A stretch of 64,000 bases of DNA from Tribonema minus. Lineage: Eukaryota > Sar > Xanthophyceae > Tribonematales > Tribonemataceae. A model generated the notes under the pieces. That model did not search any database. It was not told where the DNA came from and was given only the letters and a program-made list of their open reading frames with translations. This document shows positions 1-64,000 of this stretch, in pieces (the stretch's first letter is position 1; each line of letters starts with the position of its first letter). The translations under genes and the position numbers were made by a program. Location of the stretch: positions 124,001 through 188,000 of the forward strand of contig JAFCMP010000120.1 of NCBI GenBank assembly GCA_017506865.1. The letters run 5' to 3'.

Positions 1-143
1 TAAGGTGTCCCCGAATGAAACCACCACAACTGAAACTTGAACTTCTCTCTGCAGCGGTGACCCCTGCCATCGCTGGCACTTTAGCCCAGCCGTAGCTTCG
101 AGAATCCAGCACGCAGCTCCAGGGGGAGCCTCACTAGCTCGCG

Positions 144-3100
144 ATGTCCATCATCCCTCCACATTTCGGTTCCTCTCCTCGTAGTAGGCCCAGCACAGTG
201 GAAGCTTTAGTTTCCTCTGTTTTCGACAGCAATGGTGGGGCACCTCCTGCACCGGGACAGCACGCACCTTCCAGGAAAAAAGGGTTCAAGGACTGGAAGA
301 GAAGGGTGGGCGAGTCTACGCTGCAGGCGATGGGTTTGGCGAACCCCAGCAATGACGAGAACTCAGCCAGCCTAGAGGCTCCTTTGGCCGAGTTCAATCA
401 AACCCGCGACAACCTGGCGCTGATGCAAAAGCAGGTGAAGGCGTACATGGTGGCGGTGGAGGCGGAGTTTACGATGGCGCAGCACCTGACGTTTCTGCAC
501 GCGCCTCACACGGGGGATACGGCTCAGTTCGTGGAAGCAGCCCTGGCGAAGAACCCCGTGCACGAGGCGCTGATGAAAGGGGTAAGTTTGCGGCTATACT
601 GCCATGAAGCTAGACTCATGGCCATCAGCATTCTTACGAATTGACTACAATGCTGACGTGTCCTAATGCAACCACGCAGCGGCTGCTGACAATCATGAGT
701 GCACTGAAGCATAGTGGAGGCATACATAAAGATTGCCAGATGCCATCACCGATACCTTCTCCTGCGACTGACGGCTCAGGCACGGCAGTGCTGGCCACGT
801 TAAGCCTGACCTGATGCACCAAAACGAGCAGCAAACAATGCTCTACATTTAAAGATTGTGCAGCCAGAACATCAGCTTCAACACCGCAATACACCTAATG
901 GTTCGAGCACCGTGATCGCAGCAGAGAAAATGGCGACGCATGAAGTCAGCGTAGCGCAGCTAAGCCGGCCTGTCCGCACAGCCAGAGTGTCCTGCCAAAG
1001 CTGTTGTGACGCCTTGCTGTCTGTCTCTTTCCAACAACACGCTTGTGGCGCCATATCACTTTGCGGACTTCACATGAACCCGTGTGCGGCAGCCGCCCTG
1101 TGGCACCATCACGCTGTTGAAGCGCGCTCAACAGGCGCTTTTGTGCCCTCTTGTCTGCAGCATGCACACAGGCGGCAGCCCGAGTGGCTGCATGCAATGT
1201 CGCCTGCATGCAATGGCTCTGCATATCATCGCGCACCGCTGCGCTCGCCTGTACCGCATGCTGCATCATCAGCACTCGGACGGGGAAGTCAAATACGACA
1301 ATGTGCGGCGCAGCAGAGAGGACCACAAGCCGCACAGCTGACCGCTGCCACCGCCCCTTGCATGGTGCGCCGCACTGCCGCCGCTGCCGCCGCCGCCATC
1401 GCGCAGATGCGCACGAGTGGCCGTGCGTGCTGTAGGCGATTCTCTGCACAAGAATGACATGCTCACCTCATCTTGAAACGCGATGCTTGTGGCAGTGAAG
1501 TTCAAAAGTACCTCAGCGTGGCGCGCGGAGAGTCGCAATGCCAACCAACGCATGCCGCTTCGCCGCCGCCGCCGCCGCCGCTGCTGCCTGCGCAGATGCA
1601 CGAGTGGCTGTGCGCGCCGCTGCAGGCTGTGCTGGCCTTCTTCAACGAGAGTGATATGCTCACCCCGTTCACTGCGACATTGCCCATATGGCAACCAACT
1701 CACAGTTCACTCCTCGTGCAGCGCCGAGAGCGTCACAATGCTGACCGCCGCGTGCCGCGCCGCCGCCGCCGCCGCCGCTGCCGCTGCTGCCGCGCGCGCA
1801 GATGCACGAGTGGCTGTGCGCGCCGCTGCAGGCAGTGCTGGCCTTCTGCGACGAGCGTGATACGCTCACCCCGTTATGCAGTATCACCCCTGTGGCAGCC
1901 AACTGACTGTGCACTCCGTGTGCAGCACCGGGAGAGTCGCAACGCTGACCGCCCCATGTCGCGCCACCGCCGCCGCCGCCGCTGCCGCTGCTGCCGCGCG
2001 CGCAGATGCACGAGTGGCTGTGCGCGCCGCTGCAGGCCGTGCTGGCCTTCTGCGACGAAGTCGACGCTCTCACCAAGGCGCGCGCCGCGCTCGTTCTAGA
2101 CTACGACCACCACAAGCGCAAGCTCGCGGCGATCGCGCAGCGCATCGCCGCCGCCGGCGGCAGCGGCGGCGGCGGCGGCGGCGGCGCGGCGGCAGCGGCG
2201 GTGCGGCGCGCGTCTACGCTCGACGCTGATGAGAAGGATCTGACGGCGCGGCAGGCGAAGCTAGATGCGACGACGGCGGACCTGAGGGGCGCGACGACGG
2301 AGCTGCTCGCGCGCCTCGCGGCGCTGGCGCAGGTGCACTGCCAGCTGCACGAGTCGGTGAGTCACTCACTTGAAGTACTCCACAATATAATACTACTTCG
2401 ACTCGTATCTTGGAGACGAGTGCACGCCTCGCGCTGGCGCAGGTGCACTGCCAGCTGCACGTGTCGGTGAGTCCCCCACTCGAACACTATGAAGTAACTT
2501 CAAGAGTTATGTACATTTTTACTCTGACTCCTGTCTTGGAGACGATTGCGTGCCTCGCGCCGCTGGCGCAGGTGCACTGCCAGCTGCACGAGTCGGTGAG
2601 TCACTCACTTGAAGTGCGTCAAGAGTAGTACAATTCTACTTCGACTCGTATCTTGGAGCTGCTCGCATGCCTCGCGGCGCTGACGCAGGTGCACACTGCT
2701 GCGTTGCACGAGTCGCCGAGTCACCTGCTTGACCACTTCAAATGCATTATTTTTGTCCATGTAGAAGCTGCTGGCACCCCCCAGGGCGCTGGCGCAGGTG
2801 CACTACTGCCAGCTGCACAAGTCAGCGAGCCACCTGGTGGAGCACTTGAAGTATGTACTTCGTGTCTGCTGGCGCGCCCCGCGGCGTTCGCGCAGGCGCA
2901 CTAACCCCCTAACCCTAATCCTAACCCTAACCCTAATCCTAACCCCAGGTGCTGCACGACTCTTTGAAGTCACCTGCTCTCAGCACGCGTACTTGAAATG
3001 ATGGTGCATCACAAATCGCCAAGTTGGGTGCGCATGGACCATTCTCTGATGATCGCGCAGCTGAGATGCTGTCGCAGATGTACTGCCAGCTGCGACGCAT

Positions 3101-6100
3101 TGGTGCGTCACACTCTCGAGGATGCGACTTGAAGCACAGAGGACCTGAAGACGCATCTCGCAGCGGCGGCACAAGCGCATCGCTAGCCGAGCGGGCCGCA
3201 CGCACACGTCGCTATCGGCCGTGCAATGCGCTCCCCACACTCACATGGTGCAAACTCCCACATTCCGGCAGGTGTGCCTGGTGGCGTACACGGAGTGCAC
3301 ATGCGCAGTTTTAACACTGAGTTTCGCCTTCACATGCAGCAGAAACTTCTTGTCACAGTCCTCACCTTCAACGTGATGAAGTTTCAACTTGCACACGCGA
3401 TGCACACGTCAGCACATTCAAGTTCAAACTGAAGTTACAACGCCCCGCACAGCACAGCCTCCCACGTTCCCGCAGGTGTGCCGCGGCCCGGCGGCGTGCA
3501 CGGCGTGCGCATGTTCAAATTGCAGATGATAAAATTTCTAAATTTAATTTCAGCTTCACATGTGGCGCACACTTCATGTCAACTTCAAGATGAAGTTTAA
3601 ATTCACGTGCAAACGTCGTTTCAACTACATGATGAAAATTCAATGTCCCGCACGCGGCACAACCTCATATGTGCCCGCAGGTGTGCCGCGGCCTGGCGGC
3701 ATGCACGGCGTATCGCGCTGCGGAGGCGGCCACGCCGCTGGAGGTTCACATGCGGCACACACTGCACATCAACTCCAAGATGAAGTTTGAACTTTGCACG
3801 CGACGCGAACGTTATTCAACTTCCTTTCAAATTGAAGTTTCAACATTCCGCGCGGCACAAAGTTCGCGTGCCCGCAGGTGTGCCGAGGCCTGGCAGCGTG
3901 CACGGCGCACCGCGCCACGGAGGCGGCGGCGCCGCTTGAAGTTGGCGGTCTGCTGGCGGCGCGCGACGTCGCGGCAGTGCACTTCAACTTCAAGATGAAG
4001 TTCAAACTCTACGCACGCGCGCCGCAAACATCGTTTTAACAAGCATCCGAAACTTTACGTTCCCACAGGTGTGCCGCGGCCTGGCGGCGTGCACGGCGTA
4101 CCGCGCCGCGGAGGCGGCAGCGCCGCTTGAGGTCGGCGGCCTGCTGGCGGCGCGCGACGTCGCGGAGTGCGTCGCCGCGATGCGCGCGTGCGCGGAGACG
4201 GACGGGCGCGCCGCGATCCCCGCGGAGCAGGAGCTGTGCGTGCGCGACGCACTCGCCGCCGCCGCGGACGAGGCGCGCGCGATGCAGGTGCGACGAGGAG
4301 CGCTGCTGTGCAGCCTGCCTTAAGAACGTTCATACGCTGAGCGTTGCGGCGCTGCAACGTGTGCACGCTTTGCGCCATGACGCTTCGCTCTTATGTCGTT
4401 CATGCCGGAGAAAGCGGCGGTCAGGAGCTGTGCGCGCGCGACGCGCTCGCCACCGCCGCGGACGAGGCGCGCGCGATGCAGGTGTGACGAGCGCTGCCGC
4501 CTCGTGCGCGCCGCTACTTCAAGTTATATCACGGATGTAGTGCACGTACGTGCTCACGGTTGTGGTGCTCGCCGCCGCCGCGGATGACGCGCGCGCGACG
4601 CAGGTGTGACGAGGAGCGATGCCACGCAGTCAACCTCAATAACGTTCATACACGGAGCGCTGCGGCGCTGGTCTCGCGCAACGACGCTTCACTCGTACGT
4701 CGTTCATGCCGAAGGTTGCGGACGAGGCGCGCGCGACGCAGGTGTGACGACGAGCGCTGCCACGCGTTGCGGTCTCGCGCGCGTCGCTACTTCAACTCAT
4801 CTAATGACATGTAGTGTACAAACGTGCGCGAGGTTGTGGTGCTGTGTCGGTACAAGGCAAGGTCAGGGCCGCCGCCGCGGACAAGGCTCGGGCGATGCAG
4901 GTGTGACGAGCGCTGCCGCGCAGTCTGCTTCAAAATGATTGTCGTACACGGAGCGTTACGGCGCTGTCGGGCGCATGCAGCGCGCGACGTCTCACTTGAC
5001 GACGCTTCACGCGTATCTTGTACATGGCGATGGTTGCGGTGCTGCTGGGGTGTGCGTGCAGCGCGCTTGCCGCCGTGGACGAGGGCTACTACAGAATGGA
5101 ATCAGGGTTAGGGGTGCATTTGCGGTTAGGGTGAGGGTAGAGCTGCCGCGGCGCGGATGAGGCGTGCGTGATGTAGGCCGGTCAGAGACTTTTGAGCCCA
5201 TACAGTGTCATCCTGGGAGCAGCTGAAGCAGCTGTAGCCGAGGCCGCTCCGGTTCAGGGTGTGGGTGAGGATTGGGGTTGAAGTTGGGAACGCCAGTGCT
5301 GCTGCATCTGACAAGTGCACCACACATGCTCACGCAAACACGCGCGCGTGCGTACAGCTCAACACCCAACCCGTCCCCTGGCAGGCAGCGTAGGCAGCAC
5401 GCCATCGTCGTCGCCGTCTGCTGCAGCTCCAGATCATACTTCAAAGCACGCACATTCCAGCACGGCTCAACACATTTGTACCTACTGTACCCTCCTTCTC
5501 CCTCCCTCGCAGGCGGCGTCAGCCACATCGTCACCGCGCTCCGCCACCGCGGCGTGCTCGCCCGCAGCAGCGGACGCGTGGGGGGACTCCGAGGGGGGCG
5601 CGCGAGGGTTCCGTTCGGGGTCCTCCGTAACCGCCCGGCGGCCGTCCGAGACGCCGCCGCCGCCGCCGCCCGCCGCCGCCAGGGGGGCCCTGTTCGGCAG
5701 GTCGCTGAGCACGTGGGACGCGCCGCCGGCGCCCGTGCGCCACCTCGTCCACTTCCTCGACGCCAACGCGCTCTACACGCGCTTCCTCTTCCGCCAGCCG
5801 GGCTCCGCGGAGACCGTCGCGGAGCTCAAGCGGCAGCTCGACGGCGGCGGCGGCGGCGGCGGCGGCGCGCTGCTGCTGCTGGAGCCCGGCGCGCACGACG
5901 CGCACGACGCGTCCGCGCTGCTCAAGATGTTCTTCCGCGAGCTGCCGGAGCCCCTGTTCCCCGCGGCGCAGTACGCCGCCGCGCTCGAGGCGGCGGCGGC
6001 GCCGGACGCGGCGGCGTTCGCGGCGCGCGCGCGCGCGCTGCTCGCGCGCGCGCCCCCTATTCACGAGGCGTGCGCGCGCCTGCTCTTCGCGCTGCTGCAC

Positions 6101-6310
6101 CGCGTGAACCTGTGCGCGACCGACAACAAGATGCCCGCGGAGAACCTGGGGATCGTGTTTGCGCCGAACCTGCTGCGGAGCGCTGACGCGGGTGAGCCGT
6201 GCGTCGCGGACCTGCAGCAGTGCATCACGTTCGTGCGGCGCATGGTCGAGGGCGCGCCGGAGGTGTTCACGGATCTGTGGAGCGGGTACCCCACGGGGGG
6301 CACGTGCTGA
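144..6310 (+). CDS. BAR domain plus RhoGAP domain protein, 4 exons, 601 aa
   Basis: Exons 144-581, 2006-2356, 4069-4287 and 5513-6310 join in frame (all junctions phase 0) to 601 codons plus TGA. Residues about 50-335 look like a BAR domain, which bends membranes. The middle holds the BAR-like string LDYDHHKRKL and is followed by a helical KLDATTADL region. Residues about 405-590 are a RhoGAP domain: FRQPG carries the arginine finger (about R430), followed by LKMFFRELPEPLF and NKMPAENLGIVFAPNLLR. The predicted role is to inactivate Rho/Rac GTPases at curved membranes, as in the nadrin/RICH family. Poly-Gly and poly-Ala runs interrupt both domains, including eight Gly in the early RhoGAP domain. 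The ATG at 144 is the first in frame. All three introns carry copies of flanking exon edges. The domain call is firm; the short exons rest on frame and BAR-like sequence. Confidence 0.85.
1390..2004 (+). repeat. Tandem copies of exon 2 start, ~205-bp unit, intron 1 of BAR-RhoGAP gene
   Basis: The acceptor and first ~65 nt of exon 2 (cgcagATGCACGAGTGGCTG, true ATG at 2006) recur at 1591-1664 and 1797-1869, with a weaker copy near 1401-1432. The spacers between copies also match each other (GCC-rich runs, 'ctcacc', 'gagagcgtcacaatgctgacc'-like text), so the whole ~205-bp unit was duplicated in tandem. Only the last copy continues into the conserved BAR coding sequence. Confidence 0.85.
2421..3112 (+). 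repeat. Tandem copies of exon 2 end plus donor, intron 2 of BAR-RhoGAP gene
   Basis: The last ~45 nt of exon 2 (GCGCAGGTGCACTGCCAGCT... then cggtgagt) recurs at about 2421-2467, 2552-2596, 2672-2717 and 2783-2827. Fainter traces lie near 2880-2900 and 3075-3112. The first copies keep the gtgagt donor, and similarity falls off with distance from the exon. Confidence 0.8.
2901..2946. repeat. Interstitial telomeric repeat (CCCTAA-type)
   Basis: Degenerate CCCTAA units (ccctaaccctaatcctaacc...) lie inside intron 2 of the BAR-RhoGAP gene, between two exon-edge copies. Confidence 0.9.
3262..3968 (+). repeat. Copies of exon 3 start (acceptor side), intron 2 of BAR-RhoGAP gene
   Basis: The start of exon 3 (cagGTGTGCCGCGGCCTGGC, true exon at 4069) recurs at about 3262-3300, 3473-3508, 3673-3745 and 3879-3968. 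Copies become longer and more exact towards the real exon. Each is preceded by a usable-looking cag acceptor and separated by AT-richer spacer with AACTTCAA/TTGAAGTT motifs. Confidence 0.8.
4430..5180 (+). repeat. Copies of exon 3 end plus donor, intron 3 of BAR-RhoGAP gene
   Basis: The end of exon 3 (gccgcggacgaggcgcgcgc then gatgcag|gtg) recurs at about 4430-4490, 4565-4612, 4718-4750, 4868-4910 and, poorly, 5060-5180. Several copies read gatgcaggtgtgacgagcgc, close to the real donor context gatgcaggtgcgacgaggag. Confidence 0.8.
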
Positions 6311-7358
6311 AGCGTACATACATACCCCGAATGTTGATGCATAGAATGGATGCAATTACTTCACTGCGGCTTTGCATTGGTGACGTTTGTCGCGCCTTGT
6401 CGGAATGATTTTGCGATAAGCGAGCCCAGTCTGCATTGCAAACAAAGCACATGAACAAGATATTGCTCAACCACGTTTTCCAGCCACACTCTCTCATCAT
6501 GTATGCTGCTTGCAAGATTGTTTGAATTGTGTAATTGCATGTCATGATGCCTCACACGTTAGAACTTTCATCGCATTGCAGAGGGCCCAATCCTCGCTCT
6601 GATCACTTGGGTAGACGTAGCCAATATCTGTTCTGACGGCGAGCTCTGTATGCCACAGTCACACAGAGAAGAGTACTGAAGTGCACTTGTTCCGACAGCT
6701 GCGTAGTACCTCCGAAGATGCACTGCTGTCGCTAAGACGCCGCACACCATTTCGTTCGGCACGCACAATGGTAGAGACGGGGGTAATGGAGCTGTGATGG
6801 AGGTGGTGGTGTAGGAGGGGGGTTGTGGAGTGGGGGGTGGACCCTCATGAAGAGGGAAAAAAATACGATAGGCTGCCGAGTGCCTCCACACAAACGGTAT
6901 TTTACAGAAAAAAGCGGTAAAATAGTTTTTTAGGTGGAGGCTGGCAGGATACTCCCACTTGCTTGCATGAAGGGGGGGCCACCTAAAAAGCAAAACCACT
7001 CGCAAAACAAGAGCGGCTTGAATGGGGGGGTGGAAAAAACGGGGGATTCATCGACCGATTGATTTGAAGTTCACATTTTTTAGCTTTTTTTTGTGTGTGA
7101 TTCAGTTAGGGGCTGAAGGTGAACCAGGGCTGATGCAGAATACTCACAGAGCTGTTTCATGACCAACGACTGAGGAGCCGCACTGTCAATATCGCTGATA
7201 GAAGTTGACACTGTAAATTGGCCGGAATTTCCTCTCATCACCTTCTGCGATGCACAGGGCTGCGAGTCCTGAGCGCCAGCGGTTAATCAGACAGCCAATG
7301 GTGCTATTTGAACCTTGGCAGCTTCATCAGCTCCTGTGATTGCAGCTACGACTAGCAG
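6311..7358. other. Intergenic spacer between BAR-RhoGAP and the 1566-aa gene
   Basis: This roughly 1-kb stretch has lower GC, with homopolymer A/T and G runs around 6850-7100. The open frames inside it show no domain I recognise. It presumably holds the 3' end of the upstream gene and the promoter of the next. I see no clear TATA box or RNA gene. Confidence 0.5.
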
Positions 7359-10300
7359 ATGCGGGCGGGTCTCGGTGCGTCTTCCGCCTCAGGCGGCGCA
7401 CGGCATGACGGAGCGGCCCTTGCTAGCAGGACGTACGGTCTGGCCTACATGCTGCTGGCTGCTGTCCTCACAGCATGTACAGCGGCATGGGCGCCAGTTC
7501 GAACACCGCCTGAGAGCATGGCAGTGCTGCTGGTGCTGCTCAACATCATGGCTGCGTACTGGGCAGGGCTGATCGACGAACTCTTTCGCCTCTACTTCTC
7601 ACTGCACCTGAGCCCCTACTTCGGCACGAAGGTTACCGTGGGAGCCATCCGCACATCCATATGGCTCACCACGGATGTGGAGATGACGGATGTGGCGATT
7701 GCAGATTTCCCAGAGCTGGGAGACTGGGGTCGAAACAGGGCTGCTGCAACGGATGACCTGGCATCCAGCCTCATCCACATTCGCTCGGTGAAGATGAGGT
7801 TCTCGCTGTTCAGCCTCCTGCCCTGGAGGGGCCCGGTGCGCTTCGAGTCGTGCTCGATGCAGGGCGCGACCATGCACCTGCACCAGTCAGGGGGCACGCT
7901 CAACTTCGCCTTCCTGGCCCTGGGCCTGGTCCCCAGCACCTTGGACGACATGAGCTGCAGCCGTGACGACCCCCCGTCCCGCCACTCCAGCAGGGACTCC
8001 ATCGAGCTCGACGAGCCGTCGCCGCAGGCGCTGCTGCCGGCGGTGGCGGCGGCGGCGGCGGCGCCGCCGCCCACGGCGACCCCTCCCCTGCTCCTCCGCA
8101 CAGATTCGAAGCGATCGCACCTGAACTCGCGGTTTGCGGGCGCGCTGCGCGCGCTGTCCTTCGCGCGCGCCGCCGCCAACAGCGGCTCCATGTCGGCGGC
8201 GGTGGCGGCGACGGCGAACGCGGTGACGAACGTGCAGGCGGCGGCAGACGCGATGGCAGCGAGCAGCGGCGGCGGCGGCGGCGGAGGCAGCAGCGCAGCA
8301 GCCGCCGCGGGGGGGGGGGAGGGGGCGGCGGCTGCGCAGGGGGCGAGGAGCGTGACGCCGCAGCGGCGGAATGGCAGCGGCAGCGGGTCTTTTGGGGCGC
8401 TGCGGGAGCTGGGCGAGGCGTTTTCAAAAACCTTCCAGGGGTACCTGGATCAGGTGAGAGCGGTAGGATACGCGCTCTCTCGGAGTGCGCATTTGGAAAT
8501 GATTTGGAGCTCACTGTCAAAGTGCATACAGTGAGTAGGTCATGCACTTGAACTCGGTGCTTGTGCATGTTACGCTGGCCCATGAGCACAGCGTAGCGGA
8601 CGCTGGCATGCGCTTCTGGCCAGGGGAGGGGCTTTGTGTACCGCTCGGTGATGGCAGCACAAAGACCACATGTCATGAGATGCCTCCGCTGTGTGTTAGC
8701 AAGAACTTGATGAAAGCGCGACATTACGGACGATGTGTGCCAACACGGCTCTCTGAAGTTGCTGCTTGATGTTCAATCTCAACAGCACACAGCCTCAGAG
8801 CGCCCACGCTCTGGGCGCATCATGCTCCTATCATCTCGCGACCCTGGCCTCTCGAATCCAAAGCACCGGTAGCAGCAGCCACGAGCTGCTGTGCGCCGCA
8901 GTGCGCATGTGAATTGCGCCCTCCGGTATGGGCTTCAACGAGTCATACTTTGAAGTACGCCGCAGCACAGCAGGTGCGTGAGGGAGCTCGCTGCGCGAGT
9001 GCGGGGCGGAGGCGCAGCAGCAGCGCTCATGCCCGCGCGTCATGACACCACGGACAACTGCCGCATCGCCTGCCGCGGCAGTGCGGCTGCTTGCGCACGG
9101 GAGGGGGGTGCCTCTTGCTGAGCGCTGCCCCTCATGCAGAGCGCTGCTGCTGCTGCCCACTGCGCTCTGTGTGTGTGTGTGCTACACCTCACCGTGACAC
9201 GGCTCAGGTGGCAGTTACGAGCGCTGAGCGCTGACACTCATGTCGGCGTCGCTCATCGCCGCGCAGCAGCAGCCCGTGTGATGTGCACGCTACTTCAATG
9301 CATAGTTGAAGTTTGTGTACAGAGCAGTTGGCAGCGCCACTTGGGGAAGGACAGGAGTGGTGCGCAGCCGTGTTGTCGGGCCTGCAACTGCAACATGGGT
9401 TTGCTGGCCCATGAACATGATTGCTGCGCGCTTTCTGCCAAGCAAACCTCCGCTGGATGTCCGCAAGGCGTTACGTTTGAAATGGACATCAGGGTAGCTC
9501 AACCCTAGCCCTAATTGCGGTCAAATATCTTGATGCTGGGCAATTTGCCCCCGTTCCTCAGGGTCGGCGGCAGCGGTCCGCCGCATCGACCTCACCGTGC
9601 TTCTATCTGCAGTTATGATGCTGACATGGCATTCACCATGACGATGCTCAAACCGCCCTTCCTCCCCACACACGACACACACCCAGGTCAGCGAAGCGTT
9701 CCGGCGCATCGGCCGCATCAGGCTCGTCGCGCTCGCTTTCAAAATCGGCCCGCAATCATTATGGCAATGCTCAAATTTGCAATTATGATGGCGATGCTCA
9801 CCCCCCCCCCCCACACACACACAATACCCCCTCCCCCAGGTCGGCGAAGCCTTCCGGCGCGTCGGCCGCATCAAGCTCATAGGGCGGCCGCGCGGCGTGG
9901 GCCCCCCGAAGCGGCGCCGCAAGTACATCATCGGCTCCATCCGTATCGACGACGCGTGCGTGGCGGTGGGCCCGTCCGTCTGGCGCCAGCTGCTCGGGGA
10001 GCACGTGGGGGCGGCGTTCGCGCCAGACCTGCGCGCTGTCGTGCGGCTGCGCACGCACGAGCTTGTGCGCGCGGACGGCACAGGTGAGGCGTACGCAAGC
10101 GTTCACGATGTTGTCGGGCAGTTCGGGCAGCGTTGAGACATGTACGCAGTAGCCCCTGTGCATGAGAGCCCCGCAGGGGGGGGGGGGAGGGGGGGGGGGG
10201 GGGGGGTCGCGCCGGATCTGCGCGCCGTGGTGCGGCTGCGCGCGCATGAGCTCGTGCGCGCGGATGGCACAGGTGAGAGCGCCAGCCCAATCTGCGTTGT

Positions 10301-13300
10301 GACGTTGTCAGGCATTGTCGAGGGACATACGCAGTAGCCCTGTGAATGAGGAGCCTTCGGGGGGCGGGGGAGCGTTGGGGGGGGAGGGGTGCATCGAACA
10401 CGGGAACGGTAGTGCGGCTGCGCGCGCACGAGCTCGTGCGCGCGGACGGCACAGGTGAGAACACTAGCCCGGTCTGTACACCTTGCAGCACGTCGAGCAG
10501 TGTTTAGGGACATGCGCAGTAGCCGGGGCCCCGAGGGCGGTGGGGGGAGTGGGGGGGGGGGGGGGTGCGCGGTGGTGCGGCTGCGCGCGCACGAGCTCGT
10601 GTGCGCGGACAGCACCGGTCAGAATTGTGCACATGCCAGTGAGCAGTGCTCGGGGACCATTGGCGTACGCTGCTGTGCGAATAAGGGCCCTGCCGGGGAG
10701 GGGGGGGGGGGGCTGGACCTGCGTGCGGTGGTGATGCTCCGCGCACAGGTGAGGCGGCAAGCCGGTGCGCATGTCGTCAACGAACAGTGTTTCTTGATGG
10801 TAGCATTTGTGGTGCTTATAGCTGAAGCGGTAGTGAGGGCAGTAGTGGTTGTGGTGGCGGAGGTGGTTGTACTGCATGCTGAACGACACATGCTTCAGGC
10901 TAGCAGTGGGTATTGTGGTGGTGGTGGTGGTGGTGGCAGCATAGTTTACAAGTAGTAACAGCAAGAACGTGGCGGGACAGGTACGCCCGCGCGGCACCAT
11001 TTCTCTTACCCCCTGACCCCCCCCCCTCGAACCCCCGCAGTCCGGTGCGCACACCATCAACTCGACTCATCAACTTGACCCACAAACTTGATGCCTTTAC
11101 ATACTGTACCTGTATGAGAAGCGGCACACAAGAGCACACACAAAGAAGGTGAATGCTCTAGGTTGTTGCATTGAGGCATGACCAGTTTACGCCTCAGTCA
11201 ACCCTACCCCCCCCCCCCCCCCTCCCACCACCACCACCACCAGGCCTGGCATGAAACATAAACCTGACCCTGAACCTAACCCTGGTCCTATCCCTCATTG
11301 CACACACACACACCCCTCCCCCAGGCCTGTACGTGCGCGAGATTGGGCGCATGGTCCAGGACCGCGTCGTCCACCAGCTCTGCAAGGGCATCCTCAACGA
11401 GCTCGGCAGCACGCGCATGCTCGCGACCATGGTCATGGGCACGCTCGCCGTAGACGCGCGCGTGCGCGCCGCCGCCGGCAGCACCAGCAACAGCCCGCCG
11501 CCGCCCGACGCCGCCGCCGCCGCCGCCGCTGCCGCCGCCGCTGGCGCCTCCGCGGCGCCGTCCGCGTACGGGTCCCCAGCGCTCAGCGCGATGGCCACGC
11601 CGCTCGGCTCCGATCTCGACGCTCACTACTTTGCGCACGGAGAGCAGTGGCGGCGCAACACGGGCGAGGGGCTGCCGGAAGACGGTGCTGCCGACGCGGC
11701 GGCAGCGGCGGCGGAAGAGGGCGACGAGCAGTGGCGGCAGCGGCGGCGCTCGCGCTGGGGGCGGCTGCGCGGCGCGGCGGCGGCGGTGCGGTGGGTGTCG
11801 CGGCTGAGCAGCGGCGACGGCGACGCGGAACGGCCGCCAGCGGGGGGGGCGGGGGCGCTGCGGGGGGGGGGGCTGGGGGGGGGGGGTTCCAGGGGGACCT
11901 CCCCCCTGCCGACGCCGTCTTCGCTGCGGCGGCCGCGCCCTAGCAGCTGGTCGGCGTCGGAGGGCATGCGCGGGTTTGCGCAGCAGCAGCGCGCCGTGAG
12001 CTACAACGGCGCCGCCGCCGGCGGCAGCGGCAGCGGCAGCGCGTTCGCCGGCGGCAACCCCGTCGCCATCGGCATGGTCGACACGGTGAGCGTTGTGCTG
12101 GAGGTGGTGAAGCGCACGGCGCTGCTGGCGATACTGCGGCAGGGCGCGGCGGCGGCGGCGGCGGCGGCGCGCTGCGGCGACGGCGGCGGCGGCGGCGAGT
12201 ACGCTGCGCCGGAGTGCCTGTGCTCGGAGGAGGACAGGCGGGTGCTGCGCGCGGTGGAGGAGGGGCGCGACGCGGAGGTCATGGACGCGCTCATCGCTCA
12301 GGTGAGGTTGAGGATTAGACTAAACCTATGGTTAGCCAGGGTCAAGGCTAGGTTTACAGGCAGATGTACGCAGCAGGAAGGCTGGGGTCAATCACCGCAG
12401 ATTGATGTCTACCCACCTCCGTGCCGCCTCCGCTGCTGCCGCTGCGCAGGTCCACCGCGTCAGCCCCGCCGCGACCTACGCAGGCCTCGCGGCGATCGAC
12501 CTTGCGGCGCTGCTGCATGAGCTGCACGTCGTTAGTTTTTACCTTTGCTAGCGCCATATTGGTTGATTGATACCCACCTCCCCTAACCCCACCCTAAACC
12601 TCCGCGCGCTGCTGCTGCTGCTGCCGCCGCCCAGGTCCACCGCGTCGGCCCCGCCGCAACCTACGCGGGCCTCGCGGCGATCGACCTCGCGGCGCTGCTG
12701 CGCGCGCTGCAGCGCGACCCGCGCCTCGCGCTGCTCCTCGCGCACCGCCCCGCCGGCTTCGACCTGCGCCGCCTCGAGGCGCAGTGCCGCGGCGTAACGG
12801 TCGGCGCGCTCCTCGAGCGCGCCGCCGCGGGCACGCAGCAGTGGCTGCGCGAGCGCGCCGGCGCGCTGCGCTGTGAGGCGGAGCGCATACAGAATGACCT
12901 GCTCGGCGGCACCGGCGGCGGCGCCGGCGCCGGCGACGCGCGCTGCGCCATGGGGCGCGCGCTGCAGCGCGAGCTCGAGCGCGAGCTGCGGTCGCCGTCG
13001 GCGACGGAGGCGGCGGCGGCGGGGGCGGGGGGCGCGGACGACGGCGGGCGCGGGTTCGCGACGCTGTTCCAGGTAGATGTTCAAGTTGAAGTTGGCATCA
13101 GATCATCATTTGTTGGCGCTCGGTGCGTCGTCGCAAGGAGCGAGTGCTGCCGCGATGTCGCCGCCGCAGGTGATAGCGCCGTGACGGCAGACCACCCGGC
13201 GCACTTAGGGTTAGGTTAGGCCGCTGATCCGCTGCGGCATGTCCAGCACATACTCACACCCAGCCGCGCACGCATTGTGGTGGTGGTGGACGCCGTTGTC

Positions 13301-13608
13301 ATCACGGCTTGGCGGCTTTGCAATACTGAGCACTGATGCCACGTCGGGGCAGATGGTGAGCGCCGTGAAGCCGGACTGACCGCGTACACTGATAGACGCC
13401 GCCGTCATTTCTGTGAACCAGTGAATGCTGCGTCGCCACGACTCATCGTCATCACCAATCCGCTGCTGCTGCTGTTGCTGCTGCCGCTGCTGCTGCCGCT
13501 GCTGCTGCTGCCGCCGCAGGTTGTGAGCGCCTTGGCATCGCTGCTTTCATCACTGCAAACGATTGAATACCCCATCACAATGACTCATTATCGTCACGGA
13601 TCTGCTGC

Positions 13609-13665
<57 letters not shown>

Positions 13666-16600
13666 GGATCAGCCGCGTACACTGATAGTCGCCGTCGCCA
13701 TCACCTTGCACGCTGCGTCACCATGACTCCGTGTCAACAATCCGCTGCTGCTGCCGCAGGTAGTAAGCGCCGTCAAGGCGGACCGTCCGCATACACTGAC
13801 AGACGCCATCGCTATTGCTGCAAACTTTTGAATGCTGCATCATCAATCATCAATACTCATCCGTGTCCCCAACTTGCTGCGGCTGCCGCAGGTGGTGAGC
13901 GCTGTCAAGGCGGACCGGCCGGCGCGCGGCGTCGTGGGCGAGGAGGCGTGGCTGCAGGCGCAGCGCAACGCGGAGCGCGAGGAGCTGCGCGCGCGCATGG
14001 TCGCGCTGCTGCGCCGCGGCGTCGCGCAGCTGGACGCTTATCAGGTGACCCATGAGCCCCGACCCTGAGTCAAGTCACCAGTTGAGATGTCGCAGTGTGG
14101 GCGCGCTCGCATACGTCGCAGAGGATCGAGAACTGACTGCATGATGCCGTGCGGAGCAGAACGTGCTGCAGCGCACATGGTCGCGCCGCTGTGCCGCGGC
14201 GTCGCGCAACTGGACGCGTATCAGGTGACTTTTTTCTGCGCGCCCTATGTAGCCCTAACCCTCAGTCAAGTAAATGGTCGCCGTAATGCGCTGGCAACGT
14301 GAGATGCGATGCGATGCGGAGCGCGAGGAGCTGCGCGCGCGCATGGTCACGCTGCTGCGCCGCGGCGTCGCGCAGTGGACGCATACCAGGTGACTTTCCC
14401 GCACGCACGCCCTAAACCCCTGGCTTCAAGTCCAGTAAACAGTCGAGATGTCGCCGCAGTATCACGCGCTGGCATGCGTTGCGGGGATGTGATCATTGAC
14501 TGCGCGATGCCGTGCGGAGCGCAAGGAGCTGCACGCAAGCGCCACAGCGTCGCTCAGCGAGATGCGCATCAGGTCCCGCGCTGTGCTGGAGCGTCACTTG
14601 AATCTGCAACTGGAGCTGCGCATTGGCTGTTGAGGTTTCATGAATGGTGGCACTGCTCCGCCGCGGGGTCGCGCAGCTGACGTGCAACAGGTGACTCTCC
14701 CCGCCCAATGTTCCCACAGGGTGCTCAACCTGAACGTGCAGCCTTTGAAGAAATTGTAACCGCAAACTGTGGTGCAAGCTGAAACCTGTGCAAACTGTGG
14801 TGCAAGCTGAAACCTGTGCAAGAACTGAAAGTGAGGCACCTCACACACAGCAAGTGCCCTGCTTGCAGTCGTATCGCTGGTCGCGTGCAGGTGACTCTCC
14901 TCACCTCCGCAAGTCAAATACACTTGATGGTGTGACGTGGACTTCAGTATAGGTACTAATGCGCTGAAGGCCGTCGCGTGCACGCTGGGGGCATGGCTCA
15001 ACGTCGCACCCCTCAACCTTCTGGCAACCAACACCCACGAGCTGCGCTTCGTCCCAACTTTGGCCAATGACGCACGCACGTACGAAGGCCGCTGCTTTTC
15101 AAGTCGTCCACTGCAACCACCCCGCTACAAAAACGAGCGCCACGCGCTGACAAAGCCACTCTCGCCATGCCCCCCCCGCCCCCTCCAAAGGTAATGGCCG
15201 CCGTAGAGACGCTGCTGCACTTCAACCCCTGCCGGCGTCGCGCTTACCAGCCTTAACCCCCCCTCCCCCCCCCCCGCCCCTTTGCCGCCCCCCCCCCCCC
15301 CCTTGCTGGCGCCCGTCAAAGCGCTGCTGCGCTTCGTCCTTCGCGACCCTTGCAGATTGCGGATTGCGCACGCAAGCGCGAGGGCCGCCGCCTTTTCACT
15401 CCTCACCCGCAACCTTGCTGCCACGAAAAGATGCACCACGTGCTGACAACGCCACGCTCGCGTTGCCCCCCCCCCCCCCCCTGCCCAGGTGCTGGCGGCG
15501 GTGGAGGCGCTGCTGCGCTGCGTCCTCGGCAACCTCGGCAAGCTGCCCGTCGCGCGCGCGCACGTCGCGCGCGGCGGCTTCGCCTTTGACTTCTCCAACG
15601 TCGACCTCCGCGGCCTTTCGGCGCCGCCCGCGGTGGACGTCGCGATGCGCGGCGTGCGCCTGCCGCGGCGGTACGCGCACGTGACGACGCCGCTCGGGCG
15701 CGGGCGCATCGCGTCGTACATGATCCGCACGCGCTGCTTCCTCGTGCTGCTGGACTGGCGGCTGCGCGACGGGCGGCACGCGCGCGGCTACTTTCAGCCG
15801 CGCGACGTGACGGTGCTGTCCGGGCGCGAGGGGGTCGTGGATTCGGACGATGAGGGGGGGGGCGGACTGCGGCAGGACAGCCACTACGAGTGGGACGGTG
15901 AGTTTGTCGCCTGCTTGTAGTTGAAGTTGTTAAAGTTGAAGCGGTGGTGCTTTCAGCCGCACGATGTGACGGTGCTGTCGGGGCGCGCGGGGGTCGTGGA
16001 TTCGGACGATGAGGGGGGAGGCGGACTGCGGCAGGACAGCCACTACGAGTGAGACGGTGAGTTGTCGCCCGCTTGTAGTTGAAGTTGTTGAAGTTGAAGC
16101 GGTGGTGCTTTCAGCCGCACGATGTGACGGTGCTGTCGGGGCGCGAGGGGGTCGTGGATTCGGACGATGCGGGGGGAGGCGGACTGCGGCAGGACAGCCA
16201 CTACGAGTGGGACGGAGAGTTGTCGCCCGCTTGTAGTTGAAGTTGTTGAAGTTGAAGTGGTGGTGCTTTCAGCCGCGCGACGTGACGGTGCTGTCCGGGC
16301 GCGAGGGGGTCGTGGATTTGGACGATGATGGCGGCGGACTGCGGCAGACGCCACCTACAAGTGGGAAGGTGAGTCGCCCGCTTGAAGTTGAAGCTTCTGT
16401 CCAGCTGCGAGACGTGACGGTGCTGTCCGGGCGCAAGGGAGTCGTGGACTCGGACGATGATGGGGGGGGGGGGGGGGGCTGCGGCAGGACAGCCACTACG
16501 AGTGGGAAGGTGAGGAGGTTTCTTCTGCTTGAAGCTGACGTTGAAGTGTCCATCACCGCGGTGGGTTTCATGGGTCCGGATGAGGGGGCGGCGGCGGCAG

Positions 16601-18571
16601 CTGTGGCAGGACAGCCACTACTAGTGGGAAGGTGAGCCACGAACCTGCTTGAAGGTGACTAGATTTCTGTGTGACGCCTCATTCTTTAGGGTTAGGGTTA
16701 GGGTTAGGGTTAGGATTAGGGCGCGAGGGATGGTGGACTCGCAGTATGAGGTGTGCGCCCAGGTGTTGTTTATCAAAAACGAATCAAAAGATTGTTGAGC
16801 TCTAGGTGACAAGGGATGGTTAGCCGCAAGTGCCTTCCACCAATAACTGTGGTCGCCGCTGCTGCAGTCATTGGTTGATGCATCTCGGTACCTCTACGAC
16901 ACTAATGAGGTTTGCGCCCAGGTGTTGCCGACACTTATGTCGTACAGGTACCGAGATGCGGTGTGTCGACAACACCTGGGCACACAGAGGGAGCTGGCGG
17001 CAGTCTGCTGCAGGACAGCCACTGCAACACTGTGAGGGCGATTTTGCCCGCTTGTATGTACTGCAAGTTGACGCGACGCCGGCAGATGGGCTATGGATCT
17101 AAATCTACATACTTTGCACTTACTTAGCTTATGCGTTGTCTTTAAGAACAATCATCACGCCTGCCCCCCCCCCCCCTTGCGCACAGCAGCGCCATCCGCA
17201 GGCGGCGACGCGGCGCCCGGACCCGACGCGGACCGCTTCGAGCGCACCACGCGCTCGCCGGCGCGGCGAGAACCTTCCGCGGAACCGTCTCGCACTCCCG
17301 CAGCAGCAGCAGCAGCGGCGACGCCGGCGCCGACGGCGCCGCTGCTGGCGGTGCGCCTCAGCCGCATGCGCGCAGAGATGCGCGACGTGCAGTGGCACGT
17401 GCGCCAGGCGGCGTTCCCGCACCTGCACACGCGCGGCTTCGCGGCGGCGTACGTGAGCGGCATGAGCGTGTACGTGGAGCTCGGGCCGGAGACAGGGGGG
17501 GAGGGGGAGGGGGAGGGGGAGGGGGGCGGGGGGGGGGAAGGGGGGGCGGGGGGCGCGCGGCGCGGCTGGACCAACATGCGCGTGACGAGCGTCAAGGTCA
17601 GCGTGAGCGAGGTGAAGGTGGTGATCCGCGGCAGCCGGCTCAGCGGCCTGTACAACGCGGTCGCGGACGCGTTCGACGGCACGGTGCGCGGCTACATTGC
17701 GGCGCACGTCGAGGCGGCGGTGCGCGTCAACGTCGGGCGCCTCCTTACGCTCGTCAACACGCGCATCGGCGGCTACTGGGGCGTCGTCGAGCGCGTCTTT
17801 GCGGACAACGCGCTGTTCCGCGACTGGGGGGACGCGCGCGCCGCGGAGCTCGCCGCAACCGACGCCACGTGGCCCGGCGGACTGCTCAAGTGGCGGCGGC
17901 AGTCAGGTGGCGGCGGCGGCGACGGCGCGGCGGCGCCGCGCGTGTCCGTCGGCTGCCACAACGGCGGCTTCGGCAGCGCCGCAGGGCGCCGCACCAGCGT
18001 GCGCAGCAGCGGCAGCAGCAGCGTCGGCGGCGGCGGCGGCGCGGAAGTAGGCGGCTTCGGCGGCGGTGGCAGCGTGCTGGCTGGCGACAGCGGCAGCAGC
18101 GCTGCACTGCCCGCAGACTCGCTGTCGCCGCCGCTGCCGCTGCCGCCACCGCCGCCTGGCAAGCGGTCCACGCTTCTGGCCAAGGTGCGCAGCAAGTTCA
18201 GCAGCATGGACCTGAGCGCTGCTGCCGCCGCCGCAGGCGACTCGGACGGCAGCAGCGGCCGCGAGCCGGGGGCGCCGCGCCGCGCGCACAAGCTGCGGCG
18301 GCTACGCGGCCGCCAGGCGCGCGCGCGGTCGGCGACCGCGATGGGCGAAGAGCGCGTGCACAGCGATGACGGCGGCGACAGCGCAGTGGCGATTACGTCG
18401 CCTCCGCCGCCGCCGCCGCCACCGCTGGCAGAGGCTGACGGCGGCGGCGGCGGCGGCGACGCGGCCAGGCGCAGGCGCAGCACGAGCGTGCGCCTGCTGC
18501 TGCGGCGGAAGAGCACGGCGGCCAAGACGCCGCCGCGGCGCACGTCGCAGCCGCTGGCGCAGCTGTGGTAG
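7359..18571 (+). CDS. Large membrane-anchored protein, possible bridge- or BPI-like lipid-transfer protein, 7 exons, 1566 aa
   Basis: Exons 7359-8453, 9840-10083, 11325-12301, 12635-13072, 13892-14044, 15489-15897 and 17187-18571 join with matching phases (0,1,0,0,0,1) to 1567 codons including TAG. Residues 27-44 and 54-70 are hydrophobic. Next comes a beta-rich region (IRTSIWLTTDVEMTDVAIAD, then GATMHLHQSGGTLNFAFLAL) resembling the repeating strands of AsmA/VPS13-like lipid channels. Residues about 1145-1290 (VTSVKVSVSEVKVVIRGSRL, then helical NVGRLLTLVNTRI) recall BPI/HAM1-like lipid-binding folds. The family assignment is inference from strand pattern only. Low-complexity Gly/Ala/Ser loops separate conserved blocks, and the C-terminus is basic and Ser-rich. 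The reading frame is strongly supported by phase agreement across six introns. Confidence 0.7.
9560..9740 (+). repeat. Copies of exon 2 start, intron 1 of the 1566-aa gene
   Basis: The exon 2 start (cagGTCGGCGAAGCCTTCCG, true exon at 9840) recurs at about 9686-9740 (cag gtcagcgaagcgttccggc) and 9560-9602 (gtcggcggcagcggtccgcc). The nearer copy is the better one. Confidence 0.8.
10176..10755 (+). repeat. Copies of exon 2 end plus donor with poly-G inserts, intron 2 of the 1566-aa gene
   Basis: The exon 2 end (CGCGAGCTCGTGCGCGCGGA-like text, then ggcacag|gtgag) recurs at about 10205-10280, 10395-10460, 10565-10625 and 10715-10755. The first three keep cacaggtgag or caccggtcag at the donor position. 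Each copy is preceded by a G run, the longest at 10176-10206 with a single A in it. Confidence 0.85.
12446..12530 (+). repeat. Copy of exon 4 start, intron 3 of the 1566-aa gene
   Basis: A single ~85-nt copy of the exon 4 acceptor and start (gcagGTCCACCGCGTCAGCC) lies 190 bp upstream of the real exon at 12635. It is highly similar but diverges after 'gagctgcacg'. Confidence 0.85.
13167..13800 (+). repeat. Copies of exon 5 start with a CTG microsatellite, intron 4 of the 1566-aa gene
   Basis: The exon 5 start (ccgcagGTGGTGAGCGCTGT, true exon at 13892) recurs at about 13167-13205, 13350-13400, 13518-13545 and 13757-13800. The CTG-rich text before the acceptor has expanded into about 20 pure CTG units around 13602-13663 and shorter runs near 13462-13515. 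Confidence 0.75.
14140..14700 (+). repeat. Copies of exon 5 end plus donor, intron 5 of the 1566-aa gene
   Basis: The exon 5 end (GCGCGCATGGTCGCGCTGCT ... TATCAG|gtgac) recurs at about 14140-14227, 14318-14395, 14505-14580 and 14645-14700. The first two keep taycaggtgact at the donor and are nearly full-length copies of the 3' half of the exon. Confidence 0.85.
15187..15345 (+). repeat. Copies of exon 6 start, intron 5 of the 1566-aa gene
   Basis: The exon 6 start (GTGCTGGCGGCGGTGGAGGC, true exon at 15489) recurs in degraded form at about 15187-15225 and 15303-15345, separated by long C runs. Confidence 0.7.
15945..16640 (+). repeat. Five-fold array of exon 6 end with cryptic acceptor and donor, intron 6 of the 1566-aa gene
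   Basis: A ~100-nt segment from an internal 'tttcag' of exon 6 to its donor (ccgcgcgacgtgacggtgct ... gacg|gtgagt) recurs at about 15945-16057, 16110-16221, 16265-16373, 16395-16513 and 16560-16633, with a stub near 16722-16750. Copies are joined by spacer text with ttgaagttgttgaagttgaa. Most keep both an AG and a GT, so they look like mini-exons. The first copy has a length change and a TGA, so they are unlikely to be coding. Confidence 0.9.
16686..16721. repeat. Interstitial telomeric repeat (TTAGGG x5-6)
   Basis: An almost perfect TTAGGG run directly follows the last exon 6 copy in intron 6 of the 1566-aa gene. Confidence 0.95.
16777..16873 (+). repeat. Dispersed ~100-bp element, copy A
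   Basis: From 'aaacgaatcaaaagattg' to 'gctgcagtcattgg' this matches 27108-27222 at roughly 90 percent by eye. It also matches, more weakly, the reverse complement of 49501-49617. It contains ggttagccgcaagtgccttc, and it sits in an intron. I do not recognise the family. Confidence 0.85.
16876..16985. repeat. Interleaved inverted repeats (A-B-A'-B')
   Basis: Arm A (gcatctcggtacctctacga, from 16880) is complementary to A' (tcgtacaggtaccgagatgc, to 16959). Arm B (gcccaggtgttgccgacac, 16916-16934) is complementary to B' (gtgtcgacaacacctgggc, 16963-16981). The order A-B-A'-B' would give a pseudoknot rather than a plain hairpin. It lies right next to the dispersed element at 16777. Confidence 0.75.
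17163..17176 (+). other. Poly-C tract at the acceptor of exon 7, 1566-aa gene
   Basis: A C run just before ttgcgcacag|ca (exon at 17187) serves as the pyrimidine tract. Similar C runs precede the other acceptors of this gene (9802-9812, 11206-11222, 15469-15482). Confidence 0.7.
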
Positions 18572-18908
18572 GGTAGGTCTACTTGGCTCCGCGCAGGCAT
18601 GCGCACTGGGCGCGGGTGTGGCTGCGCTGCTGCACAGAGGCGCCAGGGCTGCGCTGGCCGCGGGCTGCTGCGCAGCGCGCTGCGCCGCCGCCGCCACGCT
18701 GTTCTGCTGCAGCCGCTGGTGTCGCTGTGCTGGGCAGCAGCAGCTCCATGCAAGCACTCACGCGCAGTGGCACAGGTGTGCCGGCGCGCCATCACGAGGC
18801 GCTGCTTCCGCGATTGCAATGATGTGGCAGCGCTTAACGTTCACGCTACGCGTCACGGCGCGCACCGGCACCGCTCGTCCACTGTGACGGCAGCCGCGCG
18901 CGTCATTC

Positions 18909-18943
<35 letters not shown>

Positions 18944-20210
18944 CATTGTTGTCAGCATCAGCAGCAGCGGTAGTAACATCAGCAGTGTGCATTTTGGGCA
19001 CCGCCGCGGCGCCGCGGGAAACCGGGTCTCAGTAGGGGACTTGTCCCTCAGCAGCCCCTGGCGGCGTTCTCACCGCGTCATCATCCTTTATGCTTCTGAA
19101 GCACCAATTACGGCGTGCGTGCACTCCCGGCTAGTCAGTACAAGAAGTGGCTGCCAGGTGGCAACCTGGAAGGTGTTCCGTGCCGCCAGCAGTCAATTTA
19201 CATTGTCCATATGCATTCGGTGAGGGGGGGCGGCAGCGCGGGAAGGGGGGGCAGAGGTTAGTGCTCAAAAGCAGAGCACTGCATGTATCTCAAGTAGCAA
19301 AGTTCAACGTTCCATGTAGTGAAGCGGCAGCCCGCGGCTACCATCCCAAGTCAGTGCTCCATGCAGGCGCCGGCGCTGAGGCGTACCCATACCAGCCTAC
19401 TCTCTTGCGTGAAATAGAGCGGACACGCGGCCGCACCATTCCCGGCGACCACACACATTCCCTGACGTCCTGACGCTGAAGCAGGCTGGGCGGCCGCCGC
19501 GCGCGCGCGCTCACGCAGCAAGTCCGTCTGTTTGTGTGTACCCGGGGCGCCTCGTCCGCGCGCCTCTGGCATCCTGTCAATAATGATCACTCTGTTTGCG
19601 TCGTCGTCTGCGGGAGCTTCTGTCGCGTGCGCTGTCGGAGGCTATGACACTGCCTTGTGAGTTTTGTTGCTCGTTTTGCTTCTGGGTGTGTTGGTGGCGC
19701 TCATGATTACCGGTGTTTCGTGAAAGGTAATGAAGTCTCATTGCTGGTAGCGACTATTGGTTCTGCCATGTGCACAGTGCTGATGTGTCATGCTGCGGGC
19801 AGAGGGCAAAGTTCGATTAATGTGACGTTATCATGATTCAGGTTAGTTTGAGCCTCATACCTCCAAGTGTCCTGTCCTTACACTTAGGATGGTGCCTGAC
19901 GTCATCTTGACACGTAGTACACCCAGTCCGCGCTCGCTCACAAAAACTGTTGCGCAATGCATCCTCAAGTGAAATTCATGTCATGATGGCAGGGAATAGG
20001 CCACACAGGACGAATGATGTATGCAAGCAGCTGGTTGTCAGCTTGCCGTTGGACGTATGCTTCTTAAGGCCCTTGTCGACTTTTCGATGCCAGAAGCTCC
20101 TTATTTAGCCGTGGAGCTTTCAAGGTGTGGTTCCCTGCTGTAGCTGTAGCGAGAGAGAGCAAGGACAGCCGCATCGCTGCGAATTGCTTGTCTGGAGAGG
20201 AGCAGCAGCC
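18572..20210. other. Intergenic spacer with CAG microsatellite upstream of eIF3h
   Basis: The first ~300 bp are GC-rich 3' flanking DNA. A CAG trinucleotide run lies at about 18911-18945 with more units to 18970. The rest, from about 19600 on, is lower in GC and shows no reading frame I can support. The eIF3h promoter should lie at its right end; I see no clear core element. Confidence 0.5.
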
Positions 20211-23200
20211 ATGTCTGGCGCATGGGGAGCTCCAGCTCCGGAGCGGGCAGCGATGAAGGAGCTGCCACTAATCAAGGAGGTGCACATGGATGGCTTGGTA
20301 AGTTGACGGAGCAAGCTGCTGCTGCTGCTTTGATTGTGAATGATGTCTGCTGTTGGACATGCTCAAGGTGCTGGCTGGGATGAATGGATCTTGTAGCGTG
20401 TCAGCTGTGCTGTAGTTGGCTAATGTTGATGCTGCTGCCTTGGCAGAGTCGGATCCCGCTCCGAAAGCCTCAGCGTGCTGCCTCATGGCGTTGCATTCTG
20501 TCATATTGCAGGCGGTGCTGAAGATCATAAAGCACTGCACGGAAGCCCTGCCGGGCATGGTGGCTGGATCGCTGCTAGGCCTGGATCAGAGCGCCACACT
20601 GGAGGTCACACACTCCTTCCCGCTCCCGTCAGCGAAGAAGGAGGCAGATACAGGCGGGGAGGGGGGGGTGGGGCTAGCACGGCCAGCAGACGAGCTCAGC
20701 AACCTCAGCGGGCAGGACTACCAGATGGAGATGATGAAGATGCTGCGAGAGGTCAACGTCGACAACAACTGCGTGGGCTGGTACCAGTCTATGTACCTGG
20801 GCTCCTTCTGCACGCAGACGCTCGTCGACAACCAGTACACGTACCAGGAGAACCTCTCCGACAACGCGGTCGTCGTGCTCTACGACCCCGTGCAGACCGC
20901 GCGCGGTCAGCTCACGCTCAAGGCGTACCGGCTCTCGAAGGAGTTCATGCGCGCGTACCGCGAGCGCAAGTCCGACCACATCAAGCCCTCCGAGATCCTC
21001 GACGAGCTGCCGATACGCATACGCAACCCCGGGCTCGTAAACGCGCTCGTGTACGACTTGCAGGGGCGCGGCGGCGCAGGCAGCGCAGAGTGCGACTTCG
21101 AGCGGCTGGACTTGAGCACGAACCCGTATCTGGAGAAAAACTTGGAGTTCCTGTGCGGGTGGGTGGACGATCTGGCGAACGAGCAGTGGAAGTTCCAGGC
21201 GTACACGCGCACGCTGCTCAAGCAGCGGCACGACGCGGCGCGGTGGGCGGACCGGCGCAAGAAGGCCAACGACGAGCGGTGAGTCACCCCGATTGTTGCA
21301 GTAGCGCGCTAGCACAACTTGAAGTGCTGACTTGACGTAGGTTCGGCGGCGTGCCGTGCACACGGTGTTTGAGTAGCAGCATAAGTGGGCGCGGTGCGCC
21401 GGCCGGCGCACGTAGGCGAATGACGAGCGGTGAGCCGCGCGAACTCTAGGAACTGTGTTCATCGATGGGTTCTCTAACTAGTACAGCAGCGCGCACTGCT
21501 GTGAAGCACGTCGGTAGCGTGGTACACAATGCCGGCGCAGCGGCACCATCAGCTGCGGTCAATAGCAACCAGCAGCACCTTACACTATAGAAGTAGCAGC
21601 TCATTGAGTAGCTTTTGTTGGGTAAAAGCGTTGGTGTAAGCCTCTGTGGCGCGGGGTCGCAAAGCGCTGCAGTTGCAACCGTACGTGCCGCTGAGTCTAT
21701 CATCTGATGTGTAAGCACATCTGGCGCTGGCACTGCCTGCAAATGCTGCTCTCGCAGTGGCGCTGCCGTATGGGCGGGCGGCGCGGCAGCCGGGCATGAC
21801 ACTAAGTTGAAGTTTGATGCACAAATTGAAGTACAGTGCTTTCGTGTCGTACGCATCTGAAAGCATTTGAAACGGCACATATCTACTACAGTATTCATGC
21901 TACTGTGCACCAGCGGGCGCAGCAGCCAATGCGAGGTGGCGCAGTTCGGCGCCCATTTGGCAATTGATGCGCTAGCGACATGTATGTGACCTGTTGCAGA
22001 TATCTGCACGCCTGCACTCAGCTCAGACCCGTCTCTTGGCGCGGAGCTCAACTTGTCACAACGAAGTACGCAATCCATACAACTGAAGCAGCTTGACGAC
22101 AGCTGCTATGAGCTGTGCACAGTGCAGTGTTGTGTTCGTGAAGTCATGGAGGCGGCGGCGGCCGCTCATGGCAGAAGCAAGCCGCACAGGAGGGCGAGCA
22201 CTGCGGCTCTGCTGAGCACTGCTGCTGCGCTGCTCCTCCCTGCGTTGCAGATGTTGCGCGCGTTGGGCGGTATTCTCGCATGGTGGCACTGATGCGCTTG
22301 TGCAGCTGTCACTTCAAGTTGAAGTTCCACATGCAGTGCAAGCAATAACCATAGTGCGCGCTGTCGCAGCCCCTGACGCGCAGCTATATGTGCGCATACC
22401 TGAGTCGTCGCGCGTGTGCATTCGCACAGCACGCAGCACGAGCGCCGCTATCCTGAGCGTCTCTAGGCAATGATCGCGGTGTGTGCTGCGTTTACTGAAG
22501 CCTCAGAGCGGTGTCACATCAAACAACTTCACGTTCTACTTTTTGATTGGCGGATGGTAGGGGCGCGGCACCATGTCGCCGCTCTCACCGTTTGTCCAGT
22601 GCGTCAAGTGTGTGCAATCGCCGTCTGTCATCGTACCAGCAGTACAGTAGGTGGTGTGGTCCATCTGCATTTAAAACATCATCGATAGAAGTATGATTCT
22701 TTGGCTTGGCAGCCGTGCGAGGGACATGGTAGTTCCGTTCAGGTCGCAACCGTCAGTTCTGGCTTTACCCTCATCATCATCAACACCTGCTGTGTGCGGA
22801 GTCGTGATCGTGAACTCTGGGCAGAGTTTTCAGATGAACTGTGAACTCGTGACACCCTCCGCCTTTTAAGGGGCGCTTAGTAAAATGCCCTGCTGAGCTG
22901 TTGTAAGGGGATCGGTGCAGCACGTTCAGCATCATGTATCACCTGCAGTGCAGCCAATGCGCTGCTGCAGTCTGCCATATAGGACTGTTTCACACACACT
23001 GATGAGAGGGCACACAGTGATTCATTGCAAATGTACTCAACTTCCATAGTGATTGTTCTAGTAGTGAAAACGGCGAAAGCGCAAACCTCGCCTTCATGCT
23101 CAGTGACCGTCGAGAACCTGGAAGCCACAACTCGTAGTCCCAGCTCGTGTACTACATGAACGGCAATCATCAGACACGGACATTGGCCTGATGTTTCAAT

Positions 23201-23744
23201 TCTTCCCGTGCAGCTGATCTCAACTTTGCTGTCATGCAGTGGCATTGCTCAGGCGCGCAGCGCGTAACTCAACTCACTGCGCGCGGTGCAGCTCAACTCA
23301 CTGCGCGCGGTATAGCACAACTCATTGCACGCCATGTGGCTCACCTTATCCTTGATTCTCCTGTTTGGCGATGGCACCGCTCAGGTGCACGGCGGGCGAC
23401 GAGCCGCTGCCCGACGACGAGGCTCAGCTCATGAATGTACAACCTATTTGGCATTGTTTTATCAACAAAAGAACACGGCATTTGCCTGATGTTTCAACCT
23501 GAAGATTTTTTCCCGTGTAGCTCATAACATCCCGATTTCATTGTCCTGCGACAGGCGCGCGGCGGGCGACGAGCCGCTGCCCGACGACGAGGCGCACGAC
23601 CGGCGGCCGGACGCGCCGAACCGCATGGAGTCCCTGCTCATCTCCACGCAGATCTCGGCGTACTGCTCGCAGATCAACAGGTTCACGGGCTCGTCATTCG
23701 AGAAGCTCTTCCTGGCGGGCTCGCTGCAAAGAGAAGCGACGTGA
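20211..23744 (+). CDS. EIF3H: Eukaryotic translation initiation factor 3 subunit H, 3 exons, 347 aa
   Basis: Exons 20211-20297, 20512-21278 and 23555-23744 join with phases 0 and 2 to 348 codons including TGA. Length and order match eIF3h. An MPN domain starts around IKEVHMDGL and AVLKIIKHCTEALPG. The family strings YQMEMMKMLREVNVDNNCVG, GWYQSMYLGSF and LYDPVQTARGQLTLKAYRLS follow. The conserved C-terminus reads RMESLLISTQISAYCSQINR then FEKLFLAGSLQ. The JAMM metal ligands are absent, as expected for this non-catalytic MPN subunit. eIF3h is part of the cytoplasmic eIF3 complex that loads mRNA on the 40S ribosome. The ATG at 20211 sits in a good context (agcagccATGt). Intron 2 is 2.3 kb and carries one exon copy at each end. 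Confidence 0.97.
21370..21435 (+). repeat. Copy of eIF3h exon 2 end plus donor
   Basis: A degraded copy of the exon 2 end reads gcgcggtgcgccggccggcg ... gaatgacgagcggtgagc. It lies about 160 bp downstream of the true donor at 21279 and keeps gacgagcggtgag exactly. Confidence 0.85.
23384..23432 (+). repeat. Copy of eIF3h exon 3 start
   Basis: About 40 nt match the start of exon 3 (ggcgggcgacgagccgctgc then ccgacgacgaggc). The copy sits 170 bp upstream of the true acceptor at 23554 and is preceded by a cag. Confidence 0.85.
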
Positions 23745-24107
23745 TGAGCGCTGCTGCTGTTGTTGCTGCTGCTGCCTGCCTGCTGCTGCTGCGTAGCTCT
23801 GCGCTGTGCGCCTCCGTCGCCGCACATATGCGGGGCCTGCCTGCGCCGGGGGGGGGGGGGCGCTGGCTCTCTGCGATGCACTCGTGCTGTAATGGAATTT
23901 CATCAAATCACTGTGCTGCTGCGGGACGTGTTGGTATTTTTTTTTAAAGTTGTATCTTGTGCGCTTGACGTTGCTGTTCGCATTCGGCCAGGTTTGCGAC
24001 GCCTATGCGCTCTTGCTCTGCCACTGTTTCGCTCCTTGTTCAACGGTTCCTGCTCGTGTTGAAGTTGAACTTTGGACCCCAGCGAAGAGGCGGTTAAAGC
24101 GTGTGAC

Positions 24108-27100
24108 ATGCTTGGAAAAAGAGCAGGTGCCACAGTTTTCTTTATGCCGGCATATGACAGCAGCGTGGTAGAGTTTGCAGCCACATCCTCAGACTCTCGC
24201 AGCATGAGCGCACCCTCCGTGGACAGCGGCAGCACACCGTGGTGGAAAGCCGACGGAAATTTGTTCAAAGCACATGTACACGAAGCAGACCAACAGGCTA
24301 GAGCGGCACCACGAGATAAGGCTGATGCTAAGGGAGCTGAGCCTGTGCCGAAGGTGCTTACGCGCAGGCGCAGCTGCCGCGGCATGACCACTCGTGCTGA
24401 GGAAGCGGAGCCTGTGCCGAAGGTGCTCACGCGCAGGCGCAGCTGCCGCGGCATGATCACTCAGACTGAGGAAGGAGAGCCTGTGCCCAAGGTGCTGACG
24501 CGCAGGCGCAGTAGCCGCGGCATGATCACTCTGGGTGCAATGGCGCTGCTGAATAACAGTGTCACTGGCGTCAACGCCAGCCTGCAGCCTGCCTGCGACA
24601 ATCCCGCCTACGCCAGAACTCTGGACCCGGCAGGTTAGCCACATGTATTGCGCTAGTAGCACGCATCTTTTTTTGACATGTTTGTGCTCATAAAGCAGGA
24701 GTGCCATGGGAAGACAGGTGCAGCATACACTCAACTCATTGCGGACCCTATATCTCGCGCGGCTTGAATGGGAAATGTTGAGAGCGCACGTCTGTCAGGC
24801 AGCTCTCCCCTCATTGCCAAGTGAAGCAAGACAGCAACAGTGGATGGGCCTGCAGACTCTCATGCACGCAGCAGGCACGCCACCCACCGTGTGTGTGTGT
24901 GCCCAGGTGTTGTTGTCAATGCAATAGGTACTTGCACAACACGACACTCTGTGTACTTTGTTACCTAATTACCATGTACTTTGTACACGCACAAAAGCCT
25001 AGATCACTCATGTCAAGCTTGCTACTTGAGTCGCCACGTACCCTTGTGACAAGTGTCTCAGTGCTCAGTACCGCCGATGATGCGCTTTCAAGGCCACCGA
25101 ATCGCCACAGCCTGGCGGTCGGCTGGACTTTAGAAATAGCCTACCTGCCAGCTAGCTGTGTGTGCCTCATGTGAACCCAGTGTTCAGGAGCGCCTTGTAC
25201 AGGTCGCCTGCGTCCTGCCGTTTGGGGGTAAATTTGGGGGTGGTGTTAGGGTCAGGGTTGGGCGCGATGGTGTACAAGCATGCCTCTTCAACACCTGTCT
25301 CTGACCACGGAGTGAAACCTTATCAACCTACGACCGCCAATGATACGCGGTGAAACCGGCTACTGCGCGATCGACACTAAGGTAAGGGTTGCATGAGGGT
25401 AAGCACCAGCGTTAGGACAAGTCACCCCTACTAGTTTGATGTGGCGCTAGCATGACCTGTCCATTTAAGAGGGCTTCTCAGGCCAGTCGCGTGAGCGGAT
25501 TTCTGCCAACGCGCGGGGGACAGTCACCCATCTACTCCGCTTGAACAATTGCAAACCTCACACATTGAAATCAGCTGCACAAACCGAGCACTATCTGCCG
25601 CCAGTGCTGCTGCTCCTTGTGCAACTGCGCTGCTGAAAGAATCCACATCTGCTTTATTTGGCTGCGCCGCTCGCAAACAGGCGCGTGCGACCCCGCCCGC
25701 TGCAGCTGCACGAACGCCACACACTAAAGCTGTTGCACGAACCGACGTTGTTGGACGCCAGTGCTGCCACTCCTTACTTTTAACTGTGCTTTTTGAATAG
25801 AAGTAGGAACTAATTCTGCTTTATTTGGCTGCGCCACTCAAATAAATCTGCATTTTTGGGCTGCGAGCGGCAGGCGTGTGCGCGGGCCCGTCCACTGCAG
25901 CTGCGCGGACGCGATTTAGCCTGACCGTAACCCTAACCCTATATAACCAGCTCCTGCACGAATCGTGCATCGTCTGAAATCAGTGCCGCCCCTCCTTTTT
26001 CAACTGCACTCCAAATACAAGTAGAAACCAAACCTGCTCTATTTGGCCATGCCGCTCGCAGGCGTGTGCGGCCCCGTCCGCTGCAGCTGCGCGGACGCCA
26101 CGCAGTGCCAGATGGGGTCCTTCTACTGCCCCTGCCCCTTCCTGTACCAGGACGTGAGCGACACACAGAAGGGGGGGGTCTGCCAGTGCCAGCTAGGTGA
26201 GCGCTGCTGCGCCTGTGTCAGTGCTCAGCACTGTACGGAGAGCAAGCACTTGCTCCGCCGAACGTTCAATTGCCTTCGTCAGCTGGGCGAGCGTTTGCGC
26301 TGTGTCACATTGCACAACATTGCACCATCGGCCATGTGTGGCTGAGGGGGGCGTCTGCCAGTGTCAGCTAGGTGAGCGCTGCTGCGCCTGTGTCAGTGCT
26401 CAGGAAGAGTGTGTCAGTGCTCAGGAAGGGCATGTCAGCTCGGTGAGCGCCTGTGTCAGTGCTCAGCAGCGTGCTGGCGGGCCTGAAAAATGAGTCCTTG
26501 CTCCGCAGAGTATTATGTTGTGGTGACACGCAGAAGGGGGCGTCTGCCAGTGTCAGCTGGGCAAGCTTGAATCGATGTGATTGAACCTTGTGTTGTTGAT
26601 GTAATACGTTCTTGTAATGCACCCATCTCTGTTGCTAAAGTTGGTTGGTAGCCTACAGCTGAAGGCATACGTCCTAATAATGAGCCTGTGTCAGTGCTCA
26701 GCAGCGTGCTGGCGGGTCTGAAAAACGAGTCCTTGCTCCGCACAACATTATGCTGTGGTGACACGCAGAAGGGGGGTGTCTGCCAGTCAGCTCGGTGAGC
26801 GCTGCTGCACCTGTGTCAGAGCTCAGGAAGAGCGAGTCCTCGCTTGCAGAATGTTTTAAGACATTTGGCTTTTTTGCTTTTGTCAGGAAGAGCGAGCTCT
26901 TGCTTGCAGACTGTTCAGACATTTGCTTCTTAGCGTTTGTCAGCTCGGCGAGCGCTTGCGACTGTGTCTGTGCTGACGGGTATGGGCAGCGCGCCCCCTA
27001 CTGTGCAAGATGTGTCAGCTCGGTGAGCGCGGCTGCGCCTGTGTTAGTGCTCGGCAGTGTGCTGGCAAGCCTGGAGAGCGCGCCCCCTTGCTCCGCAGGG

Positions 27101-29287
27101 TATTATGGAAACGGATCAAAAGATTGTAGAGCTCTAGGTGACAAGGAGTGGTTAGCCGCAAGTGCCTTCCACCAGTGACCGTGGTCGCCGCTGTTGCAGT
27201 CATTGGCCACGAGTCAAACAGTGTTCTTATACTGTATGGTGACTGGATGTTGGAGTGTCACCTGTGACTGTTACAGTTGTGGCAGGTACAAGTTAGTTCG
27301 TCGTCGCGGCTCACAAACTGCTTTTGTCAGCTGGGTGAGCGTTTGCGCCGGTCTGTGCTGACGCGGCTGGGCAGCGCGCCCCCTGCTGCGCAAGATGTGT
27401 TGTTTGTTGAGTGTGCGCATTGACGTGCACTGCAGCACTGCTCATGTGCGTGTAGTCATCCTGGAATGTCTGTGAACATTTACTGGAAGTTTCTGACATT
27501 TCTGCGCATCCGCATCGCTCCGCATATCCAGCAGTGACAGCCATCCCATCGAGTATGCCGCAGCGGCCTTCCCCTGACCCTAGCGCCAACACTAAGCTCT
27601 CCGGGTACTGCCGCTAATCTGCTCTGACACTCTGCATGCGTATCGCCGACACTTTGCATTGCAACATCAATGTGCGGCTGAGGCAGGGTTAGGATCAGGG
27701 TTAGTGTTGGGATTAGAGTTAAGCTAGGGCTAGGCTTAGGGTTACTAGCCCTATCTTAATTCTAACCCTGTGTGTTGATCCGCACTTCCAGCGGGCGTCT
27801 GCTGCGACGCCCGGGGCTCTGCCCCCCCGGCAGTGCTGACCCGCACCGCAATCATTCATGCGCGTACTGCCTACATATTCCGTCACCGCTCACGTGTGGA
27901 TCGCTAACAAAGGTGCTGGTCCACGCATCCAGTAGGCCTCTGCGGCGACAATCGCCCCCCCCTGCTTGCCTTCCGGCAGCCTCACTGGCAGTGCTGATCC
28001 GCTCCGACATTCTCCATGCGCATCGCCGACGCACTTCACTCAGCGCTCCTCGCATGCGTACTGCGGACAAGTATTTGAATGTGTGCAATGATTCACGCTT
28101 GACACATATCTGAATGTGCGCGATGTTTCACACGATCGCATCTTGTGTGTATTCCTGACATACTGAACGTGTGCAACGATTCACACCCCCCCAACAGCGG
28201 GCCTCTGCGGCGACAAGTGCCCCCCCCAGTTCCTCCCCACGGCCTCCGGCCAGTGCCTCAAGGCCACCTCCACCGGCGCCTTCAGCATCAAGCTCATCAA
28301 CATGGGCGCGCCGGACGACCTGGGACTCATCTTCCAGCAGGCGGCCACGCGTCTCGAGGCCATCATCACGGCGGACGTGACAGACTATCCAGCGCCTGCG
28401 GGCGGCTGGTTTGCGCAGTATGGCTATGACTACACTGACAACGTTGATGACGTGAGTCAGCGACCCTAGCGTGAGCGTCTGCGAGCTCTGTCGCCGCGTG
28501 CACCGTCCTCGCACTTGAGGTTTGGGGATATGATGATGCGTTTTCTTGCACCCGTGCGCCCGCGGGCTGATTGGCGCAGCATGGCTACGACTGGCGTTGG
28601 GGTTTGTCGGCTCTGCCGGCGCGTGCACCGTCCGCTCACTTGTAGATTAGAATTTGATGATTGCGATTTCTTGCAGCGACCCTAGCGTCAGGGTGTCTGT
28701 CCACTCACTTGAAGTTGAAGAATTGGTGTCGCGGAAGTGTGTGACTCAACACCACGTGTTTCAACGGTGTTTATATCTGACTGGGGCGTGTTTTTTGTCC
28801 ACGAGGCACATGGCATCGGGTGCCCTGTGTCTAGAAACTTCAAACTTCAAACGTGAGGTTGCAACTGCGCAGGGTGTGCGCGAGCACGCGCACAATTTTT
28901 TAAAGGGCGGCCCGCACGGTTAGGGGTAGGGTTAGGTTTAGGGTCAGGGGGGTTAGGCTTCAAACTAGGGTTAGGGTTCAGGGTCTCTCCTGCACTGCGG
29001 CCTGGTACACATGTACATCGCGCTACCTGTGAGCTGTTGCCTTCTACATGCATCATACATGCCTGTACCTCTTGCCATTCCTCGGTTCAAGCACGTGAAG
29101 ATGCCCGGAGGTCAACGGCAAGCTCGCTACATGTCAGAATTTACCTGTATGTGCCTCGTGACAAGGTGCCACTCATCGCACACTGACGATCACTCCCATA
29201 CTCAACAGCGCCGCAACATACATGTGCTTTGCAGCGCCGCTTCAGATGCGTCTGCAGCAGCGCTCACACACGCAGCGTGTGCCTTTT

Positions 29288-29323
<36 letters not shown>

Positions 29324-32300
29324 CGCGCTTTCTCCCGCAGATTGTGATTGGCTTCACCGCAGTCAAGATGGACGGGCAAGGAGGCGCTCTAGCAGAGGTG
29401 CGTTACAACCATACCTACCTACCTATACTCATAGCCCTGATTGTCTCGCCAGTGCTGACAACAACAGCTGCCATGCTAGGTGTCGCGACAGCTTTCGCTG
29501 CGGGGCGCGCATTGAGACTGCGGCTCGCTCACTGCGCGCAATGCTGCAAGATTCAGCGCCGAAGTACACTGATGCTTTTGTACCATTTGGTACACATGGG
29601 CCAACGCACGCGGTATATGATTTGTACAACGGAACAGGGAAACGAGCAACAGTGCTCACCGCTCAAACAATAAAATTTCCTGGTGTTACACAGTAGGCGA
29701 CAGTATTCGCCACTGCTTCACTGCTTTTGTAGTGGTCAGTGAGGGACAACTTGAAGTAGCTCAGGGCCAATCTTAAACCTAAGTGGCAGCGCTGAGCCAG
29801 ATGCCAACATTGATAGCTGCCCCAGCCTGTCTGGCACCAATGCCACATCGGACGCCAGCAAAGGTAGGGGCCGTGAGTTTACCAAGCACCTGGGCTGGGA
29901 TTGGCGTTAGGGTAGGGGGGAGGGTAAGGGTCAGGGTCGCAGCAACATTGTGGGCAGACGACGCGCTCGTGATTGAGAGTAAGCAGTCGACTCGAGCCGG
30001 CGCTGACTGTGGTGCTTAGGGTTACTAACCCTAACCCTAACCCTGCATATATCCCGTACAGTGTGCAGAGTCTGCCTGCAGTGCGCAGGCAGGGGCCGCC
30101 AACTGCAACCTGCATACTTTTCTTGAGCGCGTTCCAAAGGGACGGTGCGAGTTGGCGTCCACATTGAGAGCAAGACGTCATGGCGGACTGATTGGGGTCT
30201 GGTTTACCTAACCCTAACCCTAAGTGTAACCCTAAACCTGGCCTAGCCCTAATCTCAACCCTTACCCCTAAACCTAACCCTAACCCTAACCTGTTGCGAC
30301 GGCCCTAAGCACCCAATGCATAGACACTATAAATTGAATTCCTGCGCGCAGGAGGTGGCAACAAATGAGGGCTGCGTATGACCTGGCTGTGACGCACTGG
30401 TCCTCACCGCCTGACCTGGACACGGAAGTGCTATTAGGCCCGTGCAACGAACACGGACACTGCATGGTGAATGGTGCTGCGCTACACAAAACAATAACGC
30501 CATCGAGCCGTGCAATGGACATGGATACTGCATCTATGAAAATGGTACTGTCCTTTCTCCGGGCCCTTCGGCATTTTCTCACTTCCAAGGAAATTCAAAG
30601 AAAATGCGCACGTTTTCTGTGCCGCAGTCCGGTCCCACCGTCACGCGCAACACGGAGGGAGATCCCTCCTACGGGCTGCCGCTCGCCGGCATGATGAAGT
30701 TCGACTCCGACGACGTGCGCGCGATGATTGCGGATGGCTCCATGCTGCCCGTCGTCACACACGAGATGATCCACGTGCTAGGTACGTCACGCATTGAAGT
30801 TGTTGTTTGAGGTTCGACAGCGACAGGGTGTGCGCGATGATCGTAGATGGCTCCATGCTGCCCGTCGCTACGCACGAGATGATCCACGTGCTACGTGCGT
30901 CATGCGTTGAACTTGTCATTTGAAGTTTGACAGCGACAACGTGCGCACGTTGATTGCGGACGGCTCCATGCTGTCCGTCGTAACGCACGAGATGATCCAC
31001 GTGCTAGGTGCGTCACCTATTGAAGTTTTGTTAGGCTGTCTGCATGATGAAGTTTGACAGCGACGACGTGCGCGCGATGATCGCAGATGGCTCCATGCTG
31101 CCCGTCATTACGCACGAGATGATCCACGTGCAAGGTGCGTCGCGCATTGAACTTATCATTTGAAGTTTGACGGCGACGGGCGCGCGCGATGATCGCGGAC
31201 GGATCCATGCTGCCCTTGTAACGAACGAGATGGACCACATGCCAGGTGCGACGTGCATTGAAGTTGTGTGTGAAGCTCTTTCTGATTGTCGTGTGTCATG
31301 TTGAGCACGGTACACTCTAACCTTTGCCCTGACCCTGTGCACTTGTGGCTCACATGCGACGCCACATCATTGCGTGTGGTCACCTGCATGAAGCGTTTGA
31401 TACCCTCTGGCCAATAGGGGCTGCAAACTGCGCCAACTCAAGCCTCACTAAGCCCCCAACGGTGACTTGCGTCGCGTGTGTGTCACGCGGTGGTGCTGTG
31501 CATGCACGGTCCTGAACCCTCTTGCTGACGGCGGTGTCCTAATGCTGGACACGCCCGTGTACCATACGCCAACGGTGCTGCGCCTGCAAATCTCAGAACC
31601 CTCTACTGAGGGTTGAGCGACGCTACTCTGCCCCTCTGACTCGACGACACCAACGCTGACCTGCGCCGCCTGTGAAACGCACTGGTGCTGTTTGCACGCT
31701 GCAGGTGTTGGAACGCTCTGGCCAACGCACGCCTCAAGCTGTGCCAACTCGTGCCTCACCTACGATGCCAGTGCCAACTTGCCTCATACACGTGTCACCA
31801 TTGGCCTCATCTTTGACTCCATGTCTCACTCAAGCCGTACGCATGAACCAATGGCGCTCTGCGTGCAGGTTCCGGAACGCTGTGCCCAACGCGCACGTCG
31901 ATCTGTGCCAACTCATGCCTGATCTACGACGCCATGCCGTCTTACGTTATGAACATGCCGTCAGCTACCCTAGCCCTACTCCTAACCCTAACTCTAACCC
32001 CGACCCTAACCTATCCCTATCCCTAACCCCACCTCTAGTCCTAACTCTACTAACTTGCGCCGTGTGCCTCGCCCACTGGTTGGACACAGGTTTCGGAACA
32101 CTGTGGCCAACGCGTGCCTCAAACTGTGCCAACTCGTGCCTCATTTATGACGCCAACGCCGCGGGCCGCTGCTACGCCAGCGAGCAGTACGCCGCCATGG
32201 GGCTGCCGGGGAGCCTGCTCGTGGAGTCGCAGGGGCAGCCGCAGGATGGCACGGTGGGTTAGCTTATGTTTTAACTCATATGCCTACACACTTTTAGAAC

Positions 32301-35300
32301 AGTGGCAATGCAGTCGTTTCAGTTTGGGAATGACACGGGGGCGGTTCATATCATACACACACACACTTAGGGTAAGGGTTAGGGTTAGGGGTAGGGTGAG
32401 GGTTCAGTATGATGTTGAAGATGGGTGCTGCAACCAACGATCCCGACAAAGCGCACTGCCTAGAGCGCGCTCGGAGAGACTTGCCTGCTGAATCAAATCC
32501 TTCATGAGTCGTCAATGAGGCGAAGCCCCCGCGCCGCAGCGCACGGCCTGTCACACATCCCGCCAAGATGCACAACTATGAGGGTAGGTAAGGCCTTGTC
32601 AAAATTGTCAGGGTGGTATGTGGATAAGGGTTTGTTGCAGCTGATCCGCTGTGCCGTCGAGCGCTTTGTCACCGCATGGACTGCCAGGGGTACTGCGTGC
32701 TGAGTCCACATCGAGCTGAACTCTAACCCCACCCTCGACCCTAGCTCCATGACCTTCGTACTGTGGCGCAGATTGTTCTAGCACACCTGGACTTCGGTTT
32801 GACTATGTTGCGAGAGCACTTTCTGTGCATTGGGGTAGCTATGCATTGCTGCAGGGTTAGCTAACCCTCATCCTCATGCTAATCTCATCCTAACCCTGGT
32901 CTTAACTGTAATCCTCACCCTAGCCATAACCCTAACCCCAATCCTTACCCCGACTCTAACCCTGACCCCTGAAGTTGCCTCCATCATCTGGCTTGTACAC
33001 ACACAAAGGGCGAGGGCTGCATCACGCTGTACCTCATAGCTTGGGAGCGCAATGTGAATCGGTCGAGTGTCTTGCTGGCAAGGCCAGCCCTTGCATTAGG
33101 GTTTGAAGTTTGTGCTGAGCGTTGCCTTTGGTGCAGTACCGCCCTCTCACCACTGCGCTGTGTGTCTTGTCCTCTGCTTATGTATGCGTGTGCGTCGCGT
33201 GTTTGCGCAGTACTGCTCGCAATAGGGGGTTGAGCTTGAGCTGAGCGTTGCCATTGGTGCTGAACCGCCCTCTCACCCCTGCGCTGTGTCTTGCCCTATG
33301 CATATGTGTGTATTTTGTGTGTGTGTGTGTGTATTGTGCAGTACTGCTCGCACTGGAGCGAAGATCAGCTGGGCGCGGAGCTCATGTCGGTGAGGCCATG
33401 CAACCTCAACTTGAAGTTCACAAAAGCTTCTCTTTTTTGCGCCCATGACAAGACAGTGCTGATAGGTGTCAGTGAGGCTACGCAGCCTCAGCTTGACGTT
33501 TACAATAGTGCACCCAATGACAAGACATTGCCAGTGATGCCTACCCAGTCTTGATGCCAAACATTCTTATCTGGGACTGTATGAAAGTACTCTTTGCTCT
33601 TACAGGAAAATGAGAAACAACAGAAAGCGCTGTCGGTGCAAAAGCCCCCCACCCCCTCCCACTTTCCCACTCACAACCCCCACTGCTTCCACAGTTCCTC
33701 TCATACCCCCCCCCCCCTCAAATCAGGAGGGCTGCCAGTCAGTACGTACCGAGCCATATTATTGAAGTGTCTCCATACGCTCCGGCTTGCTGACCAGGCA
33801 CGCACCCCTGAGCGCACCGCCGCACGAGCTTAGGGTTAGGGTTAGGGTTAGGTTCAGGGTTAGGGTTAGGCATGAGGTGCCACTGTGTAGCAGATGTCGC
33901 CATGATGGCGGCACTTCGGGTTAGGGTTAGCGCTAGGCTAGGTCGCGCGTGCAGGGGTGGATGATGTGCCCGCAGTCACCGAGTTTGCCATGGCGAGTGG
34001 AAGTGCATGTGTGTGGTTGAGCGTTGCTGCCGCTGCATAGATTTTCAGAAGCAGGTTTCAGAGGGGCCCCTGAACAGAGCTTCAGACCGCTGGCTGCGCT
34101 GCTGTTCGCTGCCTGGTGGCACGGAAGCCTGCACCAGCGCTGCGATTACTTTGCGATGGAAATAGTTTTACAAGCGTTGGATATGGTCGTCGTCCAGTCC
34201 ATGCTGTGTTCAACAGAGAGTTCGTGCTGCCTCTATGTACTTGCGTGATGGTACAGGCACAGTGTGACATGCAGCCAGCTGTCTTGAAAGTCAAAGCGTA
34301 CACCTGCCACTCACACCTTTACGGACACGGTCCTGAGCTGGGACATTGACAGCTGCAGCACATGCCTCACAAAGCCCCCAAGAATCTTCACGTGCACACC
34401 AACTTCAACTGTTCCCCTGTATAACTTCAACGCCTCCTGTGTCACGGCTCCGCACACGTGCAGGGCCTCTTTGACCCAGCCGTCCCGTACAACCCGCTTA
34501 CGGCCATCACCATTGGCGGCCTGCAGGACGCCGGTTATTCTGTGGACTACGCACAGGTGCGGTTAGGGTTGAAGTAGGGGTTGGGTTAGGAGAAGGGGGG
34601 GGTTGGCTTAGGCGTAGTCAGTATTGAAGTTAGGGTGAGCACGGCATCTTGTGAACATCAAAAACCGCCATTATCGAATTTGCCTTAGGTCCTGACCTCA
34701 GTCCTAACCTGTACTTCAACCCTTACCCCTGATGCTCTTGTCCTGCGGCGCTGCTGATGGACCCTACGCAGGGTCTTCGGCAGATGTGCAAAGCGCGGCT
34801 CGCTCGCTGGCGGCAGCCGCAAGGCCCATGATAGCAGCGGCAGCCTCAGGGACCATAGTTTCACAGCACTGTCATCTCACAGGGTCTACCAATGTAGAAG
34901 CCGCGTACTGTGGCAGTGCGTGGTGGCTTTTGGGCAGATGACGTGAAGCGCGCACGGATATGCATATTTGCACATGCAATAATGCCGCTCATTGTATGTA
35001 GGCAATGTGGCTTTGTAGGCAGAAGGCGTAAAGCGCGTATGCTGCGCGCGGCTGCGCCCCGATGTCTCAGTTGCGCCGCTGTGCCAGCGCGGTCAGCTGC
35101 GCGGCGTCACCATTGCGATCAACCGTGAACTTGGAAGGCGGCAGCCCACAACCAGCAGAAAGGCGCCCGTGCCTACATCCTATGACCAATGGCACACAAT
35201 TTCATCATACATATCGGCACCGTGCAGCGTCTGTAGCTATTTGCCATCAGCGGCAATGCACATGAGCCTATCCTCACGCAATGGCAAATTCTGATTGCGG

Positions 35301-38151
35301 GAGAGGACCCACTACGAGTGGGTCGAGTCCTGGGTACGTGAACGGACGTGAACGTGTGAGAAGGAACAGTTCTCTGATCTGCACACACACCGAGGTGTGC
35401 ACCTCGTGTGATTTACGCTTGAGTGATATACGAAGCAGCACCTTCAACGGCTCACGTATACTATAGTTGATTCACCGTAAACTCGTGATTTGCAGCGTCT
35501 GCACCGCTCATGCACCCCCCCCCCCCTCCGGGACGGGGGGGGGGGGCGTTAACTTAGCTCGCATGCGCTTTACCTGAAACTAAAGATATTTCATCCACCA
35601 ATGAGCTGACAAGAATGAGGTTCGCCGTGCCAGTCGGACCCTGCCTAGAATGTCCCCCCCCTTTCCCCCCCCCTCCGGGGGGGGGCGTCTCGCTTCGCGC
35701 ACAGCCACGGCCTGTACAACAGCAGCACCTGCTCTTATTCACAAACACAGATTTCAGATGAATGCGTGCTTCAGCGCTCAAAAGGTTAGCCCCCCTGAAG
35801 TCAGATGTGCTATGCGGGGGCCTAACTATAGTATACTTCGAAGTACTAGGTCTGCCGCCCCTCCCCCCCCCTCCGGGACGGGGCGGGGGGGGGGGCATCG
35901 CACGCAGACATGGTCTCACAGACTGCGCCTGACGACCAGATCTGCACCTAGATGTCTGAGAGGAGACTCCTGAGGGACATGGTGCAGCAGGGAACTTGAT
36001 TAATCTACGGGTGAAATTAATTCGGAATACATCAGTTCACCGGTGTGTTGTTTGCTAAATATTGTAAAGCAGCCAGTTCATTCGTCTATGAACATGGACA
36101 CCGGAAACTGCACGGTGAACAGCACCTGCCGATTAGTAACTTGTCGCTAAAGTAACTTCAAGTTCCGGGGGATAATCCCCAAAGGCAAAATGTCACAAAA
36201 CAAAAAGCAGCCCCTGCTGTCGTCCACATACATACATACATGCAAAAGTGCTGCGTGATTGCTGTGCAACGTTGGCCAACCAGCGCGATCCCCCGAAGTT
36301 GGCCAACAGGCCCCAGGACCGGGCCCCCCTTTGAATTCAATCTCGCTAGCGCGCACTCTCACACAGACTGCGCCTGACACACACTGAGATGAGATGGTGC
36401 AGCAGGGAGCTTCACCACTTGCTGCATGGACTGCCAGAAGGATGCGGTCGCGCGTGCAGCAATACGACGCAATCCCCTCTTCTTGCGAAAGAGGGCGTTT
36501 TTTTTCGGCAGTCACAAATTTTCTTGGAGACCCATGAGCAGCGCCAGCATCTTACCAAGATAGCGGCAGTGGTGCTGCATCAGCCAAGGGCGACAACATT
36601 TTAGCGCAAATCAATCATCAGCGCCGCTGCAGCTTGTAAGCTTGCCGACCGACAGCGTGATGTAGTTCGCACTTCGTTCTCACAGGCCATGTAGGGTTCT
36701 TGTGCACCTCTCTTGGACAGCGCCATGGCTACAGCACGGCGCTTGATGCCGGTCGCGTCATAAGGTTTCTAGAGCAGACCGACCTGACAACAGCTGTCAG
36801 TTTGCTCGCGCGTGCAGTAGGTAAAAAGTGAAAGTGGCTGGTGCCGTGCCGTCATTTAATCTCAGGGAGACCTGAGTACTAACTATAGGCAACCCGGCCT
36901 CCCTTGGGCCTTTATAAATACAAGTCCATACGTACTAACGTACCCAGGAACAATCTTCAACATTGTACTTTTTATTAATTCTCGCTCAGGGCGCGAAAAA
37001 GCCCAGATGATTGGCATCTAGCTGTAAGGAATCTACATGTCGTATGACAGTCTGAAAGTGTCGCAACGACAACCACTCAAACGCCGCCGCCGCCAAATGG
37101 CATCTCGGGGTCCTCCCCTACGTCCTCCTCCATGTGCCCCCCCCCCCTGGATTCTGCCATGTGTGTCATGACACGGCCAGAGTACGCCATGTGGAGCGCT
37201 GCCGACAGTGCCGAGCGTAAGCGCGCCAGGGCGATGCCCTTGAGAGCTTTAGGGCGCGCTCCTCCGGGCACTGACATCCTGCTGGCATACTCCGTCGCCA
37301 CAGCCTCCAGCAGCTTCCGCCCCTGCTCCCCGATGCTGCCAAATGACCCTATTGCCAATGTGGCAAGTTTGTAGCAATTCTGATCATAATGACCAGAATA
37401 GTGGGTAGTCTTGGCGGCCTCTTGGTCGCGGCAGCATCGCTCGGGGTCTGCTGCAGTCTTCGCCGCCCGCGACGCCACCTGTGCCTCGAAGCAGGTAACG
37501 TCCACCATGAGCGGTAGGTGGCGTGTCGGGTCGTCGTAGCCGGTCACCACAACATTGTACTTTGCAGGCGGAGCCGCTCGCGGAGCCCGCGCGCTCGCGC
37601 CAGCTGCGCGAGGCGCGGCTCGCGGCGGCCGACAAACCGCTGCTGCGCGCGCCGCGCGATTATTGACAAACTTCAACATTGTACTCTTCGCGCTTCAAGG
37701 GGGCCTGCCCTCACTCTCAACGGCATTGGCAGTATTCTGACAAACTTCAAATTTGCACTTTGCAGGCGGAGCCGCTCGCGCGGAGCCCGCGCACTCGCGC
37801 CAGCTGCGCGAGGCGCGGCTCGCGGGGGCCGACAAAACGCTACTGTGCGCGCCGCGCGATTATTTGCAAACTTCAACATTGTACTCTTCGCGCTTCAAGG
37901 GGGCCTGCCCTCACTCTCAACAACGTTGGCAGTATTCTGACAATCTTCAACATTGCACTTTGCAGGCGGAGCCGCTCGCGGAGCCCGCGCGCTCGCGCCA
38001 GCTGCGCGAGGCGCGGCTCGCGGCGGCCGACAAAGCGCTGCTGCGCGCGCCGCGCACCGTGCGGCGCCTCAACCGCGACGTCATCCGCACCATCCCCGTG
38101 GGCTACTCGGAGGCGCACGAGTGGGGCCTGCGGCAGCAGGGGGCGAAGTAG
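24108..38151 (+). CDS. Leishmanolysin-like zinc metallopeptidase (peptidase M8), about 9 exons, ~538 aa
   Basis: Proposed exons: 24108-24633, 26062-26196, 28198-28451, 29341-29397, 30628-30781, 32090-32253, 33342-33389, 34464-34556 and 37966-38151; every junction agrees in phase. The catalytic core is clear: [20 protein letters not shown], then MMKFDSDDV, then [13 protein letters not shown] with the HExxH zinc site near residues 369-373. The third zinc His is in [15 protein letters not shown] (about 434), with the Met-turn Met in [24 protein letters not shown] follows. A Cys-rich segment ([15 protein letters not shown]) precedes the core. The family cleaves peptides at the cell surface or outside the cell. 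Weak points are exon 1 (GTTAGC donor, no clear signal peptide, 23-residue repeats) and the charged last exon. Only about 12 percent of the span is coding; the rest is introns full of exon copies. Confidence 0.8.
24335..24541 (+). repeat. Three tandem 69-bp (23-residue) coding repeats
   Basis: Three consecutive copies encode [16 protein letters not shown] plus an acidic spacer (RAEEA, QTEEG). They lie in the putative first exon of the M8 peptidase gene. The copies stay in frame and differ by a few substitutions. The RRRS cores look like basic-directed phosphorylation or nuclear-targeting motifs, which fits poorly with a secreted protease. The exon may therefore belong to a separate gene at 24108-24638, since an in-frame TAG ends it. 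Confidence 0.85.
25665..25915 (+). repeat. Copies of M8 exon 2 start
   Basis: Two upstream copies of the Cys-rich exon start (cagGCGTGTGCGGCCCCGTC, true exon at 26062) lie near 25677-25720 and 25870-25912. Both keep cag at the acceptor. Confidence 0.75.
26340..27075 (+). repeat. Copies of M8 exon 2 end plus donor, partly amplified as a longer unit
   Basis: The exon 2 end (ggcgtctgccagtgtcagct then aggtgagcgctgctgcgcct) recurs at about 26345-26400, 26533-26565, 26772-26815 and 27010-27050. Two copies share a longer unit with 'ggcgggcctgaaaaa', 'gagtccttgctccgca' and 'tgtggtgacacgcagaaggg' (26430-26545 and 26690-26800). Confidence 0.75.
27108..27222 (+). repeat. Dispersed ~115-bp element, copy B
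   Basis: From 'gaaacggatcaaaagattg' to 'cacgagtcaaacagtg'. This is the most complete of the three copies and lies in intron 2 of the M8 gene. See the copies at 16777 (same strand) and 49501 (opposite strand). Confidence 0.85.
27683..27772. repeat. Interstitial telomeric repeats in head-to-head orientation
   Basis: A degenerate GGGTTA series runs up to 'cttagggttactagccctat' and then switches to CCCTAA-type text. Confidence 0.8.
27785..27990 (+). repeat. Copies of M8 exon 3 start
   Basis: The exon 3 start (cagCGGGCCTCTGCGGCGAC, true exon at 28198) recurs at 27790-27840 and 27925-27990. C runs inside the copies have changed length. Confidence 0.8.
28558..28592 (+). repeat. Copy of M8 exon 3 3' region
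   Basis: 'gcgggctgattggcgcagca then tggctacgac' copies 'gcgggcggctggtttgcgca then gtatggctatgac' of exon 3, about 110 bp past the true donor at 28452. Confidence 0.65.
28917..28985. repeat. Interstitial telomeric repeat (TTAGGG-type)
   Basis: Degenerate GGTTAGGG units in intron 3 of the M8 gene. Confidence 0.85.
29290..29322 (+). other. 33-nt poly-C tract before the acceptor of M8 exon 4
   Basis: An uninterrupted C33 run precedes gcgcgctttctcccgcag (exon at 29341). It is the longest pure C run in the window and acts as, or overlaps, the pyrimidine tract. Confidence 0.9.
30013..30295. repeat. Interstitial telomeric repeats, including a head-to-head junction at 30013-30047
   Basis: 'cttagggttactaaccctaa' switches from TTAGGG to CCCTAA orientation. 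A second CCCTAA-type block lies at 30208-30295. Confidence 0.9.
30820..31245 (+). repeat. Four copies of the M8 HExxH exon end plus donor
   Basis: The last ~90 nt of exon 5, coding for [15 protein letters not shown] and HEMIH, recur at about 30820-30893, 30928-31008, 31047-31135 and 31163-31245 with a ~110-bp period. Copies 1-3 still encode HEMIHV and end in g(c/t)gcgtc, like the true donor. The third reads openly from KFDSDDV to HEMIHVQ. The fourth has degraded to 'gagatggaccacatgcc'. Confidence 0.9.
31695..31937 (+). repeat. Two copies of M8 exon 6 start
   Basis: The exon 6 start (gGTTTCGGAACACTGTGGCC, true exon at 32090) recurs at 31704-31780, still coding [20 protein letters not shown], and at 31867-31937. 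Both have a cag acceptor. Confidence 0.9.
33195..33225 (+). repeat. Short copy of M8 exon 7 start
   Basis: 'gcgcagtactgctcgcaata' copies the acceptor and start of exon 7 (gtgcagtactgctcgcactg at 33342), ~135 bp upstream. Confidence 0.65.
33830..33950. repeat. Interstitial telomeric repeat (TTAGGG-type)
   Basis: A near-perfect TTAGGG run at 33830-33871 and a short one at 33918-33935, in intron 7 of the M8 gene. Confidence 0.9.
35513..35896. repeat. Three C-run/G-run fold-back sequences
   Basis: C-run, TCCGGGACGG, G-run palindromes occur at about 35514-35547 and 35863-35895, with a shorter form (no GACG) at 35654-35686. Each could fold into a GC hairpin. They sit in the 3.4-kb last intron of the M8 gene; their origin is unknown. 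Confidence 0.8.
36958..37563 (-). mobile_element. 5'-truncated LINE (non-LTR retrotransposon) insertion with 14-bp target-site duplication
   Basis: The 14-mer caacattgtacttt flanks the insert at 36958-36971 and 37550-37563. On the minus strand the ~578-bp insert opens inside a frame that runs to a TAG-type stop at 37077. Its protein ([18 protein letters not shown] ... [20 protein letters not shown]) resembles the region after the reverse transcriptase in non-LTR elements. A short 3' tail with AATAAA follows. The insert sits in the spacer just before a copy of M8 exon 9, so it landed after that copy had formed. It is 5' truncated and inactive. The LINE call rests on the protein pattern and the target duplication. 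Confidence 0.7.
37565..37860 (+). repeat. Two copies of M8 exon 9 start
   Basis: The ~95-nt exon start (gcagGCGGAGCCGCTCGCGG to gcgcgccgcgc, true exon at 37966) recurs at 37565-37660 and 37762-37855 in a ~198-bp tandem unit. The unit includes the spacer 'cttcgcgcttcaagggggcc'. Both copies are nearly exact. Confidence 0.92.
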
Positions 38152-40336
38152 AGGAACTTCAACTTCATCAACTCATCAGCGCATATGCTTTCTGCGCCAG
38201 TTCCAGCCGTGTTTGCGGTGGAGTGTCTGCAGTGGAGCAGGAAATCTGGGGAGCACAGGAAGCATCTTTGACCACTTCCGGTTGAACGTGAAGAGCCCAC
38301 CCGTGCAAGCGTTCAAAGGGGTGTGTGGGGGGGGGGGTTACTGCATTTGAAGTTGGCGCAAGAGCGGCTTTGAAGTGAGCGGAGGACGCTTTTTGCCGAT
38401 GAGCACGGCTGACGGTCAGCGGCGCGCGCTGTGATGCAGCTCAAGTTCAACCGTTGAACTTCAAAGCCGTGGTTGTGCGCATCATCGGCTTCAAGCATCC
38501 ACACTTCAACTTTGGACAGGGTGCAGTGCAGGGGAGCAGTAGGTAGAGACACTTTTTAGCGGCTGCAGCAGCAGGCAGCGTGCAAGCTCGCCGCCTTGCC
38601 CTGCTTAGCCCCACACAGTGGCAGAAGCAGCAGGAGGCTGGCTGAGCCCTACACAGTGGTAGAAGTAGCAGGACGGTCAGCTGCACCCTTGGGCGTCTTG
38701 CTGTATAGTATTTGACAGAGATTTTGACTGACAATTAATCTGGTTTTCGCAGTAGCGCTACTTAGCGTGGATGACAGCAATCAGCAGCGGCGGTTCTCGC
38801 GCTGCAGTGGGAGGCTCTGCCGCCGCTTCACAACCACAGCACACATTGTGCAATGTCATGCATCCGCAGCATTGGATGCCGGATCATGGGGCACCGGCAT
38901 CAGCTAGTAGCATTTGTCATCACACAGCAGTCTTCTTGGGAGGAGGCACCAAGTGACGTGGGGCAAGGGCACTCTTGGCGCTTGCGCACCACGTGCTCCC
39001 ACCTTTGCTTAACGGGAGCCGCCTGATGTCATAGCTCAGCTGCCAAGTTTGCATTTTTTGACATTCAACTAGCAAGGCAGCGCATGACAGCAGTCGATGC
39101 GTGTCTGGTGCCACGGCTGCCCCATCAGGGCAAGCCAGCTCGATTGCTTGATCCCCTCTAATAGTAACAGTAACCTCCCTTTATACATGATGCCAATGTC
39201 TCTCCCGCTGGTCTCAGCTGCTTGCGCCTTTTTTGCTGCAATGCAACCTTGAGCGGTGCAGTACTTGTGGCACTACTTGTGGAAATCGCAACGCGAGTAC
39301 TGTTCTGGCTTGGAAGGGACAAGTGCCGGAACGCATATACATACTCGCGGCAGGCGAATATTGCTGATTTGTTCATTCTGATCTATGGCGGCCCCACGGT
39401 GGATTTGGCCAAACAGTTGTGGGACCATGTGCAAAAGCAAAAGCAGAGGAACCCTTTCTTATCTGAAGCCCATTGTTTCAGGCTTCTACCCATGAAGGGC
39501 AAGGCACAGCGGCATGCGTACAGCGTAGATATGCATCGCCGCCTGTGTGGCCAAATGCGTACACCACGCACGCGGCTAAGCCTCATGAGCTGCAGGTCAG
39601 AAACTTGGGCACAATGGCCACGCCCTGTCGAGCTATGATGACATCATACTTGAGCTCAGCCAATGAGGGCGAGCAGTGCTGCTGCAGCCCGTTTCTAGAG
39701 GCTACCGCAACTACACATTTCGCACTGCCATGTCTGGGCTACGGCACTGGTAGCACCTCAAACGTTGCCGCATAAGCACGGATTAGCCAGCAGTGGGCCT
39801 CGCAATGAGGTTTGGACAATGTTGAGCGAGCAGATTCATGACGATGTGTACAAAATGCATGTAACCCCAACAGACCTAACCGTATCCTTCACCGTCCACC
39901 AGGCCGGCAGAGCATCTTTCACGACACATACTACCGTCACTTACAAACAGCGTGTATCACGCAAGCACCTGCACGCGTCATGTACGCGACGATTACGACC
40001 GCTTTGAGCAACTGCGCCACACGCGCATCGGCAGACACGTCAGCAGCAACGCGACTCCAAGCCAGCAAGCAATACATTAACAACCGGGGGGGGCTGGTCA
40101 TCGCAGTTCGCATCAGCGCAGGCAATGCCCCATGCGTGCCAGCAATACAGGCCTGACAAAAAAAGCAGCAGTGCTCAATTCTGCGCGCCCCACAGCCAAC
40201 GCCTCCACATGCTCCCTCCCCCCCGCAACACCCCCAAGCTTTTGCACAAATACGAACGATCAGCCCCCCCCTATCACCCCAAGCACCGCCCTCTGCAGCG
40301 CGCGGTCGCCTATCTGTAAGTGTAACTGCAACAGCA
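38152..40336. other. Intergenic region between convergent M8 and NDUFB2 genes
   Basis: Mostly moderate-GC sequence. A short imperfect tandem repeat (cacacagtggcagaagcagc-like) lies at 38610-38670. An open frame from about 39234 to 39600 on the plus strand encodes a hydrophobic stretch (LVALLVEIATRVLFWLG) followed by DLFILI, loosely like a channel S1-S2 segment. It has no secure start or partner exon, so I leave it as an unassigned fragment. Confidence 0.4.
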
Positions 40337-42347
40337 CTATTCCTCTTCTTCAACTATCTCCTCGTCCTCGTCGTCCTCGATGACCTCCGGCATGCCGTCC
40401 TGCGTCTTGCGGTAGCGCACGCGCGGCGCGCCGTGACCGCCGCCGTGGCCGTTGCCGTGGCCGTGCTCGTCCATGTGGTCCCACGGGTGCTCCAGCCCCT
40501 GCGCGTGACGTGGGGGGGGGGATGTCAACATGTGGGTTCGCGAAGAATGTGGTCCCACGGATGGTGCTCCAGCCCCTTGGCAGCGTGGGAGGGGGAATTT
40601 CAATAGGGGGGTTCAAGAAACCATGGGGTCTACAAGAGGGAGGGGGTATTTGAATAGGGGGGTTCAGGAAAGCATGGCGTCTAGAACAAGGTCGTCCATG
40701 TGGTCCCCACGTGTGCTCCAGCCCCTGCGCACGAGCCAGCGTTGGGGTGTGGCGAGGGTAAGTCTGGGCGCACTCACAAGTTGATGTGAGACCCTGCACG
40801 CGCGAGTGACTCAGCGTCACAGTAACCGCCGTGACGGCCGTGGTCACCGTGCTCGTCCGTGCTCGTCCATGTGGTCCCACGGGCGCTCCAGCCCCTGCGC
40901 ACGTGTCAGCGTTGGGGGGGCGGATGTGTTTTTCTTATAATAGGAAGGTTCAAGAGACCATGGAGTCTAGGCGCATGAGTCAGCGTTGAGTGTGATGTAA
41001 ACAGTGGGGTTCAAGAAACCGTGGGGTCTCGACGAGGGTCGTCCATGTGGTGTCATGGGCACTCCAGCCCCTGCGCACGAGTTAGCGGTGGTGTACAACT
41101 AGGGTTAATCTGGGCGTCCAAAAAGCGTTGGGGGGGATCTACATAGGAAGAGGGGGGTGCAAGAAACCATGGGGTCTAGACGAGGTAGCCCATGTGGTCC
41201 CATGGGGTGCTCCAGCCCCTGCGCATGAGTCAGCATTGGGGGTGGATTTGATAGAGGGGTTCACAAAGAGTGTCGTCATGTAGTCCCACGGGTGCTCCAC
41301 CCCCTGCGCATGAGTCAGCATGGAAGGGATGTTAACAGGGGGGATCAAGTAAGCATCCGGTCTAGACGAGAGTCGTCCATGTGGTCCCACAGGGTGCTCC
41401 AGCCCCTGCGCATGAGTCAGCGTGCGAGGAGAGTGAAAATAGGGGGTTCAAGAAACCATGGAGCCTAGATGAGAGTCACCATGTGGTTCTACAGGTGCTG
41501 CAGCCCCTGCGCACGGGTCAGCATTGGGGTGCGACTAGGGTCAGCCTGGTCGTGCTCAGAAGGTGGTCCCATAAAAACCGACAGACTTTGGTGGATGAAA
41601 TGCATGGCGCGCCCGTGACGGCCGTATCCGTGGTGTCAGCGGGTTCACACAAGTTCTCAGTCACTGCTGTACCGCACGCATTGATGGAGTGCCGAAGCGC
41701 ACAGCGCAGAGCCAAAACCGGTGTCACCAATCACACTCTAGCAACGCTGTCGCCCGTTGCCAACACTGCTGCAGCGGAAGCACCAGTTGCTCAAGAGCAC
41801 GTTTGATGAAGTGCTACAGTTTCTGCCACTCAAAGCATTCAGACGGCAGTGCCGCAGGGTTGAAAGCCAGACGATATGTTGCATGCCAACTGCAAGCCAT
41901 AGTCTCAAATGCAGGAATTAAACTGGTGTGCCGACATGACGGAAAACGACGACAGGGTGGATTTGCATAGAGTGGGTTCGCGCAAGGAATGGATGGGACA
42001 CACATGCAACCTCACTGTGACAGCAACGCTTGCACCAAATCATTATGTACAGCCAGCTCGACATACTGATCCCCTTAGCAGAACTGTCCGCGCGTGTGCG
42101 CAGCGTGATGCACCCTTCCCCCACTTACCAATACCACTGCACCATCCTCATACGCCCTGTAGCCCATCCACGTGAACATGAGGGTCAAGTAGGCCCTGCC
42201 CCACATGGTGTGGCTCTTGCTAACGTACAGCTCTCCGTGTCCTGCCATCCCTCTCCTCTGCATCCCGATCTGAGGTGCCCTCCTGCTGGCGCGCCTGGCC
42301 ATCGCTGGCACGGAACGCCTGGACGCCGCCGCCGCCGCAGAGAACAT
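40337..42347 (-). CDS. NDUFB2: NADH:ubiquinone oxidoreductase (complex I) subunit NDUFB2, 2 exons, 126 aa
   Basis: On the minus strand exon 1 is 42347-42129 and exon 2 is 40498-40337. They join in phase 0 to 126 codons plus TAG. The N-terminus (MFSAAAAASRRSVPAMARRA) is basic and Ala/Ser-rich, as for a mitochondrial presequence. One transmembrane helix follows (WGRAYLTLMFTWMGYRA). The junction reads YEDGAVVL/GLEHPWDHMDE, then HGHGNGHGGGHG. Plant NDUFB2 has the same order: helix, RAxxDGPVV, G-x-HPWD, His/Gly tail. The protein is an accessory subunit of the membrane arm of complex I. The acidic C-terminus (EVIEDDEDEEIVEEEE) is an addition. The single 1.6-kb intron is filled with about eight copies of the exon 2 start. 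It shares a 144-bp divergent promoter region with the gene on the other strand. Confidence 0.88.
40549..41530 (-). repeat. About eight copies of the NDUFB2 exon 2 start
   Basis: The acceptor and first ~35 nt of exon 2 (minus strand cagGGGCTGGAGCACCCGTG) recur at about 40549-40580, 40695-40740, 40865-40905, 41045-41090, 41190-41230, 41280-41312, 41377-41420 and 41485-41525. On the plus strand these read 'catgtggtcccacgggtgct then ccagcccctgcgcayga'. Spacing is 75-175 bp. This is the longest array in the window. Confidence 0.92.
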
Positions 42348-42491
42348 GACGCTTGCTGCCAGCTACCGAACTCGCTTGCTTCCGCCCCACACTACGAGGT
42401 GTCGCTTGCTGAAGCTCAAAGTTCAACATCGCATCTCTCTCTTGAAGTTTCATGTTTTTTTGTGTGAGAACGTTATCCAACGCGTGCAGAC
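42348..42491. promoter_or_regulatory. Bidirectional promoter region, NDUFB2 and the 424-aa membrane protein gene
   Basis: Only 144 bp separate the two divergent start codons, so both 5' ends and core promoters must lie here or inside the coding parts. The region is lower in GC than the exons. No TATA box is obvious. Confidence 0.6.
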
Positions 42492-45400
42492 ATGGAGTAC
42501 ACGACCGTGAGGCAGAGGCGTCTTCCAGCTGGAACAGGCGTGGAGGATGTCGCTGCGCGCGCCACGCTCAGCCCTCCCTCATCGCCGGGCACCCCGGATG
42601 GTGGATCGCCGAGCAAAGTGACCGAAGTGACCCTAACCGGAGACATTGACCTCGAGTATCCAGAGCATCACGAGATCACAAAACTCTTTCTGGAGCACGT
42701 GGAGGGCGCAGTCAACGCCGTGGTCCCAGTTGTCGCCCCCGTGTTCTTCAGCTTGAAGGCCCTGTTTGGGCTGTCGATCCTGTTCTTCGGCATGACCTTC
42801 AAGAGCTTGGCTCTGCACATAATCCTCTTCCAGATCGTCGGCTTCAAGAAAGTTGTTATGGTACGTACAGAAGCAGCATATTTGATCACTGCTTGTGTGT
42901 GACACGCTGCATGACGAAATCAGAGTTGCCCGAGAGGCGGAATTGCTGCTCGAAGTTGCAGAACAGAAACTCATTGTCATCAGTGGTTGCAATCAGCAGG
43001 CCTTGTCATCCAGCAAGCAATGGCGAATTCCATGTGCAATGCACCACCTTGTTGCACGCCTATGTTGGAACACTAACCACTTTCACTTTCACAGGCATCC
43101 CTCACCAGCGCAATCGCTGCAGACACTGACCTGCCGTTGAGCAGATGACCAGACCTTCTCTCTGCTGCCTAGAAACAAGTAGACCTGCCGCAACGTAAAG
43201 TCGATAATGGCATGCAGACGCCACGCCGGCATCAGGGATCCAGCCTGGATATACTTCAGAATGCTGTCGGCCGACCCGTCGGCCGACCCGTAGACTATCC
43301 CAAGACACGAGGAACGACACCACCCTGCAAGCAATGCAAAAGTTTAGCTCGGCAGTGCAGCACTGGACATCCCTTCAAGTCGTTTTAACTGCGCTCATAC
43401 TCACCGATCGCAGGCGCATTCGCCAGCATCAGAATTCCTATTCACATGGTACTTGGGATGCGACAGACCATTGGCGCGTGCCCCCATTCTAAGACACCAG
43501 CCACGAAACGCCTCGCAAGCAGTGAGCTTTGCAACGCTGGCCGAGCACTCGTCAGTAGTCCTCTGCGCACGTTGTTGCGTCTGCGCTCGAACGCCTGCTG
43601 CATGCCTCAACTGCCCACCCGCATGCCCTTTAGGGCCTTGACACTGCAGACGCGCCCATCGCACGCCGTGCCTCTGCTGCGCGCGCTGCTATCTTTGAAG
43701 CGATACAGCCCTAACCCTAACCCTAACCCTTACCCTAACCCTAAGATACATAGGCCCAACAAAGTCACAAGCAGCAGACCGTGCAGGCGATTGTATTTGA
43801 TGTCATCTAAAAAGCGCGCGAAGGGTGCCGGACTTGGCGCGCGCAGCGCAACCTCATTGCGCGTCGCCCGTGCGCGCACGCGGCAACGCGGCAGTGCTCA
43901 TCATCTTCACCGCAACAGGTTCTGCAAACGTCACAGCAGGTAGATGCGGTGACGATAAGTGCGGCGACAGCGTGCGCATGGCTCATCCTTTGCTGGCCCT
44001 GACCCAACCCCAAATTTATGGACCTCGTGCCACCACAGAACTAGTGTCGCACAGCGCGCCCCTGGCCGTTGCGTGCCCGCACGCAGCAACGCCCGGCGAG
44101 GTCCAAACCCTGAAGAAACACACACTCTGTGCGGGCGCGTACACTCGTACACACTGCGCTGGTTGCGGCGCACTTGCACCTGACCCCCCGCCCCTACTGC
44201 TCTCGCGCGCCAGCACTGGCGCCACCTCGTCGCGCACTACCGATCACACGTTCGAGGTGTGAGCGTACACTCGGACACACTGTGCTGATGGCGCACTTGC
44301 ACATGACACCCCCCTCCCCCCCCCCCCGCCCCCCCCCGACTCCCCTGCGTCAGCACTGGCACCACCTGGTCGCGCACGTCACGCACTACCGGCGCGTGCG
44401 CGCGGCGACGCTGCAGCGCTCGGCAAGGTCCAAACCCTGATGCAACACACATTCTGCGCGTACACATACACTCGCACGGTGCTGGTGGCGCACTTGCACA
44501 TGACGTGCCCCCCCCCCCCCCCCACTCCCAATGACTTGTCCCCCCCCCCCACCCCCCACCCCTCCGGCGCCAACACCGGCACCACCTGGTCGCGCACTGC
44601 CGGCGCGTGCGCGCGGCGACGCAGCAGCGCTCGGCAAAGTCCAAACCCTGACAAAGCACACATTCTGCGCACTCATACACACACACTGTGCTGATGACAT
44701 GCCCCCCCCCCCCCCCCCCCCCCCCCCTGCGCCAGCACTGGCACCACCTCGTCGCGCACTACCGGCGCGTGCGCGCGGCGACGCTGCACGCGGCGCGCAG
44801 CGCGCGGCGCACGCTCAAGGAGCGCGAGGACACGGGCGCGCGCGTGCGCGAGCAGGAGGCCATGCTGCGCGACCGCAAGGCCATGCTGGCGGATGGGCGG
44901 CTGGACGTGGACGAGGCGCGCGCGTTCATGGCCAAGCACAGGGAGCAGGTGCGCAACTAGGGTTAGGGCTAGGTTAGGGTTAGGGTTAGGGTAGGTTGGG
45001 ATTAGGGTTAGGGTTAGGGCAGCTGCGAGGAGGCCATGCTGCGCGACCGCAAGGCCATGCTGGCGGATGGGCGGCTCGACGTGGACGAGGCGCGCGCGTT
45101 CATGGCCAAGCACCGGGAGCAGGTGCGCAGTTAGGGCTAGGGGTAGGCTAGTGTTGTAAAAGGTTGGGTTTAGGGTTACGGTTGGGTTCAGGGTTAGGAT
45201 CAGGGGTAGGGCAGCTACAAGTGGTGGGGCGACTGGGGGCTTGTTTTGCGGCGCGCGCGTTCATGGCCAAGCACAGGGAGCAGGTGCTCATTAGGGCTAG
45301 GGTTAGGGCTAGGGCAGCTAGGGGGCGCGTGCTCTGCGCTGATTTTGTCCGTTGCGCATTTGTGGGGGGGCATGTAGAGAAGCCAGGGATCTGGACGAAG

Positions 45401-48400
45401 CAAGGGATGTGGACGAGGCGCGCGTTCACAGGGAGCAGGTGCGCAATTAGGGTTGAGGTTAGGGCTAGGAGGTTAGGTGTAGGGTTAGGGCGAGTGGTGG
45501 GACGACTCGGGGGGGGGGGGGGGGGCTGCCGTGCGCTTGATTTGAGACGCGCGCGTTCATGGCCAAACACAGGGAGCAGGTGCGCAATTACGGCTCGGGT
45601 TAGGGCTGGGGGGGTAGGACTAAGGTTAGGGCGAGTGGTGGGGCGACTCTGGGGGGGTCCTGCTGCATGCTCGTTTTCGTCTGTCCCGCTTTTGCGGGCG
45701 AGCATGTAGAGGGGCAAGGGGGGCGTGGAGGCATGTGCGTGGCCAAGCACGGGGAGCGTCGCGCAACACCACGCTGCCCTAAGTTTAAGCGAGTGTGGTC
45801 CGGCAAATGGCAGTTACTCAACGGCATGGTGCGGCAGCGCTCGACGTGTTGTGGGGCGATGCTCAGCGTCGCGCAGCACCACGCTGCCCTAAGTTCAAGC
45901 GAGTGTGGTCCGGCAAATGGCAATCAAATTATCTGAGTCAATCAATGGCATGGTGCGGAAGCGCTCGGCATAGCGATGGGGTGATGCTCAGCGCCAGCAG
46001 TACTTCCACGTGCAGCAACCGCGCTCCATTCGCCTCCATCTAGAGAGGGCGCATGTGGCAAATGCTTGCTCCAACCCCAAGGCACATCAGTCGGTGACCC
46101 TAGAGCTAAACCCTAACCAAAGCAAGCAGCGAGCACATGCACACAAGTCTCCGCTCATCTACTTGTACCTACACTGTGTGCGCAGCGGTGGCGACAAGCA
46201 TTGGCCTGAGCACCGCTGCCATGCCCCAGCGCTCGTCAGGTGGCTCCCCCTCCCCCTCCCTGTGCGCCGCGCGCTATCTCATGCTACCTTTAACCTAACC
46301 CTAACCCTGAGCAGCTATGTAAATGCTGGCTGTATGTAGCTATGAACATGCTTTCCCCGGGATAATTTCAACTTTAACCAAAGGCTCGCAGCTCTAGCCT
46401 GGCCGTCATCATGTACTCTGAAGTACAAGCTCCTTTTGAGCCGAGTACCCTAGAACTAGGGGTTGAGGTCAGGGTTAGGGCTGGGATTAGGTCTAGGCTC
46501 TGTGTAGCACCAGGGTCAGCTGAGGTGCCGCTGCTAAGCTAGCTCAGCATCCTCAGTGCTCAGCAGGTGCCCTGGCCTCTTCCCCCTGCCCTGATCTTAA
46601 CCCCAAGCCTACGGCGATTGTGAGCCCAAAGTCTTACTCAAAGCCATGCGTGAGTCCGTGCTTGTGTCAACGCTGTTCAACGCCGAGCGCGCAGAGAGCG
46701 GTGGTGCTAGGCACCACGGTCGCAAGCGGGATGCTGCACAGGAGGCTACCACGCTACGCCACAGTGCTCATGTAAATTGCAGCTCGCGTCATCATCGCCG
46801 CCCTCGCGGCCGCGCGCATGCATCCATCCGCCCAGGAAGACCACAGCGGCGGGATCGCGATTAAGTCGTGTATCAGTGTTTGCCTTCTGATGCCACGTTG
46901 TGTCAGTGCTCATACCATCCTCTTCCGCAGCATCGTGGCCCCTCGCAGCTGCGCGTGCGCGCTCGCTGCTTGCTAGCGCTGTGCGCTCGCAAACTGCTAG
47001 CGCTGCACGGCGCTCACCCCCCGTGTCGCACACTGCATCATCGCTCTGCAGCTGCGCGCGCTCGCCGCTCTGGGCACCCACTGCGGCGCGGTATCACGCG
47101 CCTGCATCAGCGCGCATCCCTCCTGTGCGCGCCCTCGCTCCGCCAGTCCACACAAGTCACACGTCAGTGCTCACCCCTTGTGTCGCGCGCTGCATCATCA
47201 CCGCTGCGCAGCTGCGCGCGCTCGCGGAGAAGGACGCCGCGCAGGGCGCGACCAAGTCGTCCATCGCGGCGCTGTACTACGCAATACAGTGGTTGCACTT
47301 GCATCAGTGCCCCCCCCCCCTGTGCGCGGCCTCGCTCCGCAGCTTCAAACAAGTCACGTCAGTGCCCATTTGCTCTCCACTGCGTCGCTGCGCAGCTGCG
47401 CGCGCTGGCGGAGAAGGACGCCGCGCAGGGCGCGACCAAGTCGTCCATCGCGGCGCTGTACTACGCCATCCCGTGGCACGAGATCTGGGTCTCGTTCTGC
47501 GACCTGTACGCGGTGCTGGCGACGAGCGTCGCGTCGACTGCCTTCAAGTCGGCCGCGCGCGTGCAGCTCGCCATTTACTGCGGCAAGGTAAGGTCTTGAT
47601 TTACCAAAGGCAGGCCTGGTGCATACTCCAAAGAATGTTTTCAGATGCATCTACTAATACGTACTCGAAGTGTATATGAACTTCAAGACAGCAGCACGCC
47701 TGCAGCTTGCCATCTGCTGCGGCAAGGTGGGTTGGCACCGCGCCATTGACCTTCAACTTTGCATCTGCCCATACTTCAACTGTGAAGTTGGTCGTAATGG
47801 TTTACCAAGCACGTATGCAGCGGTCGCGACGAGCGTCGCGTCGACCGCCTTTAAGTCCGCCGCGCGCGTGCAGCTCGCCATCTACTGCGGCAAGGTGGGA
47901 GGGCTGTCGCTTTTCCAAAGGCAGGCCTGCTGCACTCATACTCTCAACAACACCTGTGTGTACAAATTCATTACTTTGAAGTAGTACGTGCGCCGGAGTG
48001 TATGCACTTCAAGTCCGCAGCGCTCGTGCAGCTCGCCATCTACTGTGGCAAGGTGGGTGAGCACTGCGCCGTTGACCTTCAAACTTTGCATCTGCCCATA
48101 CTTCAACTGTGAAGTTGGCTCTTGTGTTTGCGACCTATACGCTGTGTTGGCGACGAGTGTCGCGTCGACCGCCTTCAAGTCGGCCGCGTGCGTGCAGCCC
48201 GCCATCTACTGCGGCAAGGTGTGTGAGCGTGTGGTTGCTCGCTCGTGGCCTTTGCAATAGGCCGCCGCCTGAGCAGTATACTTTGTGTGTGCCTGAAGTG
48301 TACATGTATGGTTAATGCAGTTCAAAACGGCCCCGCACATGCAGCTTGCCGTCTACTGCAGCCAAGTGAGTGGGCGCCCCCTGCGATCGCTCTCGCTTTT

Positions 48401-51400
48401 TCACCGCATCTGAAGAGCTACACTCAACTTAAACATCACAACTGCCATTTCTGCTCCCAAACCATTCCTCCCGACCAGCGCCTTTGTGGATGTTCCCGCG
48501 ACTTTGACTTCCCACGACATTGACACCACAGCTGGCTTCAACGAACTTCAACACTACCCCCCCCCCCCCCCCTGTACAACCCCCCAATTGTCAGGTTATG
48601 AGGGAGGACGTCCTGGCGCTGCTCGCGCCGGACATCGATCCGCGCGTCTCCGAGGCACTGGATAGCGACGATGTTGACCTTTCACACAACTTCAACCATG
48701 CAACCTCAACTGAACTTTACCACTGCACCCCCCCCCCCCCCCCCCCCTCCCCCCGTGCCCCCCTGGGTGGCAGGTCGTGAGGGAGGACGTCCCGGCGCTG
48801 CTAGTGCCGTACATCGACCCACCAACTCCAACATGAGATTCGTGCGTCATTTCCGCCCCCCCCCCCCCCCCCCCGACCCCCTCTCCATCAACCCCCAACC
48901 GGCAGGTCGTGAGGGAGGACGTCCTGGCGCTGCTCGCGCCGTACATCTTCAACTTCAACATGAATTTCACTTGATCATCCCCGCCCCCGTGACCCCCCCC
49001 CCTCCCCCCATAAATCCCCCGCACCGTCAGGTCGTGAGGGAGGACGTCCTCGCACTGCTCGCGCCGTACATCGACCCGCGCGTCTCCGAGGTCCTCGAAG
49101 ATGAAGACGATGAGCTCGAGGAGCAACTTCAAGTCATCATGAACGGCCCCGCGGCCGCCAAGGCAGCACTCGTCGGTGCCGCCGCGTCAGTCGGCCTCAC
49201 CGCGCTGTTCTTCAAGGAGCCGGAGTGGGCGCTTATGCTCGCGCTCGTGCTGCTGGGGTCGCGCATCGTCGCGGAGTTCATCAGCAGGGTGAGCCTGTGC
49301 TTATATCAACAAATACAACAAGTGAAGTGTTTAAAACGTAGGCTGGGCTGTAGTGCATCAGTGCTCAACGAGAGTGGGCGCTCATGCTCGCGCTCGTGCT
49401 GCTCGGGTCGCGCATCTTCGCGGAATTCATCAGCAGGGTGAATTTTGAGGGTTACCATATACTTCTATGCTTCAAGTACAGCATTCATGGAGATGGTGGC
49501 ACTGTTTGACTCGTGGCCAATTGCCGCCGCAGCGCGGGCCAGGGTCGTTGGTGGAAGGCGTTTGCGGTTAACCTGACCGTGTCACCTAAAGCTCTACAAT
49601 CTTTTGACGCGTTTCCATTTTTATGAACTCCGAGTAAGCGTCGATGTAGGCTTAGCTGCGCTGTGGCAACGCTCAATTGCTGAGCGCTCATGCTCGCGCT
49701 CGTGCTGCTCGGGTCGCGCATCATGACAGAGTTCACGAGCAGGGTGAGATCGCACTCAAATCAATGCATCGAGAGTCTAATGAAGGAAGCGTAGTGTTCA
49801 TGTAGGCTGAGCTGTAGTGCATCAGTGCTCAACGAGAGTGGGCGCTCATGCGCGCGCTCGTGCTGCTCGGGTCGCGCATCGTGGCGGAGTTCATGAGCAG
49901 GTTGTTTGGGTTAGGGTTAGGGTTAGCCTAACCCTAATCCTCATTGTGCACAACGGCGCGCTTTGTTGCCTTTGAATAACTCAAGAGTAGGGTTGCACAA
50001 AGACGTACTTGGCCACACAAATACGGCGTATTTGGAGCGTATTTGGCAACCAGGAATACTTCTTGAGCAAACCTCAACATAATCAAATGCTGCGCGAAGG
50101 GCGTATTCGTGGGGCATGTGGTGAGTGTGCTCGATTCTGAGTATACAGTCCACCACAAAAAAGGCACTTGAACTCAGAAATAAACTTCAAAATACCCTTT
50201 TTCGCAACCCTACTCAAGAGCAATACACAGGTGCACGATGTCCAAGGTACCAGAGCGTGCCGTTAGGAGATGTGCTTTTGTCATTCGTGTTTTCTTAGGG
50301 TTGTGATTAGGGATGGGGTTACATGCTCACTTTATGATGCCCTCAAGACATTGTGCACCTGTGTATTGCGCTGTTGCTATTTTAATGGCCCTGCGCTCTC
50401 TGCCTTCTTTGCGGTTCTACATCTGTGTCCACGTTTCAAGGATGGTGGCGGCGGGCGCGGCTACTTTGACAACAGCTCGCAACTCATCTCAACACTATAG
50501 AACACATCATGCGCCAGCGTGTTTGTTTCATGTTAAAATTTGTACTTCTATTTGAACCCTTCAGGTTTGTTTTCTGAGCTCACTGCCTCCCGCCCGTACG
50601 CGCGCCTCAGATGGTCGCCTGGCTGATGATGCTCAGGGTTAGGTACGCAACTCATTGAAACTCATTGAACCCGCGTGTACATGTGTAAACCGTGTTTCCT
50701 GCTCTCACTGCCGCCCGCCCGCATATGCGTTCTCAGATGGTGGTCTGGCTAGTCGTGCGCAATGGCAAGGCGCACTGGCTGCGCAAGTCCCAGCTGGCGC
50801 TGCTGCACATGTTCCTGGGCACGTTGGGCTGGTTCTATCACGAGGATGCAGGTGTGCGACATTTCATATATGTTTCCAATCAAAAACCCTCTTTGACGTG
50901 CGTACAGTGTAAACAAGCTAAATCAAGAGAATCTCAGCGCACTGGACGAATACCAGCTCATGTAGGTGTGACCGAAGTTTCTGCATACCACGAGGACGCA
51001 GGCGCGTGCTATGTATGAACTTTGAAATACTTGATATAATTCCGCTCAAGCACTCTGCGTGACATGTGCAGCTACACCACAAGGCACTGCACCGATCTAG
51101 GCACACACGAAGCATACCAGCTCATGTACGTGTGAGCTGCACTTTCGTAGTGTAGGTACAAAACATGAAGCGATCGTCGATGTTCATTAAGGCACTTTCT
51201 CAGATGGCAAATGTACAGTCTGGCAGCAAGGCACTGGTCGATGCGCTTTTTCGGGCTCTACGTGAGAATTATACCCAAGTAAGTACACGCGTTGTACACC
51301 TGCTGCTGCTCCTGCACTGGAGGCCAACCACACGAGGTCACAATCTCCGCAACAACTACACAGAAATACCCTATGCTGGTTCAGAGACGAGTGTTGCCTG

Positions 51401-53015
51401 GAAGCCCTTTTTGCCACCAAAACAGCTTCTACCAAATAGGCTGCTTCTGACAGTAGTCTGGGATGCTGCCAAAGTGTATGCTCACCATGTATGTATGTGA
51501 CTGTATGCACATGAACACTGTTTCTCATGATGTGCATGCTGCGTGAACCAGCGCTTTTAACCAGTATATCCCAGATATTCGTGACGTATACATATACCTC
51601 AAAGTATCTATATTTGCAGTACAGCGTATATACAGCACGGGCTGGTACGGCGAAGTGTGCTGCGGGATGGTCTGCAGCTACAGTGCAGCATGCGCTCTGG
51701 TGCGCAAGCTGCTATGCTTCGCGCGCATGCTGCTGTACTACATGAGTATGTACAAACTCACCCTTCTGTGAAACCGTGGGTCAGCAGAGTGGCTCACGGG
51801 TAGGGCTAGGGTTAGACGAAGGGACGGGGCTGCACATGCATCTCGCGCACAAGCTGCTGCCCCCCTTTCATCTGTGATGACCCGCTACATGCTAGCCTCA
51901 GGGTTAGGGCTGATGCGCCCTTACAATCTGCGATCACCTTAACCCTAACCCTAACCCCATGTGCTAGCCAGCGTGATCCTCTCGTCAGCGGTTCGTCCTG
52001 ACGCTGGTACAGACGACGAGAGCCTTTTTTTGGGTTAGGGTTAGGGTTAGGGTTAGGGTTAGGGTTACTACTTGGGGCACCTGATCTGCTGTGGCATCTT
52101 GCGCATGTGTTCACAAGCTGGCACAGATGACATGTGACCGTGTGGGGCGCCTGTGGCCAACTCCAAGGCTGACCCTAACCCTCACCCTAACCCTGAGGCG
52201 CGTTCAAGTGCGGCTACAGCGCACTGCATGGCGCCGCCGCGGATGCTGCCGAGGCTCAGGGTTACAATCAACCCTAACCCCGACCTTAAGGTCAACCCTA
52301 ACCCCTAAGATAAGGCAACCTCAAGTTTCACTCGCAGCACGCACAGCACTGTAGTGCCTTCGAAAGGAGAAACGACGCATGCCCGCCGGCGCAATCTCAC
52401 TTCTGCCGCTCAGCCGTTGCTGCGCAAGCCAGGCTGCCTGAACACCCCGTGTTCACGCACATACGCTCTAGCGCTGCCATGTTCTGAAAGGCTAAGACTG
52501 AGCGGCATGTGAGCACATCTCATTGGTGCAATTTCACTCCTGCGCGCTCAACCATTGGTGAGCAACCGCCGCTGGCGCTGGAATGTGAAACTGAGCACTG
52601 CTGCTTCTCATTGCACTTTCCGCCCCCCCCTCAGGCATGGCGATCACGGCGCTCTGCAAGCCCTTTCATGAACATCATGCTGCAGGGCGACTGCGCTGTT
52701 GTATCGCTCAAGGCCAACTTAATTTCACCTTGAAGTACAGTTACTTCAATATTCCATAGTGAATTCTAATTGCATGCAATCCTCCCCGCGCTCACTCCTG
52801 CCTGCTCAAACCGCCGCTGAGCAACTGCTTAACGCCGAGCGCTGCTGCTTCTCGAACCCCCCCCCCCCCCCCACCTCCAACCCCCAGGCATGTGGATCAC
52901 GGCGCTCTGCAAGCCCTTCATGAACGTCATGCTGCAGGGCGACCGCGCGCTGCACGAGCTCGCCACGCACACGCAGAGCTTCTTCTCCATGCCGCCTATC
53001 GAGAAGATGGCCTGA
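42492..53015 (+). CDS. Multi-pass membrane protein of unknown family, 6 exons, 424 aa
   Basis: Exons 42492-42860, 44736-44948, 47396-47587, 49031-49288, 50737-50851 and 52888-53015 join with phases 0,0,0,0,1 to 425 codons including TGA. Hydrophobic segments lie at about residues 77-100 (VVPVVAPVFFSLKALFGLSI), 105-120, 212-240, 303-342 (two, split by FKEPEW) and 345-378. Exon 2 encodes a basic, probably coiled helix (ARRTLKEREDTGARVREQEA). The C-terminus reads FFSMPPIEKMA. I do not recognise the family. Agreement of phase at all five junctions, plus arrays of edge copies beside nearly every exon, supports the model. Another small exon in the 1.9-kb first intron cannot be excluded. Coding sequence fills about 12 percent of the span. 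Confidence 0.75.
43709..43745. repeat. Interstitial telomeric repeat (CCCTAA-type)
   Basis: A near-perfect CCCTAA run in intron 1 of the 424-aa gene. Confidence 0.9.
44205..44640 (+). repeat. Copies of exon 2 start with poly-C, 424-aa gene
   Basis: The exon 2 start (CACTGGCACCACCTCGTCGC, true exon at 44736) recurs at about 44211-44240, 44350-44430 and 44573-44640. The last two are preceded by C runs of 10-20 nt. The same 'gcgcgcggcgacgctgcagc' and 'ggcaaggtccaaaccctga' text follows. The true acceptor is preceded by C26 (44702-44727). Confidence 0.88.
44957..45210. repeat. Interstitial telomeric repeats interleaved with exon copies
   Basis: TTAGGG-type runs at 44957-45020 and 45130-45210 flank the first copy of the exon 2 end. 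Copy, telomeric run and next copy abut directly. Further short runs follow at 45292-45322, 45448-45495 and 45598-45640, each right after the donor of an exon copy. Confidence 0.9.
45020..45770 (+). repeat. Copies of exon 2 end plus donor, 424-aa gene
   Basis: The exon 2 end (GCGCGCGTTCATGGCCAAGC then agggagcag|gtgcgca) recurs at about 45022-45130 (near full length), 45250-45290, 45395-45450, 45548-45592 and, weakly, 45728-45765. Most keep gggagcaggtgc at the donor. Confidence 0.9.
47045..47290 (+). repeat. Copies of exon 3 start, 424-aa gene
   Basis: The exon 3 start (cgcagCTGCGCGCGCTGGCG, true exon at 47396) recurs almost perfectly at 47207-47287 over ~80 nt and more weakly at 47048-47075. 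Confidence 0.9.
47670..48372 (+). repeat. Five copies of exon 3 end plus donor, 424-aa gene
   Basis: The exon 3 end (GCGCGCGTGCAGCTCGCCAT then ctactgcggcaag|gt) recurs at about 47678-47730, 47820-47898, 48005-48056, 48150-48222 and 48318-48370, period 140-175 bp. Copies 2 and 4 extend 75 nt into the exon. The first four keep ggcaaggt at the donor position. Confidence 0.92.
48593..48955 (+). repeat. Copies of exon 4 start with poly-C, 424-aa gene
   Basis: The exon 4 start (caggtCGTGAGGGAGGACGT, true exon at 49031) recurs at 48591-48663, 48772-48820 and 48903-48950. All are preceded by C-rich runs (for example C20 at 48728-48747). Confidence 0.92.
49365..49905 (+). repeat. Three copies of exon 4 end plus donor, 424-aa gene
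   Basis: The exon 4 end (CTCGCGCTCGTGCTGCTCGG ... catcagcagg|gtga) recurs at about 49370-49440, 49685-49744 and 49840-49902. 'gagcagggtga' or 'cagcagggtga' is kept in the first two. Confidence 0.9.
49501..49617 (-). repeat. Dispersed ~115-bp element, copy C (inverted)
   Basis: The reverse complement aligns with 27108-27222 over its whole length (ggaaacgcgtcaaaagattg ... ggccacgagtcaaacagtg) with more substitutions. It lies between two exon 4 end copies, so it inserted into or was carried with the array. Confidence 0.8.
49907..49940. repeat. Head-to-head telomeric repeat junction
   Basis: 'gggttagggttagggttagc' is followed at once by 'ctaaccctaatcct', the arrangement left by joining two telomere ends. 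It abuts the donor end of the last exon 4 copy. Confidence 0.9.
50603..50640 (+). repeat. Copy of exon 5 start, 424-aa gene
   Basis: 'ctcagatggtcgcctggctg' copies 'ctcagatggtggtctggcta' at the acceptor of exon 5 (50737), with the upstream 'cactgcc(t/g)cccgcccg' also shared. Confidence 0.8.
51800..52310. repeat. Cluster of interstitial telomeric repeats
   Basis: TTAGGG or CCCTAA runs lie at about 51805-51816, 51898-51908, 51939-51958, 52032-52068, 52165-52196 and 52258-52308, in both orientations, in intron 5 of the 424-aa gene. Confidence 0.88.
52630..52705 (+). repeat. Copy of exon 6 start, 424-aa gene
   Basis: 'caggcatggcgatcacggcg' through 'atgctgcagggcgactgcgc' copies the start of exon 6 (52888) for about 65 nt, preceded by a C run and a cag. 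Confidence 0.9.
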
Positions 53016-55643
53016 GCACTGCTGCGTGCTGGAATGGCAGCGCTCCGCTCCAGTCCCCCCCCCCTTCCCTCATGGCCCCCTCACCCCCCCCTCGCCGCCT
53101 CTGCGTGTCTGGCTGGTTGGAAGTTGGGCACTGTGTGTGCTGCGTGTGCCAGTGTTCGTGAATGGGCCACTTACAGCAGCCTGACGCTCACTGCGCAGAG
53201 ATGTAGGCCATCTCCTGAGCGATGTGTGCTTTGAGGGGGTGAAGAGGGGGGAGGTTTGTGGGGGGGGGGGGGGGCTCGCCACTGCTTGCCTTGGTGCTTT
53301 ACCGATCATTCATCTGCTTTGGAAGGAGCGGCAGGGGGGCTGGCGGAGGGGAGAACATCTCCCCTGCTCTCGCTTACTTTTGATTATTTTGCGATCGTGT
53401 TAATGCGCGAGGGCCCCAAGCCGGAGCGCAGCGCGCCTTGGCTGGCCGTGCTGAGCGGTGCTGCAGGGGGCTGATGCAAGGGGGCGCAAGTTGAGCGCTG
53501 CTGTCATGCCCCCATCGCATTGGGCCAGTTTTGCATAGGGGCCAGTCAGTGCTCAGAACTCCGGGACGAGCGCATACAGAGTAGCCATTTGCGCAAATGT
53601 AGGTACAGAAGGTATTGCCGCGCGCTAGCCCTGACCCTAGATGTCTGGCCGCCCCCAGCACTGGCAGGAGTGCGACTGATTGATTGTGAGAGGGGGCTGA
53701 GGGGCGCAAACCCTGCTGCACACGCTGTCAACATGGCGGCATGCGATTACTGCCAGTGCTCGCTAGCCCAGGCGGCAATGGGCTATACATAGGCCACACG
53801 TGCGCGTGTGCAAGGTTTCTGGTGGTGCCCACGGGACTCTGTCCCCTCCCCAATGCACAGCTTCCCAATGCATAGCTTTTCACGGTAATAGAACGCATCG
53901 TGTCATTGACAGATCATCATCTCTCATGAGTGAATGCAGTCGCTGGGAAAGGTTGATGCAAGCTGCTACACATGTTTCTTATATCCAAATTTTCTTGTTT
54001 TAACATTCTGTTTGGCTCAGCTTGAGTTGGCAGACAAGATGGGTGCCGAGGCTGCCTCTACTGCTGAGCACATGATAACCTGGGGCGATGAGCAATTCAA
54101 TGTCGCTGTGATCACATGTGTGCCGCTGGTTAATGGCACTCCTAACCCTTGTGAGGGAATTGAGCAAGATGCTTTGTGCGTCTCTGACATATTGGCAGCT
54201 CTAGCGTCGTGATTATGATCACTTTGAAGTTCGAACGGCGCATCACTGATGCAGCAAGGATGTGTGACAGGAGGTCCTTTGCCAAGTGATGAGCACACAT
54301 GGGTACGCAGGCTGTGTGATGCAACCGTTTTGCAGGTTGCGTAGGTGCCACAATGCTGTGGCTGACAAGCAGCCAAATGCATCGTCACACAACACATCCA
54401 ATTCCAGCAACTTGAACCAATGGTGCTGCAAGGCCGTCATGTGACCACATGCAATAACTAAAGTGATGCAGCAAATGCACGGAAAGTGACAGGCGCAATG
54501 GTCTGCTGTGTGCGGTTCTTTGTCCGTACATCGACGTGTGCAATCACATAGTTGCTGCCGTAACCTGATGAGATGCGCGCATAGACGCTCAAGTATACTT
54601 GACACAGACTGTGATCTCACAACGTGGATGGCCTCATTCTCAATGCAAACACTATCTCAGCAGCCCGTTTAGCGCCTCTGGCGGCTCGCTGCTTGTGGCA
54701 TGCATGGTGGCAATGGACATTCTTTGCCCCTTTCACCCGATGCAGCGAGCGTGGAAATCTCGCCTGGAGGTGCTGCTGCTGTCCAACGTTGCAGTCAGAC
54801 CGCAAGACCTGGATGCCCACGAGGTCTGATGCACAATGCAGCAGCGCTCCATGCGTCGCAGCGCGCCGCCTCAACCGCTGCCAGGTTGTCACCGCCTGCC
54901 TGGCCAATCGCAGCCCAACAGCAGCCCAGCCAGCTGCGTAGGCATGCTGTCAATGGCGCGCTTCGTGTGCAACCGATCATTCTCGTCATTGAGGTAATTT
55001 AACCAGCAGCGCAGCGAGCTTTCGTCTGACGCCCCGCGCTGTGCGTGCGCAGGCAGCAGCGCTCAGGCGCTGGCAGACCTGCTCCAAAACTGACTGCGCG
55101 GGCAGAGGGAGAGCACTACCTGAGGGGGGGGGGGGGGGGGGGGGAGGGGGACGACGTATTGCAGTGCTCAATGGCTGGTCTCTTTTGCCAACTCACTTGA
55201 AGGACGTCCGGCAACGTCGGCACTGGCGAACCATTTCAAGCAGGCATCTCGATATCAGACACGCACCATGAGCAGCGGGCCGGCTGAGGTTACACCCACG
55301 GGCTTGAGGGATCCGCGAACCTTAGCTGAGCCATTTTGCAGGCTGCCGCACCATTCAGCTCCCCTTCCCCCCCCTCGCCCGCGGCCCCCTTCCTGCTTCG
55401 ACGCCACCGCTCGTGCGCAGGCTCACTGCACCTACCCACGAACAGTGCGCATCACCCCCCTGCTCACGTCCTCTGCTGATGCCGCCTCATGTGCCGGCGG
55501 TCGTGCTCTTAGACACCACCTCTTGACCCTTGCCTGCAGGGTGGCTTGTGCCCGCCTGCCCTGCTTCCTTCCCAGGCTTCTCTGCCACATTGCCGTCCCA
55601 CCCTGCCGCTAGTGCATCTGCAGCAGGTCTGGCTGGCCCCCTC
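53016..55643. other. Intergenic region between the convergent 424-aa gene and AP endonuclease gene
   Basis: I see no gene I can support. A low-GC open frame near 54019-54212 (LELADKMGAEAASTAEH ...) is preceded by a possible acceptor but has no recognisable domain. A G run lies at about 55127-55144. GC rises towards 55640, where it overlaps the 3' flank of the AP endonuclease gene. Confidence 0.45.
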
Positions 55644-58600
55644 TCAGTGTTGCCCAACCTCCCCCGTGTCTCCCCTCTCCATTCCAACTTCAACTTGCTT
55701 CGCACCCCCGCCGCCCTCCCCACAGCCCGTCGGCACCGCCCCTTCCGCCGTCCCGTCTCGAACGCCCCCTGCAGAGCCCCCCGCTCTCCCCTTCGCGCAG
55801 CCCGTTCCGCCGCGCTGCGCCGCCGTCGCGCTGCCGGCTCCGCCCTCGACATCGCTCAGCGTATCGTGCTGCTGCGCCGCCGCCGCTGTGGCCGCCGCAG
55901 CGTCACCGGCGCCACCACTTTCGTCGTCCTTCAGATCCGGCAGCAGCGGTGCGTTATTGCTTCTGAGGGCCGCTGCCGCTGCCGCTGCCGCCGCCGCCTC
56001 CGCCGCTGCCGCCGTGTCATTGGCGCTACCCTCCTCTGCGTCTTTCAGTTCCAGCAGCAGCGGCGCGTGATCGCTGCCGAGGCACGCGGTGGCGCGCTCG
56101 TAGCCGCCGGAGCCGAGGACGTCCGCGTGCGCGATGCGCTGCGCCAGGGACTTCGACACGAGCAGGAAGTCGATGCGCATGCCCTTCCGGTAGTACTTGC
56201 CTGGGGGGGGGATGGGAGGTTGGGGGCGGGGGGGACGGGGGGGGGATGCCGTTCGCGTCGGTTGGTGTTTGCATGCAATACTCGGAGTGATTCGCTTCTG
56301 TATTGATGCGCATCGATGTACTCTCAAGTATGCATGCAAGTGATGCATGTACGGCATACTGTGCTTCTTAGTACGCACAGGGGTACGTTGCGTGCGTGTG
56401 CACGTATGCAAACTACCACGCATGCCCGTATGACGCAAGCCACCCAACAGTGTCACGAGCAGCCAACTTAGAATTAAGGTTGGGGTGAGGGTGAGGGTTT
56501 AGGTTACCCTCCCCCCCCCGGTAGGTCAAATTAAGTTAGGGTTAGGGCTAGGTTTTAGGGTTAGGGTTAGGACTTAGATTACCCTCTCCCCCTCAGTAGG
56601 CCCAGCCGTCGCCGCGCGTGAGCAGCAGGCGGTTTAGGGTCGGGGTCAGGATTAATTTACCCTCCCCCCTCGACAGGTAGGTCCATTCAGAAGTATTAGG
56701 GTTTGGGGTTAGGGTCGGGGCTAGATTACCCTCTCCCCTTCGGTAGGTCCATCAAGGGAAGGGCTAGGGTTTAGAGTTAGGCTTAGCTCACCCTCTCCCC
56801 CTCGGTAGGTCCAGCCGTCGCCGCGCGGGTGCAGCAGGCGGTACGCGTCCACCAGGCCCCCTTCAGCCAGAATCTGCTTGAAGCGCAGGCGCTCGTTGGG
56901 GGTGAAGCCCGGCTGCCCCCTGTCCCCCTCGTTCGCGGCCGCGCTGCGAAACGCATAGATGCATACAAAGACAGAAGGAATTCAATTGCAGGGCATTTCA
57001 TCAGGTGCTTGGAGGCTGCGCGCGTCGAATCCGTGAAGTGCCCACCAGGTGGTGCTGTGCAGTGCAGACATGCATCGATCATCAGATCCTCGTCTCCGTC
57101 ACCACTTGAATTGTTGATAGGCGGGGTGAAGCCTGGCTGGACTGTCCCCCTCGTCCGCGGCCGCGCTGCGCCACGCATTTGCACATACGGAATTCAATTG
57201 CAGGGCAGTTCATCACGCGCGGTTGCACGCAGACAGATAGGATTCAATTGCACGGCGGTAAATCAGGTGCGCAGAGGGGGTGAAGCCCGGCTGCCCCCTG
57301 TCCCCCTCGTCCGCGGCCGCGCTGCGCCACGCGCGAATGCACACACAGACAACATTTAGTTGTAGGACAGTTGATCAGGTGCACAGAGAATGTGCATCAG
57401 AGCCGCTCAGGTGTTCCTAGGCATGCCTGCACACATCTGCAGAGCCTCGGCTGTCACTCGTGTACCGTTGATGATACATACATCTGCTTATTGCAATGAA
57501 AGAGATTGTGCAACGGTGCATCATGCTTGGTCGCATGCGGCTGAACAAAGCTCCAGCTGCCCATGCTTGTTGACAGCAAGGGGGTGCGGCGCCCCTAGCC
57601 CCCCTCCGGGTTTGTTGCACGGCACTGCAAATACTTTCAGTTGGTGAGTCAATGTTGCACTACGCATCATGTCACGGCAACGACAACATGCCAGATTCTA
57701 GCATCAGAGTGGCAAGAGAAGACGCCTGCCGCACGCACAAGGCCATTAACTTCAACTTCAACATGTGTGCATACAACGCCCACGCCGCCGCTGCGCCATG
57801 CGTTCACCAGAAGCGCAGCAATGCCATCAACTTCACCTCAATCTCCATGCCCACAGCGCTGCCAACTCACAACAACTGCCGCGCGAACCAGTCCGGGTGG
57901 CTCACATGGCGCGCATCGGCGGTCGCGTTGAAGTTGCCCGCGCACACTCTCGCATGCCCGCGTAACACCATCAACATCTACTTCATGTCTGAACTCTCAA
58001 CTTCCATGCAGCGTGCGGCACACCTGCAGAACGCCACTGCTGCGGTGACCAACCTCAAACTCAATCAACTTCAAGTTCAGAAAACTTCATGTTCAACCCG
58101 TAGCCGCGACAACAAGCTCACCAGAACTGCCGCGCAAACCAGTCCGGGTGGCTCACGTCGCGCTCATCAACGGTCGCGTTGAAGTCGCCGACGCACACGA
58201 CGGCGCGCCGCGCGCGCCGCCGCGCCGCCAGCCACGCGCCCAGCTGCGCGTCCCACTCGCGCCGCCGCGCGTACGACGCCTCCGTCGTGCCGTTGTTGGG
58301 CGCGTAGACCGCGAGCACGTCGAAGGCGCGGTAGCGCAGCACGATGACGCGGCCGTCGGCGTGATGCTCGTGCGCGCCCGCGCTGCTGCCGCCGCTGCCG
58401 CCACTGCTGCCGCTGCCGCCGCCGCCGCGGCCGCTGCTGCCGCCGCTGCTGCCGCCGCCGCCGCCGCTGCTGCCGCTGCCGCCGCTGCTACCGCCGCCGC
58501 CGCCGCTGCCGCCGCTGCTGCCGTTGCTGGCGCTGCTGCCGCTGCTGGCGCCGTCGTCATCAATGCTCAGGTTGTAGCGCACGGCGAGAGGCGTCACGCC

Positions 58601-61138
58601 CGCGCCCTGACGTATGAGGCATGCTGCGCGCGGAGCAGCGATGCGGAGAGGGGAGGCGAGGGCGGCCATGGGGTGGCACCAGTTCTCCACGACACCACGT
58701 CTCATGTCAATGAGTTCATTGTCACCGTGAATGCATCACAAGAAGTGGTAATCGTGATGCGGCGGGGTGGGTGGGTGGGGGGGGAGCATGAGGGGGTCGC
58801 ATCAGTTCGCCATGACCACACGTGAGATGTGGCTGAATGAATCCGCCGTCACCGTGAATGCATGACTGAGCTGGTAAGCGTTGTGGGTTTATGAACCCGC
58901 TGCGCCATGGTATCTCTACATGGATGGTAAGCGCCATGGCGCTGATGCCGCTGTCCCGACGCGCCACTCGGCGCAGGAGGCGCGCCGCCGCCGCGACCGG
59001 TATCAGCGCTCAGGCTGCGGCTCGTGGACGGCAGCAGCGCTGCGCCGGCGCTCGCGAAGATGGCGCAGCTGCAGTTGCTTGTGAGTGGGACAGCGCGCGC
59101 ACACGCACTGTATCGGAGCACGTGAATTCAGGCTGCCGGTTGTCGCGGCGCGGAGCCTCTGCGAAGACCTCGTGCCACCTGCTGTCGTCATCAGTGCTCA
59201 GACAGTAGGGCAGCAGTGCGAGTCGGTGCGCGCGCACATTCAGTACTTCTGCGGTGTGGAGTGGCCCATAGGTGGGCTGCAGCGGCACTGTTCAGCGTCA
59301 CCGTGCGCCAAGCGCGACACTGCTGTCGGAGTCCCTCAGCGCCACCTGGGGTAGAAGTGCAAGTACTTGACGTAAGGTGACGCACCATTGCACACTTCCA
59401 GTCGGCGTGCACGCGCCGCACCCCATCCTCCACCTCAGCACCCAGTTCAACTCCCATCAGCGAACCGCATCGCGAAATTTACTACTGCTGTGGAGTGCAT
59501 GCCAGGCAACGGTCACGATGCAGTTCTGTCAGAGCCACGCCGACCAGCGTCGTTGTGCGTAGGCAGCGCAGACAAACTTCAACTGTCACACAGCGCGACA
59601 ACAAATTCCCAGCACGGAGCACTGGCACGACAAGCGTCAGGACAAACTTCAAGCATCAGGGCCGACGCACCGGAGCCCGCGTAGTTCTTGTCTGCGAGCA
59701 ACCGCAGCACCGCGTACAACAAACTTCCAGTGTCAGTCACAAACTTCAACTTTCAGGTGACGCACCGGAGCCCGCGTACTTCTTGTCCGCGAGCGACCAC
59801 AGCACCGCGTACCCCCACTGCCCCACGCTGTTCCTCAGATTCGCAACGTCCGTCCGATCCGCGGCGGTTTCGCAGCGCACGCGCCCCCTGTCGCGTGGCC
59901 GGCCGTCCCCCGGCTTGCTCTTGGGGGGCGCGTGCGCGGGCAGGCGCGCCTCCTGGATGAAGAACAGGTCCGGCGCGTTCTCCTGCAGGAACGCGCGGAT
60001 CGCGCCGCCGCACTGGCTCTCCGGCTGCACGCGCGCGGCGGCGGCAGCGGCAGCGGCGGCGGCAGCGGCGGCGGCGGGGGCGCGGATGCGTGTCAAGGGA
60101 TATGCGTCGGCGGATATGCAAGTGAGCAGGCGGATTGCGCTGCCGCACTGGCTCTCCGGCTGCGCGCGCGCGCAGGCGGTGGCAGCGGCGGCGGCGGCGG
60201 CGGTGGCGGAGGCGCATGAGTGAGTCCCAGGATATGCGTCGGGGGGGATGCAAGCGAGCAGGCGGTTGTGTGCGTCAGCGGCAACGGCTCAGCAAGCAGG
60301 GGGCCTGTGCCACGCTCGCTGACATGGTGCGTGACGACTCTGGCGCGCACTGGCTCTGCGCCTGCGCACGCGGTGGCGGCGGTGGCAGCAGCAGCGGCGG
60401 CGGCAGCTGCGGCGGCGCGAGTGTGTGTCATAGGCTGTGTCGGCGGAAGCGCGAATGAGCATGCGCGTGCACGTGCATAGAGCGGCAAGCCTGGCAGCGA
60501 CGGCTCAGCGCGGGGGCGGCGCGCACTGCGCTCACTGCCGTGACATCAGGCGCGGCCGGCACGTGCAATTCGTGGGATGCGGCCATTCAGCAAACAGCGC
60601 CGCGGCGGCGTGCGTAGGTAGTAATGAGATAAATTGGTCGGCTGGGCCACACCTCAGTCAGCAGACTCTCGTCAGCGAGTTGTCGCCTTGTTAGCAGTGG
60701 CGATATGCTGCAGCACTGTCGCTGCCTGTTGGGACCCACTCAACACAAGATGCTTGGCGACTGGTAACAGCGTCTGCTGTGCCTTATCACGGAAAAAACA
60801 GAGTCGTCTACACGGCGGTGTACTGGGGATGCAGTGCCGCATGATGCAACAAGCGCGCGCCTTCATTCACTGCAAATCAAATTATTTATCATTCCCTTGT
60901 ACACTGTCACAATGCGCAGCTGGACCAGCCTCACCCGCAGTCGCACGCTGAGCCCATCGGCGTTCCAGGTACAGATTATGCGGGGATCGCGCCCTGCGAC
61001 TTGTCTGGCTCCCTCGCCTTCAGCAGCCGCTGCCGCTGTTGCCGCTGCTGCCGGCGCCGCTCCTGCCTCAGTCCGTTGACGCTTTGCAGGCGGCTCCGCA
61101 GTCTTGCCAAACATATCCGCTATGCTCCGCTGGCTCAT
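55644..61138 (-). CDS. AP endonuclease, exonuclease III/APE family, 5 exons, 557 aa
   Basis: On the minus strand exons 61138-60935, 60024-59766, 58623-58122, 56943-56792 and 56200-55644 join with phases 0,1,2,1 to 558 codons including the stop. ExoIII motifs appear in order: ICTWNADGL (Asn59), DLFFIQEARL (metal-binding Glu93), KKYAGS, VLAVYAPNNG, VVCVGDFNATVDERDVSHPD, GLVDAYRLLHP, KGMRIDFLLVS, and LGSDHAPLLLEL with catalytic His417. It cuts DNA at abasic sites in base excision repair. The start MSQRSIADMF resembles a PCNA-binding PIP box and is followed by a basic KRQR patch, which suggests a nuclear form. A ~60-residue Ser/Gly run interrupts the fold after LSIDDDG, and an Ala/Gly-rich tail of ~140 residues follows. 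An upstream in-frame GTG extends the frame, but the ATG at 61138 is preferred. Confidence 0.92.
56590..56760 (-). repeat. Copies of AP endonuclease exon 4 end plus donor
   Basis: On the plus strand 'taggcccagccgtcgccgcg' and the following ggcggt (56596-56635) copy the exon 4 end and donor (56792 side). Shorter 'ctcccc...gtaggtcca' remnants lie at 56685-56702 and 56733-56752. TTAGGG-type text separates all of them. Confidence 0.8.
57115..57345 (-). repeat. Two copies of AP endonuclease exon 4 start
   Basis: The acceptor and start of exon 4 recur at about 57120-57180 and 57268-57338 (plus-strand text 'gtccccctcgtccgcggccg then cgctgcgccacgc'), on the 5' side of the true acceptor at 56944. Confidence 0.88.
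57875..57930 (-). repeat. Copy of AP endonuclease exon 3 end plus donor
   Basis: Plus-strand 'gaaccagtccgggtggctca' and 'ggtcgcgttgaag' copy the end of exon 3 (58122-58190) about 240 bp downstream in gene direction. Confidence 0.88.
58375..58560 (-). repeat. Coding GCC/GCT microsatellite (Ser/Gly tract) inside the AP endonuclease
   Basis: An impure triplet repeat of about 185 bp encodes roughly 60 Ser and Gly residues between LSIDDDG and HADGRVIVL. It stays in frame, so it is an insertion tolerated in a surface loop rather than an intron. Confidence 0.85.
59648..59705 (-). repeat. Copy of AP endonuclease exon 2 end plus donor
   Basis: Plus-strand 'gacgcaccggagcccgcgta' with following 'ttcttgtctgcgagc' repeats the exon 2 end and donor (59760-59800) about 110 bp further along the gene. 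Confidence 0.88.
60125..60370 (-). repeat. Copies of AP endonuclease exon 2 start
   Basis: Plus-strand 'cgccgcactggctctccggc'-type text at the true acceptor (60001-60030) recurs at 60140-60172. A weaker copy lies at 60345-60372. Both are followed by GGC/GGT-repeat sequence. Confidence 0.8.
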
Positions 61139-61830
61139 GTCAGCTGCCCGCGTCCTCGCTGCCTGACTCTTCTCAGCGTTCGCCACACTAAGGTTTTCCG
61201 TCCTTTTTTCCGCAAGCTGCCTGCCGCTCCCGATGGTGGCCGACTCGCCACCTGCAATGGCGAGGTGTCCAAATTCTTATCCAATCAGCAAGCAGGCAAG
61301 CGCTGCTTCATTCAAACATGTGGCAAGGCGTCAGCAAGGGCGTACAGTCGAAGGGCGCGCGGTTTGTTTGGTATATCGGGGGCATGCACTGCAGCGAAAG
61401 ACCAGCTTCATGAGGATTATAAAAGCTGCCTGCATTTCCTTGGCTTGCGGCCGCGGCGCCTTCACCGCGCCTCAATCTGATGGCAAGCAATGCCTCGCAG
61501 TTACTGCGTTGACCAGGGCAAGGTAAGTTGGTGAGGCGACGACGCGCCGGGCATCTTCTTCGTGGTTGTCAGATCTTTGGATCCTGTGAAGTTGGCCAAA
61601 CTACATGCACGAGCTTAATCGGTGCGCCCGGCTGCTAATTGGTGCTGGCACGGCATGCTCAGCTCACCTCTCGAGTGCTGCTAAGCCTCCAAGCAAGCGC
61701 CTCACACGCGAGCTCGTTCTTCAAGTGTCCACCTTGAAGTGCACTGCAGTTCGAAGGATTCCGAGATTTGATTAGGCTGCATACACGAGAACACAAGCAC
61801 GCAAACTAAAACTAAACAACAGCACCGACA
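61139..61830. promoter_or_regulatory. Divergent intergenic region, AP endonuclease and secretory protein genes
   Basis: 692 bp separate the two divergent starts and must hold both promoters. The right end is AT-richer (aactaaaactaaacaacagc just before the ATG at 61831), as expected for a 5' leader. No other gene is seen. Confidence 0.55.
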
Positions 61831-63583
61831 ATGCGATTCCTGTCCTGCACCCTGGTGGTCCTCGCTGCCTGCTGCTGCAGCAGTGCCAGAGCCGCTCCCC
61901 ATGCACCCTCAGGCTCCGTGCAGCGCAACCCACTTCACAAGGTGAACAATGTAAGGGGAGGAGGCGACCTGACCTCCACGTCGCCACCGAAGACTGTTGG
62001 CCTGGGCCGAGTGATGAACCTGAGGACCGCACTGGAGTACAAGGGCTTCGCGATCGCAGAGACGGGACTGCTCCTGGGTGTGCTGCAGCTGGCGAGGAAG
62101 CTCGCAGCTCGCCACCCCCTTGACATCAAGTACATGCGCGCAGTGGACTACACCGCCTGGGCAGTGATAGGTGAGCTTCGGCCACAGCCATGCTGCTGCA
62201 CCTGCTGTCCTGTGTTTCTGCCTGTTGCTGCCAATTGCATATATCTGAGTGCTCCTACAGGTCAGAATGTTTACTTCAATGCCCGATCCCGCACGTTGCT
62301 GGTATGTGCTGACCACCGTGTTGGCGCTGCGTTCACCCTCACTTGCTCAGCTCTTGGCTCGGACTGGCTTGTGGGAGTGATCAGGCTGCTGTTGGTGAAG
62401 CTGCAGCTGGCGAAGCCTCGGGTCAACATCGACGAATCGTTGAGGACTTGGTACAGGCTGTAAGTCATAAAGAGTGTGAGCTTACATATATATTTAGTAC
62501 TGATATTCATGAATATAAAGGCAGCGAACGTATTCATATTCATGTGGTATGCGCATAATTAATGCCTCGCAGTCTCCAACCTTGTGCGCTTTCGCTGCAG
62601 TATCATGTGCCATGTGAAGTACCCTAGCGGCCAGAAAATGCAATAGCGACATATGTAGATGCAGCCATGTCCGCTATGCACGTGGCGGATGTGCATCTGT
62701 ATGTGTGCACTGCCCTCATCAAACTTCTGATTGATTCTCGTTCAGGGCACAGAAACCGCCCGGATGTCCGGTGTGTGAAGCCGAAATCAATGCGTATCCG
62801 GTGACAAAGTGCGCAATCTACTGCTGACAACAAGATGCGTCACTAATGAGCTCAGGAGCTGCAGCCAATTTGCCTCGATTCTTGGCGGCTGTGCGTAGCA
62901 GTGATTCCTTGTCACGCAGGGATAGCGCATAACCACAAGGTGCCAGCGTGACTGATTGCCGTCAACTGTGTGCACTGTGAACACCATCAAACTGCATCAG
63001 ATGCGAAATAGGGCTTGGTTCCTTGCACCAGATTACTTTGTATGCAGACTCGTCAAGCGAACACAGTACTTCGTGCTGCCTATGCAACCTGAGAAGATAG
63101 TACCTCGACAAGTTTTCAAGTGAGTGTGGCTCTCATGGAGTGTGCGCTGAGTAGTGCACCAGATTACGAGTGCTGTAGTGTTGTGTCAGAAGGGAATGTT
63201 GTGGGAGCATGCAGGTGGAATGTTGTGGGAGCATGGAGGCTGACCTGGTGAGGTTGCTTTGAACATCATGACGGCGTGCAGCACACACTAAATTTTGGCA
63301 GAGAACGCGTTCATTGGGGTTTGTTCACGCTTCTGTGTCATGATGCTGCACATGCGTGCCCACATTGCAGAACGGCAGCCTCTATGATCCTTGAAGCGCG
63401 CCGCATGCGACAGCACGACTTCAATCACATGATGAATTGAATATACTGGTTTGACAGGCTTAGAGACCAGCTTGAGGGCGCGAAACCTCATTTACTGAAC
63501 CAGTTCCGTTCATTGCATTTGTCCCGTCGCCCTGCAGCATCGCAAAGCCCAAGTGGACACCCGCAGACTGGGTATTCCCTACG
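61831..63583 (+). CDS. Secretory or plastid-targeted protein with a possible TspO/MBR domain, partial at the right edge
   Basis: The start MRFLSCTLVVLAACCCSSARA is a clear signal peptide; HKVNNVRGGG follows and may be part of a plastid-targeting presequence. Proposed exons are 61831-62170, 62351-62459, an optional 62746-62793, then 63048-63119 and 63538-63583, with phases 1,2,2,2,0; the frame holds with or without the third. The last exon reads IAKPKWTPADWVFPT, close to the KPxWxPPxWVFxxVW signature of TspO/MBR membrane proteins, which bind porphyrins and cholesterol. The remaining helices would lie beyond 64000. Upstream hydrophobic stretches (AETGLLLGVLQLARKL, DWLVGVIRLLLVKLQ) could be helices. 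Alternatively the gene ends at the TAA at 62461-62463 and the TspO-like exon belongs to a second gene. Confidence 0.5.
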
Positions 63584-63775
63584 GTACGTACCTGCTCCTT
63601 AACTCCCTACATATTGTAATTGCGCGATTTCGCTTGCGATCCTGTTTGTGAAGTGTACCTTTGGCAAGCACGGCGGCGGTAGTAGCAAACCTGTGCGTGA
63701 TGTGACACTCAAAGGGTGCCATGCGACAGTGCAGCTTTTTCGACGCTGGCTCTCTTCCGCGTCATACATGTGCCA

Positions 63776-63797
63776 CCCCCCCCCCCCCCCCCCCCCC
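63776..63797 (+). other. Poly-C tract (22 nt)
   Basis: A pure C22 run lies in the last intron at the right edge. By analogy with the other C runs it may precede an exon or exon copy, but none is clear before 64000. Confidence 0.8.
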
Positions 63798-64000
63798 TTG
63801 CCTCGAGTACATTGCTGCTTCCGAAGCCATGCAGAGTTTGCTTCCGAAGCCATGCAAAGTTTGTAGTCATTTCCCTTGTTGTAGTCCAACCCTGTGCGCC
63901 GCATCACGGCACTTTTGCTGCATGTCCGGATCCCCCTCTCAATCCCTTGATTACAGTGCGGGCACAGAATCCTCTTTCTCAGCCCCCCCCCCCTCTGCTG

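Follow-up and report, generated by a model that had tools for sequence, protein, structure and literature searches.

The lengthening of introns is usually ascribed to transposons. In tandem exon duplication and mutually exclusive exons, exon copies lie in the neighboring intron, and intronic minisatellites are tandem arrays. A closely related system is tandem genomic duplication, an accepted route of intron gain for which one paper tabulates 188 events (PMC3443670) and another describes a potato RdRp case in which an intron–exon segment was duplicated (PMC4974935). In this system, direct tandem copies of gene segments bring splice sites along with them; the outcome is a new intron, usually from one event per gene, and the classic model uses an exonic AGGT segment. 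Introners likewise change intron content genome-wide (PMC9860276).

In the DNA of Tribonema minus analyzed here, introns contain echoes, which we define as partial copies of an exon edge inside the adjoining intron. As in tandem genomic duplication, these are direct tandem copies of a local segment that bring splice sites along. However, no new intron arising from an AGGT-bearing exonic segment was found; the copies sit within established introns, where they end at the splice site already there, and they would extend these introns at either end by serial half-exons in many genes. Unlike introners (PMC9860276), each copy matches its own exon and a dispersed family is absent. The far matches within the window include no near-identical sequence shared across the introns of many genes, and one piece of an exon 2/intron echo, searched against the whole genome, matched only in the window. 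Mutually exclusive exons differ in that none of the 100 copies considered here spans a whole exon and coding constraint is absent, whereas intronic minisatellites differ in that the unit here is anchored on an exon edge and its splice site. In a search of titles and abstract openings that left most subscription journals outside its range, serial half-exon arrays extending introns genome-wide were undescribed. The Tribonema arrays are best explained by tandem genomic duplication in a new form, repeated on a massive scale. An earlier note on this DNA had proposed a distinct mode of intron growth, which is apt for its degree and its placement, with existing introns extended at both ends, whereas the mechanism is close to tandem genomic duplication. 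Tribonema offers an intron-lengthening route without a dispersed element, the steps of which are visible and can be counted.

Gene models and samples

Tribonema minus is a yellow-green alga, a stramenopile, and its genome assembly comprises 158.18 Mb in 554 contigs. The window, i.e., the whole stretch of 64,000 nucleotides analyzed, corresponds to positions 124001–188000 of contig C120 (230,504 bases). We modeled six window genes, five on the plus strand and one on the minus strand, with 24 introns and 51 junctions. Three models were derived from T. minus proteins (eIF3H, which is P0001, as well as P0121 and P0122), and their splice sites were set manually; the other three (the SMP-like, GP63-like, and nuclease genes) were built by reading in this analysis. 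Once all copies are skipped, the joined exons of the latter three read open throughout. A search for relatives of P0121 found P0121 alone among 8000 scored candidates.

The second sample consisted of kinesin genes on other contigs, the exons of which were positioned by profile search. Here, 36 introns were joined via splice score and reading frame, and we kept the 26 that had a splice score of at least 5 and differed in length by no more than three residues (52 junctions), giving a combined sample of 103 junctions and 50 introns. Four unselected 10-kb loci at fixed positions served as a further sample. A first kinesin comparison with paralogs left unmasked was uninformative as a control.

Exon edges are copied into their own introns

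The earlier note had called for a genome-wide self-match of introns against their flanking exons and a comparison with shuffled exon–intron pairs; here, both kinds of comparison were made on the window and the samples. Self-comparison of the window is dominated by near (<3 kb) direct matches, with 151 of these against 3 near inverted ones; far matches comprise 7 direct and 18 inverted. Near matches were absent from a composition-preserving resample of the window. We then aligned each exon edge (up to 150 nt) to its own intron and counted a copy at a score of at least 36. The window yielded 74 copies at 31 of 51 junctions and the kinesins 26 copies at 12 of 52, which together make 100 copies at 43 of 103 junctions. 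As the swapped control, the best score of 20 controls from other genes' introns was taken for each junction. The own intron exceeded this value at 50 of 103 junctions (33/51 in the window and 17/52 in the kinesins), whereas about 5 would be expected by chance. When the own intron was reverse-complemented, 1 of 103 junctions passed, compared with 43 in the direct orientation, and among 28 pieces of exon interior a single, G-rich piece passed. At least one copy is present in 20 of 24 window introns and 9 of 26 kinesin introns. The presence of exon-edge copies in the window introns is thereby confirmed.

Several figures of the earlier note can be set against these counts. Its estimate of more than 70 copies agrees with the 74 counted in six window genes, its roughly 25 arrays hold in substance, and genes on both strands are indeed involved. 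It had assigned copies to all of seven fully rebuilt genes, whereas six genes were modeled here. Arrays at nearly every junction, however, were an overstatement in view of 31 of 51 junctions in the window and 7 of 38 in kinesin loci unselected for echoes. Similarly, introns are not simply built from copies, as near direct repeats make up 37.7% of their bases.

Beyond the window, near direct repeats occupy 9.3, 17.1, 13.2, and 9.0% of bases in the four unselected loci, where they were counted without assignment to exons, compared with 26.7% in the window, and local direct repeats are present in all four. Among kinesin introns lying wholly in loci fetched before any echo had been seen, 5 of 19 contain copies, at 7 of 38 junctions. 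Local direct repeats are thus a widespread feature, whereas exon echoes, though common on other contigs, are not universal; the window is richer in echoes than the other loci seen. The kinesins and the repeats in the four unselected loci support the earlier statement that unrelated genes carry copies, also on other contigs. A model-free test in the four unselected loci, in which 14 of 25 merged repeat segments had a strong splice-like site, was too weak to use; random segments of equal length had such sites at rates of 0.35, 0.41, 0.53, and 0.31 per locus, or about 9.5 of 25 when summed.

Echoes in the individual genes of the window

In the following, the score of an exon edge against its own intron is given first and the control maximum second, and features are on the plus strand unless stated otherwise. 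The RhoGAP gene P0122 (330–6310; located by tblastn of P0122; Pfam RhoGAP, 2e-34) has a first exon ending at 581 and further exons at 2006–2356, 4069–4287, and 5513–6310. The start of exon 2 is echoed at 1368–2005 by 3′ echoes with a unit of ~190–204 nt (101 vs 30), of which two lie above the score threshold and a third is visible in the self-match, and its end is echoed at 2422–2853 by 5′ echoes with a unit of ~113–117 nt (86 vs 27). Exon 3 likewise has 3′ echoes of its start at 3255–3980 (157 vs 30) and 5′ echoes of its end at 4422–4921 (105 vs 28), the latter with two spacer types that alternate by eye.

The gene at 7393–15897, which we label SMP-like and for which a Pfam search gave no match, has a single open frame across six joined exons (one ending at 8453, then 9840–10083, 11325–12301, 12635–13072, 13892–14044, and 15489–15897). 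Its 3′ echoes comprise one copy of the exon 2 start at 9638–9725 (58 vs 27), one of the exon 4 start at 12432–12526 with 90.5% identity (119 vs 26), several of the exon 5 start at 13360–13789, one of them above the score threshold and the rest seen by eye (40 vs 33), and one of the exon 6 start at 15288–15348 (45 vs 28). The 5′ echoes of the ends of exons 2 and 5 lie at 10196–10624 (99 vs 27) and 14151–14537 (126 vs 33), respectively. The best preserved array of all, at 15950–16636, consists of 5′ echoes of the exon 6 end with a unit of 158 nt and a TRF score of 992 (189 vs 28). In the eIF3H gene (20212–23744), joining exons 20212–20297, 20512–21278, and 23555–23744 gives P0001, the T. minus eIF3H. 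A 5′ echo of its exon 2 end is found at 21388–21434 (85% over 47 nt; 49 vs 24) and a 3′ echo of its exon 3 start at 23382–23426 (93% over 45 nt; 70 vs 24).

The partial GP63-like gene (26062–33420; exons 26062–26196, 28198–28451, 29341–29397, 30628–30781, 32090–32253, and one beginning at 33342) has an open joined frame and a weak Peptidase_M8 match (E = 0.0097) that falls below the cut-off. Exon 1 is accompanied by 3′ echoes of its start at 25575–25912 (56 vs 27) and 5′ echoes of its end at 26345–27060 (47 vs 27). One 3′ echo of the exon 2 start lies within the intron 26197–28197 (48 vs 24) and one weak 5′ echo of the exon 2 end within the intron 28452–29340 (38 vs 23). Four 5′ echoes of the exon 4 end, with a unit of ~113–127 nt, occupy 30808–31267 (141 vs 27), and 3′ echoes of the exon 5 start are located at 31700–31934 (77 vs 22). 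Two further arrays belong to genes outside the six models and to none of the junction counts: a 3′ echo array at 37555–38055 (unit ~200 nt; TRF score 882; 92.5%) and a repeat array at 40429–41565 that probably consists of echoes, probably on the minus strand.

The P0121 gene (42492–53015), located by tblastn, has exons ending at 42860, at 44736–44948, 47396–47587, 49031–49288, 50737–50851, and 51620–51745, and beginning at 52888. The start and the end of exon 2 are echoed at 44065–44415 (3′ echoes; 86 vs 28) and 45028–45657 (5′ echoes; 180 vs 33), and one of the latter is included in the database protein. Exon 3 has a 3′ echo of its start at 47012–47292, with one copy above the score threshold (142 vs 24), and five 5′ echoes of its end at 47681–48377 (142 vs 24), two of which are included in the database protein. 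Three 3′ echoes of the exon 4 start are present at 48556–48947 (94 vs 24), three 5′ echoes of the exon 4 end at 49372–49904 (112 vs 26), and a 3′ echo of the exon 7 start at 52628–52696 (91% over 69 nt; 95 vs 24).

On the minus strand, the gene at 55661–60024 belongs to the exonuclease/endonuclease/phosphatase family; its Exo_endo_phos match improves from E = 5e-5 in one reading frame to E = 1.5e-12 in the joined exons without a Gly/Ser-rich stretch. Exon 1 has 3′ echoes of its start at 60130–60426, one above the score threshold (50 vs 25), and a 5′ echo of its end at 59633–59717 (85%; 74 vs 28). The end of exon 2 is represented by a 5′ echo at 57866–57947 (87% over 82 nt; 103 vs 29), and exon 3 by two 3′ echoes of its start at 57123–57382 (87 vs 25) and 5′ echoes of its end at 56480–56751 (82 vs 22).

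Composition of the copied unit

The copies end at most 3 nt from the exon edge in 89 of 100 cases, and they include a median of 45 nt of exon (5–95% quantiles, 23–101 nt), in substance the 40–110 nt of exon plus splice site described earlier. Their identity to the exon has a median of 0.91 (quartiles, 0.87–0.95). Copied splice dinucleotides are intact in 76 of 89 cases (GT in 47/55 and AG in 29/34), which is about the expectation from this median identity. Most intact copied donors match real ones in strength, with 39 of 47 reaching at least the tenth percentile of the real-donor scores (medians, 9.2 vs 9.4; p = 0.056). Copied acceptors fall short of the real acceptors they derive from (medians, 6.5 vs 7.9; p = 0.015), although the scoring matrix had itself been trained on real sites, and 19 of 29 reach at least the tenth percentile. 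An entire exon is spanned by none of the 100 copies, nor by any of the 16 from exons shorter than 150 nt, a test that has low power because the copies are short. The far ends fall at varied exon positions with no AG/GT preference on the exon-completing side, and the idea that echoes are cassette exons flanked by AG and GT was therefore rejected.

On the intron side, 84 copies could be tested by local alignment; 63 of them share flank homology with another copy or with the real site, and the other 21 do not. Full tandem units were recovered for 20 of 101 exon-edge matches; where copies are in tandem, the unit is about 110–200 nt. In most copies, the copied unit comprises the exon edge and its intron flank, and the flank homology together with the full units therefore points to tandem duplication across the junction. 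With a strict gap cost, the copies seemed to stop roughly 10 nt beyond the splice site (medians of 9 and 12.5 nt), a reading that was discarded because local alignment found flank homology in most copies.

Copies decay as non-coding DNA

Mismatches between exon and copy, all unpolarised, are distributed over the codon positions as 123:106:268. Constraint on the copies was considered from this third-position excess and rejected, since polarising assigns the excess to the exon lineage. Changes on the copy lineage, polarised by older copies, number 33:32:42 (p = 0.40), and changes on the exon lineage, where all copies agree against the exon, number 2:1:14. Stop codons occur in 9 of 100 copies, compared with 11.0 ± 2.9 expected at random, and frameshifting gaps in 21 of 100. 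In view of the absent codon-position bias and the random rate of stops, the copies decay as non-coding DNA, as the earlier note had described them, while the exon kept changing under constraint, mainly at third positions. The choice of reading frame relied on openness and on GC content at third positions, with more than one frame open in 82 of 103 exon pieces; some frames may be wrong, an error that would blur the third-position signal rather than create it. At third positions with A or T in the exon, the copies differ at 26 of 62 and 52 of 90 sites, which may reflect a G/C-to-A/T drift of the exons since copying. The arrays make earlier exon states testable, as the copies appear to retain older third-position states.

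Copies, intron length, and placement

Copies are present in 20 of 21 introns of at least 1100 nt and in 9 of 29 shorter ones (p = 5e-6), and the rank correlation of copies with intron length is 0.69 (Spearman). Longer introns could merely offer more room; however, the copies crowd near their own exon, at a median of 281 nt from the donor and 185 nt from the acceptor, which speaks against this.

Repeat families that include an exon edge account for 44 of 57 (77%), a count biased upward by duplications inside echo arrays being counted as edge families and biased in the opposite direction by at least one family that was scored as intron-only and misses the 12-nt cut-off by one base. If duplications with these unit lengths struck at random and left the mRNA intact, 30% would be expected (p = 5e-13), and more for introns that were once short. 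At this cut-off, 13 of 57 families lack exon sequence. Of the 30,624 intron bases, 37.7% belong to near direct repeats, compared with none of the 13,733 window bases outside gene labels. In the 9,868 bases labeled as unassigned genic, such repeats cover 34.4%, giving 14% for all non-assigned window DNA; we use this cautious figure because the label was given partly for the repeats there.

Origin of the copies

We consider it likely that serial short tandem duplications across exon–intron junctions, the best explanation of the echoes, produced the arrays. A stretch straddling the junction, in which typically 25–100 nt of exon are combined with the splice site and part of the intron, would be duplicated in tandem, repeatedly, with the outermost donor and acceptor still joining the exons in frame. 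Each event would be close to neutral because the outer splice sites would still yield an unchanged mRNA, and would lengthen the intron by one unit. The resulting inner copy would be half an exon with a single splice site, which exon definition would make the splicing machinery ignore and which would then decay by substitution, indels, and spacer turnover. The cause may be a process of break or nick repair, perhaps linked to transcription. This explanation builds on the direct copies, their placement at exon edges, the flank co-duplicated in most of them, their neutral decay, and the link to intron length. Counting against it are a step in identity between exon and intron parts, the 21 of 84 copies without flank homology, the edge excess, and the weaker copied acceptors, which need not follow from strict neutrality of splice signals. 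A bolder reading, in which junction-aimed duplication coupled to transcription or splicing progressively lengthens introns genome-wide by half-exons at both ends, spares intergenic DNA, and leaves introns as an archive of earlier exon states, is put forward only tentatively.

The step in identity favors exon-templated copying or gene conversion, with the exon as master rewriting nearby copies or being copied into the intron during break repair. Exon parts are more alike than intron parts (0.90 vs 0.70 for exon–echo pairs and 0.858 vs 0.675 for echo–echo pairs), and a neutral simulation predicts an intron-part identity of 0.73–0.84, above the observed 0.675. Moreover, introns 4288–5512 and 47588–49030 alternate, by eye, two dissimilar spacer types while their exon parts agree. 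The flank homology seen in 63 of 84 copies, however, means that the unit was mostly not the exon alone, and indels and the constrained exon reference account for part of the step; we regard conversion as an improbable origin of the arrays. Together with short intron-side breakpoints and fast spacer turnover, exon-master conversion may nevertheless contribute to the step. If tandem duplication were instead uniform over the genome, edge copies would merely survive and be recognizable through the conserved exon reference. The 13 of 57 families without exon sequence at the 12-nt cut-off and the random far ends agree with such uniformity, but the 77% of edge families against the null of 30% (p = 5e-13) makes the plain version of random duplication plus tolerance insufficient. 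The repeats also cover 0 of 13,733 bases outside gene labels, or 14% with the 9.9 kb of unassigned genic DNA added, against 37.7% of intron bases, and uniform duplication is accordingly judged unlikely.

That the copies serve as alternative or mutually exclusive exons is very improbable, even though the database proteins P0121 and P0122 take in echoes as coding and 39 of 47 intact echo donors reach the tenth percentile of real donors, because the copy lineages lack codon constraint, stops occur at a random rate, frameshifts affect 21 of 100 copies, and a whole exon is spanned by 0 of 100 (with low power). An introner or transposon family filling the introns can be given almost no weight: a dispersed element of 100–120 nt is present in six copies in 228 kb, but echoes match their own exon and not swapped introns, and the far direct matches of the window are this element, telomere-like tracts, and one low-complexity match. 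Assembly artifacts have a negligible chance of explaining the echoes. Although tandem arrays are prone to misassembly, the copies differ from the exon (quartiles, 0.87–0.95) and from each other, and they occur in several contigs of an assembly in which contigs reach ~2 Mb. The arrays make it testable whether DNA is preferentially duplicated at junctions in some lineages.

Splicing and gene prediction

Among near-identical sites, the used donor in our models is the 5′-most and the used acceptor the 3′-most. As a copy has a single splice site, exon definition would be expected to ignore it. Runs of at least 8 nt are confined to 5′ intron halves if composed of G (11:0, in 5 of 50 introns) and to 3′ halves if composed of C (0:35, in 16 of 50 introns), and sense TTAGGG tracts lie mostly in 5′ halves (17:3). 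This intron polarity may help splicing to pick the outer sites, and the arrays make testable how an outer site is picked among equally strong copies.

Echoes corrupt gene models. In the P0122 database protein, an exon 2 echo is treated as an additional exon, and that of P0121 contains three echo-derived stretches, with a translated spacer between two of them. The window yielded three database proteins, and because two of these include echo sequence, echoes contaminate the predicted proteome.

Other repeats in the window

Telomere-like TTAGGG/CCCTAA tracts of at least 11 nt number 39 in the 50 introns (e.g., 30207–30291, 31967–32029, 44958–45019, and 52032–52067), with none in 13.7 kb of other window sequence. 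Such tracts as filler at duplication joins were considered and rejected, as 1 of 27 lies within 25 nt of an echo far end compared with 13% expected. The motif TTGAAGTT/AACTTCAA occurs 74 times in 104 kb (the window and the four other loci), against 2.1 expected. TTGAAGT leans to 5′ intron parts and ACTTCAA to 3′ ends, and of the nine TTGAAGT motifs at most 120 nt from a real donor, four sit 12–13 nt past it; the motif is likewise common outside introns (0.94 vs 1.36 per kb). The dispersed element is located at 16777–16874 (+), 27105–27223 (+), and 49500–49618 (−) in the window, and its six copies include some on three other contigs. Finally, a 69-nt unit is repeated three times at 24325–24531, in frame within an open reading frame, and looks like an exon-internal duplication that keeps the frame.
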